Shown: in pieces, positions 1-43,878 of the stretch
Layout of the letters: every line of letters starts with the position of its first letter
Position numbering within the stretch: the stretch's first letter is position 1
From: Firmicutes bacterium HGW-Firmicutes-4
Lineage (GTDB): Bacteria; Bacillota; Clostridia; Eubacteriales; Eubacteriaceae
Reading direction: 5' to 3'
Assembly: GCA_002841405.1 (NCBI GenBank)
Contig: PGZR01000007.1
Location: 1-43,878 of the forward strand
DNA length: 43,878 bases
Notes under the pieces: model-generated
The model's database searches: none
What the model was told of the DNA's origin: nothing
What the model saw: the letters and a program-made list of their open reading frames with translations, nothing else
Program-made: the position numbers and the translations under genes

Positions 1-477
1 CAGGCCATCAAAGAAAAGAAATTCCGGAGCGATCTTTACTGGCGGCTCAATACGGCGAAAATTATTCTGCCGCCGTTGCGTCAGCGAAAAGATGATATTC
101 TGCTGCTGGTAACCCATTTTTTAAATGATTTTAATAGACGCTATAATACTAAAAAAATATTCGGCAAAGCCATTCTTTCTTACTTTATCAGTTATGACTG
201 GCCCGGAAATGTGCGGCAGTTAAAAAATGCGGTTGAACGAATGTGCATCTTGTCGGACAAGATCATTGTTAATGAAAGTTTGTTTCTGCAGTACCTGGAT
301 CAGGAGGAAGACATCGAAGAATTTGATGAAGAGTGTTTTAATGTTGAAGAATTCAAAAAGCGAACGGTGATCAAGCTTTATGCAAAATACAAATCGAGCC
401 GGATCATTGCCAAAAAAATGGGGTTGAGTCAATCCACGGCCAACCTGCTGATAAATAAGTATATCAATGAGATGTAA
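1..477 (+). CDS. Sigma-54-dependent transcriptional activator, C-terminal part (5' end outside window)
   Basis: The reading frame is open from base 1, so the gene starts upstream of the window; 158 residues are visible. They begin in the AAA+ ATPase domain at FRSDLYWRLN (residues 8-17), followed by LPPLRQRKDDI (sensor region) and WPGNVRQLKN (about residues 67-76), all signatures of bacterial enhancer-binding proteins that use ATP to remodel sigma-54 RNA polymerase. The last 40 residues (FKKRTVIKLYAKYKSS, then IIAKKMGLSQSTANLLINKY) form a helix-turn-helix of the TyrR/Fis type. The sensory N-terminus is missing, so the signal is unknown. It is the nearest regulator to the RiPP operon and is read in the same direction, 212 bases upstream of the first enzyme's ribosome site, but I found no -24/-12 promoter in that gap. 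Whether it controls the operon is inference. Confidence 0.9.
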   Translation, partial: QAIKEKKFRSDLYWRLNTAKIILPPLRQRKDDILLLVTHFLNDFNRRYNTKKIFGKAILSYFISYDWPGNVRQLKNAVERMCILSDKIIVNESLFLQYLDQEEDIEEFDEECFNVEEFKKRTVIKLYAKYKSSRIIAKKMGLSQSTANLLINKYINEM

Positions 478-597
478 TGTTCTTGAGAATACAAACAGTT
501 TGGATATTTTTTGGAATAGTTTCACAGAGGATGAATAAAAAAGCATTCAATTGGTATAAAGAAAGGGCAGTTGTTTAACAAAAAAGCAATAGACAGA

Positions 598-620
598 ACA
601 GTGAAAATAGAATACACTGT
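598..620. promoter_or_regulatory. Inverted repeat, possible operator upstream of the RiPP operon
   Basis: ACAGTG at 598-603 and CACTGT at 615-620 are perfect inverted copies separated by 11 A/T-rich bases. The site lies just upstream of the candidate promoter of the RiPP operon in an otherwise gene-free stretch (478-689). It could be a regulator binding site, but a 6-bp repeat in AT-rich DNA can occur by chance. Confidence 0.25.
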
Positions 621-641
621 GAATAAAAAATCGAAAAAATG

Positions 642-671
642 TTGATAATATCCAGATAAAATTAATATAAA
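642..671 (+). promoter_or_regulatory. Candidate promoter of the RiPP operon
   Basis: TTGATA (642-647) and TATAAA (666-671) are separated by 18 bases and resemble a vegetative -35/-10 pair. The predicted start would fall near 678, directly at the GGAG ribosome site (679-682), which would leave an unusually short leader. This is the best promoter-like pair in the 478-689 gap, which otherwise shows no supported gene. Confidence 0.3.
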
Positions 672-689
672 TTGACTTGGAGGCACATA

Positions 690-785
690 GTGAAAACGAT
701 CAACTTGAAACTGATGCTTATTCATCGCGGAACCCGGACCCATTCAATCACCCAAATTGAGCCGATTGGCCATATGAGCTGTTAA
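690..785 (+). pseudogene. Severed N-terminus of the first B12-radical SAM gene
   Basis: GTG at 690 has a strong ribosome site (GGAG at 679-682, seven bases away), yet its frame stops at TAA 783-785 after 31 codons. The peptide begins with LKLMLIHRG, which resembles the first strand of the B12-binding domain of the sister enzymes (compare EVLLVYTQR in the protein starting at 8487). The homologous protein then continues in another frame: codons from 761 onward read into PYELLRGLEFLEATG and then GLYCDYEN, matching the middle of the same domain. Compared with the sisters, about 20 residues between these two segments are absent. The simplest reading is a frame-breaking deletion near 770-785. An assembly error is the alternative. 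Confidence 0.55.
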
Positions 786-829
786 GAGGGCTGGAATTTC
801 TGGAAGCGACCGGATCGGACGAAAATACC

Positions 830-3800
830 GTGGTGGGTTTGTATTGTGATTATGAGAATCAGTCAGCAGTTGAAAGTTTTTCCAGAGAAATAAAAAAGCG
901 TTACGGCGCCACCGTTTTTGTGGGCGGACCCCAGACGGTGGGGTTGGGTGAAGAATTTTTGCGCGCCAGCCAGGCCGATGCAATGATGCGGGGAGAAGGG
1001 GAGTATTCCCTCTACGAAGCGATTCACGCCATTCAAAATGAAGAAATCGAAAAATGGGAAATGATACCAGGACTGTGTTCATTCCGCAATGATGGCAGTT
1101 ATTATGATAATGGCATTTATCCAGCCATTGAGAATTTAGACGAGCTGCCGATTATTACCGGGACAATTAAATCCGCCCAGCATCAGGGCATTAATCATAT
1201 GGCAGTCATGTCAGGACGTGGGTGTCCTTTCCACTGCTCTTTTTGTTATGAGGGCGGAAACAGCAAGAATGTCCGGCGCCGCAGTGTTGAAAGCGTGATG
1301 AAAGAAATCCGCTGTCGGCTGAAACAAAACCCCAATGTGAAGTATATCTTTTTCGGAGATGATACCTTTACGCTGGATAAAGAACGGGTGCGAACCTTTT
1401 GCGAACAACTCAAAGAGCTGCGGAAAGAACACGATTTTGTCTGGTTCGCCGATGCCCATGTCAATATTGTGATTAAATATCCGGAAATTGTAAAAATGAT
1501 GGTGGACGCTGGTCTGGTCCGGATGCAGATCGGGATTGAAAGCTGTAATCAGCATATCATTGATATCTATAACAAGAAGATCAAACGGGAAGGGCTTTTT
1601 GAAGTGATTGCGATCTGTCAAGCCGCCGGATTGCCCCAGCTGGTTGGTAACATCATTATTGGCGGAGCCCTGGAAACCCGGGAAACCCTGGATTTTACCT
1701 TTGATACGGTCAATGAAATGATCAAAGCCGGCCGGGGCATGGTAGAGGTGGTCAGCACCTTCTATATGCCTTTCCCGGAAACTGCAATGTCTAAAGATCC
1801 GGAAGCCTTCGGGATTTTTGTGAAGGATGAACAAGCGTTGACATCGGTGGGAGACTTTCCGGTGATTGAAACCGCAACCCTGAGCATCGAAGAAATCTGC
1901 GCCGCCCGGAATGAGTTTTTTGAAATGAATATCAAATTGATGCGAAAAATGCTCAGTGACGGCGAAATTCCTGATGCGGTGATTCTGGAAAGCTATCTCC
2001 TCAGTGAAAAATACGGCCTCAGTGGGATGTGGCAGGGACTGGCCTATTCCCGATACCCTTATTTTGATGCCCAGTACAAGGCCCGGATCCGGGGCGACAA
2101 GCTGACCAGAGATTATCAAGGCGAAGCGGTGTTTGAGACGCACCCCCAGCGCATCGCTTTGCTTTCCCTGACCCCTGAGTTGGCGGCAGAAATTCCGGTG
2201 TTAAACGGATTTGTTTATTCCCCCTTTGAATTTGAGGTTTTAAAATACTGCTCCGGAAAATTGACCATCAACGAGATGGCAGCAATACTTTTTTCGGCAT
2301 ATCAGAACAGCTTTGAGAGCTTTGAGGTGTTTAAGCAGCATCTGCTGGCGACCATCAAAAAACTGGAAGCTGTCGGGATGTGTGTCTTGTCAGGATCGCT
2401 GACTGCCACAGCGACGGATCAAGAATGGGAGCAACGGGGAAAAACAGAGGGAAAAGAAGTTGAGGATACCGTGAAAAATAAGTTCATTCTTTTTAAACTA
2501 TCAACCATCGGGATGGAAATTGCCGGCTTCAGCAGAAATGGCGCCTTTCTGGGCATTTATGGCCTGGCAAGCTACCTGGATTCCAAAGGTTATGACGCCA
2601 TTGTCTGCGAATGTCGCCCGGATCAGGCCATCGATTATCTGAAGCGCTACCCCTTTAATGAAATTTGTGGGATCGGCTTTTCGGTGGATTTTGAAAATAA
2701 GCACGTGGTTAAAAAAGTCAGTGCAGCAATTACCGAAACCTATCGGATTCCGGTATTGATTGGCGGACCGGAAGCGATTTCTCTGGATGAAGATTATCTG
2801 CGCCAGTCCCAAGCGGCAGCGATTGTCAGGGGCGAAGGCGAACTGGCGATGGTAGCGGTTCTGGAAGCTTTTAAAAAACAGCAAAGCCTGGATGGAATCC
2901 CCGGAATCTTTTATATTAACGAAGCGGGCGAGGGCATCGATATGGGCGAAGGTCCGGTGGTGGAAAATCTCGATGATCTGCCCTTTCCGGCCTATGATAA
3001 AAGCATCACCCCGATTGATTTTTCCAGCCTCTATCTGATGAGCAGCCGGGGTTGTCCCTATCACTGCGTTTTCTGCCATGAAGGGGCCTTGAAACGGCCG
3101 ATGCGGCAGCGGAGTGTGGCTAACGTCATCGCTGAAATGAAACATTTTCTGCTTAAATATCCGGAACTCAGTTATTTTAAGTTCTGTGACGACACCCTGG
3201 TTACCGATCCTAAATGGCTGGATCAGTTTTGTCGGGAGGCCAAAGCCCTTCAGGCCGTGAAGCCCTTTCAGTTTTATTGTGAGGCTGATGTGGTGTCCTT
3301 AAGCCGACGCCCAGAAGTACTGAGGTTGATGGTGGCTGCCGGCCTGAACCGGCTTCAAATCGGCATTGAAACCGTCGATAAGGAGATGCTAAAAATTTAC
3401 CGCAAAAATATTTCTCCGGAAATGGTGGAAATCGTCGTGAAAGCGGCCTATGATGCCGGGGTTCAGCAGGTCTTTGGCGCGCTGCTAGTGGGTGGTCCCT
3501 TTGAAAATCGGGAACATATTGAAAAGAACAAGGCTTTTGGGGCCAAGCTGCTGCGATTGGGCCCGGGGATGATGGAAATTGCCCCCAGTATCGTAATGCC
3601 TTACCCAATGACCGATATAGGCCTGCACCCCGAAAAATACGGACTGACGATTTACGACAGGCAGGGTCTCGGTAGTATTTCCGACTATCCGATTATGGAT
3701 AGTGAAACCATGGATCGCCGGGAGATCATGGGGGCCTATCAGGAATATCTCCAGAGTTTTGTGGATGAGGTGAAAATCATGCTAAACGACGGGGAATTGG

Positions 3801-4237
3801 GTCACGAAGATATTTTAAGATGCTACAAAACATCGATGGCCTCCAACGGACCCAAATACTGGATTAATATTATTTCCCACCATAAGCCGACCTTGACCGC
3901 CTATTACACCATGCTGGCCCGGGAATCCGCCAGTCGGGTAATTGATGTGGATCCAGCCGAACTGCCCAACTGGCGACCCCAGCGGATGATTGAAATGTGG
4001 CGGGATGTCGATTTCTCCCAGGGCTATCCGCTGTTATGGGGCGAGGCACTGTCACCCTTTGAATACGAAATCATGAAATACTGCACCGGCAAAAGCACCA
4101 TCGCCGCCATTACGGACATCCTATATGAGCGATTTGGAAAACCATTTAACGAAAGTCCCAATGAATTAAGGGAACGGATCATTGCGACGCTGAAAGTTTT
4201 TGATAAAAAATACTGGCTGCTTGTTGTTCCGTTCTAG
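830..4237 (+). CDS. Tandem B12-binding radical SAM enzyme (two modules in one protein), N-terminus damaged
   Basis: Two complete enzyme modules sit in one chain of about 1135 residues. Module 1 has a partial B12-binding fold (VGGPQTVG), a radical SAM core with the cluster motif CPFHCSFC (Cys132, 136, 139) and a C-terminal helical domain ending near residue 530. Module 2 repeats this: B12-binding fold from about 550 (VLIGGPEAIS), CPYHCVFC (Cys742, 746, 749) and a closing domain (about 1065-1135) with LSPFEYEIMKYCTGK. Enzymes of this class use a [4Fe-4S] cluster, S-adenosylmethionine and cobalamin, commonly to C-methylate RiPP cores. The GTG at 830 is only the first possible start after the frame break; it has no good ribosome site, and the frame is open back to 761. 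Module 1 may therefore lack the front of its B12 domain or be poorly translated. Gene 4253 follows after 15 bases. Confidence 0.85.
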   Translation: MVGLYCDYENQSAVESFSREIKKRYGATVFVGGPQTVGLGEEFLRASQADAMMRGEGEYSLYEAIHAIQNEEIEKWEMIPGLCSFRNDGSYYDNGIYPAIENLDELPIITGTIKSAQHQGINHMAVMSGRGCPFHCSFCYEGGNSKNVRRRSVESVMKEIRCRLKQNPNVKYIFFGDDTFTLDKERVRTFCEQLKELRKEHDFVWFADAHVNIVIKYPEIVKMMVDAGLVRMQIGIESCNQHIIDIYNKKIKREGLFEVIAICQAAGLPQLVGNIIIGGALETRETLDFTFDTVNEMIKAGRGMVEVVSTFYMPFPETAMSKDPEAFGIFVKDEQALTSVGDFPVIETATLSIEEICAARNEFFEMNIKLMRKMLSDGEIPDAVILESYLLSEKYGLSGMWQGLAYSRYPYFDAQYKARIRGDKLTRDYQGEAVFETHPQRIALLSLTPELAAEIPVLNGFVYSPFEFEVLKYCSGKLTINEMAAILFSAYQNSFESFEVFKQHLLATIKKLEAVGMCVLSGSLTATATDQEWEQRGKTEGKEVEDTVKNKFILFKLSTIGMEIAGFSRNGAFLGIYGLASYLDSKGYDAIVCECRPDQAIDYLKRYPFNEICGIGFSVDFENKHVVKKVSAAITETYRIPVLIGGPEAISLDEDYLRQSQAAAIVRGEGELAMVAVLEAFKKQQSLDGIPGIFYINEAGEGIDMGEGPVVENLDDLPFPAYDKSITPIDFSSLYLMSSRGCPYHCVFCHEGALKRPMRQRSVANVIAEMKHFLLKYPELSYFKFCDDTLVTDPKWLDQFCREAKALQAVKPFQFYCEADVVSLSRRPEVLRLMVAAGLNRLQIGIETVDKEMLKIYRKNISPEMVEIVVKAAYDAGVQQVFGALLVGGPFENREHIEKNKAFGAKLLRLGPGMMEIAPSIVMPYPMTDIGLHPEKYGLTIYDRQGLGSISDYPIMDSETMDRREIMGAYQEYLQSFVDEVKIMLNDGELGHEDILRCYKTSMASNGPKYWINIISHHKPTLTAYYTMLARESASRVIDVDPAELPNWRPQRMIEMWRDVDFSQGYPLLWGEALSPFEYEIMKYCTGKSTIAAITDILYERFGKPFNESPNELRERIIATLKVFDKKYWLLVVPF

Positions 4238-4252
4238 AAAAAGGGTAAAATA

Positions 4253-5965
4253 ATGAAGATACTTCTTTGTAATGTGTCAAAAAAATATGAAACCAGTGCC
4301 CATGATTATCTGGGGCTCTTTTATCTGGCCGGAGCACTGGAAGAAGCCGGTTTTGAACCGCTGGTTTTTCATGGTCAGCCGGAAGATCTGCTGGAACAGG
4401 TAAAACAGAATGAACCGGACGCCGTGGGCTTTTCCTGTGATTTTGATAATGTTTCGCTGATTGAAGCTTTGGCTAAAAAAATTAAAGCAGACTGGAATAT
4501 TCCCATTATTGTTGGTGGACCCCAGAGTATTGGACTCGGGCAGAAATTTCTGGAAGACAGTCAGGCCGATTTCATTTTAAGAGGTGAGGGCGAAGTATCG
4601 CTGCCGCTGCTCTTAAAGGCCGTGTTAAAAGAAGAAGGCGACTTAAGCGAGGTCAACGGGCTGGCGATGATCAAAGAGGGGATTTTTACCGAAACCCCGC
4701 CGGCCATTATCGCAGACCTGGATGCTCTGCCGCTACCGGCCTACCATGCCTCGCTGCATATCGATCACTCCTACGGCAAACTGATTTTTACCGGCCGGGG
4801 CTGTCCCTACCAATGTGCCTATTGTGCGCCCAGCCCGGGCAAACAAAAGGTTCGATTAAGAAGCATCCCACTAGTGCTAGAGGAAATCAAACTCAACCTC
4901 CAAAACAATCCGGATCTGAAATACATTATTATCATGGACGATGCCTTTACCCTCAATCGGGAGCGGATTGAAGAATTCTGCCGGGGCATGCAGGAAATCA
5001 GAAAAGACCGGGATCTGGTCTGGTATTGCGAATGCCATGTGGGCAGAATCAAAAACTGGATGGACGTCCTGCCGACGATGATTGCGGCCGGGCTGATCCG
5101 CTTACAAATCGGCATTGAATCCGGCGATCAGCAGGTTATTGATGCGTACAACAAACATGTGAAGATTGACGACATCATTGAATTTGTATCCTACGCCGCC
5201 GACTGCGGCCTGACCCAGATTGCCACTAATTTTATCGTCGGCGGTCCAGAGGAAACATCTGGCGCAACCGCGGCCCTGATCGAAACGCTGATGGATCGGG
5301 CCCCCGGAGTTATTGATATCATCACCGGTTTTTTAAGAGCTTATCCCGGTACCGAGATATTAAATAATCCGAAAAAATTCAATTTGCAGCTGCATGATCA
5401 ATCCGGCCGGTTTTCCGGCGATGATTATCCCTTTGTTACACCAACAGAAAAAAGCCAGGATCAGGTCATGAAAGACCGTCAGGAACTCAACAAGGTGATC
5501 CGGCAAAGCATGCAAAAGAAAATCAAAAATCATGAACTAAAACAGCAGGCGGTGATGAAACAGTTTAAAGCCGCCCTGACCTATGGCATCCGCAGCCGCT
5601 GGTTTGAGGAAATTGCCGCCAATCCCCGAGCCTATGAATATTATTACGTGCTTTATTTAAACGAGGGACAGGCATTTGAGCCGGGGCTGGATTTTTCCAG
5701 CGATTATCCCCAACGGACCTTTGAAATATGGCGTACCATGACCTTTACTGAAGGATTCCCAAAACTGGATGGCATGGCGCTTTCACCGCTGGAATATGAG
5801 CTGCTGCTGCGCTGTGCCGGAAAAAGAAGCCTGGCCGAAATCGAAACCGAATTGTTTACTATATTTGGTGGTCCTTATCAAAACCAGGCTGAATTCCATG
5901 GAAAATTAGTTGATATTCTGTATCAATTTAATTTTAAATATTGGCTGACTCATTTTGTGATTTAG
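4253..5965 (+). CDS. B12-binding radical SAM RiPP-modifying enzyme
   Basis: The 570-residue protein has the full single-module layout: an N-terminal B12-binding domain (MKILLCNVSKKYETSAHDYL, later IVGGPQSIGLG), the radical SAM core with GRGCPYQCAYC (Cys184, 188, 191), and a C-terminal domain from about residue 505 containing LSPLEYELLLRCAGKRSLAE. That last pattern resembles PqqD-like peptide-binding domains, so it may hold the precursor's leader (inference). The ATG follows a weak AAGGG site. The precursor gene begins 25 bases after the stop, which ties this enzyme closely to the peptide. Its last 40 codons were copied together with the precursor in a tandem duplication (see 5846-6678). The exact chemistry cannot be read from sequence; C-methylation of the core is the most common reaction of the family. 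Confidence 0.88.
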   Translation: MKILLCNVSKKYETSAHDYLGLFYLAGALEEAGFEPLVFHGQPEDLLEQVKQNEPDAVGFSCDFDNVSLIEALAKKIKADWNIPIIVGGPQSIGLGQKFLEDSQADFILRGEGEVSLPLLLKAVLKEEGDLSEVNGLAMIKEGIFTETPPAIIADLDALPLPAYHASLHIDHSYGKLIFTGRGCPYQCAYCAPSPGKQKVRLRSIPLVLEEIKLNLQNNPDLKYIIIMDDAFTLNRERIEEFCRGMQEIRKDRDLVWYCECHVGRIKNWMDVLPTMIAAGLIRLQIGIESGDQQVIDAYNKHVKIDDIIEFVSYAADCGLTQIATNFIVGGPEETSGATAALIETLMDRAPGVIDIITGFLRAYPGTEILNNPKKFNLQLHDQSGRFSGDDYPFVTPTEKSQDQVMKDRQELNKVIRQSMQKKIKNHELKQQAVMKQFKAALTYGIRSRWFEEIAANPRAYEYYYVLYLNEGQAFEPGLDFSSDYPQRTFEIWRTMTFTEGFPKLDGMALSPLEYELLLRCAGKRSLAEIETELFTIFGGPYQNQAEFHGKLVDILYQFNFKYWLTHFVI

Positions 5966-5990
5966 CCAAAATATTTTCAGGAGGAAGAAC

Positions 5991-6260
5991 ATGAGTATTG
6001 ATGGAGCAAGAGCATTGGCCGCAAAAGTATTAATTGATGAGGCGTTGGATAAGCAAATCAAAGCTGCTAAAACTGAAGCAGAATTTGATGCAGTTGTTGC
6101 AAGATTGGGTTATAGTTGTTCTGCTACTGAATTCATTGCCGCTTTTAAAGAAGCACAGGCAAAACAACCGATAAGTGATGAGGAATTGGATCAAGCTGCG
6201 GGTGGGACATCAATGATTGGATTCGACTACCCGTTTGTCATGACACCAATTGTGCCCTAA
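5991..6260 (+). CDS. Nif11-type RiPP precursor peptide 1
   Basis: An 89-residue peptide with a helical, Ala/Glu-rich leader typical of Nif11-like leaders: MSIDGARALAAKVL at the start, then EFDAVVARLGYSCSATEF, and QPISDEELDQAAGG at 59-72. The double glycine at 71-72 is the expected cut site of the C39 peptidase exporter encoded downstream. The predicted core is TSMIGFDYPFVMTPIVP (17 residues), with no Cys, two Thr, one Ser and several branched or methionine side chains. The ribosome site is strong (AGGAGGAAGAAC before ATG). The leader matches precursor 2 at 60 of 72 positions, whereas only 6 of 17 core positions match, the usual pattern of paralogous precursors with different products. Confidence 0.9.
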   Translation: MSIDGARALAAKVLIDEALDKQIKAAKTEAEFDAVVARLGYSCSATEFIAAFKEAQAKQPISDEELDQAAGGTSMIGFDYPFVMTPIVP

Positions 6261-6378
6261 ACCGAATTGTATTCGATAACGGGTGATCGCTATAAAACAG
6301 GCCGAATTCCATGGAAAATTAGTTGATATTCTGTATCAATTTAATTTTAAATATTGGCTGACGCATTTTGTGATTTAG
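6261..6378 (+). pseudogene. Remnant 3' end of the B12-radical SAM gene left by duplication
   Basis: This stretch is a copy of the last 40 codons of the gene ending at 5965. The first part still reads TELYSITGDRY, against TELFTIFGGPY in the parent, then loses frame. From 6299 the DNA is nearly identical to the parent and includes the same TAG stop (6376-6378). It has no start and cannot make an enzyme. It now forms the region between the two precursor genes; whether it keeps a regulatory role as leader of precursor 2 is unknown. Confidence 0.85.
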
Positions 6379-6405
6379 CCAAAATCTTTTAAAAGGAGGA
6401 AGAAA

Positions 6406-6678
6406 ATGAGTATTGATGGTGCAAAAGCATTAGCCGCAAAAGTATTAACAGATGAGGCTTTGGCAAAACAACTTGATGGTGCTAAAACTGAAGCAGAATT
6501 TGATGCAGTGGTTGCAAAATTGGGTTACAGCTGTACTGCAGCTGAATTTGATGCTGCGTTTAAAGAAGCACAGGCGAAACAACCAATCAGTGATGATCAA
6601 CTGGATCAGGCTGCTGGTGGCTTAAGTATTGTTGGCGTGGATTACGCATTTACAGCAACACAAACAGCTCGAGCTTAG
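6406..6678 (+). CDS. Nif11-type RiPP precursor peptide 2
   Basis: A 90-residue paralogue of the peptide at 5991. The leader runs from MSIDGAKALAAKVL to QPISDDQLDQAAGG with the same AAGG processing site at 69-72. The predicted core is LSIVGVDYAFTATQTARA (18 residues). Both cores share the pattern S-[MI]-[IV]-G-[FV]-D-Y-[PA]-F at their start and differ beyond it, so the front of the core is the likely common target of the modifying enzymes. A strong AAAGGAGGAAGAAA site precedes the ATG. The gene arose by tandem duplication with its neighbour. It is followed by two competing hairpins before the next enzyme gene. Confidence 0.9.
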   Translation: MSIDGAKALAAKVLTDEALAKQLDGAKTEAEFDAVVAKLGYSCTAAEFDAAFKEAQAKQPISDDQLDQAAGGLSIVGVDYAFTATQTARA

Positions 6679-6686
6679 TAAGTAAA

Positions 6687-6748
6687 GAAGGGGATTTTCC
6701 CCTTCGAAGTGTTGACTGAATGGCTCAGAGTCAGCACTTCAAAGGGGG
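6687..6748 (+). promoter_or_regulatory. Two mutually exclusive hairpins covering the ribosome site of the next enzyme gene
   Basis: Hairpin A pairs GAAGGGGA (6687-6694) with TCCCCTTC (6698-6705), eight perfect pairs around a 3-base loop. Hairpin B pairs 6699-6717 with 6729-6747: GAAGTGTTGACT pairs with AGTCAGCACTTC (one G-T wobble), then one mismatch, then CCCCTT with AAGGGG. The two hairpins share CCCCTTC, so only one can form at a time. Hairpin B also pairs the AGGGGG Shine-Dalgarno of the gene starting at 6760. No U-tract follows, so it is not a canonical terminator. It likely tunes enzyme synthesis relative to precursor, or protects the precursor mRNA end. Confidence 0.7.
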
Positions 6749-6759
6749 AAGAAAAAGAT

Positions 6760-8511
6760 ATGGATATATTGCTCGTCAAATCACACCGCTATGTCAGCGG
6801 TTATATTCCCGGCAGTAATCTGGGGATGAATATACTGACCCAACTATTAAGGCAAAAGGGATATCAGGCCGAGATGTTTCAGGGCTATGCCAAAGAAGCG
6901 TTGGATTATGTCATCGCTGTGATGGAAACAGAGGACAAACCCAAAATTATCGGCTTTTACTGTGATTTTAACAATATTCACTGGGTCAAAACCTTTGCCC
7001 AGGAGGTCAAAAAGCGGTATCCCGAGGTGATTCTATTGGCTGGGGGTCCGCAGACAGCGGGGATGGACGCTGAATTTTTAAGGGATAACGCCATCGCAGC
7101 AGCCTGTATCGGTGAAGGGGAAGAGACGATCCTGGAGCTGATGGATTATTTTATAAACAGGAAGGGTTCACTCGAAGCGATTCAGGGAATTGTGTTCCTT
7201 GATGAAACTGGTGCCCTGGTGGAAAATGAGCCGAGAAAGCCGCCGGAAGAACTGGATGCGATTCCCTGGCCCGACATCACCCTGACCAATGATTACAAAC
7301 ATTTTGGCCTGCTACCGATCTTGACCGGCCGGGGCTGTCCTTTTGGCTGTACCTTCTGCTATGAAGGTGCCAATGCCAAACGGGTTCGCCGGCACTCCGT
7401 GCCATCGCTGATGGACGAAATCAGAGCCAATTTCAAACGCAATCCAGCGATTAATTATATTAACTTTCTCGATGATACCTTTACCCTGGATCATAAGCGG
7501 GTCAATCAGATTTGCGAAGAAATCAAAGAAATTCGCAAGGATTATGATTTTGTCTGGTTTGCCAGCGCCCATATTTCCACCATTGACAAACACCGGGAGA
7601 TGGCCCGGAATTTGGCCGAGGCTGGTCTGAAAAAGATTTTTTTTGGATTGGAGTCCGGCAGTGACCAGGTTTTAAAGAGCTATAATAAAAAAATAACCCG
7701 TAAAATGGCGGTGGATGTCATTGACCACTGTGTTGAATCAGGGATTCACGGCATTTCCGGCAATATTATTATTGGTGGGCCTCATGAAACCCGGGATACT
7801 ATCGCGGAATCCGAAGATTTGATTATGGAACTGCTTTACCTGGCGCCAGGTCAGTTCGAAACCGCATATTTTTCATTTTTACCTTATCCCAAAACCCCCA
7901 TCACCCTCAATCCGGAAAAATTCGGAATGGCCATCTATGAGGATCTGATTGACTGCTGTAATGAGGATATTCCCCTTTCCCGCACTAAAGAACTAGATTT
8001 TACGGACCTGATTAATATTCGTTTGCAGGCTAACAAACGGCTTCAGAATGAAATGCGCAAAATTTATTTTGATGGCAAAATTCCCGAAGCGGTAATTCTG
8101 GATTCCTACCGGTTGGGCCGTCAGTATGGTGTTTTTACCCGTTGGAATGACTATGTCTATAAGAATATTCCGATCGATGATGCCTACTGGAAAATGCGGG
8201 CCTCGGATCAGTATCTTATTAATGCTCAATTGGGAAGCAATGATGAAGCGGCGATTGTCCACCGTACCTTTGAACTGTGGCTGTACACCGATGTCAGCGG
8301 TGAAAAACCGCAGATATTCGGACAGGTATTGGATGAAATCGACTATACCCTGCTAAAATTATGTAATGGCAAGCTTTCCAAAAAAGAAATTCTGCAACAG
8401 GGAAGAATGAAACTGGATCCCCAGGGAAAAAATGCTGATTTCTACCACCAGGCGGAGCAATCCCTGAACAAAATGGAGGGGCATAAGTGGATTTTATACC
8501 GGAAGCCATAA
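6760..8511 (+). CDS. B12-binding radical SAM RiPP-modifying enzyme
   Basis: A 583-residue single-module enzyme. The start is placed at ATG 6760 because AAAGGGGGAAG lies just upstream and MDILLVKSHRYVSG is the expected first strand of a B12-binding domain; an upstream in-frame GTG (6709) lies inside the hairpin and adds 17 unlikely residues. The B12 domain carries LAGGPQTAGM. The radical SAM core has GRGCPFGCTFC (Cys193, 197, 200) followed by YEGANAKRVRR. The C-terminal domain retains YTLLKLCNGKLSKKEI, the same PqqD-like pattern as in its sisters. It overlaps the next gene by 25 bases, which implies coupled translation. Its substrate is presumably one or both precursors encoded directly upstream. 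Confidence 0.88.
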   Translation: MDILLVKSHRYVSGYIPGSNLGMNILTQLLRQKGYQAEMFQGYAKEALDYVIAVMETEDKPKIIGFYCDFNNIHWVKTFAQEVKKRYPEVILLAGGPQTAGMDAEFLRDNAIAAACIGEGEETILELMDYFINRKGSLEAIQGIVFLDETGALVENEPRKPPEELDAIPWPDITLTNDYKHFGLLPILTGRGCPFGCTFCYEGANAKRVRRHSVPSLMDEIRANFKRNPAINYINFLDDTFTLDHKRVNQICEEIKEIRKDYDFVWFASAHISTIDKHREMARNLAEAGLKKIFFGLESGSDQVLKSYNKKITRKMAVDVIDHCVESGIHGISGNIIIGGPHETRDTIAESEDLIMELLYLAPGQFETAYFSFLPYPKTPITLNPEKFGMAIYEDLIDCCNEDIPLSRTKELDFTDLINIRLQANKRLQNEMRKIYFDGKIPEAVILDSYRLGRQYGVFTRWNDYVYKNIPIDDAYWKMRASDQYLINAQLGSNDEAAIVHRTFELWLYTDVSGEKPQIFGQVLDEIDYTLLKLCNGKLSKKEILQQGRMKLDPQGKNADFYHQAEQSLNKMEGHKWILYRKP

Positions 8512-10190
8512 TTAACAAACCCGAAGTTCTATTGGTCTACACCCAACGGATGGTCCGGGGCCGGACCTTTGAAATGATCGAAAATCTGGGGATTTTGACC
8601 CTGGCGGCGCAACTCAATGCCAATGGTTTTGACGCAAAAACCTATACTGGCATTACTACCGACGCGGTAAAAACCATCGAAAAAATGAAAGACCGCCTGT
8701 TTGCGGTCTGTTTTTACTGTGATTTTGATAATCGCTCAGCGGTGGCGGCCATCAGCAACTATTTAAAAAAGCATTATGATTTTTATGTGGTAGTGGGAGG
8801 CCCTCAGACCCTGCATATGACCGAAGAAGAGCTGGACATTTATCAGGCTGACGGAATTCTAAAAGGTGAAGGTGAAGAGAGCCTGTTAACCTGGTTGGGT
8901 GCCAGGGCCCGGGGTGAAGAGGTGCTTGTTCCGGGAGAACTTCGTAAATCCCAAAATGCCGATTACGTCTACCTGGAAGATTTTTCAAAATACGAATTGC
9001 CCCGCAACGAAGATGTGCTTAATTATCAGGAACGACCGCTGTTGTCGGTGATTACTGCCAGGGGCTGTCCCTATCGCTGTGCCTTTTGCTTTGAGGGCGG
9101 AAATTCTAAAAACTTGCGGATGCGAACCGCGGAAGCGGTGCTGGACGAAATAGCAGCCCGTTTAAAAAACAGTCAACGACCGCGATACCTGTTTTTCTGT
9201 GATGATACCTTCACCACCAATCCAGTTAGATTAAAAAAGATCTTAGCCGGTTTGCGAACGCTTCGAAAAAAATATGATTTTGTCTGGTTTTGTGAAGGCC
9301 ATCCCGGGTTTTTGGTAAAGCATCCGGCACTGATTCGCGAAATGATTGACAGTGGCATGGTGCGGATGCAGATCGGGATGGAGTCAGGGGTGGACGATGT
9401 GCTGAAAGCCTATGGCAAACAGGCCAGCTCCGCGGACATAAAAAGGGTGGTGGAGATCTGCTACGCTGAAGGATTACCCCAATTAACCGGAAATTATATT
9501 ATTGGCGGAGCCTTTGAAACAGCGGTAACCCTGGCCGAGACCACTAAAACAGCCCTGGCGCTGCTGGACCTGGCACCGGGGATGCTGGACTTATCAACAA
9601 CCTTTATGATGCCCCTGCCCGGCACCCAGATTTATAATCATCCCGAAAAATTCGGGATTGTTCTGGAAGACCGGGAATGCCTGACCAACCTGGAGGATTT
9701 TCCGGTCAACCATACTCAAGCGCTGTCACTGCCGGAAATCTGTATGGGTCGCTCCCGGTTTATTACGGCCGTCTCCAACAAAATGAAGGAACAGTTTGAA
9801 AAAGGTCTGATTCCCCAAGAACGGATTAAAGCCGACTTCAACCTGGCCTTTAACTATGGTATTGCGGCCGGATACCTTAAATTTATTTATGCCAAAGACG
9901 CGATCATGATAGCGTACTACAAAAAATTGATTGAGTACAGAGGCCTTTTGAAAGAATGGCATGAGCTTAGTGAGGAAGAAAGAAATACCTGGATTATCCA
10001 CAAAATCCCGGATTTTTCGATGTTGGATCTGAACACTCTCAGTCAAACCGAAGTTGAGATTCTCAGTTATTCGGGGCGATTTGCCAGCACTGAAATGGCA
10101 GAAAAATTGAATTTGTCTGCCGGGGACCTAAAAAAGTTGTTGTTGAAAATGAGTGACGAGCATTTGATTTTATTTTCAGCATTTATTTAG
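8487..10190 (+). CDS. B12-binding radical SAM RiPP-modifying enzyme
   Basis: A 567-residue protein starting at GTG 8487, inside the end of the previous gene, with GGAGGGG (8475-8481) as ribosome site. The N-terminal B12-binding domain includes EVLLVYTQR and VVGGPQTLHM. The radical SAM core has ARGCPYRCAFC (Cys194, 198, 201). The C-terminal domain (about 510-567) is the least conserved of the set: SQTEVEILSYSGRFAS lacks the C-x-GK pattern seen in the others, so if that domain binds leader peptide, this copy may differ in specificity or depend on a partner. The position as last modifying gene, just before the export genes, fits a dedicated RiPP operon. Confidence 0.87.
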   Translation: MDFIPEAIINKPEVLLVYTQRMVRGRTFEMIENLGILTLAAQLNANGFDAKTYTGITTDAVKTIEKMKDRLFAVCFYCDFDNRSAVAAISNYLKKHYDFYVVVGGPQTLHMTEEELDIYQADGILKGEGEESLLTWLGARARGEEVLVPGELRKSQNADYVYLEDFSKYELPRNEDVLNYQERPLLSVITARGCPYRCAFCFEGGNSKNLRMRTAEAVLDEIAARLKNSQRPRYLFFCDDTFTTNPVRLKKILAGLRTLRKKYDFVWFCEGHPGFLVKHPALIREMIDSGMVRMQIGMESGVDDVLKAYGKQASSADIKRVVEICYAEGLPQLTGNYIIGGAFETAVTLAETTKTALALLDLAPGMLDLSTTFMMPLPGTQIYNHPEKFGIVLEDRECLTNLEDFPVNHTQALSLPEICMGRSRFITAVSNKMKEQFEKGLIPQERIKADFNLAFNYGIAAGYLKFIYAKDAIMIAYYKKLIEYRGLLKEWHELSEEERNTWIIHKIPDFSMLDLNTLSQTEVEILSYSGRFASTEMAEKLNLSAGDLKKLLLKMSDEHLILFSAFI

Positions 10191-10222
10191 TTTAAGAATT
10201 ATACAAATGTAAGGAGAAGGCT

Positions 10223-11365
10223 ATGAAAAAACACCTTATGATCTTATCGATCTTATTGATTGGCCTGGTGTTTTGCTTTGGCTGCACAGCAGAAACTGCC
10301 AAAACCAACACCCTGTCGGTGGATGTGGTTTATCCATTCTCGCAGGAGTACAGTGAGTCCTTCAAAAATGGCATCGAACTGGCTGCCAAGGAGATCAATG
10401 AGCAGGGCGGGATCCTCAATCATACCATCGCAATCAATTACAATGACGATGGTAATAACACCAATACCGCCGTGGAAGTAGCTACCAGAATTGGCGAAAA
10501 TCCGGGTTTTCCGATTGTCATCGGACATCGGAGCACCGATGATGTGCTAAAGGTGGGGAGCATCTATAACCAGAATAATAAGCTGCTGTTCGCACCGATT
10601 ATCGCCAGCTCGAAACTGAATCTGGCTGAGAATGAGGGCGCCTATCTCTGCGCGCCGTCGGATGATGCTATGGCCAGTGAAATGGTCAATAGTATGGCTG
10701 TTCAGGGCATCCGCCGGATTGCCGTTGTTCATACCGCCGGCAATACCTATGGCAAAGATTATATTCAAAAAGTTGAAGAACATGCTGGGGAAGCCGGCAT
10801 TGAAATTGTTGATGCCGTGTCTTATCTGCCAAATCTGGATTATTTTCGTTATTATCTAAAAAAATGGGACAGTCTGGGCGCTCAGGCCATCGTTACCGCC
10901 TGTGTCGGCGAGGATATCACCGCGCTTTATGGGTATCTGGAAAAAACCGGCAATACCCGGCCAATTTTTGCCAGCTATGACATTGAGATTCAGCCCTATA
11001 TAATTCCCCAGAGCATGAAAAGCCTGACTCAGGTCACCAGTTATTTTAACAATACCGCCACGGCGGGTTCCGAAGCGTCATTTATTCAGGCTTATCAACA
11101 GGCCTATGGGAAGAATCCCGATTTACCGGCGGCTCAGGCCTACATGAATATGCACCTGGCGGCAGCCGCGGCGAACCAGGCCCAGAGTCTGGACGTAGCG
11201 GCCCTTAAAAAGGTGCTGGGAGAGAACAGTTTTGATACCATCTATGGCAGTTTAAGCTTTGATAAACGCCTGATCGAGGGGATTCCGGTGTTCCAGAAGA
11301 TCTATGTCAATGATCAATTGGTGCCCAGGGACAATTTGACGGGGGGAGGACAGGGTAGTGAGTAA
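10223..11365 (+). CDS. Substrate-binding lipoprotein, branched-chain amino acid-binding (type 1 periplasmic-binding) family
   Basis: A 380-residue protein with a lipoprotein signal peptide: charged MKKH, a hydrophobic stretch and the lipobox FCFGC with Cys at residue 21. The mature part has the LivJ-like fold signature: a first strand followed by SFKNGIELAAKEINEQGG, then VIGHRSTDDVL, a second lobe beginning RRIAVVHTAGNTYGKDY, and the closing region about 350. Such proteins normally deliver amino acids or other small ligands to an ABC importer, but no importer permease lies nearby. It sits 32 bases after the last modifying enzyme and overlaps the HlyD-like gene by eight bases, so it belongs to the RiPP operon. 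It may sense or capture the extracellular peptide, or act in immunity; these roles are inference. Confidence 0.85.
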   Translation: MKKHLMILSILLIGLVFCFGCTAETAKTNTLSVDVVYPFSQEYSESFKNGIELAAKEINEQGGILNHTIAINYNDDGNNTNTAVEVATRIGENPGFPIVIGHRSTDDVLKVGSIYNQNNKLLFAPIIASSKLNLAENEGAYLCAPSDDAMASEMVNSMAVQGIRRIAVVHTAGNTYGKDYIQKVEEHAGEAGIEIVDAVSYLPNLDYFRYYLKKWDSLGAQAIVTACVGEDITALYGYLEKTGNTRPIFASYDIEIQPYIIPQSMKSLTQVTSYFNNTATAGSEASFIQAYQQAYGKNPDLPAAQAYMNMHLAAAAANQAQSLDVAALKKVLGENSFDTIYGSLSFDKRLIEGIPVFQKIYVNDQLVPRDNLTGGGQGSE

Positions 11366-12182
11366 ATCCATTTTTAAAAATAAAGAGGATAAAAGCACCA
11401 AGAAAAGTGAACATGCAGCCCTGATGACGGTCATCGGTCCGGGGAATTTGCTGATATTGCTGGGGATTATTATTTTTTTAGTCGGTGTGATTATTTATTC
11501 GATTACCGTTCCCATTAATATCACCACCACCTTGGACGCGGTGGTATCTTATGGCGAAGGAACCGCCCAAGTGGTGGTTGAAAATGAAGGGATCTTATCC
11601 CAGCTCAGTGTCTCCAATGGCGATTATGTTAAACGGGGCGATCTGCTGGGTGTACTGACCACCGAGGAGACCGCAGCTCTGATCACCAGTGGGGCAGTTT
11701 TAACTGATCAGGAAAAAAGCCTGGTTAAACGACAAACGATGATTGTCGCCATGGAAAGCGGTGTGGTGGCTGACCTGCGTTTTCAGGACGGCGCATTCTT
11801 GCCTAAAAACAGCACCTTGTGTCAAATTGTCAAACGGGAGAACGAAGAAACCACAGTGGTGGTACTGGCTTATTCCAGCTATGAACAGGCGATTAATGTT
11901 AAACAGGGGGACCGGGCGTTTGTAGCGGTGGAATCGGCATCCACCGATGAGTACGGATATTTAAGAGGGATTGTGCGAAGTGTCCAGCTCAGCGGTTTGT
12001 CTCAGGATCAGGGAAGTCCCATCGAAATGCAAATCATCATCGATCCCAAGGTAGATGATCAGGGGAATTATATCTGGACCAAAGAAAACAATGGTTTCAG
12101 TGGTGAGATTACCGCTGGGACCTCCGCCAGTGCAACGATTTTCACCGATCAGTTATATCTCATTGATTTGATTATCTCTTAG
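11358..12182 (+). CDS. HlyD-like membrane fusion protein of an NHLM-type RiPP export system
   Basis: A 274-residue protein beginning at GTG 11358, overlapping the previous gene by eight bases and preceded by GGGGGGAGG. After a short basic tail there is one membrane helix (about residues 28-52, NLLILLGIIIFLVGVIIY). The rest lies outside the membrane and looks like a shortened HlyD/biotinyl-lipoyl adaptor: VVENEGILSQLSVSNGDYV is the lipoyl-type hairpin, and ESGVVADLRFQDGAFL is its second half. These adaptors pair with the two ABC transporters of the nitrile-hydratase-leader/Nif11 microcin systems, whose genes follow immediately. It is short for an HlyD protein, consistent with a Gram-positive host without an outer membrane. 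Confidence 0.85.
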   Translation: MSKSIFKNKEDKSTKKSEHAALMTVIGPGNLLILLGIIIFLVGVIIYSITVPINITTTLDAVVSYGEGTAQVVVENEGILSQLSVSNGDYVKRGDLLGVLTTEETAALITSGAVLTDQEKSLVKRQTMIVAMESGVVADLRFQDGAFLPKNSTLCQIVKRENEETTVVVLAYSSYEQAINVKQGDRAFVAVESASTDEYGYLRGIVRSVQLSGLSQDQGSPIEMQIIIDPKVDDQGNYIWTKENNGFSGEITAGTSASATIFTDQLYLIDLIIS

Positions 12183-12199
12183 AAAGGCGGTATAGACTC

Positions 12200-14401
12200 A
12201 TGACGAATTCAGAAACCGAGAAAAGTCGGGATGAGCACGAAAAACTGCCTAAAATAGCTAAGGTACCGGTAGTGCTGCAAATGGAAGCAGTAGAGTGCGG
12301 GGTAGCATCGCTTTCGATGATTCTGGCCTACTATGGGCGCTACGAAACCCTGGAGACACTCCGGATTGATTGCGGGGTCTCACGGGACGGGGTAAAAGCC
12401 GGAAATATTGCCAGAACAGCCCGACTTTACGGCCTCGAGTCCCAGGGCTTTGTCTGTACCGTAGATAAGTTAAAAGAAATGACGATGCCGGTGATTATTC
12501 ACTGGGATTTCAGTCATTTTGTCGTCCTGGAAGGGTTTAAAAATGACAAGGTTTATTTGTGCGATCCGGCTTCGGGACAACGGGTAATCACTGCGGAAGA
12601 ACTGGGACAGATGTTTACCGGGGTGGTGATTGAGTCCCGACCGGGACCGGATTTTAAAAAGGCCGGGGAAAAGCCCGATGTCTGGAAGGCGCTTTTTAAA
12701 CGGCTATCCCAAACCGGGATTTCACCCTTGCTTTATGCCCTGGTGCTGGGGGTGCTGCTGGTTATTCCCGGTTTGATTATTGCCAATTACGCCAAAATAT
12801 TTGTCGACTATTACCTCAACAACACCGAAAAATTTGATATTTTGATTTTTGTTTTTATTTTGCTAAACACCGTGGTACTCCAGGCCATTCTTAACTGGCT
12901 GAAGGAGAACGCGCTGGTGCGGATGGAGAACTATATTGCTATCGACAGTGCCGGCACCTATCTTCGTCATGTTCTGCGGTTGCCGGTGGAGTTTTTTAAT
13001 CAGCGCCAATCCGGGGATATCAACAGCCGGATGCAAAGCATCAATACCGTGGCAACCGCGCTGTCTTCTAATCTGGCCCGTATTCTGGTTAATCTGGTCA
13101 CGGCTTTTTTATACCTGATTCTGCTTTTTCAATATAATGTCATTTTGACCCTGATTGGTATCGTCATCACCGGGATCAACATCTTTCTGCTGCAATACAC
13201 AGCCAAAAAGAATGCTGATAACAACCGGGTGCTGCTACAGTATCAGGGCAAATCGATTGGCTGGATCATGGTTAATCTCAAATCCATCGAAACCATTAAA
13301 TCAATTGGCGAGGAAGACAATTTCTTTACCCGCATCGCTGGTCTCAGTGCCGAAACCCTGGCGGTGGAACAGCGTATGGGTCGGATTGAAGCCGTTATTT
13401 CGGTGCTGCCGACCCTGCTGACGGCGATCTTAACAGCTCTGATCTTTACTATCGGTAGTGAGTACGTATTAATGGGAACCATGACCATTGGGACCTTCGT
13501 GGCCTTTAATACGCTGATGACTGGCTTTACCCAGCCAATGAGTGAGCTGGTTAGCACCAGTGCCGCCTTACAGGGGATGATCGCCGATATTGCGCGTCTC
13601 GATGATGTCGAAAAATATCCGGAAGATATCGCCCTGGAGTCGGAAAAAATTTCATTGGATGGATTTGACTGTGATCAATTAGAAGGCGAGATTGAGATTC
13701 GGGATCTGACCTTTGGCTATAACCGACTCTCAGACCCGATTATTCAGGGCTTGAACCTGACCCTCCGGGCCGGTGGTTCGATCGCCCTGGTCGGTTCATC
13801 GGGAAGCGGCAAATCGACCATTGCCAAAATGATAACCACCCTTTACCAGCCCTGGAGCGGTGAAATACGCATTGATGGGATTAATATCAAGGATATTCCG
13901 GCTGAGCTGCGGGTCAATACGATGAGCTCGGTCGATCAGGAAATCGTGATGTATTCAGCCTCAGTGCTGGATAACATTACCATGTGGGATGAAACCATTG
14001 CGGTCGAGGATGTTATCCAGGCCACCAAAGATGCCTGTATCTATGAGGATATTCTGGCTTTGCCCAACGCCTTTGACCACATTTTAAGCGAAGGCGGAAA
14101 AAACTTAAGCGGCGGGCAGCGACAGCGACTGGAAATCGCCCGGGCCTTATGCAAAAATCCCCGGATCCTGGTGATGGATGAGGCCACCAGTGCGCTGGAT
14201 ACGGCCACCGAGGCCGAGGTCAGTGAAAACATCCGGCGCCGCGGCATCAGCACTATTCTGGTGGCCCACCGGTTATCAACGATTCGCGATTGTGATGAGA
14301 TCATCGTACTGAGCTGCGGGGTTGTCAAAGAGCGCGGCACCCATGAAGAATTGATGGCTTTGGGCGGTGAGTATGCAAGTCTGATCAGAACTGAGGGATA
14401 G
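12200..14401 (+). CDS. Peptidase-containing ABC exporter (C39 protease, membrane domain, ATPase)
   Basis: A 733-residue bifunctional exporter. Residues 20-150 are a C39 cysteine protease: catalytic Cys33 in MEAVECGVAS, His106 in SHFVVLEGF and Asp122 in CDPASG, all present. It should cut the precursors after the GG of AAGG during export. A six-helix membrane domain follows (about 170-460), then an ATPase with Walker A GSSGSGKST (about 530-540), signature LSGGQRQRLE (about 635) and Walker B ILVMDEATSALD (about 655). Length and layout match the first ABC protein of NHLM-type systems. It lies 17 bases after the adaptor gene and two bases before the second ABC gene. Confidence 0.93.
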   Translation: MTNSETEKSRDEHEKLPKIAKVPVVLQMEAVECGVASLSMILAYYGRYETLETLRIDCGVSRDGVKAGNIARTARLYGLESQGFVCTVDKLKEMTMPVIIHWDFSHFVVLEGFKNDKVYLCDPASGQRVITAEELGQMFTGVVIESRPGPDFKKAGEKPDVWKALFKRLSQTGISPLLYALVLGVLLVIPGLIIANYAKIFVDYYLNNTEKFDILIFVFILLNTVVLQAILNWLKENALVRMENYIAIDSAGTYLRHVLRLPVEFFNQRQSGDINSRMQSINTVATALSSNLARILVNLVTAFLYLILLFQYNVILTLIGIVITGINIFLLQYTAKKNADNNRVLLQYQGKSIGWIMVNLKSIETIKSIGEEDNFFTRIAGLSAETLAVEQRMGRIEAVISVLPTLLTAILTALIFTIGSEYVLMGTMTIGTFVAFNTLMTGFTQPMSELVSTSAALQGMIADIARLDDVEKYPEDIALESEKISLDGFDCDQLEGEIEIRDLTFGYNRLSDPIIQGLNLTLRAGGSIALVGSSGSGKSTIAKMITTLYQPWSGEIRIDGINIKDIPAELRVNTMSSVDQEIVMYSASVLDNITMWDETIAVEDVIQATKDACIYEDILALPNAFDHILSEGGKNLSGGQRQRLEIARALCKNPRILVMDEATSALDTATEAEVSENIRRRGISTILVAHRLSTIRDCDEIIVLSCGVVKERGTHEELMALGGEYASLIRTEG

Positions 14402-14403
14402 AG

Positions 14404-16551
14404 ATGGCAAAAAAATTAGAAGAGATCCGACAGATCAATAAAAAGTATGATAACAGCGCCAAAAAAGCCTTTGACAGCGTTTTATCCCCCAAAAAATCGG
14501 CGGCATCCCAGGATGATAACCCGCTGATCGCGGCGGTGATTAAGGTCGCCGAGGCAATGGGAATTGTCGTAAAAATTCCGCCCCTGCGTAAGCTTAATAG
14601 CGGTGGTGATCAATTTAAACTGATCGCCGATGAATCGGGATTTCGCATTCGTCAGGTGGAGTTAAAAGCCGATTGGTATAAAAACGACAATGGCCCGATG
14701 CTGGCCTTTACCATGACTGGAGAGCCAGTCGCTCTGATCCCCAAATCCCCAACCCGCTATCGGTGCTTTCGTGCTGATGGGGGATCTCAGGAAGTTGATG
14801 GCCAGTTGGAATTCGACCGGGCTTATGTTTTTTACCCACCCTTGCCCAAAGAACCAGTATCTTTTTTAGATATGATAAAATTGGGATTAAAACTGTTCCG
14901 GCGGCGGGATCTGGTCTGGACCCTGGTGCTGGCAGTGATGACCGCGCTGCTATCGCTGTTGCCGGCAATGGCCATGCAGGAGACCTTCAATGTCTGGATT
15001 CCCCAAAATCAATCGGTGACGATTCTGGTGGTGGGATTTATTCTGGTGGCTGTGGCCATCAGTCGAGGTCTGTTTACCATGGTTCAAAACATCTGTATTC
15101 TCCGTATTCAGGGCAAATTGTCGATTTTGCAGAATTCGCTGCTGGATAAACTGTTATCGCTACCGGCTTCATTTTTTAAACAGTATTCATCGGGAGCGTT
15201 GGCCATGCGGGCCACCGGTTTTGCGATGATTCAGAAGATTTTATCGGTTAACGTGATTACGATGATCATCACCAGCTCTTTTTCGATTATCAATGGATTT
15301 TATATTTTTACCATCAATCCCACCATTGGCTGGATTGCCATGGCTTTAACCGCGGTCAGCGTGGCGATCACCCTGGTCATCGGAAAAATGCAAATGAAAT
15401 GTCAACGTATCTCGCTGGAAATGTCCAATGATATTTCAGGGATGGTGTTTGAGCTGATCACTTCGGTTTCGCGGCTGCGGGTGGCTGGAGCCGAAAGTCG
15501 CTCCTATCTGAAATGGGTCCGGGAGTATGCCAAACAGCGAAAAGTGGAGTATAGAAGAGGACAGCTGATGGCGCTGTTGCGGTTAACGACCATTGCCCTG
15601 CCGACCCTGTCAATGTGCGTGATCTATTATTATGTGAGTATCAACAGCATTTCTTCCGGGGGCTTTGTTGCCATCAATTCGGCTTTTGTTATCTTTATAT
15701 CCTCGCTGCTGGGCCTGGTGCAAACCTTGATTTCCATTAACAGCGTGGTGCCCCAGTATGAAAATACCAAACCGATTATTGATGGGGTTCCGGAGGTGGA
15801 TTGTTTTAAAACGACACCGGGAAAAATTCAGGGGGATATCGATATAAAGCACCTGTACTTTTCCTATTACGAAGGCGGTGCAACGATTCTCGACAATATT
15901 TTTATCAATATCAAACATGGCGAATATGTGGCCATTGTTGGAGCTTCCGGCAGCGGTAAATCAACTCTGTTGCGGTTGCTGCTGGGTTTTGAAAAACCGA
16001 CCAGTGGTAGTATTTACTGTGGCGGATTTGATCTGGAAAGTGTCGATATCCGGGAAATCAGAAAGCAAATGGGGGTGGTGCTCCAGGACAGTCAACTGAT
16101 CCCTGGTGATATCTTATCCAATATCGCCGGCTCAAAAAAAGAACTGACCGAAGAAGATGTTTGGGAATTGCTTAAAAAAGTCGGCATGGATGAAGAAATT
16201 CGGGAAATGCCCATGGGTCTTAAAACCATGGTGGCGGAGGGGGCCGGAACCCTGTCCGGGGGCCAGCGGCAGAAGTTGCTGATCGCCAGAGCCATTGCTG
16301 CCAATCCGGCGATTATCTTTTTTGATGAAGCCACCAGCGCCCTGGATAACCGCTCCCAGAAGACTGTCTCGGAAAGTATGAAAAATCTTGATGCCACCCG
16401 GATTGTCATTGCCCATCGGCTCAGTACGATCATGGATTGTGATCGGATTCTGGTCCTGGAAAAGGGCAACATCGTCGAAGCTGGTACCTATGATGAACTG
16501 ATGAAAAAAGAAGCTTATTTTTATAAATACGCCAAAAGACAGCTGGTCTGA
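14404..16551 (+). CDS. NHLM-type ABC transporter, permease and ATPase, without peptidase domain
   Basis: A 715-residue half-transporter. The first 150 residues are soluble and do not contain the C39 catalytic residues; they may be a degenerate N-terminal domain. A membrane domain spans about 160-440 (start LVWTLVLAVMTALLSLLPAM). The ATPase has Walker A GASGSGKST, signature LSGGQRQKLL and Walker B IIFFDEATSALD, all intact. NHLM clusters typically carry this second ABC protein next to the peptidase-containing one, perhaps as a heterodimer partner. The start codon is two bases after the preceding stop. A strong terminator at 16569 ends the operon. Confidence 0.9.
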   Translation: MAKKLEEIRQINKKYDNSAKKAFDSVLSPKKSAASQDDNPLIAAVIKVAEAMGIVVKIPPLRKLNSGGDQFKLIADESGFRIRQVELKADWYKNDNGPMLAFTMTGEPVALIPKSPTRYRCFRADGGSQEVDGQLEFDRAYVFYPPLPKEPVSFLDMIKLGLKLFRRRDLVWTLVLAVMTALLSLLPAMAMQETFNVWIPQNQSVTILVVGFILVAVAISRGLFTMVQNICILRIQGKLSILQNSLLDKLLSLPASFFKQYSSGALAMRATGFAMIQKILSVNVITMIITSSFSIINGFYIFTINPTIGWIAMALTAVSVAITLVIGKMQMKCQRISLEMSNDISGMVFELITSVSRLRVAGAESRSYLKWVREYAKQRKVEYRRGQLMALLRLTTIALPTLSMCVIYYYVSINSISSGGFVAINSAFVIFISSLLGLVQTLISINSVVPQYENTKPIIDGVPEVDCFKTTPGKIQGDIDIKHLYFSYYEGGATILDNIFINIKHGEYVAIVGASGSGKSTLLRLLLGFEKPTSGSIYCGGFDLESVDIREIRKQMGVVLQDSQLIPGDILSNIAGSKKELTEEDVWELLKKVGMDEEIREMPMGLKTMVAEGAGTLSGGQRQKLLIARAIAANPAIIFFDEATSALDNRSQKTVSESMKNLDATRIVIAHRLSTIMDCDRILVLEKGNIVEAGTYDELMKKEAYFYKYAKRQLV

Positions 16552-16568
16552 TAGAAGCAAAAAAAAAC

Positions 16569-16616
16569 AAAAACCAGAAGCTCAGGCCGTTAAGACGGCG
16601 GGACTTCTGGTTTTTT
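16569..16616. terminator. Terminator ending the RiPP operon
   Basis: AAAAACCAGAAG (16569-16580) pairs with CTTCTGGTTTTT (16604-16615), and an inner GCCGT/ACGGC stem lies in the loop. The T-run serves the plus strand, and the A-run upstream also allows termination of the converging gene at 16660. Confidence 0.9.
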
Positions 16617-16659
16617 CAGGCGTAGAGAGGCGTTTGATTTGCTTCGGCTTGAGTATCGA

Positions 16660-17328
16660 TTATTCCTGCTCGCAGTCGTCAGCGGTGATTTCCTCATAAA
16701 TCATCTGCATTTCCTCATCAAGTCGGGTAATCGACTCGGCGCAGTATTTCAGTCGTTCCCGGAGCCCCTCAGACATATCGTTATGTCCTTTGTATTTGAG
16801 TTGATGTTCAAGACTGGCCCAAAAATCCATGGCAATGGTGCGAATTTGGATTTCCACCGGGACGGATTCGGTGCGCTCGGCAAGAAAAATAGGCACCAGG
16901 ACAATCAGATGGAGGCTGCGGTAACCGTTTTTCTTAGGCTCGCTGATATAGTCATTTTTGCGGACCAGAGTAATATCATCCTGACGGAGTAATAGGTTGG
17001 CAATCCGGTTGATGTCATTTAAATAGTTGCAGATCACCCGAACGCCGGCAATATCAGTCAGGTTTTTACGGATGTTTTCAGCGGTGATCTCGAGACCTTT
17101 TTTTTGCATTTTTTCAGCGATGCTCTGGGGCGCTTTTAGTCGGTATTCCATATGATGAATCGGATTATGGTCATATCGGGCCTGGAATTCTTCATCGAGG
17201 ATCTCAAGCTTGGTTTTAATTTCTTTGATGGCAGCCCGATAAATCTGCTGTTGCAGGAGAAACTCCTTCAGATTTCCGTTAATGTCCAGATCTTCTGAAA
17301 AGGGTACTTCAGTTGAGTCAATTTGCAT
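16660..17328 (-). CDS. Small alarmone synthetase (GTP pyrophosphokinase, RelQ/YjbM type)
   Basis: About 222 residues forming a single RelA/SpoT synthetase domain, the usual length of a stand-alone (p)ppGpp synthetase with no hydrolase or regulatory region. Visible motifs include IHHMEYRLKAPQSIAEKM (ATP-binding side), DIAGVRVICNY, PKKNGYRSLHLIV (GTP site) and VEIQIRTIAMDFWASLEHQL. The enzyme transfers pyrophosphate from ATP to GDP or GTP during stress. I place the start at ATG 17328; an in-frame GTG four codons upstream (17340) is possible, and neither has a strong ribosome site. It converges on the RiPP operon and shares its terminator. Confidence 0.92.
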   Translation of the reverse strand: MQIDSTEVPFSEDLDINGNLKEFLLQQQIYRAAIKEIKTKLEILDEEFQARYDHNPIHHMEYRLKAPQSIAEKMQKKGLEITAENIRKNLTDIAGVRVICNYLNDINRIANLLLRQDDITLVRKNDYISEPKKNGYRSLHLIVLVPIFLAERTESVPVEIQIRTIAMDFWASLEHQLKYKGHNDMSEGLRERLKYCAESITRLDEEMQMIYEEITADDCEQE

Positions 17329-17569
17329 TGTTTTTATCACTTTTAATCGGTTAAGATTAGAAAGTGCCTTTCTATAGTTTGTTGTGTCACTAAGCCAGTT
17401 GTATATAGGGGATAGGGAAACGTTGCAATATCAATAAAGGCTGGGGAGACAAGCGCCTTAACAAGTATTTCAACAATGATGAACGCATTTGATGGATGCG
17501 GTTGATATTAAATAAAGTCTACAATTCGTAATTATACATCTAAAACCTTAGGTGCATTTTAAAGATCGG

Positions 17570-17698
17570 ATGGAGGAAATAGTAAAATCAAAATTTCCAG
17601 TATTAGGTCAACGATTCAATGAAAATAACAGAGTTGCTAAAGATGATCTGGTGAAGCCAGGCGAATGGAGTGATTTATGTTATGATAAGTGGGTATAA
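17570..17698 (+). CDS. Candidate small protein of 42 residues, unknown
   Basis: ATG 17570 opens a frame of 42 codons beginning MEEIVKSKFPVLGQRF and ending SDLCYDKWV before TAA. The composition looks protein-like (charged, with a Trp and Cys) and the next gene begins 27 bases after it, but the ribosome site is weak and I recognise no family. The stretch 17341-17569 before it shows no gene. The frame may be chance, since a promoter-like TATAAT lies at its end. Confidence 0.3.
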   Translation: MEEIVKSKFPVLGQRFNENNRVAKDDLVKPGEWSDLCYDKWV

Positions 17699-17699
17699 T
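17671..17699 (+). promoter_or_regulatory. Candidate promoter of the GlsB-like gene
   Basis: TATAAT at 17694-17699 is a perfect -10 box, though the -35 region (TGATTT, 17671-17676) is poor. The same place reads GATTTA, 13 bases, GGGTAT, which resembles a general-stress sigma factor site and would suit a stress protein. The two readings cannot be separated by eye. Confidence 0.3.
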
Positions 17700-17725
17700 A
17701 ATAGATAAAGAAAGGATGTGCACTG

Positions 17726-17974
17726 ATGGGAATTTTTACGTGGATCATACTTGGCGGTTTAGCCGGTTGGCTGGCCAGTATGCTGACCAAAAACAATGAA
17801 AAGATGGGATTAATTAAAAATATTGTAGTCGGAATTCTAGGCGCGATAATCGGTGGCTTTGTATTTAGCTTTTTCGGAGCAACCGGGGTAACCGGATTTA
17901 ATTTATGGAGTATCTTCGTTGCTTGCGTGGGGGCGGTAATCCTCCTGGTTATTATCAATTTGTTTACACGATAA
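17726..17974 (+). CDS. GlsB/YeaQ/YmgE-family stress-associated membrane protein
   Basis: An 82-residue, very hydrophobic protein with three predicted helices (about 3-20, 30-52, 57-79) and glycine-rich turns: IILGGLAGWLAS near the start, then IVVGILGAIIGGFVF and a polar end. This is the layout of the former transglycosylase-associated family, small inner-membrane proteins often induced by stress; their molecular function is not established. AAAGGATG provides the ribosome site, and a terminator at 18002 makes it the last gene of its transcript. Confidence 0.9.
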   Translation: MGIFTWIILGGLAGWLASMLTKNNEKMGLIKNIVVGILGAIIGGFVFSFFGATGVTGFNLWSIFVACVGAVILLVIINLFTR

Positions 17975-18001
17975 TAGCATAGTAATGACATCTTTCAACG
18001 G

Positions 18002-18039
18002 GTCGGGAAAGAGGCGAGGTTTCTCTCTTCCCGACTTTT
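18002..18039 (+). terminator. Terminator after the GlsB-like gene
   Basis: GTCGGGAAAGAG (18002-18013) pairs with CTCTTCCCGAC (18025-18035) with one bulge, followed by TTTT. Confidence 0.8.
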
Positions 18040-18216
18040 GATGAGCATAAAATAAATGGCGGCCCTGAAGACCAGGGTATTTTTGTGATCATCTGAAAAT
18101 ATCGGCGAAATGAATAACGTTTTCAGAAAATTAAATAATAAAATTCAGAGCTCATTCACAGAACAGTCACTTTAGGGTAATAGAATGCTGACAAGAATAT
18201 AAAAGAGGTCAGACCT

Positions 18217-18249
18217 ATGAAACCTACTGGGAACTCGGGATTTCAATAA
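18217..18249 (+). CDS. Possible 10-residue peptide or small RNA upstream of a strong hairpin
   Basis: AAAAGAGGTCAGACCT precedes ATG 18217 and a ten-codon frame (MKPTGNSGFQ) ending at TAA 18249, 17 bases before a 19-bp hairpin terminator. No other gene on this strand lies between 17975 and 18383, so a strong terminator here implies a short transcript of its own. Whether the unit is a tiny peptide, a small RNA or read-through control cannot be decided from sequence. Confidence 0.25.
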   Translation: MKPTGNSGFQ

Positions 18250-18266
18250 CGAAAAAACGCCCTTTA

Positions 18267-18315
18267 AAAGCAAGTAGAGAATCTCTTTTATGGAGATTCT
18301 CTACTTGCTTTTTTT
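18267..18315 (+). terminator. Strong hairpin terminator with no large gene upstream
   Basis: AAAGCAAGTAGAGAATCTC (18267-18285) is perfectly complementary to 18293-18311, with a 7-base loop and a run of T. It lies at least 290 bases after the GlsB-like gene, which has its own terminator, and could also serve the converging cyclase gene, since the opposite strand likewise ends in T. Confidence 0.85.
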
Positions 18316-18383
18316 AAGTTCAATTTAAAAAAAACAGCTTGTCAATTTTTGAAAGTGGATCCGCTGCGCAAGTGAACGAGGGG

Positions 18384-19241
18384 TTATTTTGTGCGGCTGT
18401 TTTTTATTTCATATAACTTCTTGTCTGCTTCAATGATGACCTTTTCCAGAATTTCTTCATCACACATCTGGTATAATCCAAAACTGGCACTGATGTGGAT
18501 AAGGGTATCGTTATAATTAATTTCGATGGTGTCGAGAACATGTTTTAAGCGGGCGATGAGGATGGATGCTTTGGCATAATTGGTACTGGACATCAGCAAA
18601 ACAAATTCATCCCCACCATAGCGGCCAAACAGGTCAAAATCCCGGATGCTTTCATTGATCGTTTGGGCGACTGTTTTTAAAACCAGGTCTCCGGCATGAT
18701 GACCGTAGGTATCATTGATATTCTTAAATCGATCAATATCGATCATGGCAACACAAAGATCTGCATGAAATCGTTTGGCTTTGGAAAATTCAACAGTGGC
18801 CAATTGTTCAAAATACTGGCGATTGTAGATCCGGGTCAAACCGTCCCGCTGGGCGAGATCACGCATTTTCTGACCTTCCACCTTATCCGTCACATCCATG
18901 CAGCTGCCAATATAACCAGCAAATTCATGATCGTTGATATAGTAGGGCACGCCCCGGTCATTGATCCATCGATAAACCCCATCACTTCGTTTAAGTCGAT
19001 ATTCCATTTCAAAAGACTCCTGTTTGGCAAAAGCATCTAAATATATTTTCAGGCACATGTCAAAATCCTCGGGATGAACGCCTTCAGTCCAGCCGGTGCC
19101 GACTTCTTCGGCCATGGCTTTGCCGGAAAAGCTCAGCCAGGTGGTGTTAAAGTAATTGCACAATGTATCGGTACCAGCGCGCCAGATCATATTAGGGGAC
19201 GATTCAACAATGATTCGGTACAGTTCATTATCCAGTTTCAT
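18384..19241 (-). CDS. PAS-GGDEF diguanylate cyclase
   Basis: A 285-residue soluble protein. Residues 1-125 are a PAS fold with the C-terminal PAC stretch (MEYRLKRSDGVYRWI, then GYIGSCMDVTDK). Residues 130-285 are a GGDEF domain: DGLTRIYNRQYFEQL, IDIDRFKNINDTYGHHAGD and the intact active-site motif RYGGDEF. An RxxD inhibitory site (RDFD) lies exactly five residues before the motif, so product feedback is expected. It should make cyclic di-GMP from two GTP in response to whatever the PAS domain senses. The ribosome site is GGAGGT, seven bases before the ATG. Confidence 0.93.
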   Translation of the reverse strand: MKLDNELYRIIVESSPNMIWRAGTDTLCNYFNTTWLSFSGKAMAEEVGTGWTEGVHPEDFDMCLKIYLDAFAKQESFEMEYRLKRSDGVYRWINDRGVPYYINDHEFAGYIGSCMDVTDKVEGQKMRDLAQRDGLTRIYNRQYFEQLATVEFSKAKRFHADLCVAMIDIDRFKNINDTYGHHAGDLVLKTVAQTINESIRDFDLFGRYGGDEFVLLMSSTNYAKASILIARLKHVLDTIEINYNDTLIHISASFGLYQMCDEEILEKVIIEADKKLYEIKNSRTK

Positions 19242-19532
19242 GGAAATACCTCCAGAAAATATAATATTGACGGTTTAGAGTTAATACTTATTATAGCCTG
19301 CTTTGGGTATCTTTGCAGTAAAATTTTGGTGAGTCAATTTATTTATTTTTGCAGCCGGGAAAGTAATCGCAAAGGGATCAACCTTAATAATTGCATATTG
19401 CAAATAAAGTATTAAATCAACCGGACAAAAAGTTTTCAGCACTTTTTAGATTTGTTTTCCTTAAGGTTTGTGGTATTCTTTTACCAGCGTCACCGCATCA
19501 AAAATTAACAAAAGAGGTAGATGAGAGCGGAA

Positions 19533-19706
19533 ATGAAGATACTGAGATTATTACTGAGTTTTGTGTTGATAAGTATTGTAGGAGAATTCATGCATTTTTC
19601 ACCCACCTTGATGTTTATATTATCAGCTTTGGCCATTATTCCCCTGGCGGGCATTATGGGTAAGGCAACCGAAGAGATTTCTTTTTATTCAGGACCGTCA
19701 TTGTGA
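19533..19706 (+). pseudogene. Truncated Ca2+/H+ exchanger (CAX/ChaA family) N-terminus
   Basis: The frame encodes about 57 residues starting MKILRLLLSFVLIS and ending IIPLAGIMGKATEEISFYSG-PSL, then TGA. PLAxxMGxATEExxxxxGPSLGG is the conserved N-terminal repeat of the cation/proton exchangers, which are normally around 350 residues; all later membrane helices are missing and nothing similar follows. ATG 19521 is an alternative start. It is most likely a relic of deletion just upstream of the first serine-hydrolase gene. Confidence 0.7.
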
Positions 19707-19800
19707 TGGCTTAGAAAAATAAGAGGTTGATAAACTCAATTTGTTGGGAAAAAAGAAATAGCGGAAAAATTGTGGTGATTTTTGAAAGGAACGGATGGTA

Positions 19801-21795
19801 ATGAAAAGAAAAATTTTGATCTGGGGATTTTGCCTGACAATGGTGGTGCTGGTATTCTCGGGGTGTAGTTTCAAGGCTGAACCCAAAAGCTACGAAAAGA
19901 CCATTGAAACGGCGCGAACGGAGATCTGGAATGCCATCTCAGCAGGTGGGGCGTCGAGTGCCACCGTGGCGATTATGGACAATGGTAAAATTGTTTATGA
20001 AGAGGGATTTGCCATGGCCAACCGGGTGGAGGCCATGGGGGTAAATACCAACACCCAGTTTAATATTGGCTCAGTCAGTAAGGTTTTTACGGCCGCCGCT
20101 GTGATGCAGCTGGTGGAGTCCGGCCAGCTTGATCTGGATAAGCCGGTGGTTGATTATGTTCCGGATTTTACCATGCAGGACAGTCGCTACCAAGATATCA
20201 CGGTCCGGATGCTGCTGAACCATACCTCGGGATTGCCGGGAACAATGATGTATAATGGCTTTGCATCGGCCAAAGATCCCCAGTTTTTAAGCGAATTTAT
20301 GAATTATCTGGCGGGCTGCAGTCTCAAGGCTGATCCTGGGGTGGTCAGTGTTTACTGCAATGATGGCTTCACTTTGGCCGAGGTTTTAGTTGAAAAAGTG
20401 ACCGGCCAGAGCTATGCGGACTATCTGGATAAAAACATCTTTTCAAAAGCCGGGATGAAAGACAGCAGCTGTTCCTTTAAGGCTGAAAATCCCAATATTG
20501 CTCTGAAGTATAACAATGAGGATGGCGCTGCTCTGCCGGCAGAAATCATCAATCTGATGGGCACCGGGGGAATTTCCGCGACAGCAGCGGATCTGTGTCG
20601 TTTCGGGAATGCCCTGCTGGGGAACAAGCTGATGAGTGCCGAATCCTTTGCCGAGTATACCAGTCCCCAGTATGGAAAAGAAACGGTGCCGTCAGGTACC
20701 CCGATCACCAATTACGGTCTGGGTTGGGATATGGTGGACGTCGCCAGCTTTGCCGAACAGGGTGTCCATGTGCTCAGCAAAGACGGAGCAACCCTGCAGT
20801 TTAATTCCCAGCTGTATATGATACCCCAGGAGAATATTTCAGTTGCTCTGATCTTTGCCGGTACCGGTGATGCCTCGGGAATTGCCGAAACCATCACCCA
20901 GACGCTGCTGGAAGAAAAGGGGATTATTCCCGCCCCGGTAGCCGCGGATCAATCCGCAACAACTGCCGCTGTAGCGATACCCAACGAAATTATCGGTTTT
21001 GCCGGGTATTATGGAGCCAGTGGCAGTGCCATTAAAATTGAGTTTAATCAGCAGAACAACACCCTCGAATACAAACGCTTCGATGGAAATGGCTTTGCCA
21101 CCACCGACAGCTATCCCTATTCGGGTGACGGATTCTTTGATATGCAAAACGGATATCGGATGTCTTTTTCCGAGAGCTTTGGCAAAAAATTGGTACTGCA
21201 ATCGATGAATAAAGCCGATTATTCGCTTGTCATTGCAGCAGATATTAAGGCCAATAATCCGGTTGATACCAGCCGTTTTGCTGGTAAAGCCTGGATTCCG
21301 GTGAATCTCAGTGCCATTGATCTGTATGCCTTCTCGGCTGTGACCGGCAGCTTGCCGGAGCTTCCGGGGACGATTTATTTTGGCAGCGACGGCAGCTTTA
21401 CCCCCTATCCCTTGAAGGACGAAAATACTGCCTTTATGAATCTGCCCTATGCTCGGGATCTGGTTGAGCCAACCATCACAGTAGAAAACGGCACCACAAC
21501 GATGACGGCGATGAGCTATGTTTTTATGGATGTGGCCGAGATCCCCGTTCTGGCCAGCGATGAAAAAATCAAGATTGAAAAGACTGGCGAAAATGTCGTT
21601 CGAAAGCTAGAGGCCGATGGTAGCTTTAGCGTCATCCTGCCAGAGGGGGGCCGACTGGTGATTTATGACCCATCGCTGACTGTGTTAGCCGATACCATGT
21701 ATGCCGCAATTGAAGAAGTGCCGGTGACAGCGGGCTCCTATCTGATGTTTATCGGCAACGAAGGCGATGAATTTGTCTATCAGTACAGCTTTTAA
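19801..21795 (+). CDS. Serine hydrolase lipoprotein, beta-lactamase/PBP4* fold (paralogue 1)
   Basis: A 664-residue lipoprotein: MKRKILIWGF, a hydrophobic segment and lipobox VFSGC (Cys22). Residues about 35-370 form the beta-lactamase-related domain with nucleophile SVSK (Ser91, Lys94), the Tyr-x-Asn motif YCN (Tyr185, Asn187) and a third motif region SKDGATLQF in place of the usual HxG or KTG. The remaining 290 residues hold repeated beta-rich segments (GYYGASGSAIKIEF) like the C-terminal extension of this esterase/peptidase family. The substrate is unknown; D-amino-acid peptides or esters are usual. ATG 19795 is an alternative start. The gene at 22233 is a close tandem copy. Confidence 0.85.
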   Translation: MKRKILIWGFCLTMVVLVFSGCSFKAEPKSYEKTIETARTEIWNAISAGGASSATVAIMDNGKIVYEEGFAMANRVEAMGVNTNTQFNIGSVSKVFTAAAVMQLVESGQLDLDKPVVDYVPDFTMQDSRYQDITVRMLLNHTSGLPGTMMYNGFASAKDPQFLSEFMNYLAGCSLKADPGVVSVYCNDGFTLAEVLVEKVTGQSYADYLDKNIFSKAGMKDSSCSFKAENPNIALKYNNEDGAALPAEIINLMGTGGISATAADLCRFGNALLGNKLMSAESFAEYTSPQYGKETVPSGTPITNYGLGWDMVDVASFAEQGVHVLSKDGATLQFNSQLYMIPQENISVALIFAGTGDASGIAETITQTLLEEKGIIPAPVAADQSATTAAVAIPNEIIGFAGYYGASGSAIKIEFNQQNNTLEYKRFDGNGFATTDSYPYSGDGFFDMQNGYRMSFSESFGKKLVLQSMNKADYSLVIAADIKANNPVDTSRFAGKAWIPVNLSAIDLYAFSAVTGSLPELPGTIYFGSDGSFTPYPLKDENTAFMNLPYARDLVEPTITVENGTTTMTAMSYVFMDVAEIPVLASDEKIKIEKTGENVVRKLEADGSFSVILPEGGRLVIYDPSLTVLADTMYAAIEEVPVTAGSYLMFIGNEGDEFVYQYSF

Positions 21796-21810
21796 ATAGT
21801 CAGTACTTGC

Positions 21811-21847
21811 AATAAGACTCAAAATATATATTTTGAGTCTTATTTTT
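21811..21847 (+). terminator. Terminator after serine hydrolase 1
   Basis: AATAAGACTCAAAAT (from 21811) pairs with ATTTTGAGTCTTATT, followed by TTTTTT. The same GAGTCTTATTTTTTT tail recurs after paralogue 2 (24315-24331), so the terminator was duplicated with the gene. Confidence 0.88.
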
Positions 21848-21949
21848 TTGCCGGAATTGGGTTACAATGAATTAAATTGTGAAATTGATCATGAGTCGAA
21901 AAACTATATAGGATGATTGCAGATTTAGATTATTTGATAAAGAAAGGAA

Positions 21950-22150
21950 ATGTGTCATGAAGAGATTATCAGGATTATCTGTCTATTTCTTTCGTTGCTG
22001 CAAACTGCGGCACCGGCCGACACTACCTTAGCGAATAACTGGCTGCCGATTTCGGCCGACAATTTTCATCTGTATCTGCGCATTTATCTCCCTCAGAAAA
22101 CGGTGCTGGATGGAACCAGGCAACCGCCAACAATCAAAAAGACAAAATAA
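21950..22150 (+). pseudogene. Relic of a DUF1254/DUF1214-type protein (C-terminal end only)
   Basis: The frame ends with NNWLPISADNFHLYLRIY, LPQKTVLDGTRQPPTIKK and a stop. NWLP.....F.L.LR.Y.P....LDG...PP is the characteristic end of DUF1214 proteins, which are several hundred residues long. The segment before it (21950-22015) does not match the family; a second frame from ATG 21957, with AAAGGA before it, reads MKRLSGLSVYFF and then stops. This looks like a start region joined by deletion to a C-terminus in another frame. Confidence 0.65.
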
Positions 22151-22232
22151 AAAAATTGATAAATGTAACAAATTAGGGTAAAAAACAAATAACGAAAAAA
22201 TTCTGGCTGATTTTTGAAAGGAACGAATGGTA

Positions 22233-24224
22233 ATGAAAAGAAAAATTATGATCTGGGGATTCTGTCTGACATTGATGGTGCTGATGTTTTCAGGCTGTAG
22301 CCCCAAAGCAGAGCCCAAAAGTTATCAAAAAACCATTGAGACGGCCCGCCTGGAAATCTGGAATGCCATCTCAGCAGGTGGAGCGTCGAGTGCCACCGTA
22401 GCGATTATGGACAATGGTAAAATTGTTTATGAAGAAGGCTTTGCCATGGCCAATCGGGGGGAGGCTCTGGGGGTGAATACCAGCACCCAGTTTAACATTG
22501 GCTCGATCAGTAAGATTTTTACGGCCGCCGCGGTAATGCAGCTGGTCGAAGCGGGCAAGGTTGATCTGGATAAACCGGTAGTCGATTATGTTCCTGATTT
22601 CACCATGCAAGATAGCCGTTACAAAAATATCACCGTCCGGATGCTACTAAATCATTCATCAGGATTGCCGGGAACCGACATTTATAATGGCTTTGCAGCA
22701 GCAGTCGATCCGGATTTTCTGGCCAACTTTATGGTCTATCTGGCCAACAGTAATTTAAAGGATGATCCCGGGGTAGTCAGTGTTTACTGCAACGATGGCT
22801 TTACCCTGGCAGAGGTGCTGATCGAAAAAGTATCCGGTCAGTCCTATTCAGAATACCTCAATCAGAATATCTTTTCCAAGTCTGGCATGGAAGACAGCAG
22901 TTGTTATTTTAAACCCGATAATTCCAATATTGCGCTGAAATACAGCAACGATGATGGGTCAGCCTTACCGGCGGAATATGTAAACCTGATGGGAACGGGG
23001 GGGATTTCCTCCACCGCTGCGGATTTATGCCGGTTCGGAAATAACTTGTTGACCAATAAGATCATGACTGCAGAGTCTTTTAGCGAATATACCAGCCCCC
23101 AATATGGGCCCGAAACAGTGCCCTCAGGGACGCCGATTACCAATTATGGGCTGGGCTGGGATATGGTCGCGGTGGCGGATTTTGCCGAACAGGGAATTCA
23201 GGTGCTCAGCAAAAATGGCGGCACCCTGCAGTTTAACTCGCAGCTTTATGTGCTTCCGGAACAGGGTTTATCGGTGGCTGTGATTTTTGCCGGCAGTGCT
23301 GATACAACCGCCGTTACCAATGCCATTACCCAGGCCCTGCTGGAGGAAAAGGGCGCGTTGCCGGGAAGTGAAACCAGTGCCGCAGCGGCGCCAAAACCGG
23401 CCAAGATTCCCGATCAGCTGGCCAGTTTTGGCGGATATTATGGGGCCAATGGCAGCACCATCAAAGTTGAGTTTGATCGCCAGAACAATACCATGGATTA
23501 CAAAAAATTCAATGGTACCGAATTTGTCAGTACCGGTACCTATGCCTATATGGATGACGGCTATTTTTATATGCTTTCCGGAAATCGGCTGTCTTTTAGT
23601 GACCGCTTTGGGCAAAAACTGATCCTGCAAACGCTTCCGACGGCAGACTACTCACTGGTTGTGGCCCAAGCGATCGCTTCAGTCACTCCTGTGGATACCC
23701 AGAACTTTGCTAATAAGTGGTGGATCCCCACGAATTTCTCAGCCATCGACCTGAATACCTTTGTCGCTGCCACTGGCAGTATTCCCGACTTGCCGGGCTT
23801 TATCTATTTTGGCGGAGACGATACTTATACGCCCTACCAATTAAAAGATGGGAATACTGCGGAAATGATCCTGCCCTATGCCCGAGATTTGGTTGAACCG
23901 CGAATCAGTGAAGTAAATGGGAAAAAAGTTCTTAACATGATGAATTATACCTTTATGGATGCTCAGGATGTCACCGGGCTGGGAAAAGATGAAACCATCA
24001 GTATTGCCAAGGCAAATCAAAACCAGGTCAGAAAACTTGATGCCGACGGCATGTTTGGGGTTACAATGCCGGAAGGCGGCCGTGTGATTATCTTTGCTCC
24101 AGATTTTACGCTGAGCTATGACAGTCTCTACGCTGCGACAGATAGTGTCCCGGTTGCAGCCGGCTCCTATGTGATGTTCATTGGCAACGAAGGCGACAGC
24201 TTTCCCTACGACTATACCTTTTAA
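22233..24224 (+). CDS. Serine hydrolase lipoprotein, beta-lactamase/PBP4* fold (paralogue 2)
   Basis: A 663-residue lipoprotein nearly collinear with the protein at 19801: lipobox MFSGC (Cys22), nucleophile SISK (Ser91, Lys94), Tyr-x-Asn in YCNDGF, and SKNGGTLQF as third motif. The N-terminal catalytic half is strongly conserved between the copies; the C-terminal half differs more. About 80 bases of upstream DNA are also shared (both have TTTTTGAAAGGAACG before ATGGTAATG), which shows that the duplication included the ribosome site. An alternative start lies six bases upstream. The two enzymes may have different substrates or simply raise dosage. Confidence 0.85.
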   Translation: MKRKIMIWGFCLTLMVLMFSGCSPKAEPKSYQKTIETARLEIWNAISAGGASSATVAIMDNGKIVYEEGFAMANRGEALGVNTSTQFNIGSISKIFTAAAVMQLVEAGKVDLDKPVVDYVPDFTMQDSRYKNITVRMLLNHSSGLPGTDIYNGFAAAVDPDFLANFMVYLANSNLKDDPGVVSVYCNDGFTLAEVLIEKVSGQSYSEYLNQNIFSKSGMEDSSCYFKPDNSNIALKYSNDDGSALPAEYVNLMGTGGISSTAADLCRFGNNLLTNKIMTAESFSEYTSPQYGPETVPSGTPITNYGLGWDMVAVADFAEQGIQVLSKNGGTLQFNSQLYVLPEQGLSVAVIFAGSADTTAVTNAITQALLEEKGALPGSETSAAAAPKPAKIPDQLASFGGYYGANGSTIKVEFDRQNNTMDYKKFNGTEFVSTGTYAYMDDGYFYMLSGNRLSFSDRFGQKLILQTLPTADYSLVVAQAIASVTPVDTQNFANKWWIPTNFSAIDLNTFVAATGSIPDLPGFIYFGGDDTYTPYQLKDGNTAEMILPYARDLVEPRISEVNGKKVLNMMNYTFMDAQDVTGLGKDETISIAKANQNQVRKLDADGMFGVTMPEGGRVIIFAPDFTLSYDSLYAATDSVPVAAGSYVMFIGNEGDSFPYDYTF

Positions 24225-24275
24225 TTTCCGGTCAGGTTTTTAAAATCGCGTCAAAAAAAACAGTTAAAATCTTAT

Positions 24276-24331
24276 AAGGCTCATTATTAATTCGGCAAAA
24301 AAGTCGATAATAATAGTGAGTCTTATTTTTT
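24276..24331 (+). terminator. Terminator after serine hydrolase 2
   Basis: AAGGCTCATTATTA (24276-24289) pairs with TAATAGTGAGTCTT (24311-24324) with two G-T wobbles, followed by ATTTTTTT. Confidence 0.8.
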
Positions 24332-24597
24332 TATCATTAGTGAGCTAATTTTGTTAACCTGCGATCAATGCGAGAAAAAGCTTGAACGAGGCCGTTGGCA
24401 TCGAAACAGTTGGTTCGCTCTGGGTGGCGCTGCCTTTTTATTCAGTCAGCTTGTTTCGTTTGAGACATTGTGTTATTCTAACAAGTAGCATAAAATGCTT
24501 AAGCGATAAAAAAATAAAACACGAAATCGCTGACTAGCTGTTAAATTTTTTAGTTTGATGAGTTTAACAAATGGCCTTTAAAATAAAAGAGGATTAA
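24332..24597 (+). other. Intergenic stretch with one doubtful small frame
   Basis: Between the terminator and the next gene there is no supported feature. A 45-codon frame from TTG 24351 to TAG 24488 contains CDQCEKKLERGRWHR and a hydrophobic patch, but it has no ribosome site and no AUG, so I do not call it a gene. The last 60 bases are AT-rich and probably hold the promoter of the following cyclase. Confidence 0.4.
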
Positions 24598-26046
24598 ATG
24601 AATATAATTTTGAGCAGTCTATTAATGATTTCATCATTGGTTCTGATTGCATTAAGCATAATTGGTTTTCGGCATAAGGGGATTTTAGGCGTTAAAGCTT
24701 TTTCCTTACTGATGATAGCCATGACAATTCACACCATTGCCTATGCCTTTGAGCTGTTAAGCCTAAATCTCGAGCTTATGTATCTGTGGATCCGGATTGA
24801 ATATATTGGAATGGCCTTCTATCCTTTTCTGATCGTCTGGTTTGCCAGAGAGTACGTAGGTGAGCGAAAAGTTGCCAATCGCTATGTGATGACAATGCTG
24901 TTAATCCTAAATGTTATCACCTTATTTTTAGTCCAGACTAATCCCATGCACGGCTGGTATTATCAGAATTTAGGGATGGATACAAGCCTGGGATTTCCCA
25001 CTTTGGCGATTGATAAAGGGGTCTGGTATCTGGTTCAGGTGGCGGTTTTATATTTGGCCATTGGTTACGCAATGGTCGTTTTATTCAATCGCATGATCAA
25101 AAGCCGGGGATCTTCCCGCCGTCGGGTTGCGCTGATTTTTACGGGAATATCGGTGCCGCTGATTGCCAGTATCATTTACTTATTTGGTTGGGGAATCGGC
25201 CAGATTGATCTCTCACCCTTCTCTTATATTTTTCTCAGTCTGCTTGTGGCGGGTGGATTATATCGATATGATATTTTATTTTTAAGTGAAGTAACCCATG
25301 AAATGATCTTTAATACCATTGAAGAAGCGGTTGTTGTTGTGGATGGCGAGGGCTATATTTTAAAAATAAACCAGGCCGCCGGGCAGCTGTTTGATGCTAT
25401 TGGTCAGCTGAAAGTTGGCGAGATAGTCAATCAATACCCGGTATTGACAGGTATTATTGGGGGAAATGAAACCCAGACTGTATCAATCGGAATACAGCAT
25501 TACCGGATTCGGCTGATTCCAATTGGTAAACACCATGGAACCATCGTGGTTTTTACCGATGTGACGGAAATATCTGAAGCAAAAAAACAGATGGAGATTC
25601 TGGCAAAGACCGATCAGTTAACAAAACTGTATAACCGCCGGTATTTTGTGGATTGTTTTAACCAGCTTGAGCGGGAGGGAGTGGCGATGCTGGTGGATAT
25701 TGATCATTTTAAAGGAGTGAATGACCAATACGGACACCCGGCCGGGGATAAAGTTCTCTGTGAATTGGCTCAATGTTTGAACGACCATTTTCATGATGGC
25801 GTGATTTGCCGCTACGGGGGCGAGGAATTTGCGGTCATTATTGAGGGCGAAACCCTTGAAAACGCCAGAAATCGGAGTGAAAAGTTCATAACCGCATTTA
25901 AAAACAGGGAAACTGAATATCCCTGTACGGTTTCCATTGGCTTATGCTGGTATAACCAGGAAGATTACAGTAAAACCATGAATCTTGTGGATAAACTCTT
26001 ATATCAGGCCAAAAATGCCGGGAGAAACTCGGTGGTTTCTGAATAA
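24598..26046 (+). CDS. 7TM sensor diguanylate cyclase (histidine-kinase-type 7TM, PAS, GGDEF)
   Basis: A 482-residue membrane protein. Residues 1-220 contain seven hydrophobic segments in the pattern of the N-terminal 7TM region of histidine kinases (IAYAFELLSLNLELMYLWIR, then FYPFLIVWFAREYVG). A short PAS-like domain (about 225-320, EEAVVVVDGEGYILKINQAA) follows. The GGDEF domain (about 330-482) has DQLTKLYNRRYF, VDIDHFKGVNDQYGHPAGD and RYGGEEF, an active motif. The RxxD inhibitory site is absent (FHDG at that place), unlike in the cyclase at 18384. AGAGGA precedes the ATG. Confidence 0.9.
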   Translation: MNIILSSLLMISSLVLIALSIIGFRHKGILGVKAFSLLMIAMTIHTIAYAFELLSLNLELMYLWIRIEYIGMAFYPFLIVWFAREYVGERKVANRYVMTMLLILNVITLFLVQTNPMHGWYYQNLGMDTSLGFPTLAIDKGVWYLVQVAVLYLAIGYAMVVLFNRMIKSRGSSRRRVALIFTGISVPLIASIIYLFGWGIGQIDLSPFSYIFLSLLVAGGLYRYDILFLSEVTHEMIFNTIEEAVVVVDGEGYILKINQAAGQLFDAIGQLKVGEIVNQYPVLTGIIGGNETQTVSIGIQHYRIRLIPIGKHHGTIVVFTDVTEISEAKKQMEILAKTDQLTKLYNRRYFVDCFNQLEREGVAMLVDIDHFKGVNDQYGHPAGDKVLCELAQCLNDHFHDGVICRYGGEEFAVIIEGETLENARNRSEKFITAFKNRETEYPCTVSIGLCWYNQEDYSKTMNLVDKLLYQAKNAGRNSVVSE

Positions 26047-26094
26047 ATAATGGTTTAGGATGTGGTAAAATGATGAAGAAGAGAAAGAAGCGCT

Positions 26095-26901
26095 ATGAAA
26101 ATAATCAATGAAACCCGGAACTTAAATCTTAAAGAGAGTTTTTCAATCGAACGCTTACGGCAGGAGGCGAACCATGAGTTAAGTGGTGAAAAAATGATTG
26201 ATCAGGTGATTGTCGAACATCATCTGAATGCCTATATCAATGATCAATTGGCCTTTAAGCTGGTCTGCACCCCAGAAAAACTGGATGCCCTGGTACTGGG
26301 GTTTCTGCTCAGTGAGGGTTATATTGAAAACCCCGCTGAAATTGAATTTATCTATGTCTGCGAAAGCGGGGCGCGGGTTAAGGTTCAGTTGAACAAGCCG
26401 CTGGCATTGCCGGAAATTAACCATGACACAGGCAGCAACTCAATTTCCTGTGGCAATAACCGGAAAATCCGCCAGGCCGCTTACGCCACAAGTCTGATCC
26501 CCTTAGGGGACCATGACTGGTCCCCGGAAACGGTATTGATGCTGGCGAATGCCTGCAACCGGAATACGGGGTTGTTTGCTGAAACCGGCGGCACCCACGG
26601 CTGTGCCATCAGCATTAGTGGCGAACTGGCTTTTATCTGTGAAGATATCGGCCGCCATAATGCGGTTGATAAAGCCATTGGTCAGGCCTTGAAAGAAGAA
26701 AAAAACCTCGCTGAGGCGATCCTGTTTACCACCGGTCGGATTCCCTCGGATATGGTCATCAAAGCGATCAGAAGCCGCATCCCGGTGATTGCTTCCCACT
26801 CAGCGCCCACCGACGAAGCCATTTTACTGGCCCGTCAGTTTAATCTCACCCTGATTGGGTTTGTCAGAGGCAAGCGCATGAATCTTTATGCAGGAAAGTA
26901 A
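26095..26901 (+). CDS. fdhD: Formate dehydrogenase sulfurtransferase FdhD
   Basis: A 268-residue protein with the FdhD signatures LGFLLSEGYI, FAETGGTHGCA, EDIGRHNAVDKAIG and FTTGRIPSDMVIKA. FdhD passes sulfur from a cysteine desulfurase to the molybdenum or tungsten bis-PGD cofactor of formate dehydrogenase, an enzyme central to CO2 reduction in acetogens. The usual CxxC loop is reduced to CGNN (Cys119 present, second Cys replaced by Asn122). No formate dehydrogenase genes are in the window. A terminator overlapping the stop codon makes it a single-gene or end-of-operon unit. The ribosome site is weak. Confidence 0.93.
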   Translation: MKIINETRNLNLKESFSIERLRQEANHELSGEKMIDQVIVEHHLNAYINDQLAFKLVCTPEKLDALVLGFLLSEGYIENPAEIEFIYVCESGARVKVQLNKPLALPEINHDTGSNSISCGNNRKIRQAAYATSLIPLGDHDWSPETVLMLANACNRNTGLFAETGGTHGCAISISGELAFICEDIGRHNAVDKAIGQALKEEKNLAEAILFTTGRIPSDMVIKAIRSRIPVIASHSAPTDEAILLARQFNLTLIGFVRGKRMNLYAGK

Positions 26902-26917
26902 TTTCCTGTTTTTTTTT
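26891..26917 (+). terminator. Terminator overlapping the fdhD stop codon
   Basis: CAGGAAA (26891-26897) and TTTCCTG (26902-26908) flank GTAA and are followed by nine T. The stop codon TAA lies in the loop. Confidence 0.85.
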
Positions 26918-26988
26918 CGGAACTGCAATATCATCCAAGAGATAAAATCAGATCAATGGTAAACTGGGATGGAAGCGGAGGTAGTAAA

Positions 26989-27858
26989 ATGAAACACCAT
27001 GAAGAACGGATCGTCCATTATGATAGCACCCTGAAAATCGAAGCCTTGCGGTTAAAAGGCATTATTCAAAAATTTCCCAACCACTTTCATGAACATTATG
27101 TGATTGGTTTTATTGAAAGTGGACAGCGAAAACTGTCCTGCAAGAACAAAGCGTATCAGGTGGGACCGGGGGACTTGCTGCTTTTTAATCCCTATGATAA
27201 TCATTTTTGCGAACAAATTGATGAAAAGCCTTTGGATTACCGGTGTCTCAACATCAAACCGGAAATAATGAGGGGAGTGGTTTGCGAAATCACCGGGAAA
27301 CAAGATACGCTGATTTTTAAACAGCCGGTGGTTTGCCGGTGCGAACAGGTTAAGGCACTTAAAGAATTGCATCAGATGGTGATGCAGGAAGAAAAAGAAT
27401 TCAATAAAGAAGAAGCCTTGCTGTTTTTGATTGAACAGCTGATTGAGGAATATGGAAACTGGGAATCCGATGGTGATCAGCAGGAAGTCAATGATGACAT
27501 TGAAACGATCTGTGCTTACCTGGAAGAACACTATCAGGAACGGATCACACTGGCGGACTTATGTGCTTTAACCGGATGCGGCAAGTATTATCTGGTGCGG
27601 GCTTTTACAAAAACCAAGGGAATCACCCCCTATCGGTATCTGGAGACGGTGCGCATCAACCAGGCCAAACAGTTGCTGGAAAAAGGGCTGGAACCGCTTG
27701 AAACAGCCCACCAGACCGGATTTTCAGATCAGAGTCACTTCTCCAACTTTTTTAAGGAATTCATTGGAATTACTCCCAAGCAATACCAGAAAATATTTAT
27801 CCCGAACGATTCACAAAGCCGGGGCTCCCGGCATGAGGATGAAGGGAGTAAAAATTGA
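26989..27858 (+). CDS. AraC-family transcriptional regulator with cupin sensor domain
   Basis: About 289 residues, starting at ATG 26989 because GGAGG lies seven bases upstream; an earlier ATG (26956) lacks a site. The N-terminal cupin-like domain contains FPNHFHEHYVIGFIESG and GPGDLLLFNPYDNH, the usual ligand-binding barrel. The C-terminal 100 residues form two helix-turn-helix units: ITLADLCALTGCGKYYLVRA and the family motif around GFSDQSHFSNFFKEFIGITP. The stop codon overlaps the start of the DMT permease by four bases (TTGA), so it probably controls that transporter in response to the same solute. Confidence 0.93.
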   Translation: MKHHEERIVHYDSTLKIEALRLKGIIQKFPNHFHEHYVIGFIESGQRKLSCKNKAYQVGPGDLLLFNPYDNHFCEQIDEKPLDYRCLNIKPEIMRGVVCEITGKQDTLIFKQPVVCRCEQVKALKELHQMVMQEEKEFNKEEALLFLIEQLIEEYGNWESDGDQQEVNDDIETICAYLEEHYQERITLADLCALTGCGKYYLVRAFTKTKGITPYRYLETVRINQAKQLLEKGLEPLETAHQTGFSDQSHFSNFFKEFIGITPKQYQKIFIPNDSQSRGSRHEDEGSKN

Positions 27859-28781
27859 GTAGCGAACAGCGTCTGACCGGCCATCTGGCCGCCGCTTTTA
27901 CGATTTTCATCTGGGGGATCACCTTTGTTTCGACAAAAATCCTGCTGGATGTATTTACCCCCATCGAGATTCTGGTTTTTCGCTTCGCCATCGGCTATTT
28001 TGCCCTGACGATGGTCTATCCCCGGCGAATGGGTCTGCGCAGTCGGGTCGAGGAAATGCTGATGATGGGTGCCGGACTGTGCGGGGTGACGCTTTATTTT
28101 TTACTTGAGAACATTGCCCTCACTTATACCTATGCCTCCAACGTGGGGGTGATTATTTCGATTGCGCCCTTTTTCACGGCCATCCTGGCGCATTTCTTTT
28201 TAGCTGGAGAAAAACTGCACCTGAATTTTTTTATTGGCTTTATCGCCGCCATCATAGGGATCTTTCTGATCAGCTTTAATGGGATCATGGTGCTGCAACT
28301 CAATCCCATTGGTGATTTACTGGCGGTGCTGGCGGCTGGGGTGTGGGCTATTTATTCGGTGTTAACCCGGAAAATAAGTAGTTTGGGTTATCACACCATT
28401 CAAACGACAAGGCGGATCTTTTTTTACGGGATCCTATTTATGATGCCAGCGCTGCCCTTTTTTAATGTCAATTGGGCTTTTAAACCATTGGCCCAGCCAG
28501 TCTATCTCTTCAATCTGTTGTTTCTGGGTTTGCTGGCCTCAGCCCTTTGCTTTGTCACCTGGAGCCTGGCGGTCAAACGACTGGGAGCCACCAAAACCAC
28601 CGTTTATATTTATCTGGTGCCGGTAATCACCGTGGCAACATCGGTAATTGTCCTGCAGGAAAGACTGACTGCGGTAGCGGTACTGGGAATTGTGCTGACC
28701 TTATTGGGTTTGGTGATATCGGAAAAGCAGATCACCCCGAAGAAAATCACAATTGTCGAACAAACCAAAAAGATCTTCTGA
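27855..28781 (+). CDS. DMT-superfamily (EamA) transporter
   Basis: A 308-residue protein starting at TTG 27855 (GAAGGGAG upstream) with ten hydrophobic segments in two EamA repeats. The first repeat includes FIWGITFVSTKILLD and ILVFRFAIGYFALT; the second begins near WAIYSVLTRKISSLG and ends with VLQERLTAVAVLGIVLTLLG. Proteins of this family export amino acids and other metabolites across the inner membrane. Translation is coupled to the AraC regulator through the 4-base overlap. Substrate not predictable. Confidence 0.92.
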   Translation: MSSEQRLTGHLAAAFTIFIWGITFVSTKILLDVFTPIEILVFRFAIGYFALTMVYPRRMGLRSRVEEMLMMGAGLCGVTLYFLLENIALTYTYASNVGVIISIAPFFTAILAHFFLAGEKLHLNFFIGFIAAIIGIFLISFNGIMVLQLNPIGDLLAVLAAGVWAIYSVLTRKISSLGYHTIQTTRRIFFYGILFMMPALPFFNVNWAFKPLAQPVYLFNLLFLGLLASALCFVTWSLAVKRLGATKTTVYIYLVPVITVATSVIVLQERLTAVAVLGIVLTLLGLVISEKQITPKKITIVEQTKKIF

Positions 28782-28834
28782 AGAGGAGTACCGGCAGACA
28801 TGATTTTATATCAAATCAAAAACAAATTATCTGA

Positions 28835-28880
28835 CCATCGCCATGATTTATGATAGAATAAATCATGGCGATGGTTTTTA
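28835..28880 (+). terminator. Terminator after the DMT transporter
   Basis: CCATCGCCATGATTTA (28835-28850) pairs perfectly with TAAATCATGGCGATGG (28859-28874) around an 8-base loop, then TTTTTA. It lies directly before the ChW-repeat gene. Confidence 0.88.
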
Positions 28881-28917
28881 TGAAATGATAAATAATATAA
28901 AGGAAGGGTTGAATAAA

Positions 28918-30555
28918 ATGTTAAGATTAAGGGCATTGAGAATCGTAAGGGTTAGTCTATTCTGTCTGGCATTATTGCTGGTAATGAATCCGGTTTTCGG
29001 CAGTGTTAAGGCAGAGGACAATCCGGCCCAGGTTGAAAACGCTGTCAAAAGCACCTCCGATTCGGTGGGCCAGTCAATGACCTCAGAGCGCACGGTGAAC
29101 GGGACAATGGATTGTTCTTATCGTACCCATGTGCAGAATGTGGGTTGGCAAAGTTTTGTCAGCAATGGCATCATCAGCGGAACCGAAGGACAGGGTCTGC
29201 GCTTAGAGGGAATAGAAGTGAAACTGGAAAATGTCAGTGGCGATGTGGGCATTGAGTATACCACCCATGTGGAAAATATTGGTTGGCAGAACTATGTAAA
29301 AAATGGTGTCATGAGCGGAACATCTGGCCAGTCACTGCGTTTGGAAGCCATCAAAATCCGGTTAACCGGGGCTGACGCAGAGAATTATGACGTTTATTAC
29401 CAGGTTCACGCCCAGAATTTCGGCTGGCTGGATTGGGCCAAAAACGATGCCAGTGCCGGAACCGAAGGGTTTGGCTTCAGGCTGGAGGGGATCAAAATCA
29501 TGGTAGTACCCAAGGGTGAGCCGGCGCCGGGTCCAACGGAGCGGCCCTTTGTCACGACCAACATCCAAGTTGTCTACCAGACCCATATCCAGAACATCGG
29601 TTGGGAAGGCTGGAAACAAAATGGCGAATTAAGTGGCACAACGGGACAGAATCTGCGGCTGGAAGCCATTGAAATAAAGAATCATCAGATTGAGAGTAAT
29701 GTTGGCCTAAAATACCAGACCCATGTCCAGAACCTTGGCTGGCAGGGCTGGAAAGAGGATGGCGAAATGAGCGGCACCTCAAACCAGGGCCTCCGCCTGG
29801 AAGGGATTCAAATCCAGCTGACTGGAGCCAATGCCGAGCTGTTTGATGTTTATTATGCAGCCTATGTGGAGGGTTTTGGCTGGCTGCCCTGGGTGATAAA
29901 TGGTGAAAGCGCCGGAACCGAAGGCCTGGCCCTGCGCCTGGAGGGGATCCGGATTCTGGTACAGTTAAAAGGATCAGCGGCCCCCCAAAATACAGAAAAT
30001 GAGCTGGGCTCAATGGCCCAGCTGGTCAATAAAAATCACAGTATCCCAGCGGACTATGTACCGGGTGATCTGGTCTGGGTTAATCTGCCATCAACCCGGG
30101 ATACCCAGCTCCGGGCTGATGCTGCCCAGCAGCTAATCCAGCTGTTTAATGGCGCCAGTGCTCAGGGCTTGACCCTCTACTGCTGTTCCGGGTATCGCTC
30201 CTACGCGACCCAGTCCGCGCTGTATCAATGGAATGTGGATATGTACGGGGTAGCCGGGGCGGAGCTGGTCAGTGCCCGGCCGGGCATGAGTGAGCATCAA
30301 TTGGGATTGGCCATGGATGTCACCTCGGCCAGCGTTGACTTTGATCTGGTGGAAAACTTTGGTTATACCGCAGAAGGCCAATTTATTCGCGATCATGCCC
30401 ACGAATATGGCTTTATCGTCCGCTATCCTCAGGGCAAAACCCGTATCACCGGTTACGCCTATGAGCCCTGGCATCTGCGTTATCTGGGGGTTCCGGTGGC
30501 TACTACCATTTACAACAGTGGCAAAACCATGGAAGAGTTTTATGGGATTTATTAA
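28918..30555 (+). CDS. Secreted ChW-repeat protein with VanY-type D-Ala-D-Ala carboxypeptidase domain
   Basis: A 545-residue secreted protein. The start at ATG 28918 has GGAAGGG upstream and gives a clean signal peptide (LFCLALLLVMNPVFGSVKA). Residues about 60-370 hold six clostridial hydrophobic-W repeats, each with GW followed by SGT or AGT and LRLEGI. They fall into two sets of three (repeats 1-3 and 4-6 correspond, and both third repeats follow a DVYY linker). The last 160 residues are a peptidase M15B domain with SGYRSYATQ, zinc ligands in SEHQLGLAMDV and EPWHLRYLG. It should trim D-Ala from peptidoglycan stems at the surface, with the ChW repeats as cell-wall or carbohydrate anchors. 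A terminator follows. Confidence 0.92.
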   Translation: MLRLRALRIVRVSLFCLALLLVMNPVFGSVKAEDNPAQVENAVKSTSDSVGQSMTSERTVNGTMDCSYRTHVQNVGWQSFVSNGIISGTEGQGLRLEGIEVKLENVSGDVGIEYTTHVENIGWQNYVKNGVMSGTSGQSLRLEAIKIRLTGADAENYDVYYQVHAQNFGWLDWAKNDASAGTEGFGFRLEGIKIMVVPKGEPAPGPTERPFVTTNIQVVYQTHIQNIGWEGWKQNGELSGTTGQNLRLEAIEIKNHQIESNVGLKYQTHVQNLGWQGWKEDGEMSGTSNQGLRLEGIQIQLTGANAELFDVYYAAYVEGFGWLPWVINGESAGTEGLALRLEGIRILVQLKGSAAPQNTENELGSMAQLVNKNHSIPADYVPGDLVWVNLPSTRDTQLRADAAQQLIQLFNGASAQGLTLYCCSGYRSYATQSALYQWNVDMYGVAGAELVSARPGMSEHQLGLAMDVTSASVDFDLVENFGYTAEGQFIRDHAHEYGFIVRYPQGKTRITGYAYEPWHLRYLGVPVATTIYNSGKTMEEFYGIY

Positions 30556-30571
30556 TTGATCTGATTTTAAG

Positions 30572-30612
30572 TTAAAACACCCTATTCCGATCCGGGAATA
30601 GGGTGTTTTAAT
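30572..30612 (+). terminator. Terminator after the ChW-VanY gene
   Basis: TTAAAACACCCTATTCC (30572-30588) and GGAATAGGGTGTTTTAA (30595-30611) form a perfect stem with a 6-base loop and an internal T-run. Confidence 0.85.
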
Positions 30613-30785
30613 TTAGGTTGCATGCTTTGAGTTGACCGTGCACTAAAAAATTAAATGGTGGGTTTGAAACAAGTTAGATTTATTAAAGAATAGAAATGTG
30701 AAAAATTGGGATTTTTTGGGTATATAATACAACACCGTAGTAGAACAGGTTTTATAACAAAAAACAGTAGATGAAAGGAGTTCTT

Positions 30786-33700
30786 GTGGAGATACTACCA
30801 TTGATATTTTCACTTTTATTTTTCATTATATGCGGAAGTTATATATTTTTTGGCTCTTATATTGTGTCGGTTAACGCGAAAGAAAAAAGCAATCGGGTTT
30901 TCTTTGTGCTGTGTATCTTTTTAGGTGTCTGGACATTTAGCTTGGCCATGTCTATTTCAGCAGTGGATATTGAGACTTGTTTTTTTTGGCACCGCGTTTC
31001 AGCGCTGGGTTGGTGCTGCTTTGCCGGTTTGCTATTACATTTCTTCTTAATTTTAACAAAAAAACAAAGGTTGCTAAAAAAGTGGTGGATCTATTTTTTA
31101 ATTTATACACCGGCAGCCTTCTTTATTTACATATTTGCGTTATCTCATGACCTGGCCATCCTCCAGTATAATTTAATCAATACACCCTATGGCTGGCTTA
31201 ATAGAGGCGAAAATAATCTCTGGAATGTGTTATATTATATTTATTACTACAGTTTTATCGCCGTCGGACTGGGCGTGCTTTGGCATTGGGGCGAATACTC
31301 CAGTGACAAGCGAAATAAGCAAACGGCCCGGATTATTTTGTGCGGGTTTAGCATTTCATTATTCATTGGTTTTGTAATGCAGATTCTCGGAAATGAGTTA
31401 TTCTTAACAGGTGCCACGCAAAAAGTCTCAAATGTTATGTTTTTCGCCATCCTGGCCATGTTTTATTCCATAAAAAAGTATAAACTGGTCAGAATGCCGC
31501 CAATCAATATAGATGAAATCATTTTAAATAAGAGCAACCGCACTAAAATATACAATTACCTGTCGGGATGCTTTATCGCCGGAAGTTTTTTAAATATTAT
31601 TTCCCGGTGCTTCATTGAAGAACAGGCTGATCTGATCTCGATCCTGACCTTTAGCGGACTATTGTTGGCGATTAGCTTTGTAATACAAATTGCTCAACGT
31701 GCTAAGCCTCTAAAGAAGTACCAGAATTATATCATCATGGTGTTAATTGGTTTATCGATCCCCGTGATAACTTTTGAGTTTATCAGCATTGCCAGTCCAA
31801 CAATTTGGGCATTTCCATTTATTCTGATTATTGTAGGCCTTGTTTATAATAACCGAATTGCGCTAGTTGGTATAACGGTGTCCATTTTTCTAACCCAGAT
31901 TCTCGTGTTTATTATCAAACCGCAGGCAATCGTCGAAATTGACAGCTCTGCTTATTTGGTGAGAATCGGTTTGTTTGGGATCGGTGTGTGGGTGGCATTT
32001 TTTGTAAATAAAATTTATGTTCAGCGATTAAAGCAAAATGCTGACCAGATAAAAATTCAAAAATTGATTTCAGAATTTTCGACTGATTTTCTAAATGTTA
32101 GTGCCGTCAATTTTGATGAAAAATCCGCGAAATGGCTGCATAAAAGCGGAGCGTTGTTTAATATTGACCGGGCCTGTATATGTTATTTTAATGAAGATAA
32201 AAGCAGCATATCGTGTCAGCAGGAATGGTGCAACGAAGGTGTCGAGTCACAAAAAGAAGCGCGCCAGGATCTTCCCGTAGAAGCAGCACCAGCGTGGATT
32301 AAATCAATTATTGCAAATAAAATTGTTCATAATTTCAATCGCGGAGATAATTTGGAAGAAAGACCCAACGATGTGATTATCGCCATCCCGATTTCCTGCA
32401 AAGGCCAGGTAAGAGGATTCCTGACCTTTGAAATAAAAACGGAGAAGGATGAATTAATCCTTGAATACGAAGGGCTGCTGGAAATTATTGCCAATGTCTT
32501 AGCAGATGCGCTGATGAAGATCGATGCAGAACATGAAATTAACTATCGCGCTTATTATGATCAACTAACCGGACTGCCCAACCGATTGTTGTTCAATGAC
32601 AGGTTGAACCAGGAGATCGAATTATCAAAACAAAATGGCAAAATGATTGGGATTGTCTTTCTGGATATTGATAGCTTCAAAACCGTCAACGATACCATGG
32701 GACATGAAGGCGGCGACAAAATGCTGGTTCAGGTCAGTCAGAAATTAGTACGTTCGATAAAAAATACGGACACGGTTTGTCGTTTTGAGGGTGATGAATT
32801 TGTCATCATGTTAAATAATATCTCCCGGGAAAAAGAAGTCCTTAAAATAGCCGACCGGATTACCGGTTTATTTAAGCATGCCTTTATGGTTAATGGTCAG
32901 GAATTTTACATCTCTGCCAATGCCGGCATTGCGAACTATCCGAAGGATGGGGAAACCGCGGAGGAACTGATAAAAAATGCCGACATTGCCATGTATAAGG
33001 CCAAAGAAAAGGGAAAAAATAGTTATGTGTTATGTTCATCAATAATTAAAGAAGAAGTAAACTTTAAAAATAAACTTACCGGTAACCTCCATCATGCGCT
33101 AGAAAATCATGAATTACGGGTTTACTATCAACCACAGATTTGTTTGGCAACAGGTAAAATTGTCGCCGTGGAAGCGCTGTTGCGATGGCAGCATCCTGAA
33201 TTGGGGCTGATCCTGCCCAAGGTGATCATCCCGCTGGCCGAGCAAACCGGGTTGATCAATCCCATCGGGGAATGGGTGTTAAAGACGGCTTGCCGTCAAA
33301 CTAAGTCATGGCAGGAGTTGGGCCTGCCGCCGATCCGGATCGCCATTAATATCTCCGCCACCCAATTCCGAAATCCGCTGTTGATCAGTCAGATGAAAAA
33401 GCTGTTCAAAGAAACGGATTTAAAACCACGGTATCTGGAATTGGAGCTGACCGAAAACATTGCCATCAATAAATCCAGTTATATTGTCAGTGTTTTAAAC
33501 GGGCTCAAAAAGCTGGGCCTGTATATTTCCATCGATGATTTCGGCACCGAGTACTCCTCATTAAGTCGCCTCAAATTATTGCCCATGGATCAGATAAAAA
33601 TAGACAAACAATTCATTGATGGCATCGCCGAAAATGAAAAAGATCAGGCGATCGTCAATACCATCATTCAGCTGGCCAAAAATCTGGGACTCAATGTAAT

Positions 33701-33833
33701 TGCCGAAGGCGTTGAAACGCAGGCACAGATTGATTTTTTAAAAGCCCAGCAATGCGACACGGTTCAGGGTTTCTTTTACCATAAGCCGATGCCGGCAGCG
33801 GAAATAGAGGCAGTTTTGCGACAAACCAATTAA
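30786..33833 (+). CDS. 7TM sensor GGDEF-EAL protein (cyclic di-GMP phosphodiesterase)
   Basis: A 1015-residue protein. GTG 30786 is preferred over ATG 30771 because AAAGGAG lies just before it. The N-terminal half has a 7TM block (about 1-235) and a second group of helices (about 250-415), then a GAF-like domain (about 425-570). The GGDEF domain has DQLTGLPNRLLFNDRL but RFEGDEF, so the first Gly of the active motif is Glu and synthesis is doubtful. The EAL domain (about 765-1010) retains EALLRW, NISATQF, ELTENI, DDFGTEYSSL, KIDKQFI and AEGVET, so hydrolysis of cyclic di-GMP is expected. A palindromic element follows directly. Confidence 0.9.
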   Translation: MEILPLIFSLLFFIICGSYIFFGSYIVSVNAKEKSNRVFFVLCIFLGVWTFSLAMSISAVDIETCFFWHRVSALGWCCFAGLLLHFFLILTKKQRLLKKWWIYFLIYTPAAFFIYIFALSHDLAILQYNLINTPYGWLNRGENNLWNVLYYIYYYSFIAVGLGVLWHWGEYSSDKRNKQTARIILCGFSISLFIGFVMQILGNELFLTGATQKVSNVMFFAILAMFYSIKKYKLVRMPPINIDEIILNKSNRTKIYNYLSGCFIAGSFLNIISRCFIEEQADLISILTFSGLLLAISFVIQIAQRAKPLKKYQNYIIMVLIGLSIPVITFEFISIASPTIWAFPFILIIVGLVYNNRIALVGITVSIFLTQILVFIIKPQAIVEIDSSAYLVRIGLFGIGVWVAFFVNKIYVQRLKQNADQIKIQKLISEFSTDFLNVSAVNFDEKSAKWLHKSGALFNIDRACICYFNEDKSSISCQQEWCNEGVESQKEARQDLPVEAAPAWIKSIIANKIVHNFNRGDNLEERPNDVIIAIPISCKGQVRGFLTFEIKTEKDELILEYEGLLEIIANVLADALMKIDAEHEINYRAYYDQLTGLPNRLLFNDRLNQEIELSKQNGKMIGIVFLDIDSFKTVNDTMGHEGGDKMLVQVSQKLVRSIKNTDTVCRFEGDEFVIMLNNISREKEVLKIADRITGLFKHAFMVNGQEFYISANAGIANYPKDGETAEELIKNADIAMYKAKEKGKNSYVLCSSIIKEEVNFKNKLTGNLHHALENHELRVYYQPQICLATGKIVAVEALLRWQHPELGLILPKVIIPLAEQTGLINPIGEWVLKTACRQTKSWQELGLPPIRIAINISATQFRNPLLISQMKKLFKETDLKPRYLELELTENIAINKSSYIVSVLNGLKKLGLYISIDDFGTEYSSLSRLKLLPMDQIKIDKQFIDGIAENEKDQAIVNTIIQLAKNLGLNVIAEGVETQAQIDFLKAQQCDTVQGFFYHKPMPAAEIEAVLRQTN

Positions 33834-34042
33834 CACCCTGATGCTTAATCAGGGTGTCAGAATGTCAAAAAAGATAACCTAGTACCGACAATTGTTACAT
33901 CATGTTGTACGCATCGGAGCGGACACTAATAAGAAATTTAATTTCTTATTAGTGTCCGATTCCGCGGCGAACAACAGATTAACAATTGGTCGGTACGGCA
34001 GTTTATCAACAACCTCACACCCTGATGATTAATCAGGGTGTT
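33833..34042. repeat. Nested palindromic element between converging genes
   Basis: Two nearly identical outer hairpins, ACACCCTGAT-5 bases-ATCAGGGTGT, lie at 33833-33857 and 34018-34042. Between them is a large hairpin: GTACCGAC/GTCGGTAC plus AATTGTTA/TAACAATT (33882-33897 with 33980-33996, one bulged G), TGTTGT/ACAACA (33903-33908 with 33971-33976), CGGA/TCCG, and a 17-bp inner stem CGGACACTAATAAGAAA with its complement around 33920-33958. None has a good T-run. The symmetry suggests a small mobile palindromic element or a structured RNA rather than two simple terminators. Confidence 0.75.
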
Positions 34043-34049
34043 GCTTGCG

Positions 34050-35300
34050 TTAATTAAGATTGTTTTCTTCCAGGGCCAGCTTGGCCGCCGGAAAGGGTTC
34101 CAGGGCCCGGCTTAAGATCCCCTGAACATAGGCGATCAGCATTCCGTAGTTGGTGATATAAACCCCTTTTTGTCTGGCGGTGTGAACCCGGTATTGCATT
34201 TCCCGGCGGTTGAGCATACAGCCGCCACAGTGGACAATGACCGCATACTCGCCAATTTCCTTGGGATAATGAGCCCCCGAAGCCCAGTGAAATTCGATAT
34301 CGCAGCCGGCAATCTGGCGGATCCAGCGGGGAATTTTGACCTTGCCGATATCATCGGCCTGACGGTGGTGGGTGCAGCCTTCAACAATCAGCACTTTATC
34401 GCCGGGAGCCAGCTGTTCAATCCGCTTAATGCCTTTAACCATTTCAGCCAGATCAGTTTTTTGCCGGGCAAACAGGATCGAAAAGGAGGTTAGCGGGATG
34501 TTGGCGGGGGTGTCGGCGGAGACCTTCAAGAAGGCCTGGGAATCAGTGATTACGAGCGCCGGTGGTCGGCTCAGGTTTTCCAGGGTGTGTTTGAGTTCGT
34601 GTTCCTTGGTGATCATGGCCACCGCGTCTTTTTCAAGAATATCGCGGATGGTTTGCTGCTGGGGCAAAATCAGCCGGCCCTTGGGGGCAGATTTGTCGAT
34701 CGGCGTCACCAGCACGACCATATCCCCCGATTCGATCAGATCGCCAACCAGTGCCGGTTCCACGTCTTCATAATTGGCATGGTCGATAATCATTTGCTTG
34801 ACCCCTTTAATCCCGGTGCCGTTGTAAACACTGGTAAAGGATAAGGGGATTTTAAGAGATTTTTTTAAGGTTTCAATCTCTTCCGCAGTGGGACACCCCT
34901 TATCAGCTTTATTTAACACAAAAACGCTGGGAATCTTGCGCTTAATCAGCTGATCAATGAATTCTTCTTCAAAGTCAGTAATGCCCGTTTCAATATCCGC
35001 CACGACAATGGCAAAATGACATTTCCGCAGGACCTCATAAGTTTTTTCAATTCGCAGCAGCCCCAGTTCCCCGGTATCATCCAGACCGGCGGTATCAATA
35101 AAGACCACCGGCCCGATGGGCAGCAGCTCCATGGTTTTATAAACCGGGTCGGTGGTGGTTCCGGCGACATCAGAGATAACCGCCACCGACTGGTCGGTGA
35201 GGGCATTGATCAGCGAAGATTTGCCGGCATTTCGTTTGCCAAAAAGGCCGATTGCCATCCGGCTGGACATTGGGGTTTCATTCATACTATTTAGATTCAT
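34050..35300 (-). CDS. hydF: [FeFe]-hydrogenase H-cluster maturation GTPase HydF
   Basis: A 416-residue protein with an N-terminal GTPase domain (P-loop GKRNAGKSS at 21-29, DTAG at 69-72, NKAD near 135), a central dimerisation part and a C-terminal cluster-binding domain with EGCTHH (about residue 308) and HCGGC (about 355). CxHx..HCxxC is the HydF signature for its [4Fe-4S] cluster. HydF is the scaffold on which the diiron part of the H-cluster is finished before transfer to hydrogenase, an enzyme acetogens need for H2 use. It lies 33 bases after aspA on the same strand, and AAAGGAAA supplies the ribosome site. HydE and HydG are not in the window. Confidence 0.95.
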   Translation of the reverse strand: MNLNSMNETPMSSRMAIGLFGKRNAGKSSLINALTDQSVAVISDVAGTTTDPVYKTMELLPIGPVVFIDTAGLDDTGELGLLRIEKTYEVLRKCHFAIVVADIETGITDFEEEFIDQLIKRKIPSVFVLNKADKGCPTAEEIETLKKSLKIPLSFTSVYNGTGIKGVKQMIIDHANYEDVEPALVGDLIESGDMVVLVTPIDKSAPKGRLILPQQQTIRDILEKDAVAMITKEHELKHTLENLSRPPALVITDSQAFLKVSADTPANIPLTSFSILFARQKTDLAEMVKGIKRIEQLAPGDKVLIVEGCTHHRQADDIGKVKIPRWIRQIAGCDIEFHWASGAHYPKEIGEYAVIVHCGGCMLNRREMQYRVHTARQKGVYITNYGMLIAYVQGILSRALEPFPAAKLALEENNLN

Positions 35301-35333
35301 AATTTGTTATTTCCTTTCGGTCGGTGATTTAGA

Positions 35334-36728
35334 TCAGCGCTTACGATCCATGCTGGGTGAGGTCAGGCGTTCCGGTTTTAACACCTCTTCCAGCTCAGCC
35401 ACCGTCATCCAATTTTTTTCAAGAATAATCGCGCGAATGGATTTGCCCGTCTCTTTTAAAATCAGGGCGGCTTCGGTGCCCTTGTCATAACCGATGATGG
35501 CGGTGAGGGCGGTGAGGGTCACGGTGCTGTTTTCGAGATTGTCCCGACAGGTCTGTTCGTTGGCGGCAATCCCGTCGATACAGCGTTTAGTAAAGATCGG
35601 CAGGGTGTGATCCAGCAGATCCAATTCTTCAAACAGGTTTTTGGCAATCGCCGGCAGAAAGGCATTGAGTTCTAACTGTCCCGACATGGCCGCCAGGGTA
35701 ATGGCGGTATCATTGGCGATAATCTGAAAGGCCACCTGATTGACGGCCTCGGGAATAACCGGATTAACCTTGCCGGGCATAATCGAAGACCCGGCCTGAA
35801 CCGCTGGCAGGGTGATTTCGCCGATGCCGGTGTAGGGGCCCGAAGAAAGCAGCCGCAGATCATTGGCAATTTTAGAAAGATTGACGGCGGCGGTTTTTAA
35901 CAGCCCCGAAACTTCCACAAAGACGTCGCAGTTCTGGGTAGGATCCATCATATAATCGGTCCGGGCCAGGCTGATGCCGGTGAGATCCCGGAGCTTTTCA
36001 ATCATCGTAAAGATGTAGGCACGGGGTGCATTGAGGCCGGTGCCCACGGCAGTCCCGCCGATGTTCACCTGCCGGAGCCGCTCTTCGGCCTTGTAAAGCC
36101 GCCAGCGATCCCGGGAAATGGCCTGGGCCCAGGCCCCGAATTCCTGGCCCAGGGTTACCGGTACCGCATCCTGGAGCTGGGTGCGACCGGCTTTAATGAC
36201 CCGGGAAAACGCTTCTTCCTTTTCCTGGAGCGCCGATTGCAGGTTGGCAAAGGACTCGGTCACCGGCTTTAGCAGCCGGATGGCAGCAATCCGTACCGCG
36301 GTGGGAAAGACATCATTGGTGGATTGGTGGAGATTGACGTGATCCAGCGGATGAATCAGGCGGTAATCACCTTTTTTTCCGCCCAGGTGTTCAATGGCGC
36401 GGTTGGCAATCACCTCGTTGACATTCATATTGGCCGAGGTGCCGGCACCGCCCTGCAGACAATCCACCACAAACTGGCTGCGCAGGGCGCCGGCCAGGAT
36501 CTCATCACAGGCGGCAGTGATGGCTTCACCCTTGTCCGGATCCAGGGCGCCAATGCTGATATTGGTCAGTGCCGCCGCTTTCTTGATGACCACCAGGGCT
36601 TCCACCAGTTCTTTATGAATCGGCACGCCGGTAATAAAAAAATTTTCCAGGGCCCGAACCGTATGGATGCCATAGTAAGCATCAACCGGTACCTCCAGTG
36701 GGCCCAATAAATCGTGTTCTGTTCGCAT
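35334..36728 (-). CDS. aspA: Aspartate ammonia-lyase
   Basis: A 464-residue enzyme of the fumarase/aspartase superfamily that splits L-aspartate into fumarate and ammonia. The start is ATG 36728, because GAGGG lies five bases upstream and inside the extra residues of the longer frame (ATG 36740). Motifs: TEHDLLGPLEVPVDAYYGIH at the N-terminus, LQGGAGTSANMNVNEV, HPLDHVNLHQSTNDVFPTA and the catalytic-loop signature GSSIMPGKVNP. It is cotranscribed with hydF, an arrangement seen around hydrogenase maturation genes elsewhere. A promoter at 36953-36981 and a terminator within the leader suggest attenuation. Confidence 0.94.
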   Translation of the reverse strand: MRTEHDLLGPLEVPVDAYYGIHTVRALENFFITGVPIHKELVEALVVIKKAAALTNISIGALDPDKGEAITAACDEILAGALRSQFVVDCLQGGAGTSANMNVNEVIANRAIEHLGGKKGDYRLIHPLDHVNLHQSTNDVFPTAVRIAAIRLLKPVTESFANLQSALQEKEEAFSRVIKAGRTQLQDAVPVTLGQEFGAWAQAISRDRWRLYKAEERLRQVNIGGTAVGTGLNAPRAYIFTMIEKLRDLTGISLARTDYMMDPTQNCDVFVEVSGLLKTAAVNLSKIANDLRLLSSGPYTGIGEITLPAVQAGSSIMPGKVNPVIPEAVNQVAFQIIANDTAITLAAMSGQLELNAFLPAIAKNLFEELDLLDHTLPIFTKRCIDGIAANEQTCRDNLENSTVTLTALTAIIGYDKGTEAALILKETGKSIRAIILEKNWMTVAELEEVLKPERLTSPSMDRKR

Positions 36729-36771
36729 CTTTTCCCTCATTTCAAATAAGAATCAAATAAAAATAAAAGAC

Positions 36772-36809
36772 AAAAAAACTCTCTCTCCGAAAAAAAGACG
36801 GAAAGAGAG
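36772..36809 (-). terminator. Intrinsic terminator inside the aspA leader (attenuator)
   Basis: Read on the minus strand, CTCTCTTTCCG (36809-36799) pairs with CGGAGAGAGAG (36789-36779) with one mismatch, followed at once by seven T (36778-36772). It works only in the minus direction, and the nearest upstream gene is divergent, so any RNA reaching it started in the aspA leader. It lies 44 bases before the aspA start. Confidence 0.78.
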
Positions 36810-36952
36810 CGTAATAGCATCAGGATGTTTATTAAATAAAACATAAAAAATATTAAATCAAATAAACTTGCCAATTTCGCACCTTTCCGGTCAGAAAAAT
36901 CTTTTCGGTCAGGATAATAGCAATAATGTAACGTTTTCAGTTTAATAAGGCA

Positions 36953-36981
36953 ATCTTAGCATTGTTTGAAGTGTTTGTCAA
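36953..36981 (-). promoter_or_regulatory. Promoter of the aspA-hydF operon
   Basis: On the minus strand TTGACA (36981-36976) and TAAGAT (36958-36953) are separated by exactly 17 bases. Transcription would begin near 36946 and leave a leader of roughly 215 bases before aspA that contains the terminator at 36772-36809. Confidence 0.7.
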
Positions 36982-37091
36982 AGTCAGGTTAGGGTATTAT
37001 TTTGTGAAATAGAAAGGCAGAAAAGCGTTAAGGTGTGATTCTGCCGATAAAGCGGGTAAGAACTCCATATACCAGAGAGGAGGATTTGTGG

Positions 37092-38228
37092 ATGAACTAC
37101 CAAATCGTTACAGAATTTCCCCATCCGATGATGGAAAAAGGAAAGCGGCCGGTTATCTCCATTTATGTGGATACCCACATCAAGAAACCGGATCGTCTGG
37201 AAAATCCCATCCGTTTTAAAAATCTCGTTAAAGAAGCCCAGGCTTCTTTAAAAGACAAGGAATTCAAAGGATTTAGAGATCTGTTTTCGCTTTTTAAAGA
37301 AATGGAGGAAGATGCTTTGTTCTGGGAAGGTGCCACCGAGAGTATGGCAATTCTGGGAGATGAAGAAGAATGCATTGTCTATAAGCTGCCGGTGAATGTT
37401 AAAAGTCTGGCGATCGTGTCGGACAGTTATTATATAAAACCCATATTAAGGAGCTTTCAATCTTACGGCCATTATCATGTGCTGGGTTTGAATTGGGATA
37501 ATTTCATCCTTTTTGAAGCCGATCAATACGGCATTTATCCGATCCCAGTTGATGAAAAAGATGCGACCATGGAAGGGGTGCTGGGAACCGAAAAAACCGC
37601 TCCCCATCTTTCGGTAGCCAGTATTGGCGGTGATCAATCCATGTATCACGGTCATGGCGGGGCCAAGGATGAACGGAAAGTCGACCAGGAAAAATTTTTC
37701 CGTCACGTCGATGCTTTTGTGCTGGAACAGTTTTCCAAGCTCCATAAGACCCCGCTGATTCTTGTCAGTCCGGATGAGCATCAGGGCGAATTTAGAAAGC
37801 TGACAAAGAATAATTACCTGATTGAAGCGGGGATTAAAATTGATGTCGATTCCCTGGATAAAAAGAGTCTCTATGAAAAGGTTCAGGATGTGATGCAAGA
37901 GCTGTTTAAAAAAGAGCTCAAAGAACGGATGGACAATTTTTCAGAAGCCCATGCCAAGGATTTAGGGTCTGATGATCGGGTCCAAATCGGCCGGGCGATT
38001 GCTGAAGGCAGGGTAGCGACCCTCTATCTGGAAGAATCCAAGGTTCATCCCGGACTCTTTGACGCCAGTCTGGGGACCATCGTTCAGGGCAAAATTGCGG
38101 ACCCCCGGGTCGGCGATGTCTATGATGACATGGCTGAGGTGGTCCTCAGCCGGGGCGGCGAGGTGCTGATTTTAGATAAAGAGCAGATGCCAACTGCCAG
38201 CGATCTCGCAGCCGTATATCGGTATTGA
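37092..38228 (+). CDS. baeRF-like protein (bacterial relative of archaeo-eukaryotic release factor 1)
   Basis: A 378-residue soluble protein. ATG 37092 is chosen over an upstream frame start because AGGAGGA precedes it. The sequence has the three-part layout of the bacterial eRF1-related families: an N-terminal domain with RPVISIYVDTHIKKPDR, a middle region with YYIKPILRSFQSYGHYHVLG and FILFEADQYGIYPI, and a C-terminal Rossmann-like part with VATLYLEES and EVVLSRGGEVLILD. These proteins have been proposed to act on ribosomes or in stress, but no function is established for this branch. It is divergent from aspA, and a terminator follows. Confidence 0.7.
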   Translation: MNYQIVTEFPHPMMEKGKRPVISIYVDTHIKKPDRLENPIRFKNLVKEAQASLKDKEFKGFRDLFSLFKEMEEDALFWEGATESMAILGDEEECIVYKLPVNVKSLAIVSDSYYIKPILRSFQSYGHYHVLGLNWDNFILFEADQYGIYPIPVDEKDATMEGVLGTEKTAPHLSVASIGGDQSMYHGHGGAKDERKVDQEKFFRHVDAFVLEQFSKLHKTPLILVSPDEHQGEFRKLTKNNYLIEAGIKIDVDSLDKKSLYEKVQDVMQELFKKELKERMDNFSEAHAKDLGSDDRVQIGRAIAEGRVATLYLEESKVHPGLFDASLGTIVQGKIADPRVGDVYDDMAEVVLSRGGEVLILDKEQMPTASDLAAVYRY

Positions 38229-38256
38229 TGACGCGGTCGGCCAGATAAATAGAACA

Positions 38257-38303
38257 GAGGATTAACTCCTAGTATTTAAAGGGGTTAATCCTCATTATTT
38301 TTC
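38257..38303 (+). terminator. Terminator after the baeRF-like gene
   Basis: GAGGATTAACTCCT (38257-38270) pairs with the GGGGTTAATCCTC at 38281-38293, then ATTATTTTT. Confidence 0.82.
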
Positions 38304-38414
38304 CGGATTATGGTGGAATTTGTAGTATAATAAAGAAAACTTTTAAACAGATACTAAATTCGGATTACAGCATGATGCAAAAAAATCCAAAATTAGCAAG
38401 AGAAAGGGAAGACC

Positions 38415-39368
38415 ATGAGCAACGAATATAAAAGAAAAATAGGAACCCTGGTTGACAGTATTTCTGAAAGCTATAAAAAGGAGTGCTATATTGCCCCCCA
38501 TGATTTAGGCTTTTTGCCAAACCGGACCGTGATTATTGATACCACCAAAGCATTGAGGCAGCTTATTTTCCCCAGTTATTTCGGGAGAACTAATTTTCGC
38601 CGAGAAATTCAGGATTATCACATTGGTGAATTGCTGGTTTGCATCATTGAAAGCCTGACCAACCAGTTTACCCTGGCGCTAAAACATCAGGCCAGTAAAT
38701 CCGGTGATTTGGGTGAAGTCGAGTGTCGCCGGGAAGCTGAACGAATCTGCGAGGAATTTATGAACAAAATCCCTCAGATCCGGGAATTTCTGGCCACCGA
38801 TGTGATTGCTGCCTTTGATGGCGATCCGGCGGCCAAGAGTAAGGACGAGATTATCTTTTGCTATCCCGGCGTTTTTGCCATCAGCATTCACCGGCTGGCC
38901 CATGAACTGTATCGGCTGTCAGTACCGCTGATTCCCCGGATCATGAGCGAGTACGCCCATAATATCACCGGTATTGATATTCATCCCGGCGCCACCATCG
39001 GCAAGTATTTCTTTATTGACCATGGTACCGGGGTGGTTATTGGCGAAACCGCGATTATTGGCGAGCATGTCAAGATTTATCAGGGCGTTACCCTGGGGGC
39101 GCTGTCCACCCGAGGCGGACAGAAACTCAGAGGGGTGCGGCGACATCCCTGCTTAAAGGACGAGGTCACGGTTTATTCCGGGGCGTCCATCCTCGGTGGC
39201 GAAACGGTTATCGGTAAGGGGACGGTCATCGGCAGTAATGTGTTTATTACCAAATCGGTGCCGGAAGGAACAAAGGTCAGCATTAAAAGTCCGGAATTAG
39301 TTTTTGCCGAGCGATCGACCAAGGAGTCCCCCCAACAGGAACAGCTTTCAGATATTGATACAATTTAA
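38415..39368 (+). CDS. cysE: Serine O-acetyltransferase (EpsC-like long form)
   Basis: A 317-residue enzyme that acetylates L-serine with acetyl-CoA, the first step of cysteine synthesis. The N-terminal 180 residues are helical and longer than in classical CysE. The C-terminal left-handed beta-helix shows the hexapeptide repeats and active-site pattern: GIDIHPGATIGKYFFIDHG, TGVVIGETAIIGEHVKIYQG, VTLGALSTRGGQ and RHPCLKDEVTVYSGASILGG. Catalytic His residues are present in DIHPGA and IDHGTG. No cysK neighbour is seen; the gene stands alone between two terminators. AGAAAGGGAAG is the ribosome site. Confidence 0.93.
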   Translation: MSNEYKRKIGTLVDSISESYKKECYIAPHDLGFLPNRTVIIDTTKALRQLIFPSYFGRTNFRREIQDYHIGELLVCIIESLTNQFTLALKHQASKSGDLGEVECRREAERICEEFMNKIPQIREFLATDVIAAFDGDPAAKSKDEIIFCYPGVFAISIHRLAHELYRLSVPLIPRIMSEYAHNITGIDIHPGATIGKYFFIDHGTGVVIGETAIIGEHVKIYQGVTLGALSTRGGQKLRGVRRHPCLKDEVTVYSGASILGGETVIGKGTVIGSNVFITKSVPEGTKVSIKSPELVFAERSTKESPQQEQLSDIDTI

Positions 39369-39390
39369 AAAACGGCGGCCAAAAATAGGA

Positions 39391-39428
39391 AAAAGTTTCA
39401 AAATCCAATTCGGATCTTGAAACTTTTT
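39391..39428 (+). terminator. Terminator after serine acetyltransferase
   Basis: AAAAGTTTCAAAATCC (39391-39406) pairs with GGATCTTGAAACTTTT (39412-39427) with one mismatch, followed by TTT. Confidence 0.85.
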
Positions 39429-39566
39429 TTGTTTGGAACCCCATTCTAAAGGGTATCAATAAAATTATTAGTTAGAATTGAATTTACTAAACAGATTTAA
39501 AAAAGTTATGAGCCGATCGAAAACATCGTTATTGAGGACTCATTAAAAAGCTTTGAGGGGGCAGCC

Positions 39567-40667
39567 ATGAGCACAAAGATATTGATTGTGGATGATTCGA
39601 CCACTGATCGTCTGATTATCAGCACCATGTTAGCGAATTATCAAACGCTGACAGCTACGGATGGATTGGAAGCGATGATCGAGATAGAAAAGAATCCGGA
39701 TATCGATCTGGTTATTCTTGATTTAAATATGCCCAATATGAATGGGTTTGAGGTGCTTGAAGCGCTGCAGCAGGATCCCACGTATCGCAAAATCCGGACC
39801 ATCATTCTGACCAATTATGACGAGATCGATAATGAGGTCAAAGGTCTGGAATTAGGGGCAGTTGACTATATCCGCAAGCCGCTGAATATTCAGTCACTGC
39901 TGATTCGGATTAATATCCATATTAAATTAAAACGAATCCAAAAAATGATCGAGCAGGATAATGAACGGCTGGACGCGATGGTCTTAAAGAAAACCAGAGA
40001 GGTGGCCGCCACCCGGGACATCACCATCCAGGCGCTGGTCGGGCTGTTGGAAGTCCGCAATATTGAATCATCAAAACATACCATTCGCACCCAATTAATT
40101 ATGAAAATTCTTTGTGATCATTTAAGAACAAAAGCTAAGTACCAAGACATCCTCAGCGAAAACTATGTTCAGGAGCTGGTCACCACCACCCCCCTCCATG
40201 ACATCGGTAAGGTCGGTATTCCCGATAATATCTTATTAAAACCTGGCCGACTCACCGAGGATGAATTCACGACTATGAAAAAACATGTGGATTATGGGGT
40301 CAATGCCCTGCAAAATGAAATCTATAGTGACGCAGATGTGCCCAGCTTTATTAAAACGGCCATGGAAATTGTCGGTACACATCACGAAAAATATAATGGC
40401 AGTGGTTATCCCCGGGGCTTAAGCGGGGAAGATATTCCGCTGCCAGGGCGTTTGATGGCCATTATTGATGTCTATGATGCCCTGACCAGCAAACGGATCT
40501 ATAAACCAGCCTACGATTTTGACTACAGCATCGACCTGATCAAAAGTGAAAGCGGCAAGCATTTTGATCCAGATATTGTGACCGGATTTTTAGAAATCAG
40601 GGAAAGTGTCTTTGACATCTCCCGCAAATTTCTGCAGGAGATCCGTGAAGTGGAGGCCCAGTCATGA
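39567..40667 (+). CDS. Response regulator with HD-GYP cyclic di-GMP phosphodiesterase domain
   Basis: A 366-residue protein. Residues 1-120 are a receiver domain with the acidic pair VDD (9-10), phospho-acceptor Asp52 in LDLNMPN and Lys in IRKPL. A short coiled linker (about 122-150) leads to the HD-GYP domain: PLHDIGKVGIPD (HD at 211-212) and HHEKYNGSGYPRG (GYP at 280-282). Phosphorylation should control hydrolysis of cyclic di-GMP. The stop codon overlaps the start of the hybrid kinase by four bases (ATGA), so the two form a signalling pair. GAGGGGGC precedes the ATG. Confidence 0.94.
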   Translation: MSTKILIVDDSTTDRLIISTMLANYQTLTATDGLEAMIEIEKNPDIDLVILDLNMPNMNGFEVLEALQQDPTYRKIRTIILTNYDEIDNEVKGLELGAVDYIRKPLNIQSLLIRINIHIKLKRIQKMIEQDNERLDAMVLKKTREVAATRDITIQALVGLLEVRNIESSKHTIRTQLIMKILCDHLRTKAKYQDILSENYVQELVTTTPLHDIGKVGIPDNILLKPGRLTEDEFTTMKKHVDYGVNALQNEIYSDADVPSFIKTAMEIVGTHHEKYNGSGYPRGLSGEDIPLPGRLMAIIDVYDALTSKRIYKPAYDFDYSIDLIKSESGKHFDPDIVTGFLEIRESVFDISRKFLQEIREVEAQS

Positions 40668-43576
40668 AACGGCTGGCCCGGTTAATCATGCTGTTGATTT
40701 TCATGCTGGGTTGGCCGTCTTTTTGTTATGCCCGCGATGACAGCATCGACTGGACCGCCGAAGAACTGGCTTTTATGGCCGAGCATCCGGTCATTCGGCT
40801 GGGCGTCGACCCGATGTTTGTGCCCTTTGAGTTTTTTGATGAAGACGGAAATTATCAGGGCATTACCTCGGACTATCTGGAAATAATCAGCGCAAAAACG
40901 GGCTTGGAGATGCAAGTAGTTAAGGGACTGACCTGGACCGAAGCCTATGAAAAAGGTCTTCATGGTGAGGTTGACATGCTGCCGGCAATTTCTAAAACGC
41001 CGGCCCGGGAACAATATTTTTTGTTTTCAGAACCCTATTATTATTTTAAGCGGGTTATCGTCGTGCGGGATTCCACCCAGAATATCAGCAGCATTGAAGA
41101 TTTATATCGGCAAACGGTGGCGGTTCAGAAGAACAGTTCCCATCACAGTTACCTGGCCGAATACCCACAGCTTAATCTGAGCCTGTACGACTCGGTGGAA
41201 GCGGCCTTAACGGCCGTTGCCGACGGCACCGAAACGGCTTTTGTGGGAAATCTGGCGACCACCAATTATCTGATTCATTCAACCGGTCTGACCAACCTGA
41301 AGTATGTCGCCTTTGAAGCCGAAAAACAACAGAGATTATATTTTGCGGTTCGGAATGACTGGCCGGTGCTGATTAGCATCATCGACAAAACCCTGGCGAC
41401 GATTACCCCGGAAGAGCGGATCGCCATAAACAGCAAGTGGGTTGGGGCCGAAGTGGAACCCGACTATGGTCCCATTTATCAGGTGGTCATGATTGTCAGC
41501 GGGGTGATCATCCTGATCTGGCTGGTCTCCGTCTACTGGATTTTGCGGCTCCGCCGGGAAATCGATAAGCGTAAGAAAATTCAGATTGATCTGGAAATAG
41601 CCAAGCAGGAAGCTGAGGCCGCCAACAATATTAAATCCAGTTTTCTGGCGCGGATGTCTCATGAGATCCGAACCCCCCTCAATGCCATCACCGGGATGGC
41701 CTATCTGGTCAAAAAAACCCAGGTAACCCTGACCCAGAAAATGTATCTGGACCGCATTACCCAGTCAGCCAATACGATGCTCAGCATCATTAATGACATA
41801 CTCGACTTCTCCAAAATTGAAGCCGGAAAAATCGAGCTGGAGCGGGTCCCTTTTAATCTCGATCTGGTGATCCAGGACGTCATCAATATTGTTTCCTATA
41901 AAATCGAAGAACAGCGGATCGGCTTTAAGCTCAGCAAAGACCCCAAAATACCAAACTGTTATTTTGGCGATGCCAAACGCATCGAGCAAATCTTACTGAA
42001 CCTGATCAACAATGCCACCAAATTTACCAGTGCCGGGGAAGTCTCCCTGGATATCCGGCTGGTAGCCCGGGAATCCAATTTTTACCATCTTGCTTTTACC
42101 GTCCGGGACTCGGGAATCGGGATGTCGGACGAGCAGATCAAAAATCTTTTTGAGCCCTTTGCCCAGGGGGATGCCAGCATTAACCGGCGCTTTGGCGGCA
42201 CCGGGCTGGGCCTTTCGATCGTCAAAAGTCTGGTCGAAATGATGGCTGGGGAGATCCAGGTGTACAGCACCCTGGGGGAAGGGTCAACCTTTATTTTTGA
42301 ACTGTCGCTGGAAAAAGATCAGCAAAAAGAACAGGAATATCAGCAACAGGTATCGTCGTTGTACTTCAATGATATCAAGACCCTGGTGCTGGAAAAAACC
42401 GGCTCAAATATGAATATCATTGACAGTTATTTAGGGGCCTTTGGGATGCACTGCGAACTGACCACCGCCCCGAGCAGTGCGATCAATATGCTGGAACTGG
42501 AAAATGGCAAGTTTTCAAAACCCTTTGATCTGCTGATTCTGGATTATGAAACCCCGGCCGGCGGGGGCTTTAAATTTGTTGAAATGATCCAGAACAACAA
42601 AAAAATCCTGAAAAAGCCCAAAGTCATTATGATGTTGCCGATGATGCGGGAGGACTTATTTGACCAACTGGATACCCAGGGAGTGGATGTTGGCATTGGA
42701 AAACCGATTATTCCCTCGGTTTTATACAACGGCATTCTGGAAATTTTTAGAACCAAGGCCCTGGTTGCCAATCAGGAGTTTAAACAGGAAGATATCAACA
42801 AATACATAATGGCTCACAATTATGGTGTCTTAGTAGTGGAAGACAACAAAACCAATCAGCTGATTACCAAATCACTGCTGGAACCTGTGGGATTTAGGGT
42901 TTGGCTGGGCAATGACGGCCAGGAGGGGATTGATCTGTTTAAGGCGCACCGCAGCGAGATCGATTTAATTCTGATGGATCTGCACATGCCGGTGCTTAAC
43001 GGTTATGAAGCGGCGGCGCAAATCAGAGAAATATCAGCCGATATTCCGATTGTCGCCATGACGGCGGATGTCATCGAGGGAGTAAAAGATAAGTGTGAAA
43101 ACTATGGCATTCACGATTATATCAGTAAACCGTTTGACCCGGAACAATTTGTGGAAACCATAAGTAAAATGGTCAGCGCCGAAATAAGGAATAAAGCCGA
43201 ATCGAACCACCCGAGCGCTGATGAGAACAACCCAATGGCGGTGGTTGCGCAGGTCCTGGACCGGGAAGAGGGACTTCACTATATGGGCAACAATCAGGCC
43301 CTTTATGAAAGTGTTCTGGAAGCCTATTTCAACGAGAATCAGGAAGTCGCTGAAAAGTTGGATCGAGAGATCAAAAATGGGCACTATCGGGAAGCTGCCC
43401 AGACCGTACATAAGGTTAAAAGCAGTTCCGGCAGCATTGGCGCCAAGCCCCTTTTTGAAGTTGCCAAGACCCTGCAAAAAGCCCTTGAAAGCGGCGCGGA
43501 AACGGAAATCGCCAGTGTTCATCCCCAGTTCACTGCGGCCATGAAGCAATTGCTGGCAACCATTAAAAGCAGCTAA
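40664..43576 (+). CDS. Hybrid sensor histidine kinase with periplasmic solute-binding sensor, receiver and HPt domains
   Basis: A 970-residue membrane kinase. A signal sequence is followed by a family-3 solute-binding domain (about 30-255: IRLGVDPMFVPFEF, then ISKTPAREQYFLFSEPYYY), one membrane helix (about 268-292) and a coiled linker. HisKA has SHEIRTPLNAI (His333), and the ATPase has NLINNATKFTSAG, DSGIGM and GTGLGLSIVK. A first receiver-like domain (about 565-690) lacks the acidic pair and looks inactive, although LLILDYE remains. The second receiver is intact (VVEDN, Asp772 in LMDLHMP). An HPt domain with VHKVKSS (His916) ends the protein. It probably relays phosphate from an external small-molecule signal to the HD-GYP regulator encoded just before it. 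Confidence 0.93.
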   Translation: MKRLARLIMLLIFMLGWPSFCYARDDSIDWTAEELAFMAEHPVIRLGVDPMFVPFEFFDEDGNYQGITSDYLEIISAKTGLEMQVVKGLTWTEAYEKGLHGEVDMLPAISKTPAREQYFLFSEPYYYFKRVIVVRDSTQNISSIEDLYRQTVAVQKNSSHHSYLAEYPQLNLSLYDSVEAALTAVADGTETAFVGNLATTNYLIHSTGLTNLKYVAFEAEKQQRLYFAVRNDWPVLISIIDKTLATITPEERIAINSKWVGAEVEPDYGPIYQVVMIVSGVIILIWLVSVYWILRLRREIDKRKKIQIDLEIAKQEAEAANNIKSSFLARMSHEIRTPLNAITGMAYLVKKTQVTLTQKMYLDRITQSANTMLSIINDILDFSKIEAGKIELERVPFNLDLVIQDVINIVSYKIEEQRIGFKLSKDPKIPNCYFGDAKRIEQILLNLINNATKFTSAGEVSLDIRLVARESNFYHLAFTVRDSGIGMSDEQIKNLFEPFAQGDASINRRFGGTGLGLSIVKSLVEMMAGEIQVYSTLGEGSTFIFELSLEKDQQKEQEYQQQVSSLYFNDIKTLVLEKTGSNMNIIDSYLGAFGMHCELTTAPSSAINMLELENGKFSKPFDLLILDYETPAGGGFKFVEMIQNNKKILKKPKVIMMLPMMREDLFDQLDTQGVDVGIGKPIIPSVLYNGILEIFRTKALVANQEFKQEDINKYIMAHNYGVLVVEDNKTNQLITKSLLEPVGFRVWLGNDGQEGIDLFKAHRSEIDLILMDLHMPVLNGYEAAAQIREISADIPIVAMTADVIEGVKDKCENYGIHDYISKPFDPEQFVETISKMVSAEIRNKAESNHPSADENNPMAVVAQVLDREEGLHYMGNNQALYESVLEAYFNENQEVAEKLDREIKNGHYREAAQTVHKVKSSSGSIGAKPLFEVAKTLQKALESGAETEIASVHPQFTAAMKQLLATIKSS

Positions 43577-43686
43577 GGGCGTAACTGCACAATGTGATTG
43601 AGAATCTGTCGGCGTTGCCCTGAGGCTCAAATCGATACAAATTCTCTCATTTCTTAACGGGATTTGGTAGCAAAAAAAAATAGGTA

Positions 43687-43695
43687 TGCTATAAT
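43687..43695 (+). promoter_or_regulatory. Extended -10 promoter of the MFS gene
   Basis: TGCTATAAT is a perfect extended -10 element. The -35 region is A-rich and poor (TTGGTA at 43664 is 20 bases away), as is common for extended -10 promoters. The start codon is 33 bases downstream. Confidence 0.5.
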
Positions 43696-43728
43696 AATCA
43701 CAACTTAAGTATGATGAGGAGGGTAACA

Positions 43729-43878
43729 ATGTTAAATATTGCTTCGCGGATTGATCAGCTGCCAATGACCCCGATGTTGAAGAAGGTGCTGCTGTTAACC
43801 GGGATCGGCTGGATGTTTGATGCGATGGATCAGGGGATGGTTTCCGGTGTGATGGCAGCCATTGGTAAAGAATGGGCC
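43729..43878 (+). CDS. MFS transporter, N-terminal 50 residues (gene runs off the window)
   Basis: ATG 43729 follows GAGGAGGG and opens a frame that stays open to the last base. The visible residues include GIGWMFDAMDQGMVSGVM, the first-helix pattern of sugar- or aromatic-acid/H+ symporters of the major facilitator superfamily (a DxxD/DxxQ-type element in the first helix). The substrate cannot be told from this fragment. Confidence 0.8.
   Translation, partial: MLNIASRIDQLPMTPMLKKVLLLTGIGWMFDAMDQGMVSGVMAAIGKEWA

What the first reader, a model, noticed from the sequence alone, without database searches (positions are those of the whole stretch)
830..16551. RiPP locus with five B12-radical SAM modules for two short Nif11-type precursors
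Seen: two Nif11-like precursors (leader ends AAGG; cores of 17 and 18 residues), four genes encoding five B12-binding radical SAM modules (five CX3CX2C motifs), a C39-protease exporter with intact Cys/His/Asp, an HlyD-like adaptor and a second ABC protein, all on one strand with tiny gaps. Known: B12-radical SAM enzymes often C-methylate RiPP cores, and Nif11 leaders are cut at double glycine. Inference: a peptide with dense C-methylation or other carbon-centred changes, made without lanthionine, heterocycle or epimerase enzymes. I do not recognise a described product with this gene set.
Basis: partly seen in the sequence, partly recalled or inferred. Interest (0 to 1): 0.88.

Follow-up and report, generated by a model that had tools for sequence, protein, structure and literature searches.

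The report
Conserved five-enzyme radical peptide factory
A gene set in acetate-making bacteria makes a short peptide with a nearly unchanging main sequence and probably reshapes it with five related vitamin-B12 radical enzymes; the same set occurs in unrelated anaerobes, so the unknown product may have one conserved job rather than being an ever-changing antibiotic.

Summary
The locus is real: an Acetobacterium operon with two Nif11-leader RiPP precursors, four genes for five CX3CX2C B12-radical SAM (B12-rSAM) modules, and a C39/HlyD/ABC exporter. Corrections: gene 1 starts at 690, and a 55-bp frameshifting deletion (or assembly error) at 775/776, absent from 13 of 13 relatives, removes the start of module 1's B12 domain.

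New here: (1) The main precursor's core begins LS[IL]VGVDY[AT]F in every Acetobacterium-type, Ca. Formimonas, Thermoclostridium-MAG and Synergistota locus where a precursor was seen. In a far relative (G385; enzymes about 40% identical) it is LTFVGIDYAF. Duplicate precursors vary more. (2) Each of the five modules has its own counterpart in G385 (supported clades for four; narrow reciprocal best hits for mod1), so they look like five long-separated specialists. (3) Exporters are swapped or missing between lineages; enzymes plus core are the constant part.

Multiple C-methylation is the likeliest chemistry but unproven: B12-rSAMs also cross-link aromatics, and the main core keeps Tyr-x-Phe. The cluster is in print as an antiSMASH 'bacteriocin' cluster (PMC6925170), without core or module analysis in the passages I saw. 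New variant of a known kind.

The parts
590..618 (+). sigma-70-like promoter TAGACA-N17-TACACT upstream of gene 1
   Evidence: TAGACA-N17-TACACT or -TAAAAT in 10 of 13 sequences scanned (window included; absent in L018, L021, L023) and in L038; absent in L011, of which 179 bases are held: 11 of 15 in all
690..4237 (+). gene 1: fused double B12-rSAM (mod1 + mod2); true GTG start 690; frame broken by a 55-bp deletion at 775/776; the ORF resumes from GTG 830
   Evidence: orthologues of 1194-1200 aa in 13 named loci and 1193 aa in L038
4253..5965 (+). B12-rSAM module rS2 (570 aa)
   Evidence: Pfam B12-binding 54.9 and Radical_SAM 65.7 bits; AlphaFold model pLDDT 82, pTM 0.76; Foldseek matches MgmA, TsrM, AprD4, CysS, OxsB, TokK
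5991..6260 (+). precursor 1 (extra, divergent type), Nif11 leader + core TSMIGFDYPFVMTPIVP (core 6207-6257)
   Evidence: TIGR03798 43.5 bits; sister core ITLVGIDYPFVMTPIVP in L015
6298..6378 (+). duplicated 3' tail of the rS2 gene, left by the tandem duplication of the precursor region
   Evidence: 27 codons at 96%, 26 codons at 100%; DNA alignment of the two copies
6406..6678 (+). precursor 2 (principal, conserved type), Nif11 leader + core LSIVGVDYAFTATQTARA (core 6622-6675)
   Evidence: TIGR03798 45.1 bits; one precursor with this kind of core in each of the 19 loci compared (chosen for that core where a locus has several) and in 4 further Synergistota
6760..8511 (+). B12-rSAM module rS3 (likely ATG 6760; mechanical GTG 6709)
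   Evidence: Pfam B12-binding 54.2, Radical_SAM 87.1; L009, L013 and L018 orthologues begin at about the same place
8487..10190 (+). B12-rSAM module rS4, overlapping rS3
   Evidence: Radical_SAM 64.1; B12-binding 24.5, below cut-off
10223..11365 (+). substrate-binding protein (Peripla_BP_6, LivJ-like), putative lipoprotein (by eye); in the operon of Acetobacterium-type loci
   Evidence: 148 bits; present in 13 of 17 sequences mapped (12 of 16 relatives and the window), not matched in L018, L021 and L023; L022 ends before this place
11358..12182 (+). HlyD-like secretion adaptor
   Evidence: TIGR03794 64.8 bits, below the 156.2 cut-off; HlyD_3
12200..14401 (+). C39 peptidase / ABC exporter (NHLM_micro_ABC1)
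   Evidence: TIGR03796 902.9 bits over 853.3
14404..16551 (+). second NHLM ABC permease/ATPase (NHLM_micro_ABC2)
   Evidence: TIGR03797 768.9 bits over 709.4

Best explanation
This is a RiPP pathway with one main, fixed product rather than a combinatorial one. A Nif11 leader brings a nearly constant core (principal form LSIVGVDYAF followed by a looser tail) to five B12-radical SAM modules. Each module is a long-separated specialist that probably changes one or a few carbon centres of the core: C-methylation most likely at several sites, possibly with a carbon cross-link involving the conserved Asp-Tyr-x-Phe. In Acetobacterium the leader is then cut after GG by the C39 exporter, and the peptide leaves through the HlyD/ABC machinery. 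Purifying selection on the core suggests one conserved target or role (signal, cofactor-like compound, metallophore or narrow bacteriocin); some genomes add freer duplicate precursors. Shown: gene set, core conservation, probable module orthology, gene neighbourhoods. Inferred: order of reactions, chemistry, cleavage, export, function. In the window's own genome the pathway may be impaired by the deletion in module 1.
For: Precursor and exporter families over curated cut-offs. In 20 principal precursors nonsynonymous changes are 4.9% of codon differences in core 1-10 against 39% in the leader; 631 of 100,000 random 10-column sets are as constant; of 77 contiguous 10-codon windows only those starting at 71-73 (core) and one at 8 (leader) are. 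The choice of one precursor per locus does not make this: the 16 loci with a single precursor give 6.5% against 40%, 933 of 100,000, and the same windows. The far relative G385 keeps LTFVGIDYAF with a leader identical at 25-29 of 72 columns to the four compared. Supported clades join G385 m2, m3, m5 and m6 to mod2, rS2, rS3 and rS4; m4 and mod1 are reciprocal best hits in the loci compared; m1 is extra. Locus in 18 of 19 genus genomes at least in part and an orthologous gene 1 in 6 of 185 genomes of the Synergistaceae MAG's phylum. Six other Nif11 precursors read from four of these genomes have unrelated cores.
Against: No reaction of any module is known; all curated B12-rSAM families match far below cut-off. 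When four duplicate precursors are added (24 in all) the core signal weakens: nonsynonymous share 20% against 41%, 6,952 of 100,000 random sets as constant, 15 of 77 windows as low, most of them in the leader. A count of variable amino-acid columns (36 of 72 leader, 4 of 15 core 1-15) is not significant (Fisher p 0.15); core 11-15 varies as much as the leader. Divergent extra cores exist (TSMIGFDYPFVMTPIVP, ARGIDFYENSIW), so the enzymes tolerate some variety. In the first tree, with two distant outgroups, the mod2-m2 join was unresolved and rS2-m3 was 93/80. The pairing of mod1 with m4 beats that with m1 by only 2-41 bits. G385 has no GG and no NHLM C39 exporter over cut-off, so cleavage and export are not universal.
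Confidence: 0.62

Rival explanations
1. All five modules are C-methyltransferases and the product is simply a densely C-methylated peptide, as in polytheonamides or clavusporins.
For: Peptide B12-rSAMs ApyD (Tyr C-beta) and PoyC/PoyB (Val, Ile, Met; PMC11285071, passages) methylate carbons. ApyD is the best-scoring family for rS2 and second for gene 1, though under cut-off; it is third for rS3 and ninth for rS4. Core residues I, V, Y and F are suitable targets. No other tailoring family was recognised in the ten proteins.
Against: HpnJ scores higher than ApyD for gene 1, rS3 and rS4, and BchE close to ApyD for rS2; BchE forms a ring (PMC13331322, passages), HpnJ's chemistry is only recalled as non-methylating. 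In the profile alignment the residue at the position of OxsB Asn186 (cobalamin lower face) is an Asp, invariant in 31 of 31 module sequences, and the column of the TokK/CysS Trp is Asp, Glu or Asn, so the lower face differs from two solved methyltransferases. PbsB shows that a peptide B12-rSAM can cross-link aromatic residues at i,i+2.
Confidence: 0.4
2. At least one module makes a C-C cross-link or other oxidation at the conserved Asp-Tyr-x-Phe, giving a macrocycle; the others methylate.
For: In the 19 principal cores G5, D7, Y8 and F10 are constant; PbsB precedent on an F-x-F pair; lower-face Asp.
Against: PbsB acts on ortho-hydroxylated Phe made by an MNIO, and no MNIO family was found among the ten proteins. 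The second G014 core (ARGIDFYENSIW) lacks the Tyr-x-Phe spacing.
Confidence: 0.35
3. It is an ordinary narrow-spectrum bacteriocin with the substrate-binding protein as immunity or sensing part.
For: antiSMASH labelled it bacteriocin (PMC6925170, passages); NHLM exporter; substrate-binding gene inside the operon in Acetobacterium-type loci; freer duplicate precursors.
Against: The main core hardly varies between species and phyla, unlike NHLP/Nif11 products whose C-terminal ends vary considerably (PMC4289311, section 10; PMC2887384, passages). The substrate-binding gene was not matched in L018, L021 or L023. I recognised no dedicated immunity gene, but did no search for one.
Confidence: 0.3
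4. In this genome the cluster is decaying: the 55-bp deletion makes module 1 non-functional and the second precursor is a by-product of duplication.
For: Frameshift seen in the window and in 0 of 13 relatives with the region.
Against: The rest of the 1135-codon frame has no further lesion; the assembly is in 225 contigs at 86% completeness, so an assembly error is possible; L015 has a similar extra precursor in frame.
Confidence: 0.4

Closest known systems
Acetobacterium 'bacteriocin' cluster of antiSMASH (PMC6925170; passages seen)
   Same: Very probably the same locus: Nif11 precursor, HlyD, four rSAM genes (two annotated B12-binding), in A. woodii and three further Acetobacterium species.
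   Different: In the passages seen, listed only as gene names; no core, no five modules, no relatives outside the genus.
Nif11/NHLP natural products with NHLM export (Haft 2010, PMC2887384, passages; Letzel 2014, PMC4289311, section 10 read)
   Same: Leader family TIGR03798 and export proteins TIGR03796/TIGR03797. Letzel lists clusters in anaerobes with several radical SAM proteins and cores of 14-18 residues (Dtox_0942, Dtox_0947, Dhaf_0108); their sequences were not held, so kinship is unknown.
   Different: There the cores vary considerably and are rich in Cys/Ser/Thr; here the main core is nearly constant and has no Cys, and the modifiers found are all B12-rSAMs.
ApyD of the aminopyruvatides (PMC10635010, passages; PMC11002830, passages)
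   Same: Peptide-acting B12-rSAM with a fused RRE; acts on a Tyr near a second aromatic residue; NF050148 is among the better HMM matches.
   Different: 201 bits over the two modules of gene 1, 114 for rS2, 99 for rS3, 35 for rS4, against a cut-off of 750; one module, not five; different partners.
PbsB of biphenomycin-like peptides (PMC12257519, passages)
   Same: B12-rSAM acting on an aromatic pair at i,i+2 of a motif-conserved core.
   Different: Acts on MNIO-hydroxylated Phe; no direct sequence comparison with PbsB was run.
PoyB/PoyC of polytheonamide (PMC11285071, passages)
   Same: B12-rSAM C-methylation of Val, Ile and Met in a RiPP.
   Different: Proteusin family; PoyC has a CX7CX2C motif, here CX3CX2C; two enzymes, not five; epimerase, dehydratase and N-methyltransferase partners.

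Membership tests
Nif11-leader RiPP precursor (TIGR03798) | HMM score over the curated cut-off (32.3 bits) | tested here: met
   43.5 and 45.1 bits in the window; 35.7 in G385
Nif11-leader RiPP precursor (TIGR03798) | leader ending in a GG cleavage motif | tested here: met
   AAGG in both window precursors; not present in the G385 precursor
Nif11/NHLP natural product with a hypervariable core | core varies far more than the leader | tested here: not met
   core 1-10 changes less than the leader in the 20 principal, 16 single-precursor and 24 all-copy sets, though weakly in the last; core 11-15 varies at least as much as the leader
NHLM export system (Haft 2010) | TIGR03796 and TIGR03797 over cut-off | tested here: met
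   902.9/853.3 and 768.9/709.4 bits
NHLM export system (Haft 2010) | TIGR03794 HlyD over cut-off | tested here: not met
   64.8 against 156.2 bits
B12-binding radical SAM enzyme | N-terminal B12-binding domain plus Radical_SAM with CX3CX2C | tested here: met
   mod2, rS2 and rS3 pass Pfam for both; rS4 B12 domain below cut-off; mod1 B12 domain cut by the deletion in the window; model of rS2 matches B12-rSAM structures
RiPP maturation radical SAM C-methyltransferase (TIGR03975) | score over 281.85 bits | tested here: not met
   121.8, 74.8, 94.4 and 29.3 bits for the four genes
ApyD (NF050148) | score over 750 bits | tested here: not met
   201.2 (two modules), 113.7, 99.5 and 35.3 bits
peptide C-methyltransferase activity | +14 Da on the core | not testable with these tools
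   needs co-expression and mass spectrometry
RRE (PqqD-like leader-binding domain) at the C terminus of the modules | PqqD/RRE fold or profile match | tested here: inconclusive
   Foldseek of the 80-residue domain (model pLDDT 77): the RREs TbiB1 and PqqD take ranks 3-6, 8 and 9 with TMq 0.56-0.68 but E 0.64-2.3, none at E <= 0.001; Pfam PqqD in 1 of 14 members at E 0.077; no relevant PDB sequence match

The most novel reading that the evidence does not exclude
A conserved, secreted, carbon-modified peptide of fixed structure, made by a dedicated set of five B12-radical SAM enzymes and shared across acetogens, Synergistota and other anaerobes. It would serve as a signal, metallophore or cofactor-like compound rather than a toxin: a Nif11 counterpart of the fixed-product peptide cofactors PQQ and mycofactocin (those parallels are recalled, not from a call).
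Probability: 0.25. Interest if true: 0.85.

Novelty: new variant of a known kind. Interest (0 to 1): 0.62.

Why it matters
Five specialised B12-rSAM modules on one roughly ten-residue conserved core would be an unusually dense system for studying how related radical enzymes divide one small peptide among them. A RiPP whose main core stays put while leader, enzymes and exporter drift points to a conserved function, contrary to the usual description of Nif11 products, and it can be tested in cultured, genome-sequenced Acetobacterium strains (L009 DSM 11527, L013 DSM 1911, L017 DSM 8237, L019 DSM 8239, L020 DSM 9173).

Tried and rejected
Redundant copies of one enzyme: set aside, because each module groups with, or is reciprocal best hit of, its own counterpart in G385. 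Sigma-54 regulation: set aside; of 15 sequences searched, the sigma-54 regulator upstream (window 1-477) lies beside the operon only in the window and L009, no -24/-12 site matched in 14 upstream regions, and a sigma-70-like pair is found in 11 of 15. Link with the MttB/BCCT genes upstream in L009: matched in L009 only of 15 sequences, but the window's contig starts too close to tell and L011 holds only 179 bases there. Plasmid carriage: no match in PLSDB at E 1e-50. Core motif elsewhere: the pattern for VG[VI]DYAF in 391 class genomes hit 7, of which 4 are genus members and 3 unrelated frames (two permease-like proteins and one frame opposite a longer ORF). Outside the genus, 42 family and order genomes had only remote B12-rSAMs (best E 5e-33). 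Phylum sample of 398: only G000 and G385 at E 1e-60. Order (9) and class (82) of G385: only G385 itself. Four of the ten hits in the phylum of the Synergistaceae MAG (G981, G987, G932, G969) hold a related module; no precursor of this type was seen in the fetched pieces, but that look used a simple motif filter and one piece is a 4.6-kb contig. My recollection that ApyD makes a biaryl bond was wrong; it methylates Tyr and the P450 makes the bond. I recalled clavusporins before searching; the library holds only three papers that mention them.

Dropped rows: L025 (23% partial match) was left out of the interpretation. 'Principal' precursors were chosen for their LSIVGVDYAF-type core, so five further precursors (window precursor 1, L013 second, L015 first and third, L038 second) were left out; four of them were put back, where the core signal weakens; the L038 one has a shorter leader and was never counted. 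G385 was left out of the codon statistics because its leader has 71 residues, and L082 and L084 because their N termini differ. The outgroups L006 and L008 were removed from the second tree because of long branches. L009 rS3 and rS4, and the later Synergistota loci L081-L084, are not in the trees. L011 was left out of the promoter scan and tested (no match). Two other Nif11 precursors of G459 (L067, L071) were not read out.

Full report
Observation. The window is contig C155 of a 3.73-Mb, 225-contig genome held as G000, 86% complete. Its nearest named relative by this locus is Acetobacterium dehalogenans DSM 11527 (94% over module rS2). Both precursors pass the Nif11 leader model and the two ABC proteins pass the NHLM export models. 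Five CX3CX2C motifs lie in four genes. Three things need correction. The first gene starts at GTG 690 and not at 830, as 13 of 13 relatives with upstream DNA show. In the window this gene lacks 55 bp at 775/776 relative to L009, which breaks the frame and the start of module 1's B12 domain; this may be a real deletion or an assembly error. A substrate-binding protein gene (10223-11365) sits inside the operon and was not mentioned; it was matched in 13 of 17 mapped sequences, window included.

Relatives. One scan of 84,980 species genomes with rS2 returned 17 loci. Sixteen are true relatives at 76-94% identity: Acetobacterium species and MAGs, Ca. Formimonas warabiya (complete genome), a Thermoclostridium MAG, a Synergistaceae MAG and less precisely named MAGs; L025 at 23% is not. 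Within the genus, 16 of 19 genomes give a near-full-length match to gene 1, G018 gives it in two pieces and G005 keeps the downstream part of the operon at a contig end; only G016 lacks it. No locus was found in the 42 family and order genomes searched. In a 398-genome phylum sample only G385 answers besides the window's own genome at E 1e-60. In 185 genomes of the phylum of the Synergistaceae MAG (no kinship told), 10 match at E 1e-60, of which 6 carry an orthologous gene 1 (five at 75-78%, one of them cut by its contig end; G1041 at 51%) and 4 only a related module. Five of these genomes share their own gene order, precursor-rS3-rS4-[mod1-mod2]-rS2, one of them with rS2 beyond the contig end, so contamination is an unlikely explanation of the Synergistaceae hit.

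The main core is conserved. In each of 19 loci compared one precursor reads LS[IL]VGVDYAF or, in G385, LTFVGIDYAF; four more Synergistota read LSIVGVDYAF (two) and LSIVGVDYTF (two). These 'principal' precursors were picked for this core where a locus has several. Over 20 of them aligned without gaps, nonsynonymous differences are 4.9% of codon differences in core 1-10, 39% in the leader and 54% in core 11-15; 631 of 100,000 random sets of ten columns are as constant, and of 77 contiguous ten-codon windows only those starting at 71-73 and one at position 8 of the leader. With only the 16 loci that have a single precursor, where no choice was made, the figures are 6.5%, 40%, 62%, 933 of 100,000 and the same windows. 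With four duplicate precursors added they are 20%, 41%, 62%, 6,952 of 100,000 and 15 of 77 windows, so the signal weakens. A plain count of variable amino-acid columns (36 of 72 leader, 4 of 15 core 1-15, 18 precursors) is not significant (p 0.15). G385 adds weight: its leader is 25-29 of 72 identical to the four leaders compared while seven of the first ten core residues are unchanged. As a control, six other Nif11 precursors read from G000, G458, G459 and G460 have unrelated cores; two more in G459 were not read. Extra precursors, in the window and in L013, L015 and L038, keep G-x-D-[YF].

The five modules look like five specialists. In a maximum-likelihood tree of 39 module sequences, G385 modules m3, m5, m2 and m6 join rS2, rS3, mod2 and rS4 with ultrafast bootstrap 100 and SH-aLRT 99-100. 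m4 lies next to mod1 at an open fork; its best hit is mod1 in all five loci compared and mod1's best hit is m4 in all seven, by 2-41 bits over m1; m1 is extra. Long branches meet in the mod2-m2 and mod1-m4 joins, as the program warns, and an earlier tree with two very distant outgroups left mod2-m2 unresolved and gave rS2-m3 93/80. Gene order in G385 by these assignments is m1-mod2-rS2-precursor-mod1-rS3-rS4.

Enzyme type. The rS2 model (pLDDT 82, pTM 0.76) matches solved B12-rSAMs and the related AprD4, best MgmA, TsrM, AprD4, CysS and OxsB. In the profile alignment the invariant Asp63 (31 of 31 module sequences) falls on OxsB Asn186, and the column of the Trp in TokK and CysS is Asp, Glu or Asn here (the roles of these residues are from PMC13331322, passages seen; that TokK's Trp is this very column is my reading of the alignment). 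This is a hint, not proof, that the lower face differs from TokK and CysS. A C-terminal domain of about 80 residues resembles RRE structures (TbiB1, PqqD) without statistical support.

Export is exchangeable. Acetobacterium-type loci carry SBP-HlyD-C39-ABC2 as far as their contigs reach. Formimonas and the Synergistaceae MAG carry other NHLM-like exporters nearby (35-41% identical). In the fetched pieces of L081-L084 only one short ABC match was seen. The Thermoclostridium genome has NHLM exporters over cut-off only on other contigs; G385 has none over cut-off and no GG in its precursor, with a papain-like protease gene beside the cluster.

Literature. The cluster is in print as an antiSMASH bacteriocin cluster of Acetobacterium (PMC6925170, passages). 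I found no product or analysis of it in nine searches of an open-access library; the papers were seen as listings and, for eight of them, as passages or one section. Peptide B12-rSAMs with known chemistry include a Tyr C-beta methyltransferase, Val/Ile/Met methyltransferases and an aromatic cross-linker, so C-methylation is the likeliest but not the only expectation.

Verdict. A real, widely shared RiPP pathway with an unusual combination: a nearly frozen main core and five separate B12-radical SAM specialists. Its chemistry and function are unknown and can be tested in cultured strains.

Noticed in passing
L048 and L049 (unnamed class members G524, G822): A permease-like membrane protein (looks like the AI-2E family, recalled) contains LSIVGIDYAFV, nearly the RiPP core; probably coincidence favoured by the pattern search.
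   Followed up: partly
G000:C131:38973-45698 (same genome, another contig): A second Nif11 precursor (core GCTVYVGTIF after GG) next to another NHLM exporter, of which the C39 protein is over cut-off.
   Followed up: no
L039 3358-4773 (G005): A reverse-transcriptase ORF that looks like a group II intron protein (by eye) sits inside the C39 exporter gene of this genus member.
   Followed up: no
L040 6026-7240 minus (G385): A papain-family protease gene is divergently placed beside the divergent cluster, whose precursor lacks GG; a candidate alternative leader protease.
   Followed up: partly
L038 12071-12313 minus (G014): Second precursor with core ARGIDFYENSIW, a natural variant that keeps G-x-D-aromatic but loses Tyr-x-Phe.
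   Followed up: no
window 16660-43576: Downstream genes look unrelated: RelA/SpoT-like (by eye), GGDEF/EAL proteins, beta-lactamase-like protein, FdhD, AraC, EamA, ChW-VanY, fumarase-like lyase, baeRF protein, hybrid histidine kinase (ten proteins scanned).
   Followed up: no
L088, L089 and L090 (G932, G969): Other clusters in the Synergistaceae MAG's phylum with one related B12-rSAM beside further large ORFs; G969 has two such places with the same match scores.
   Followed up: no
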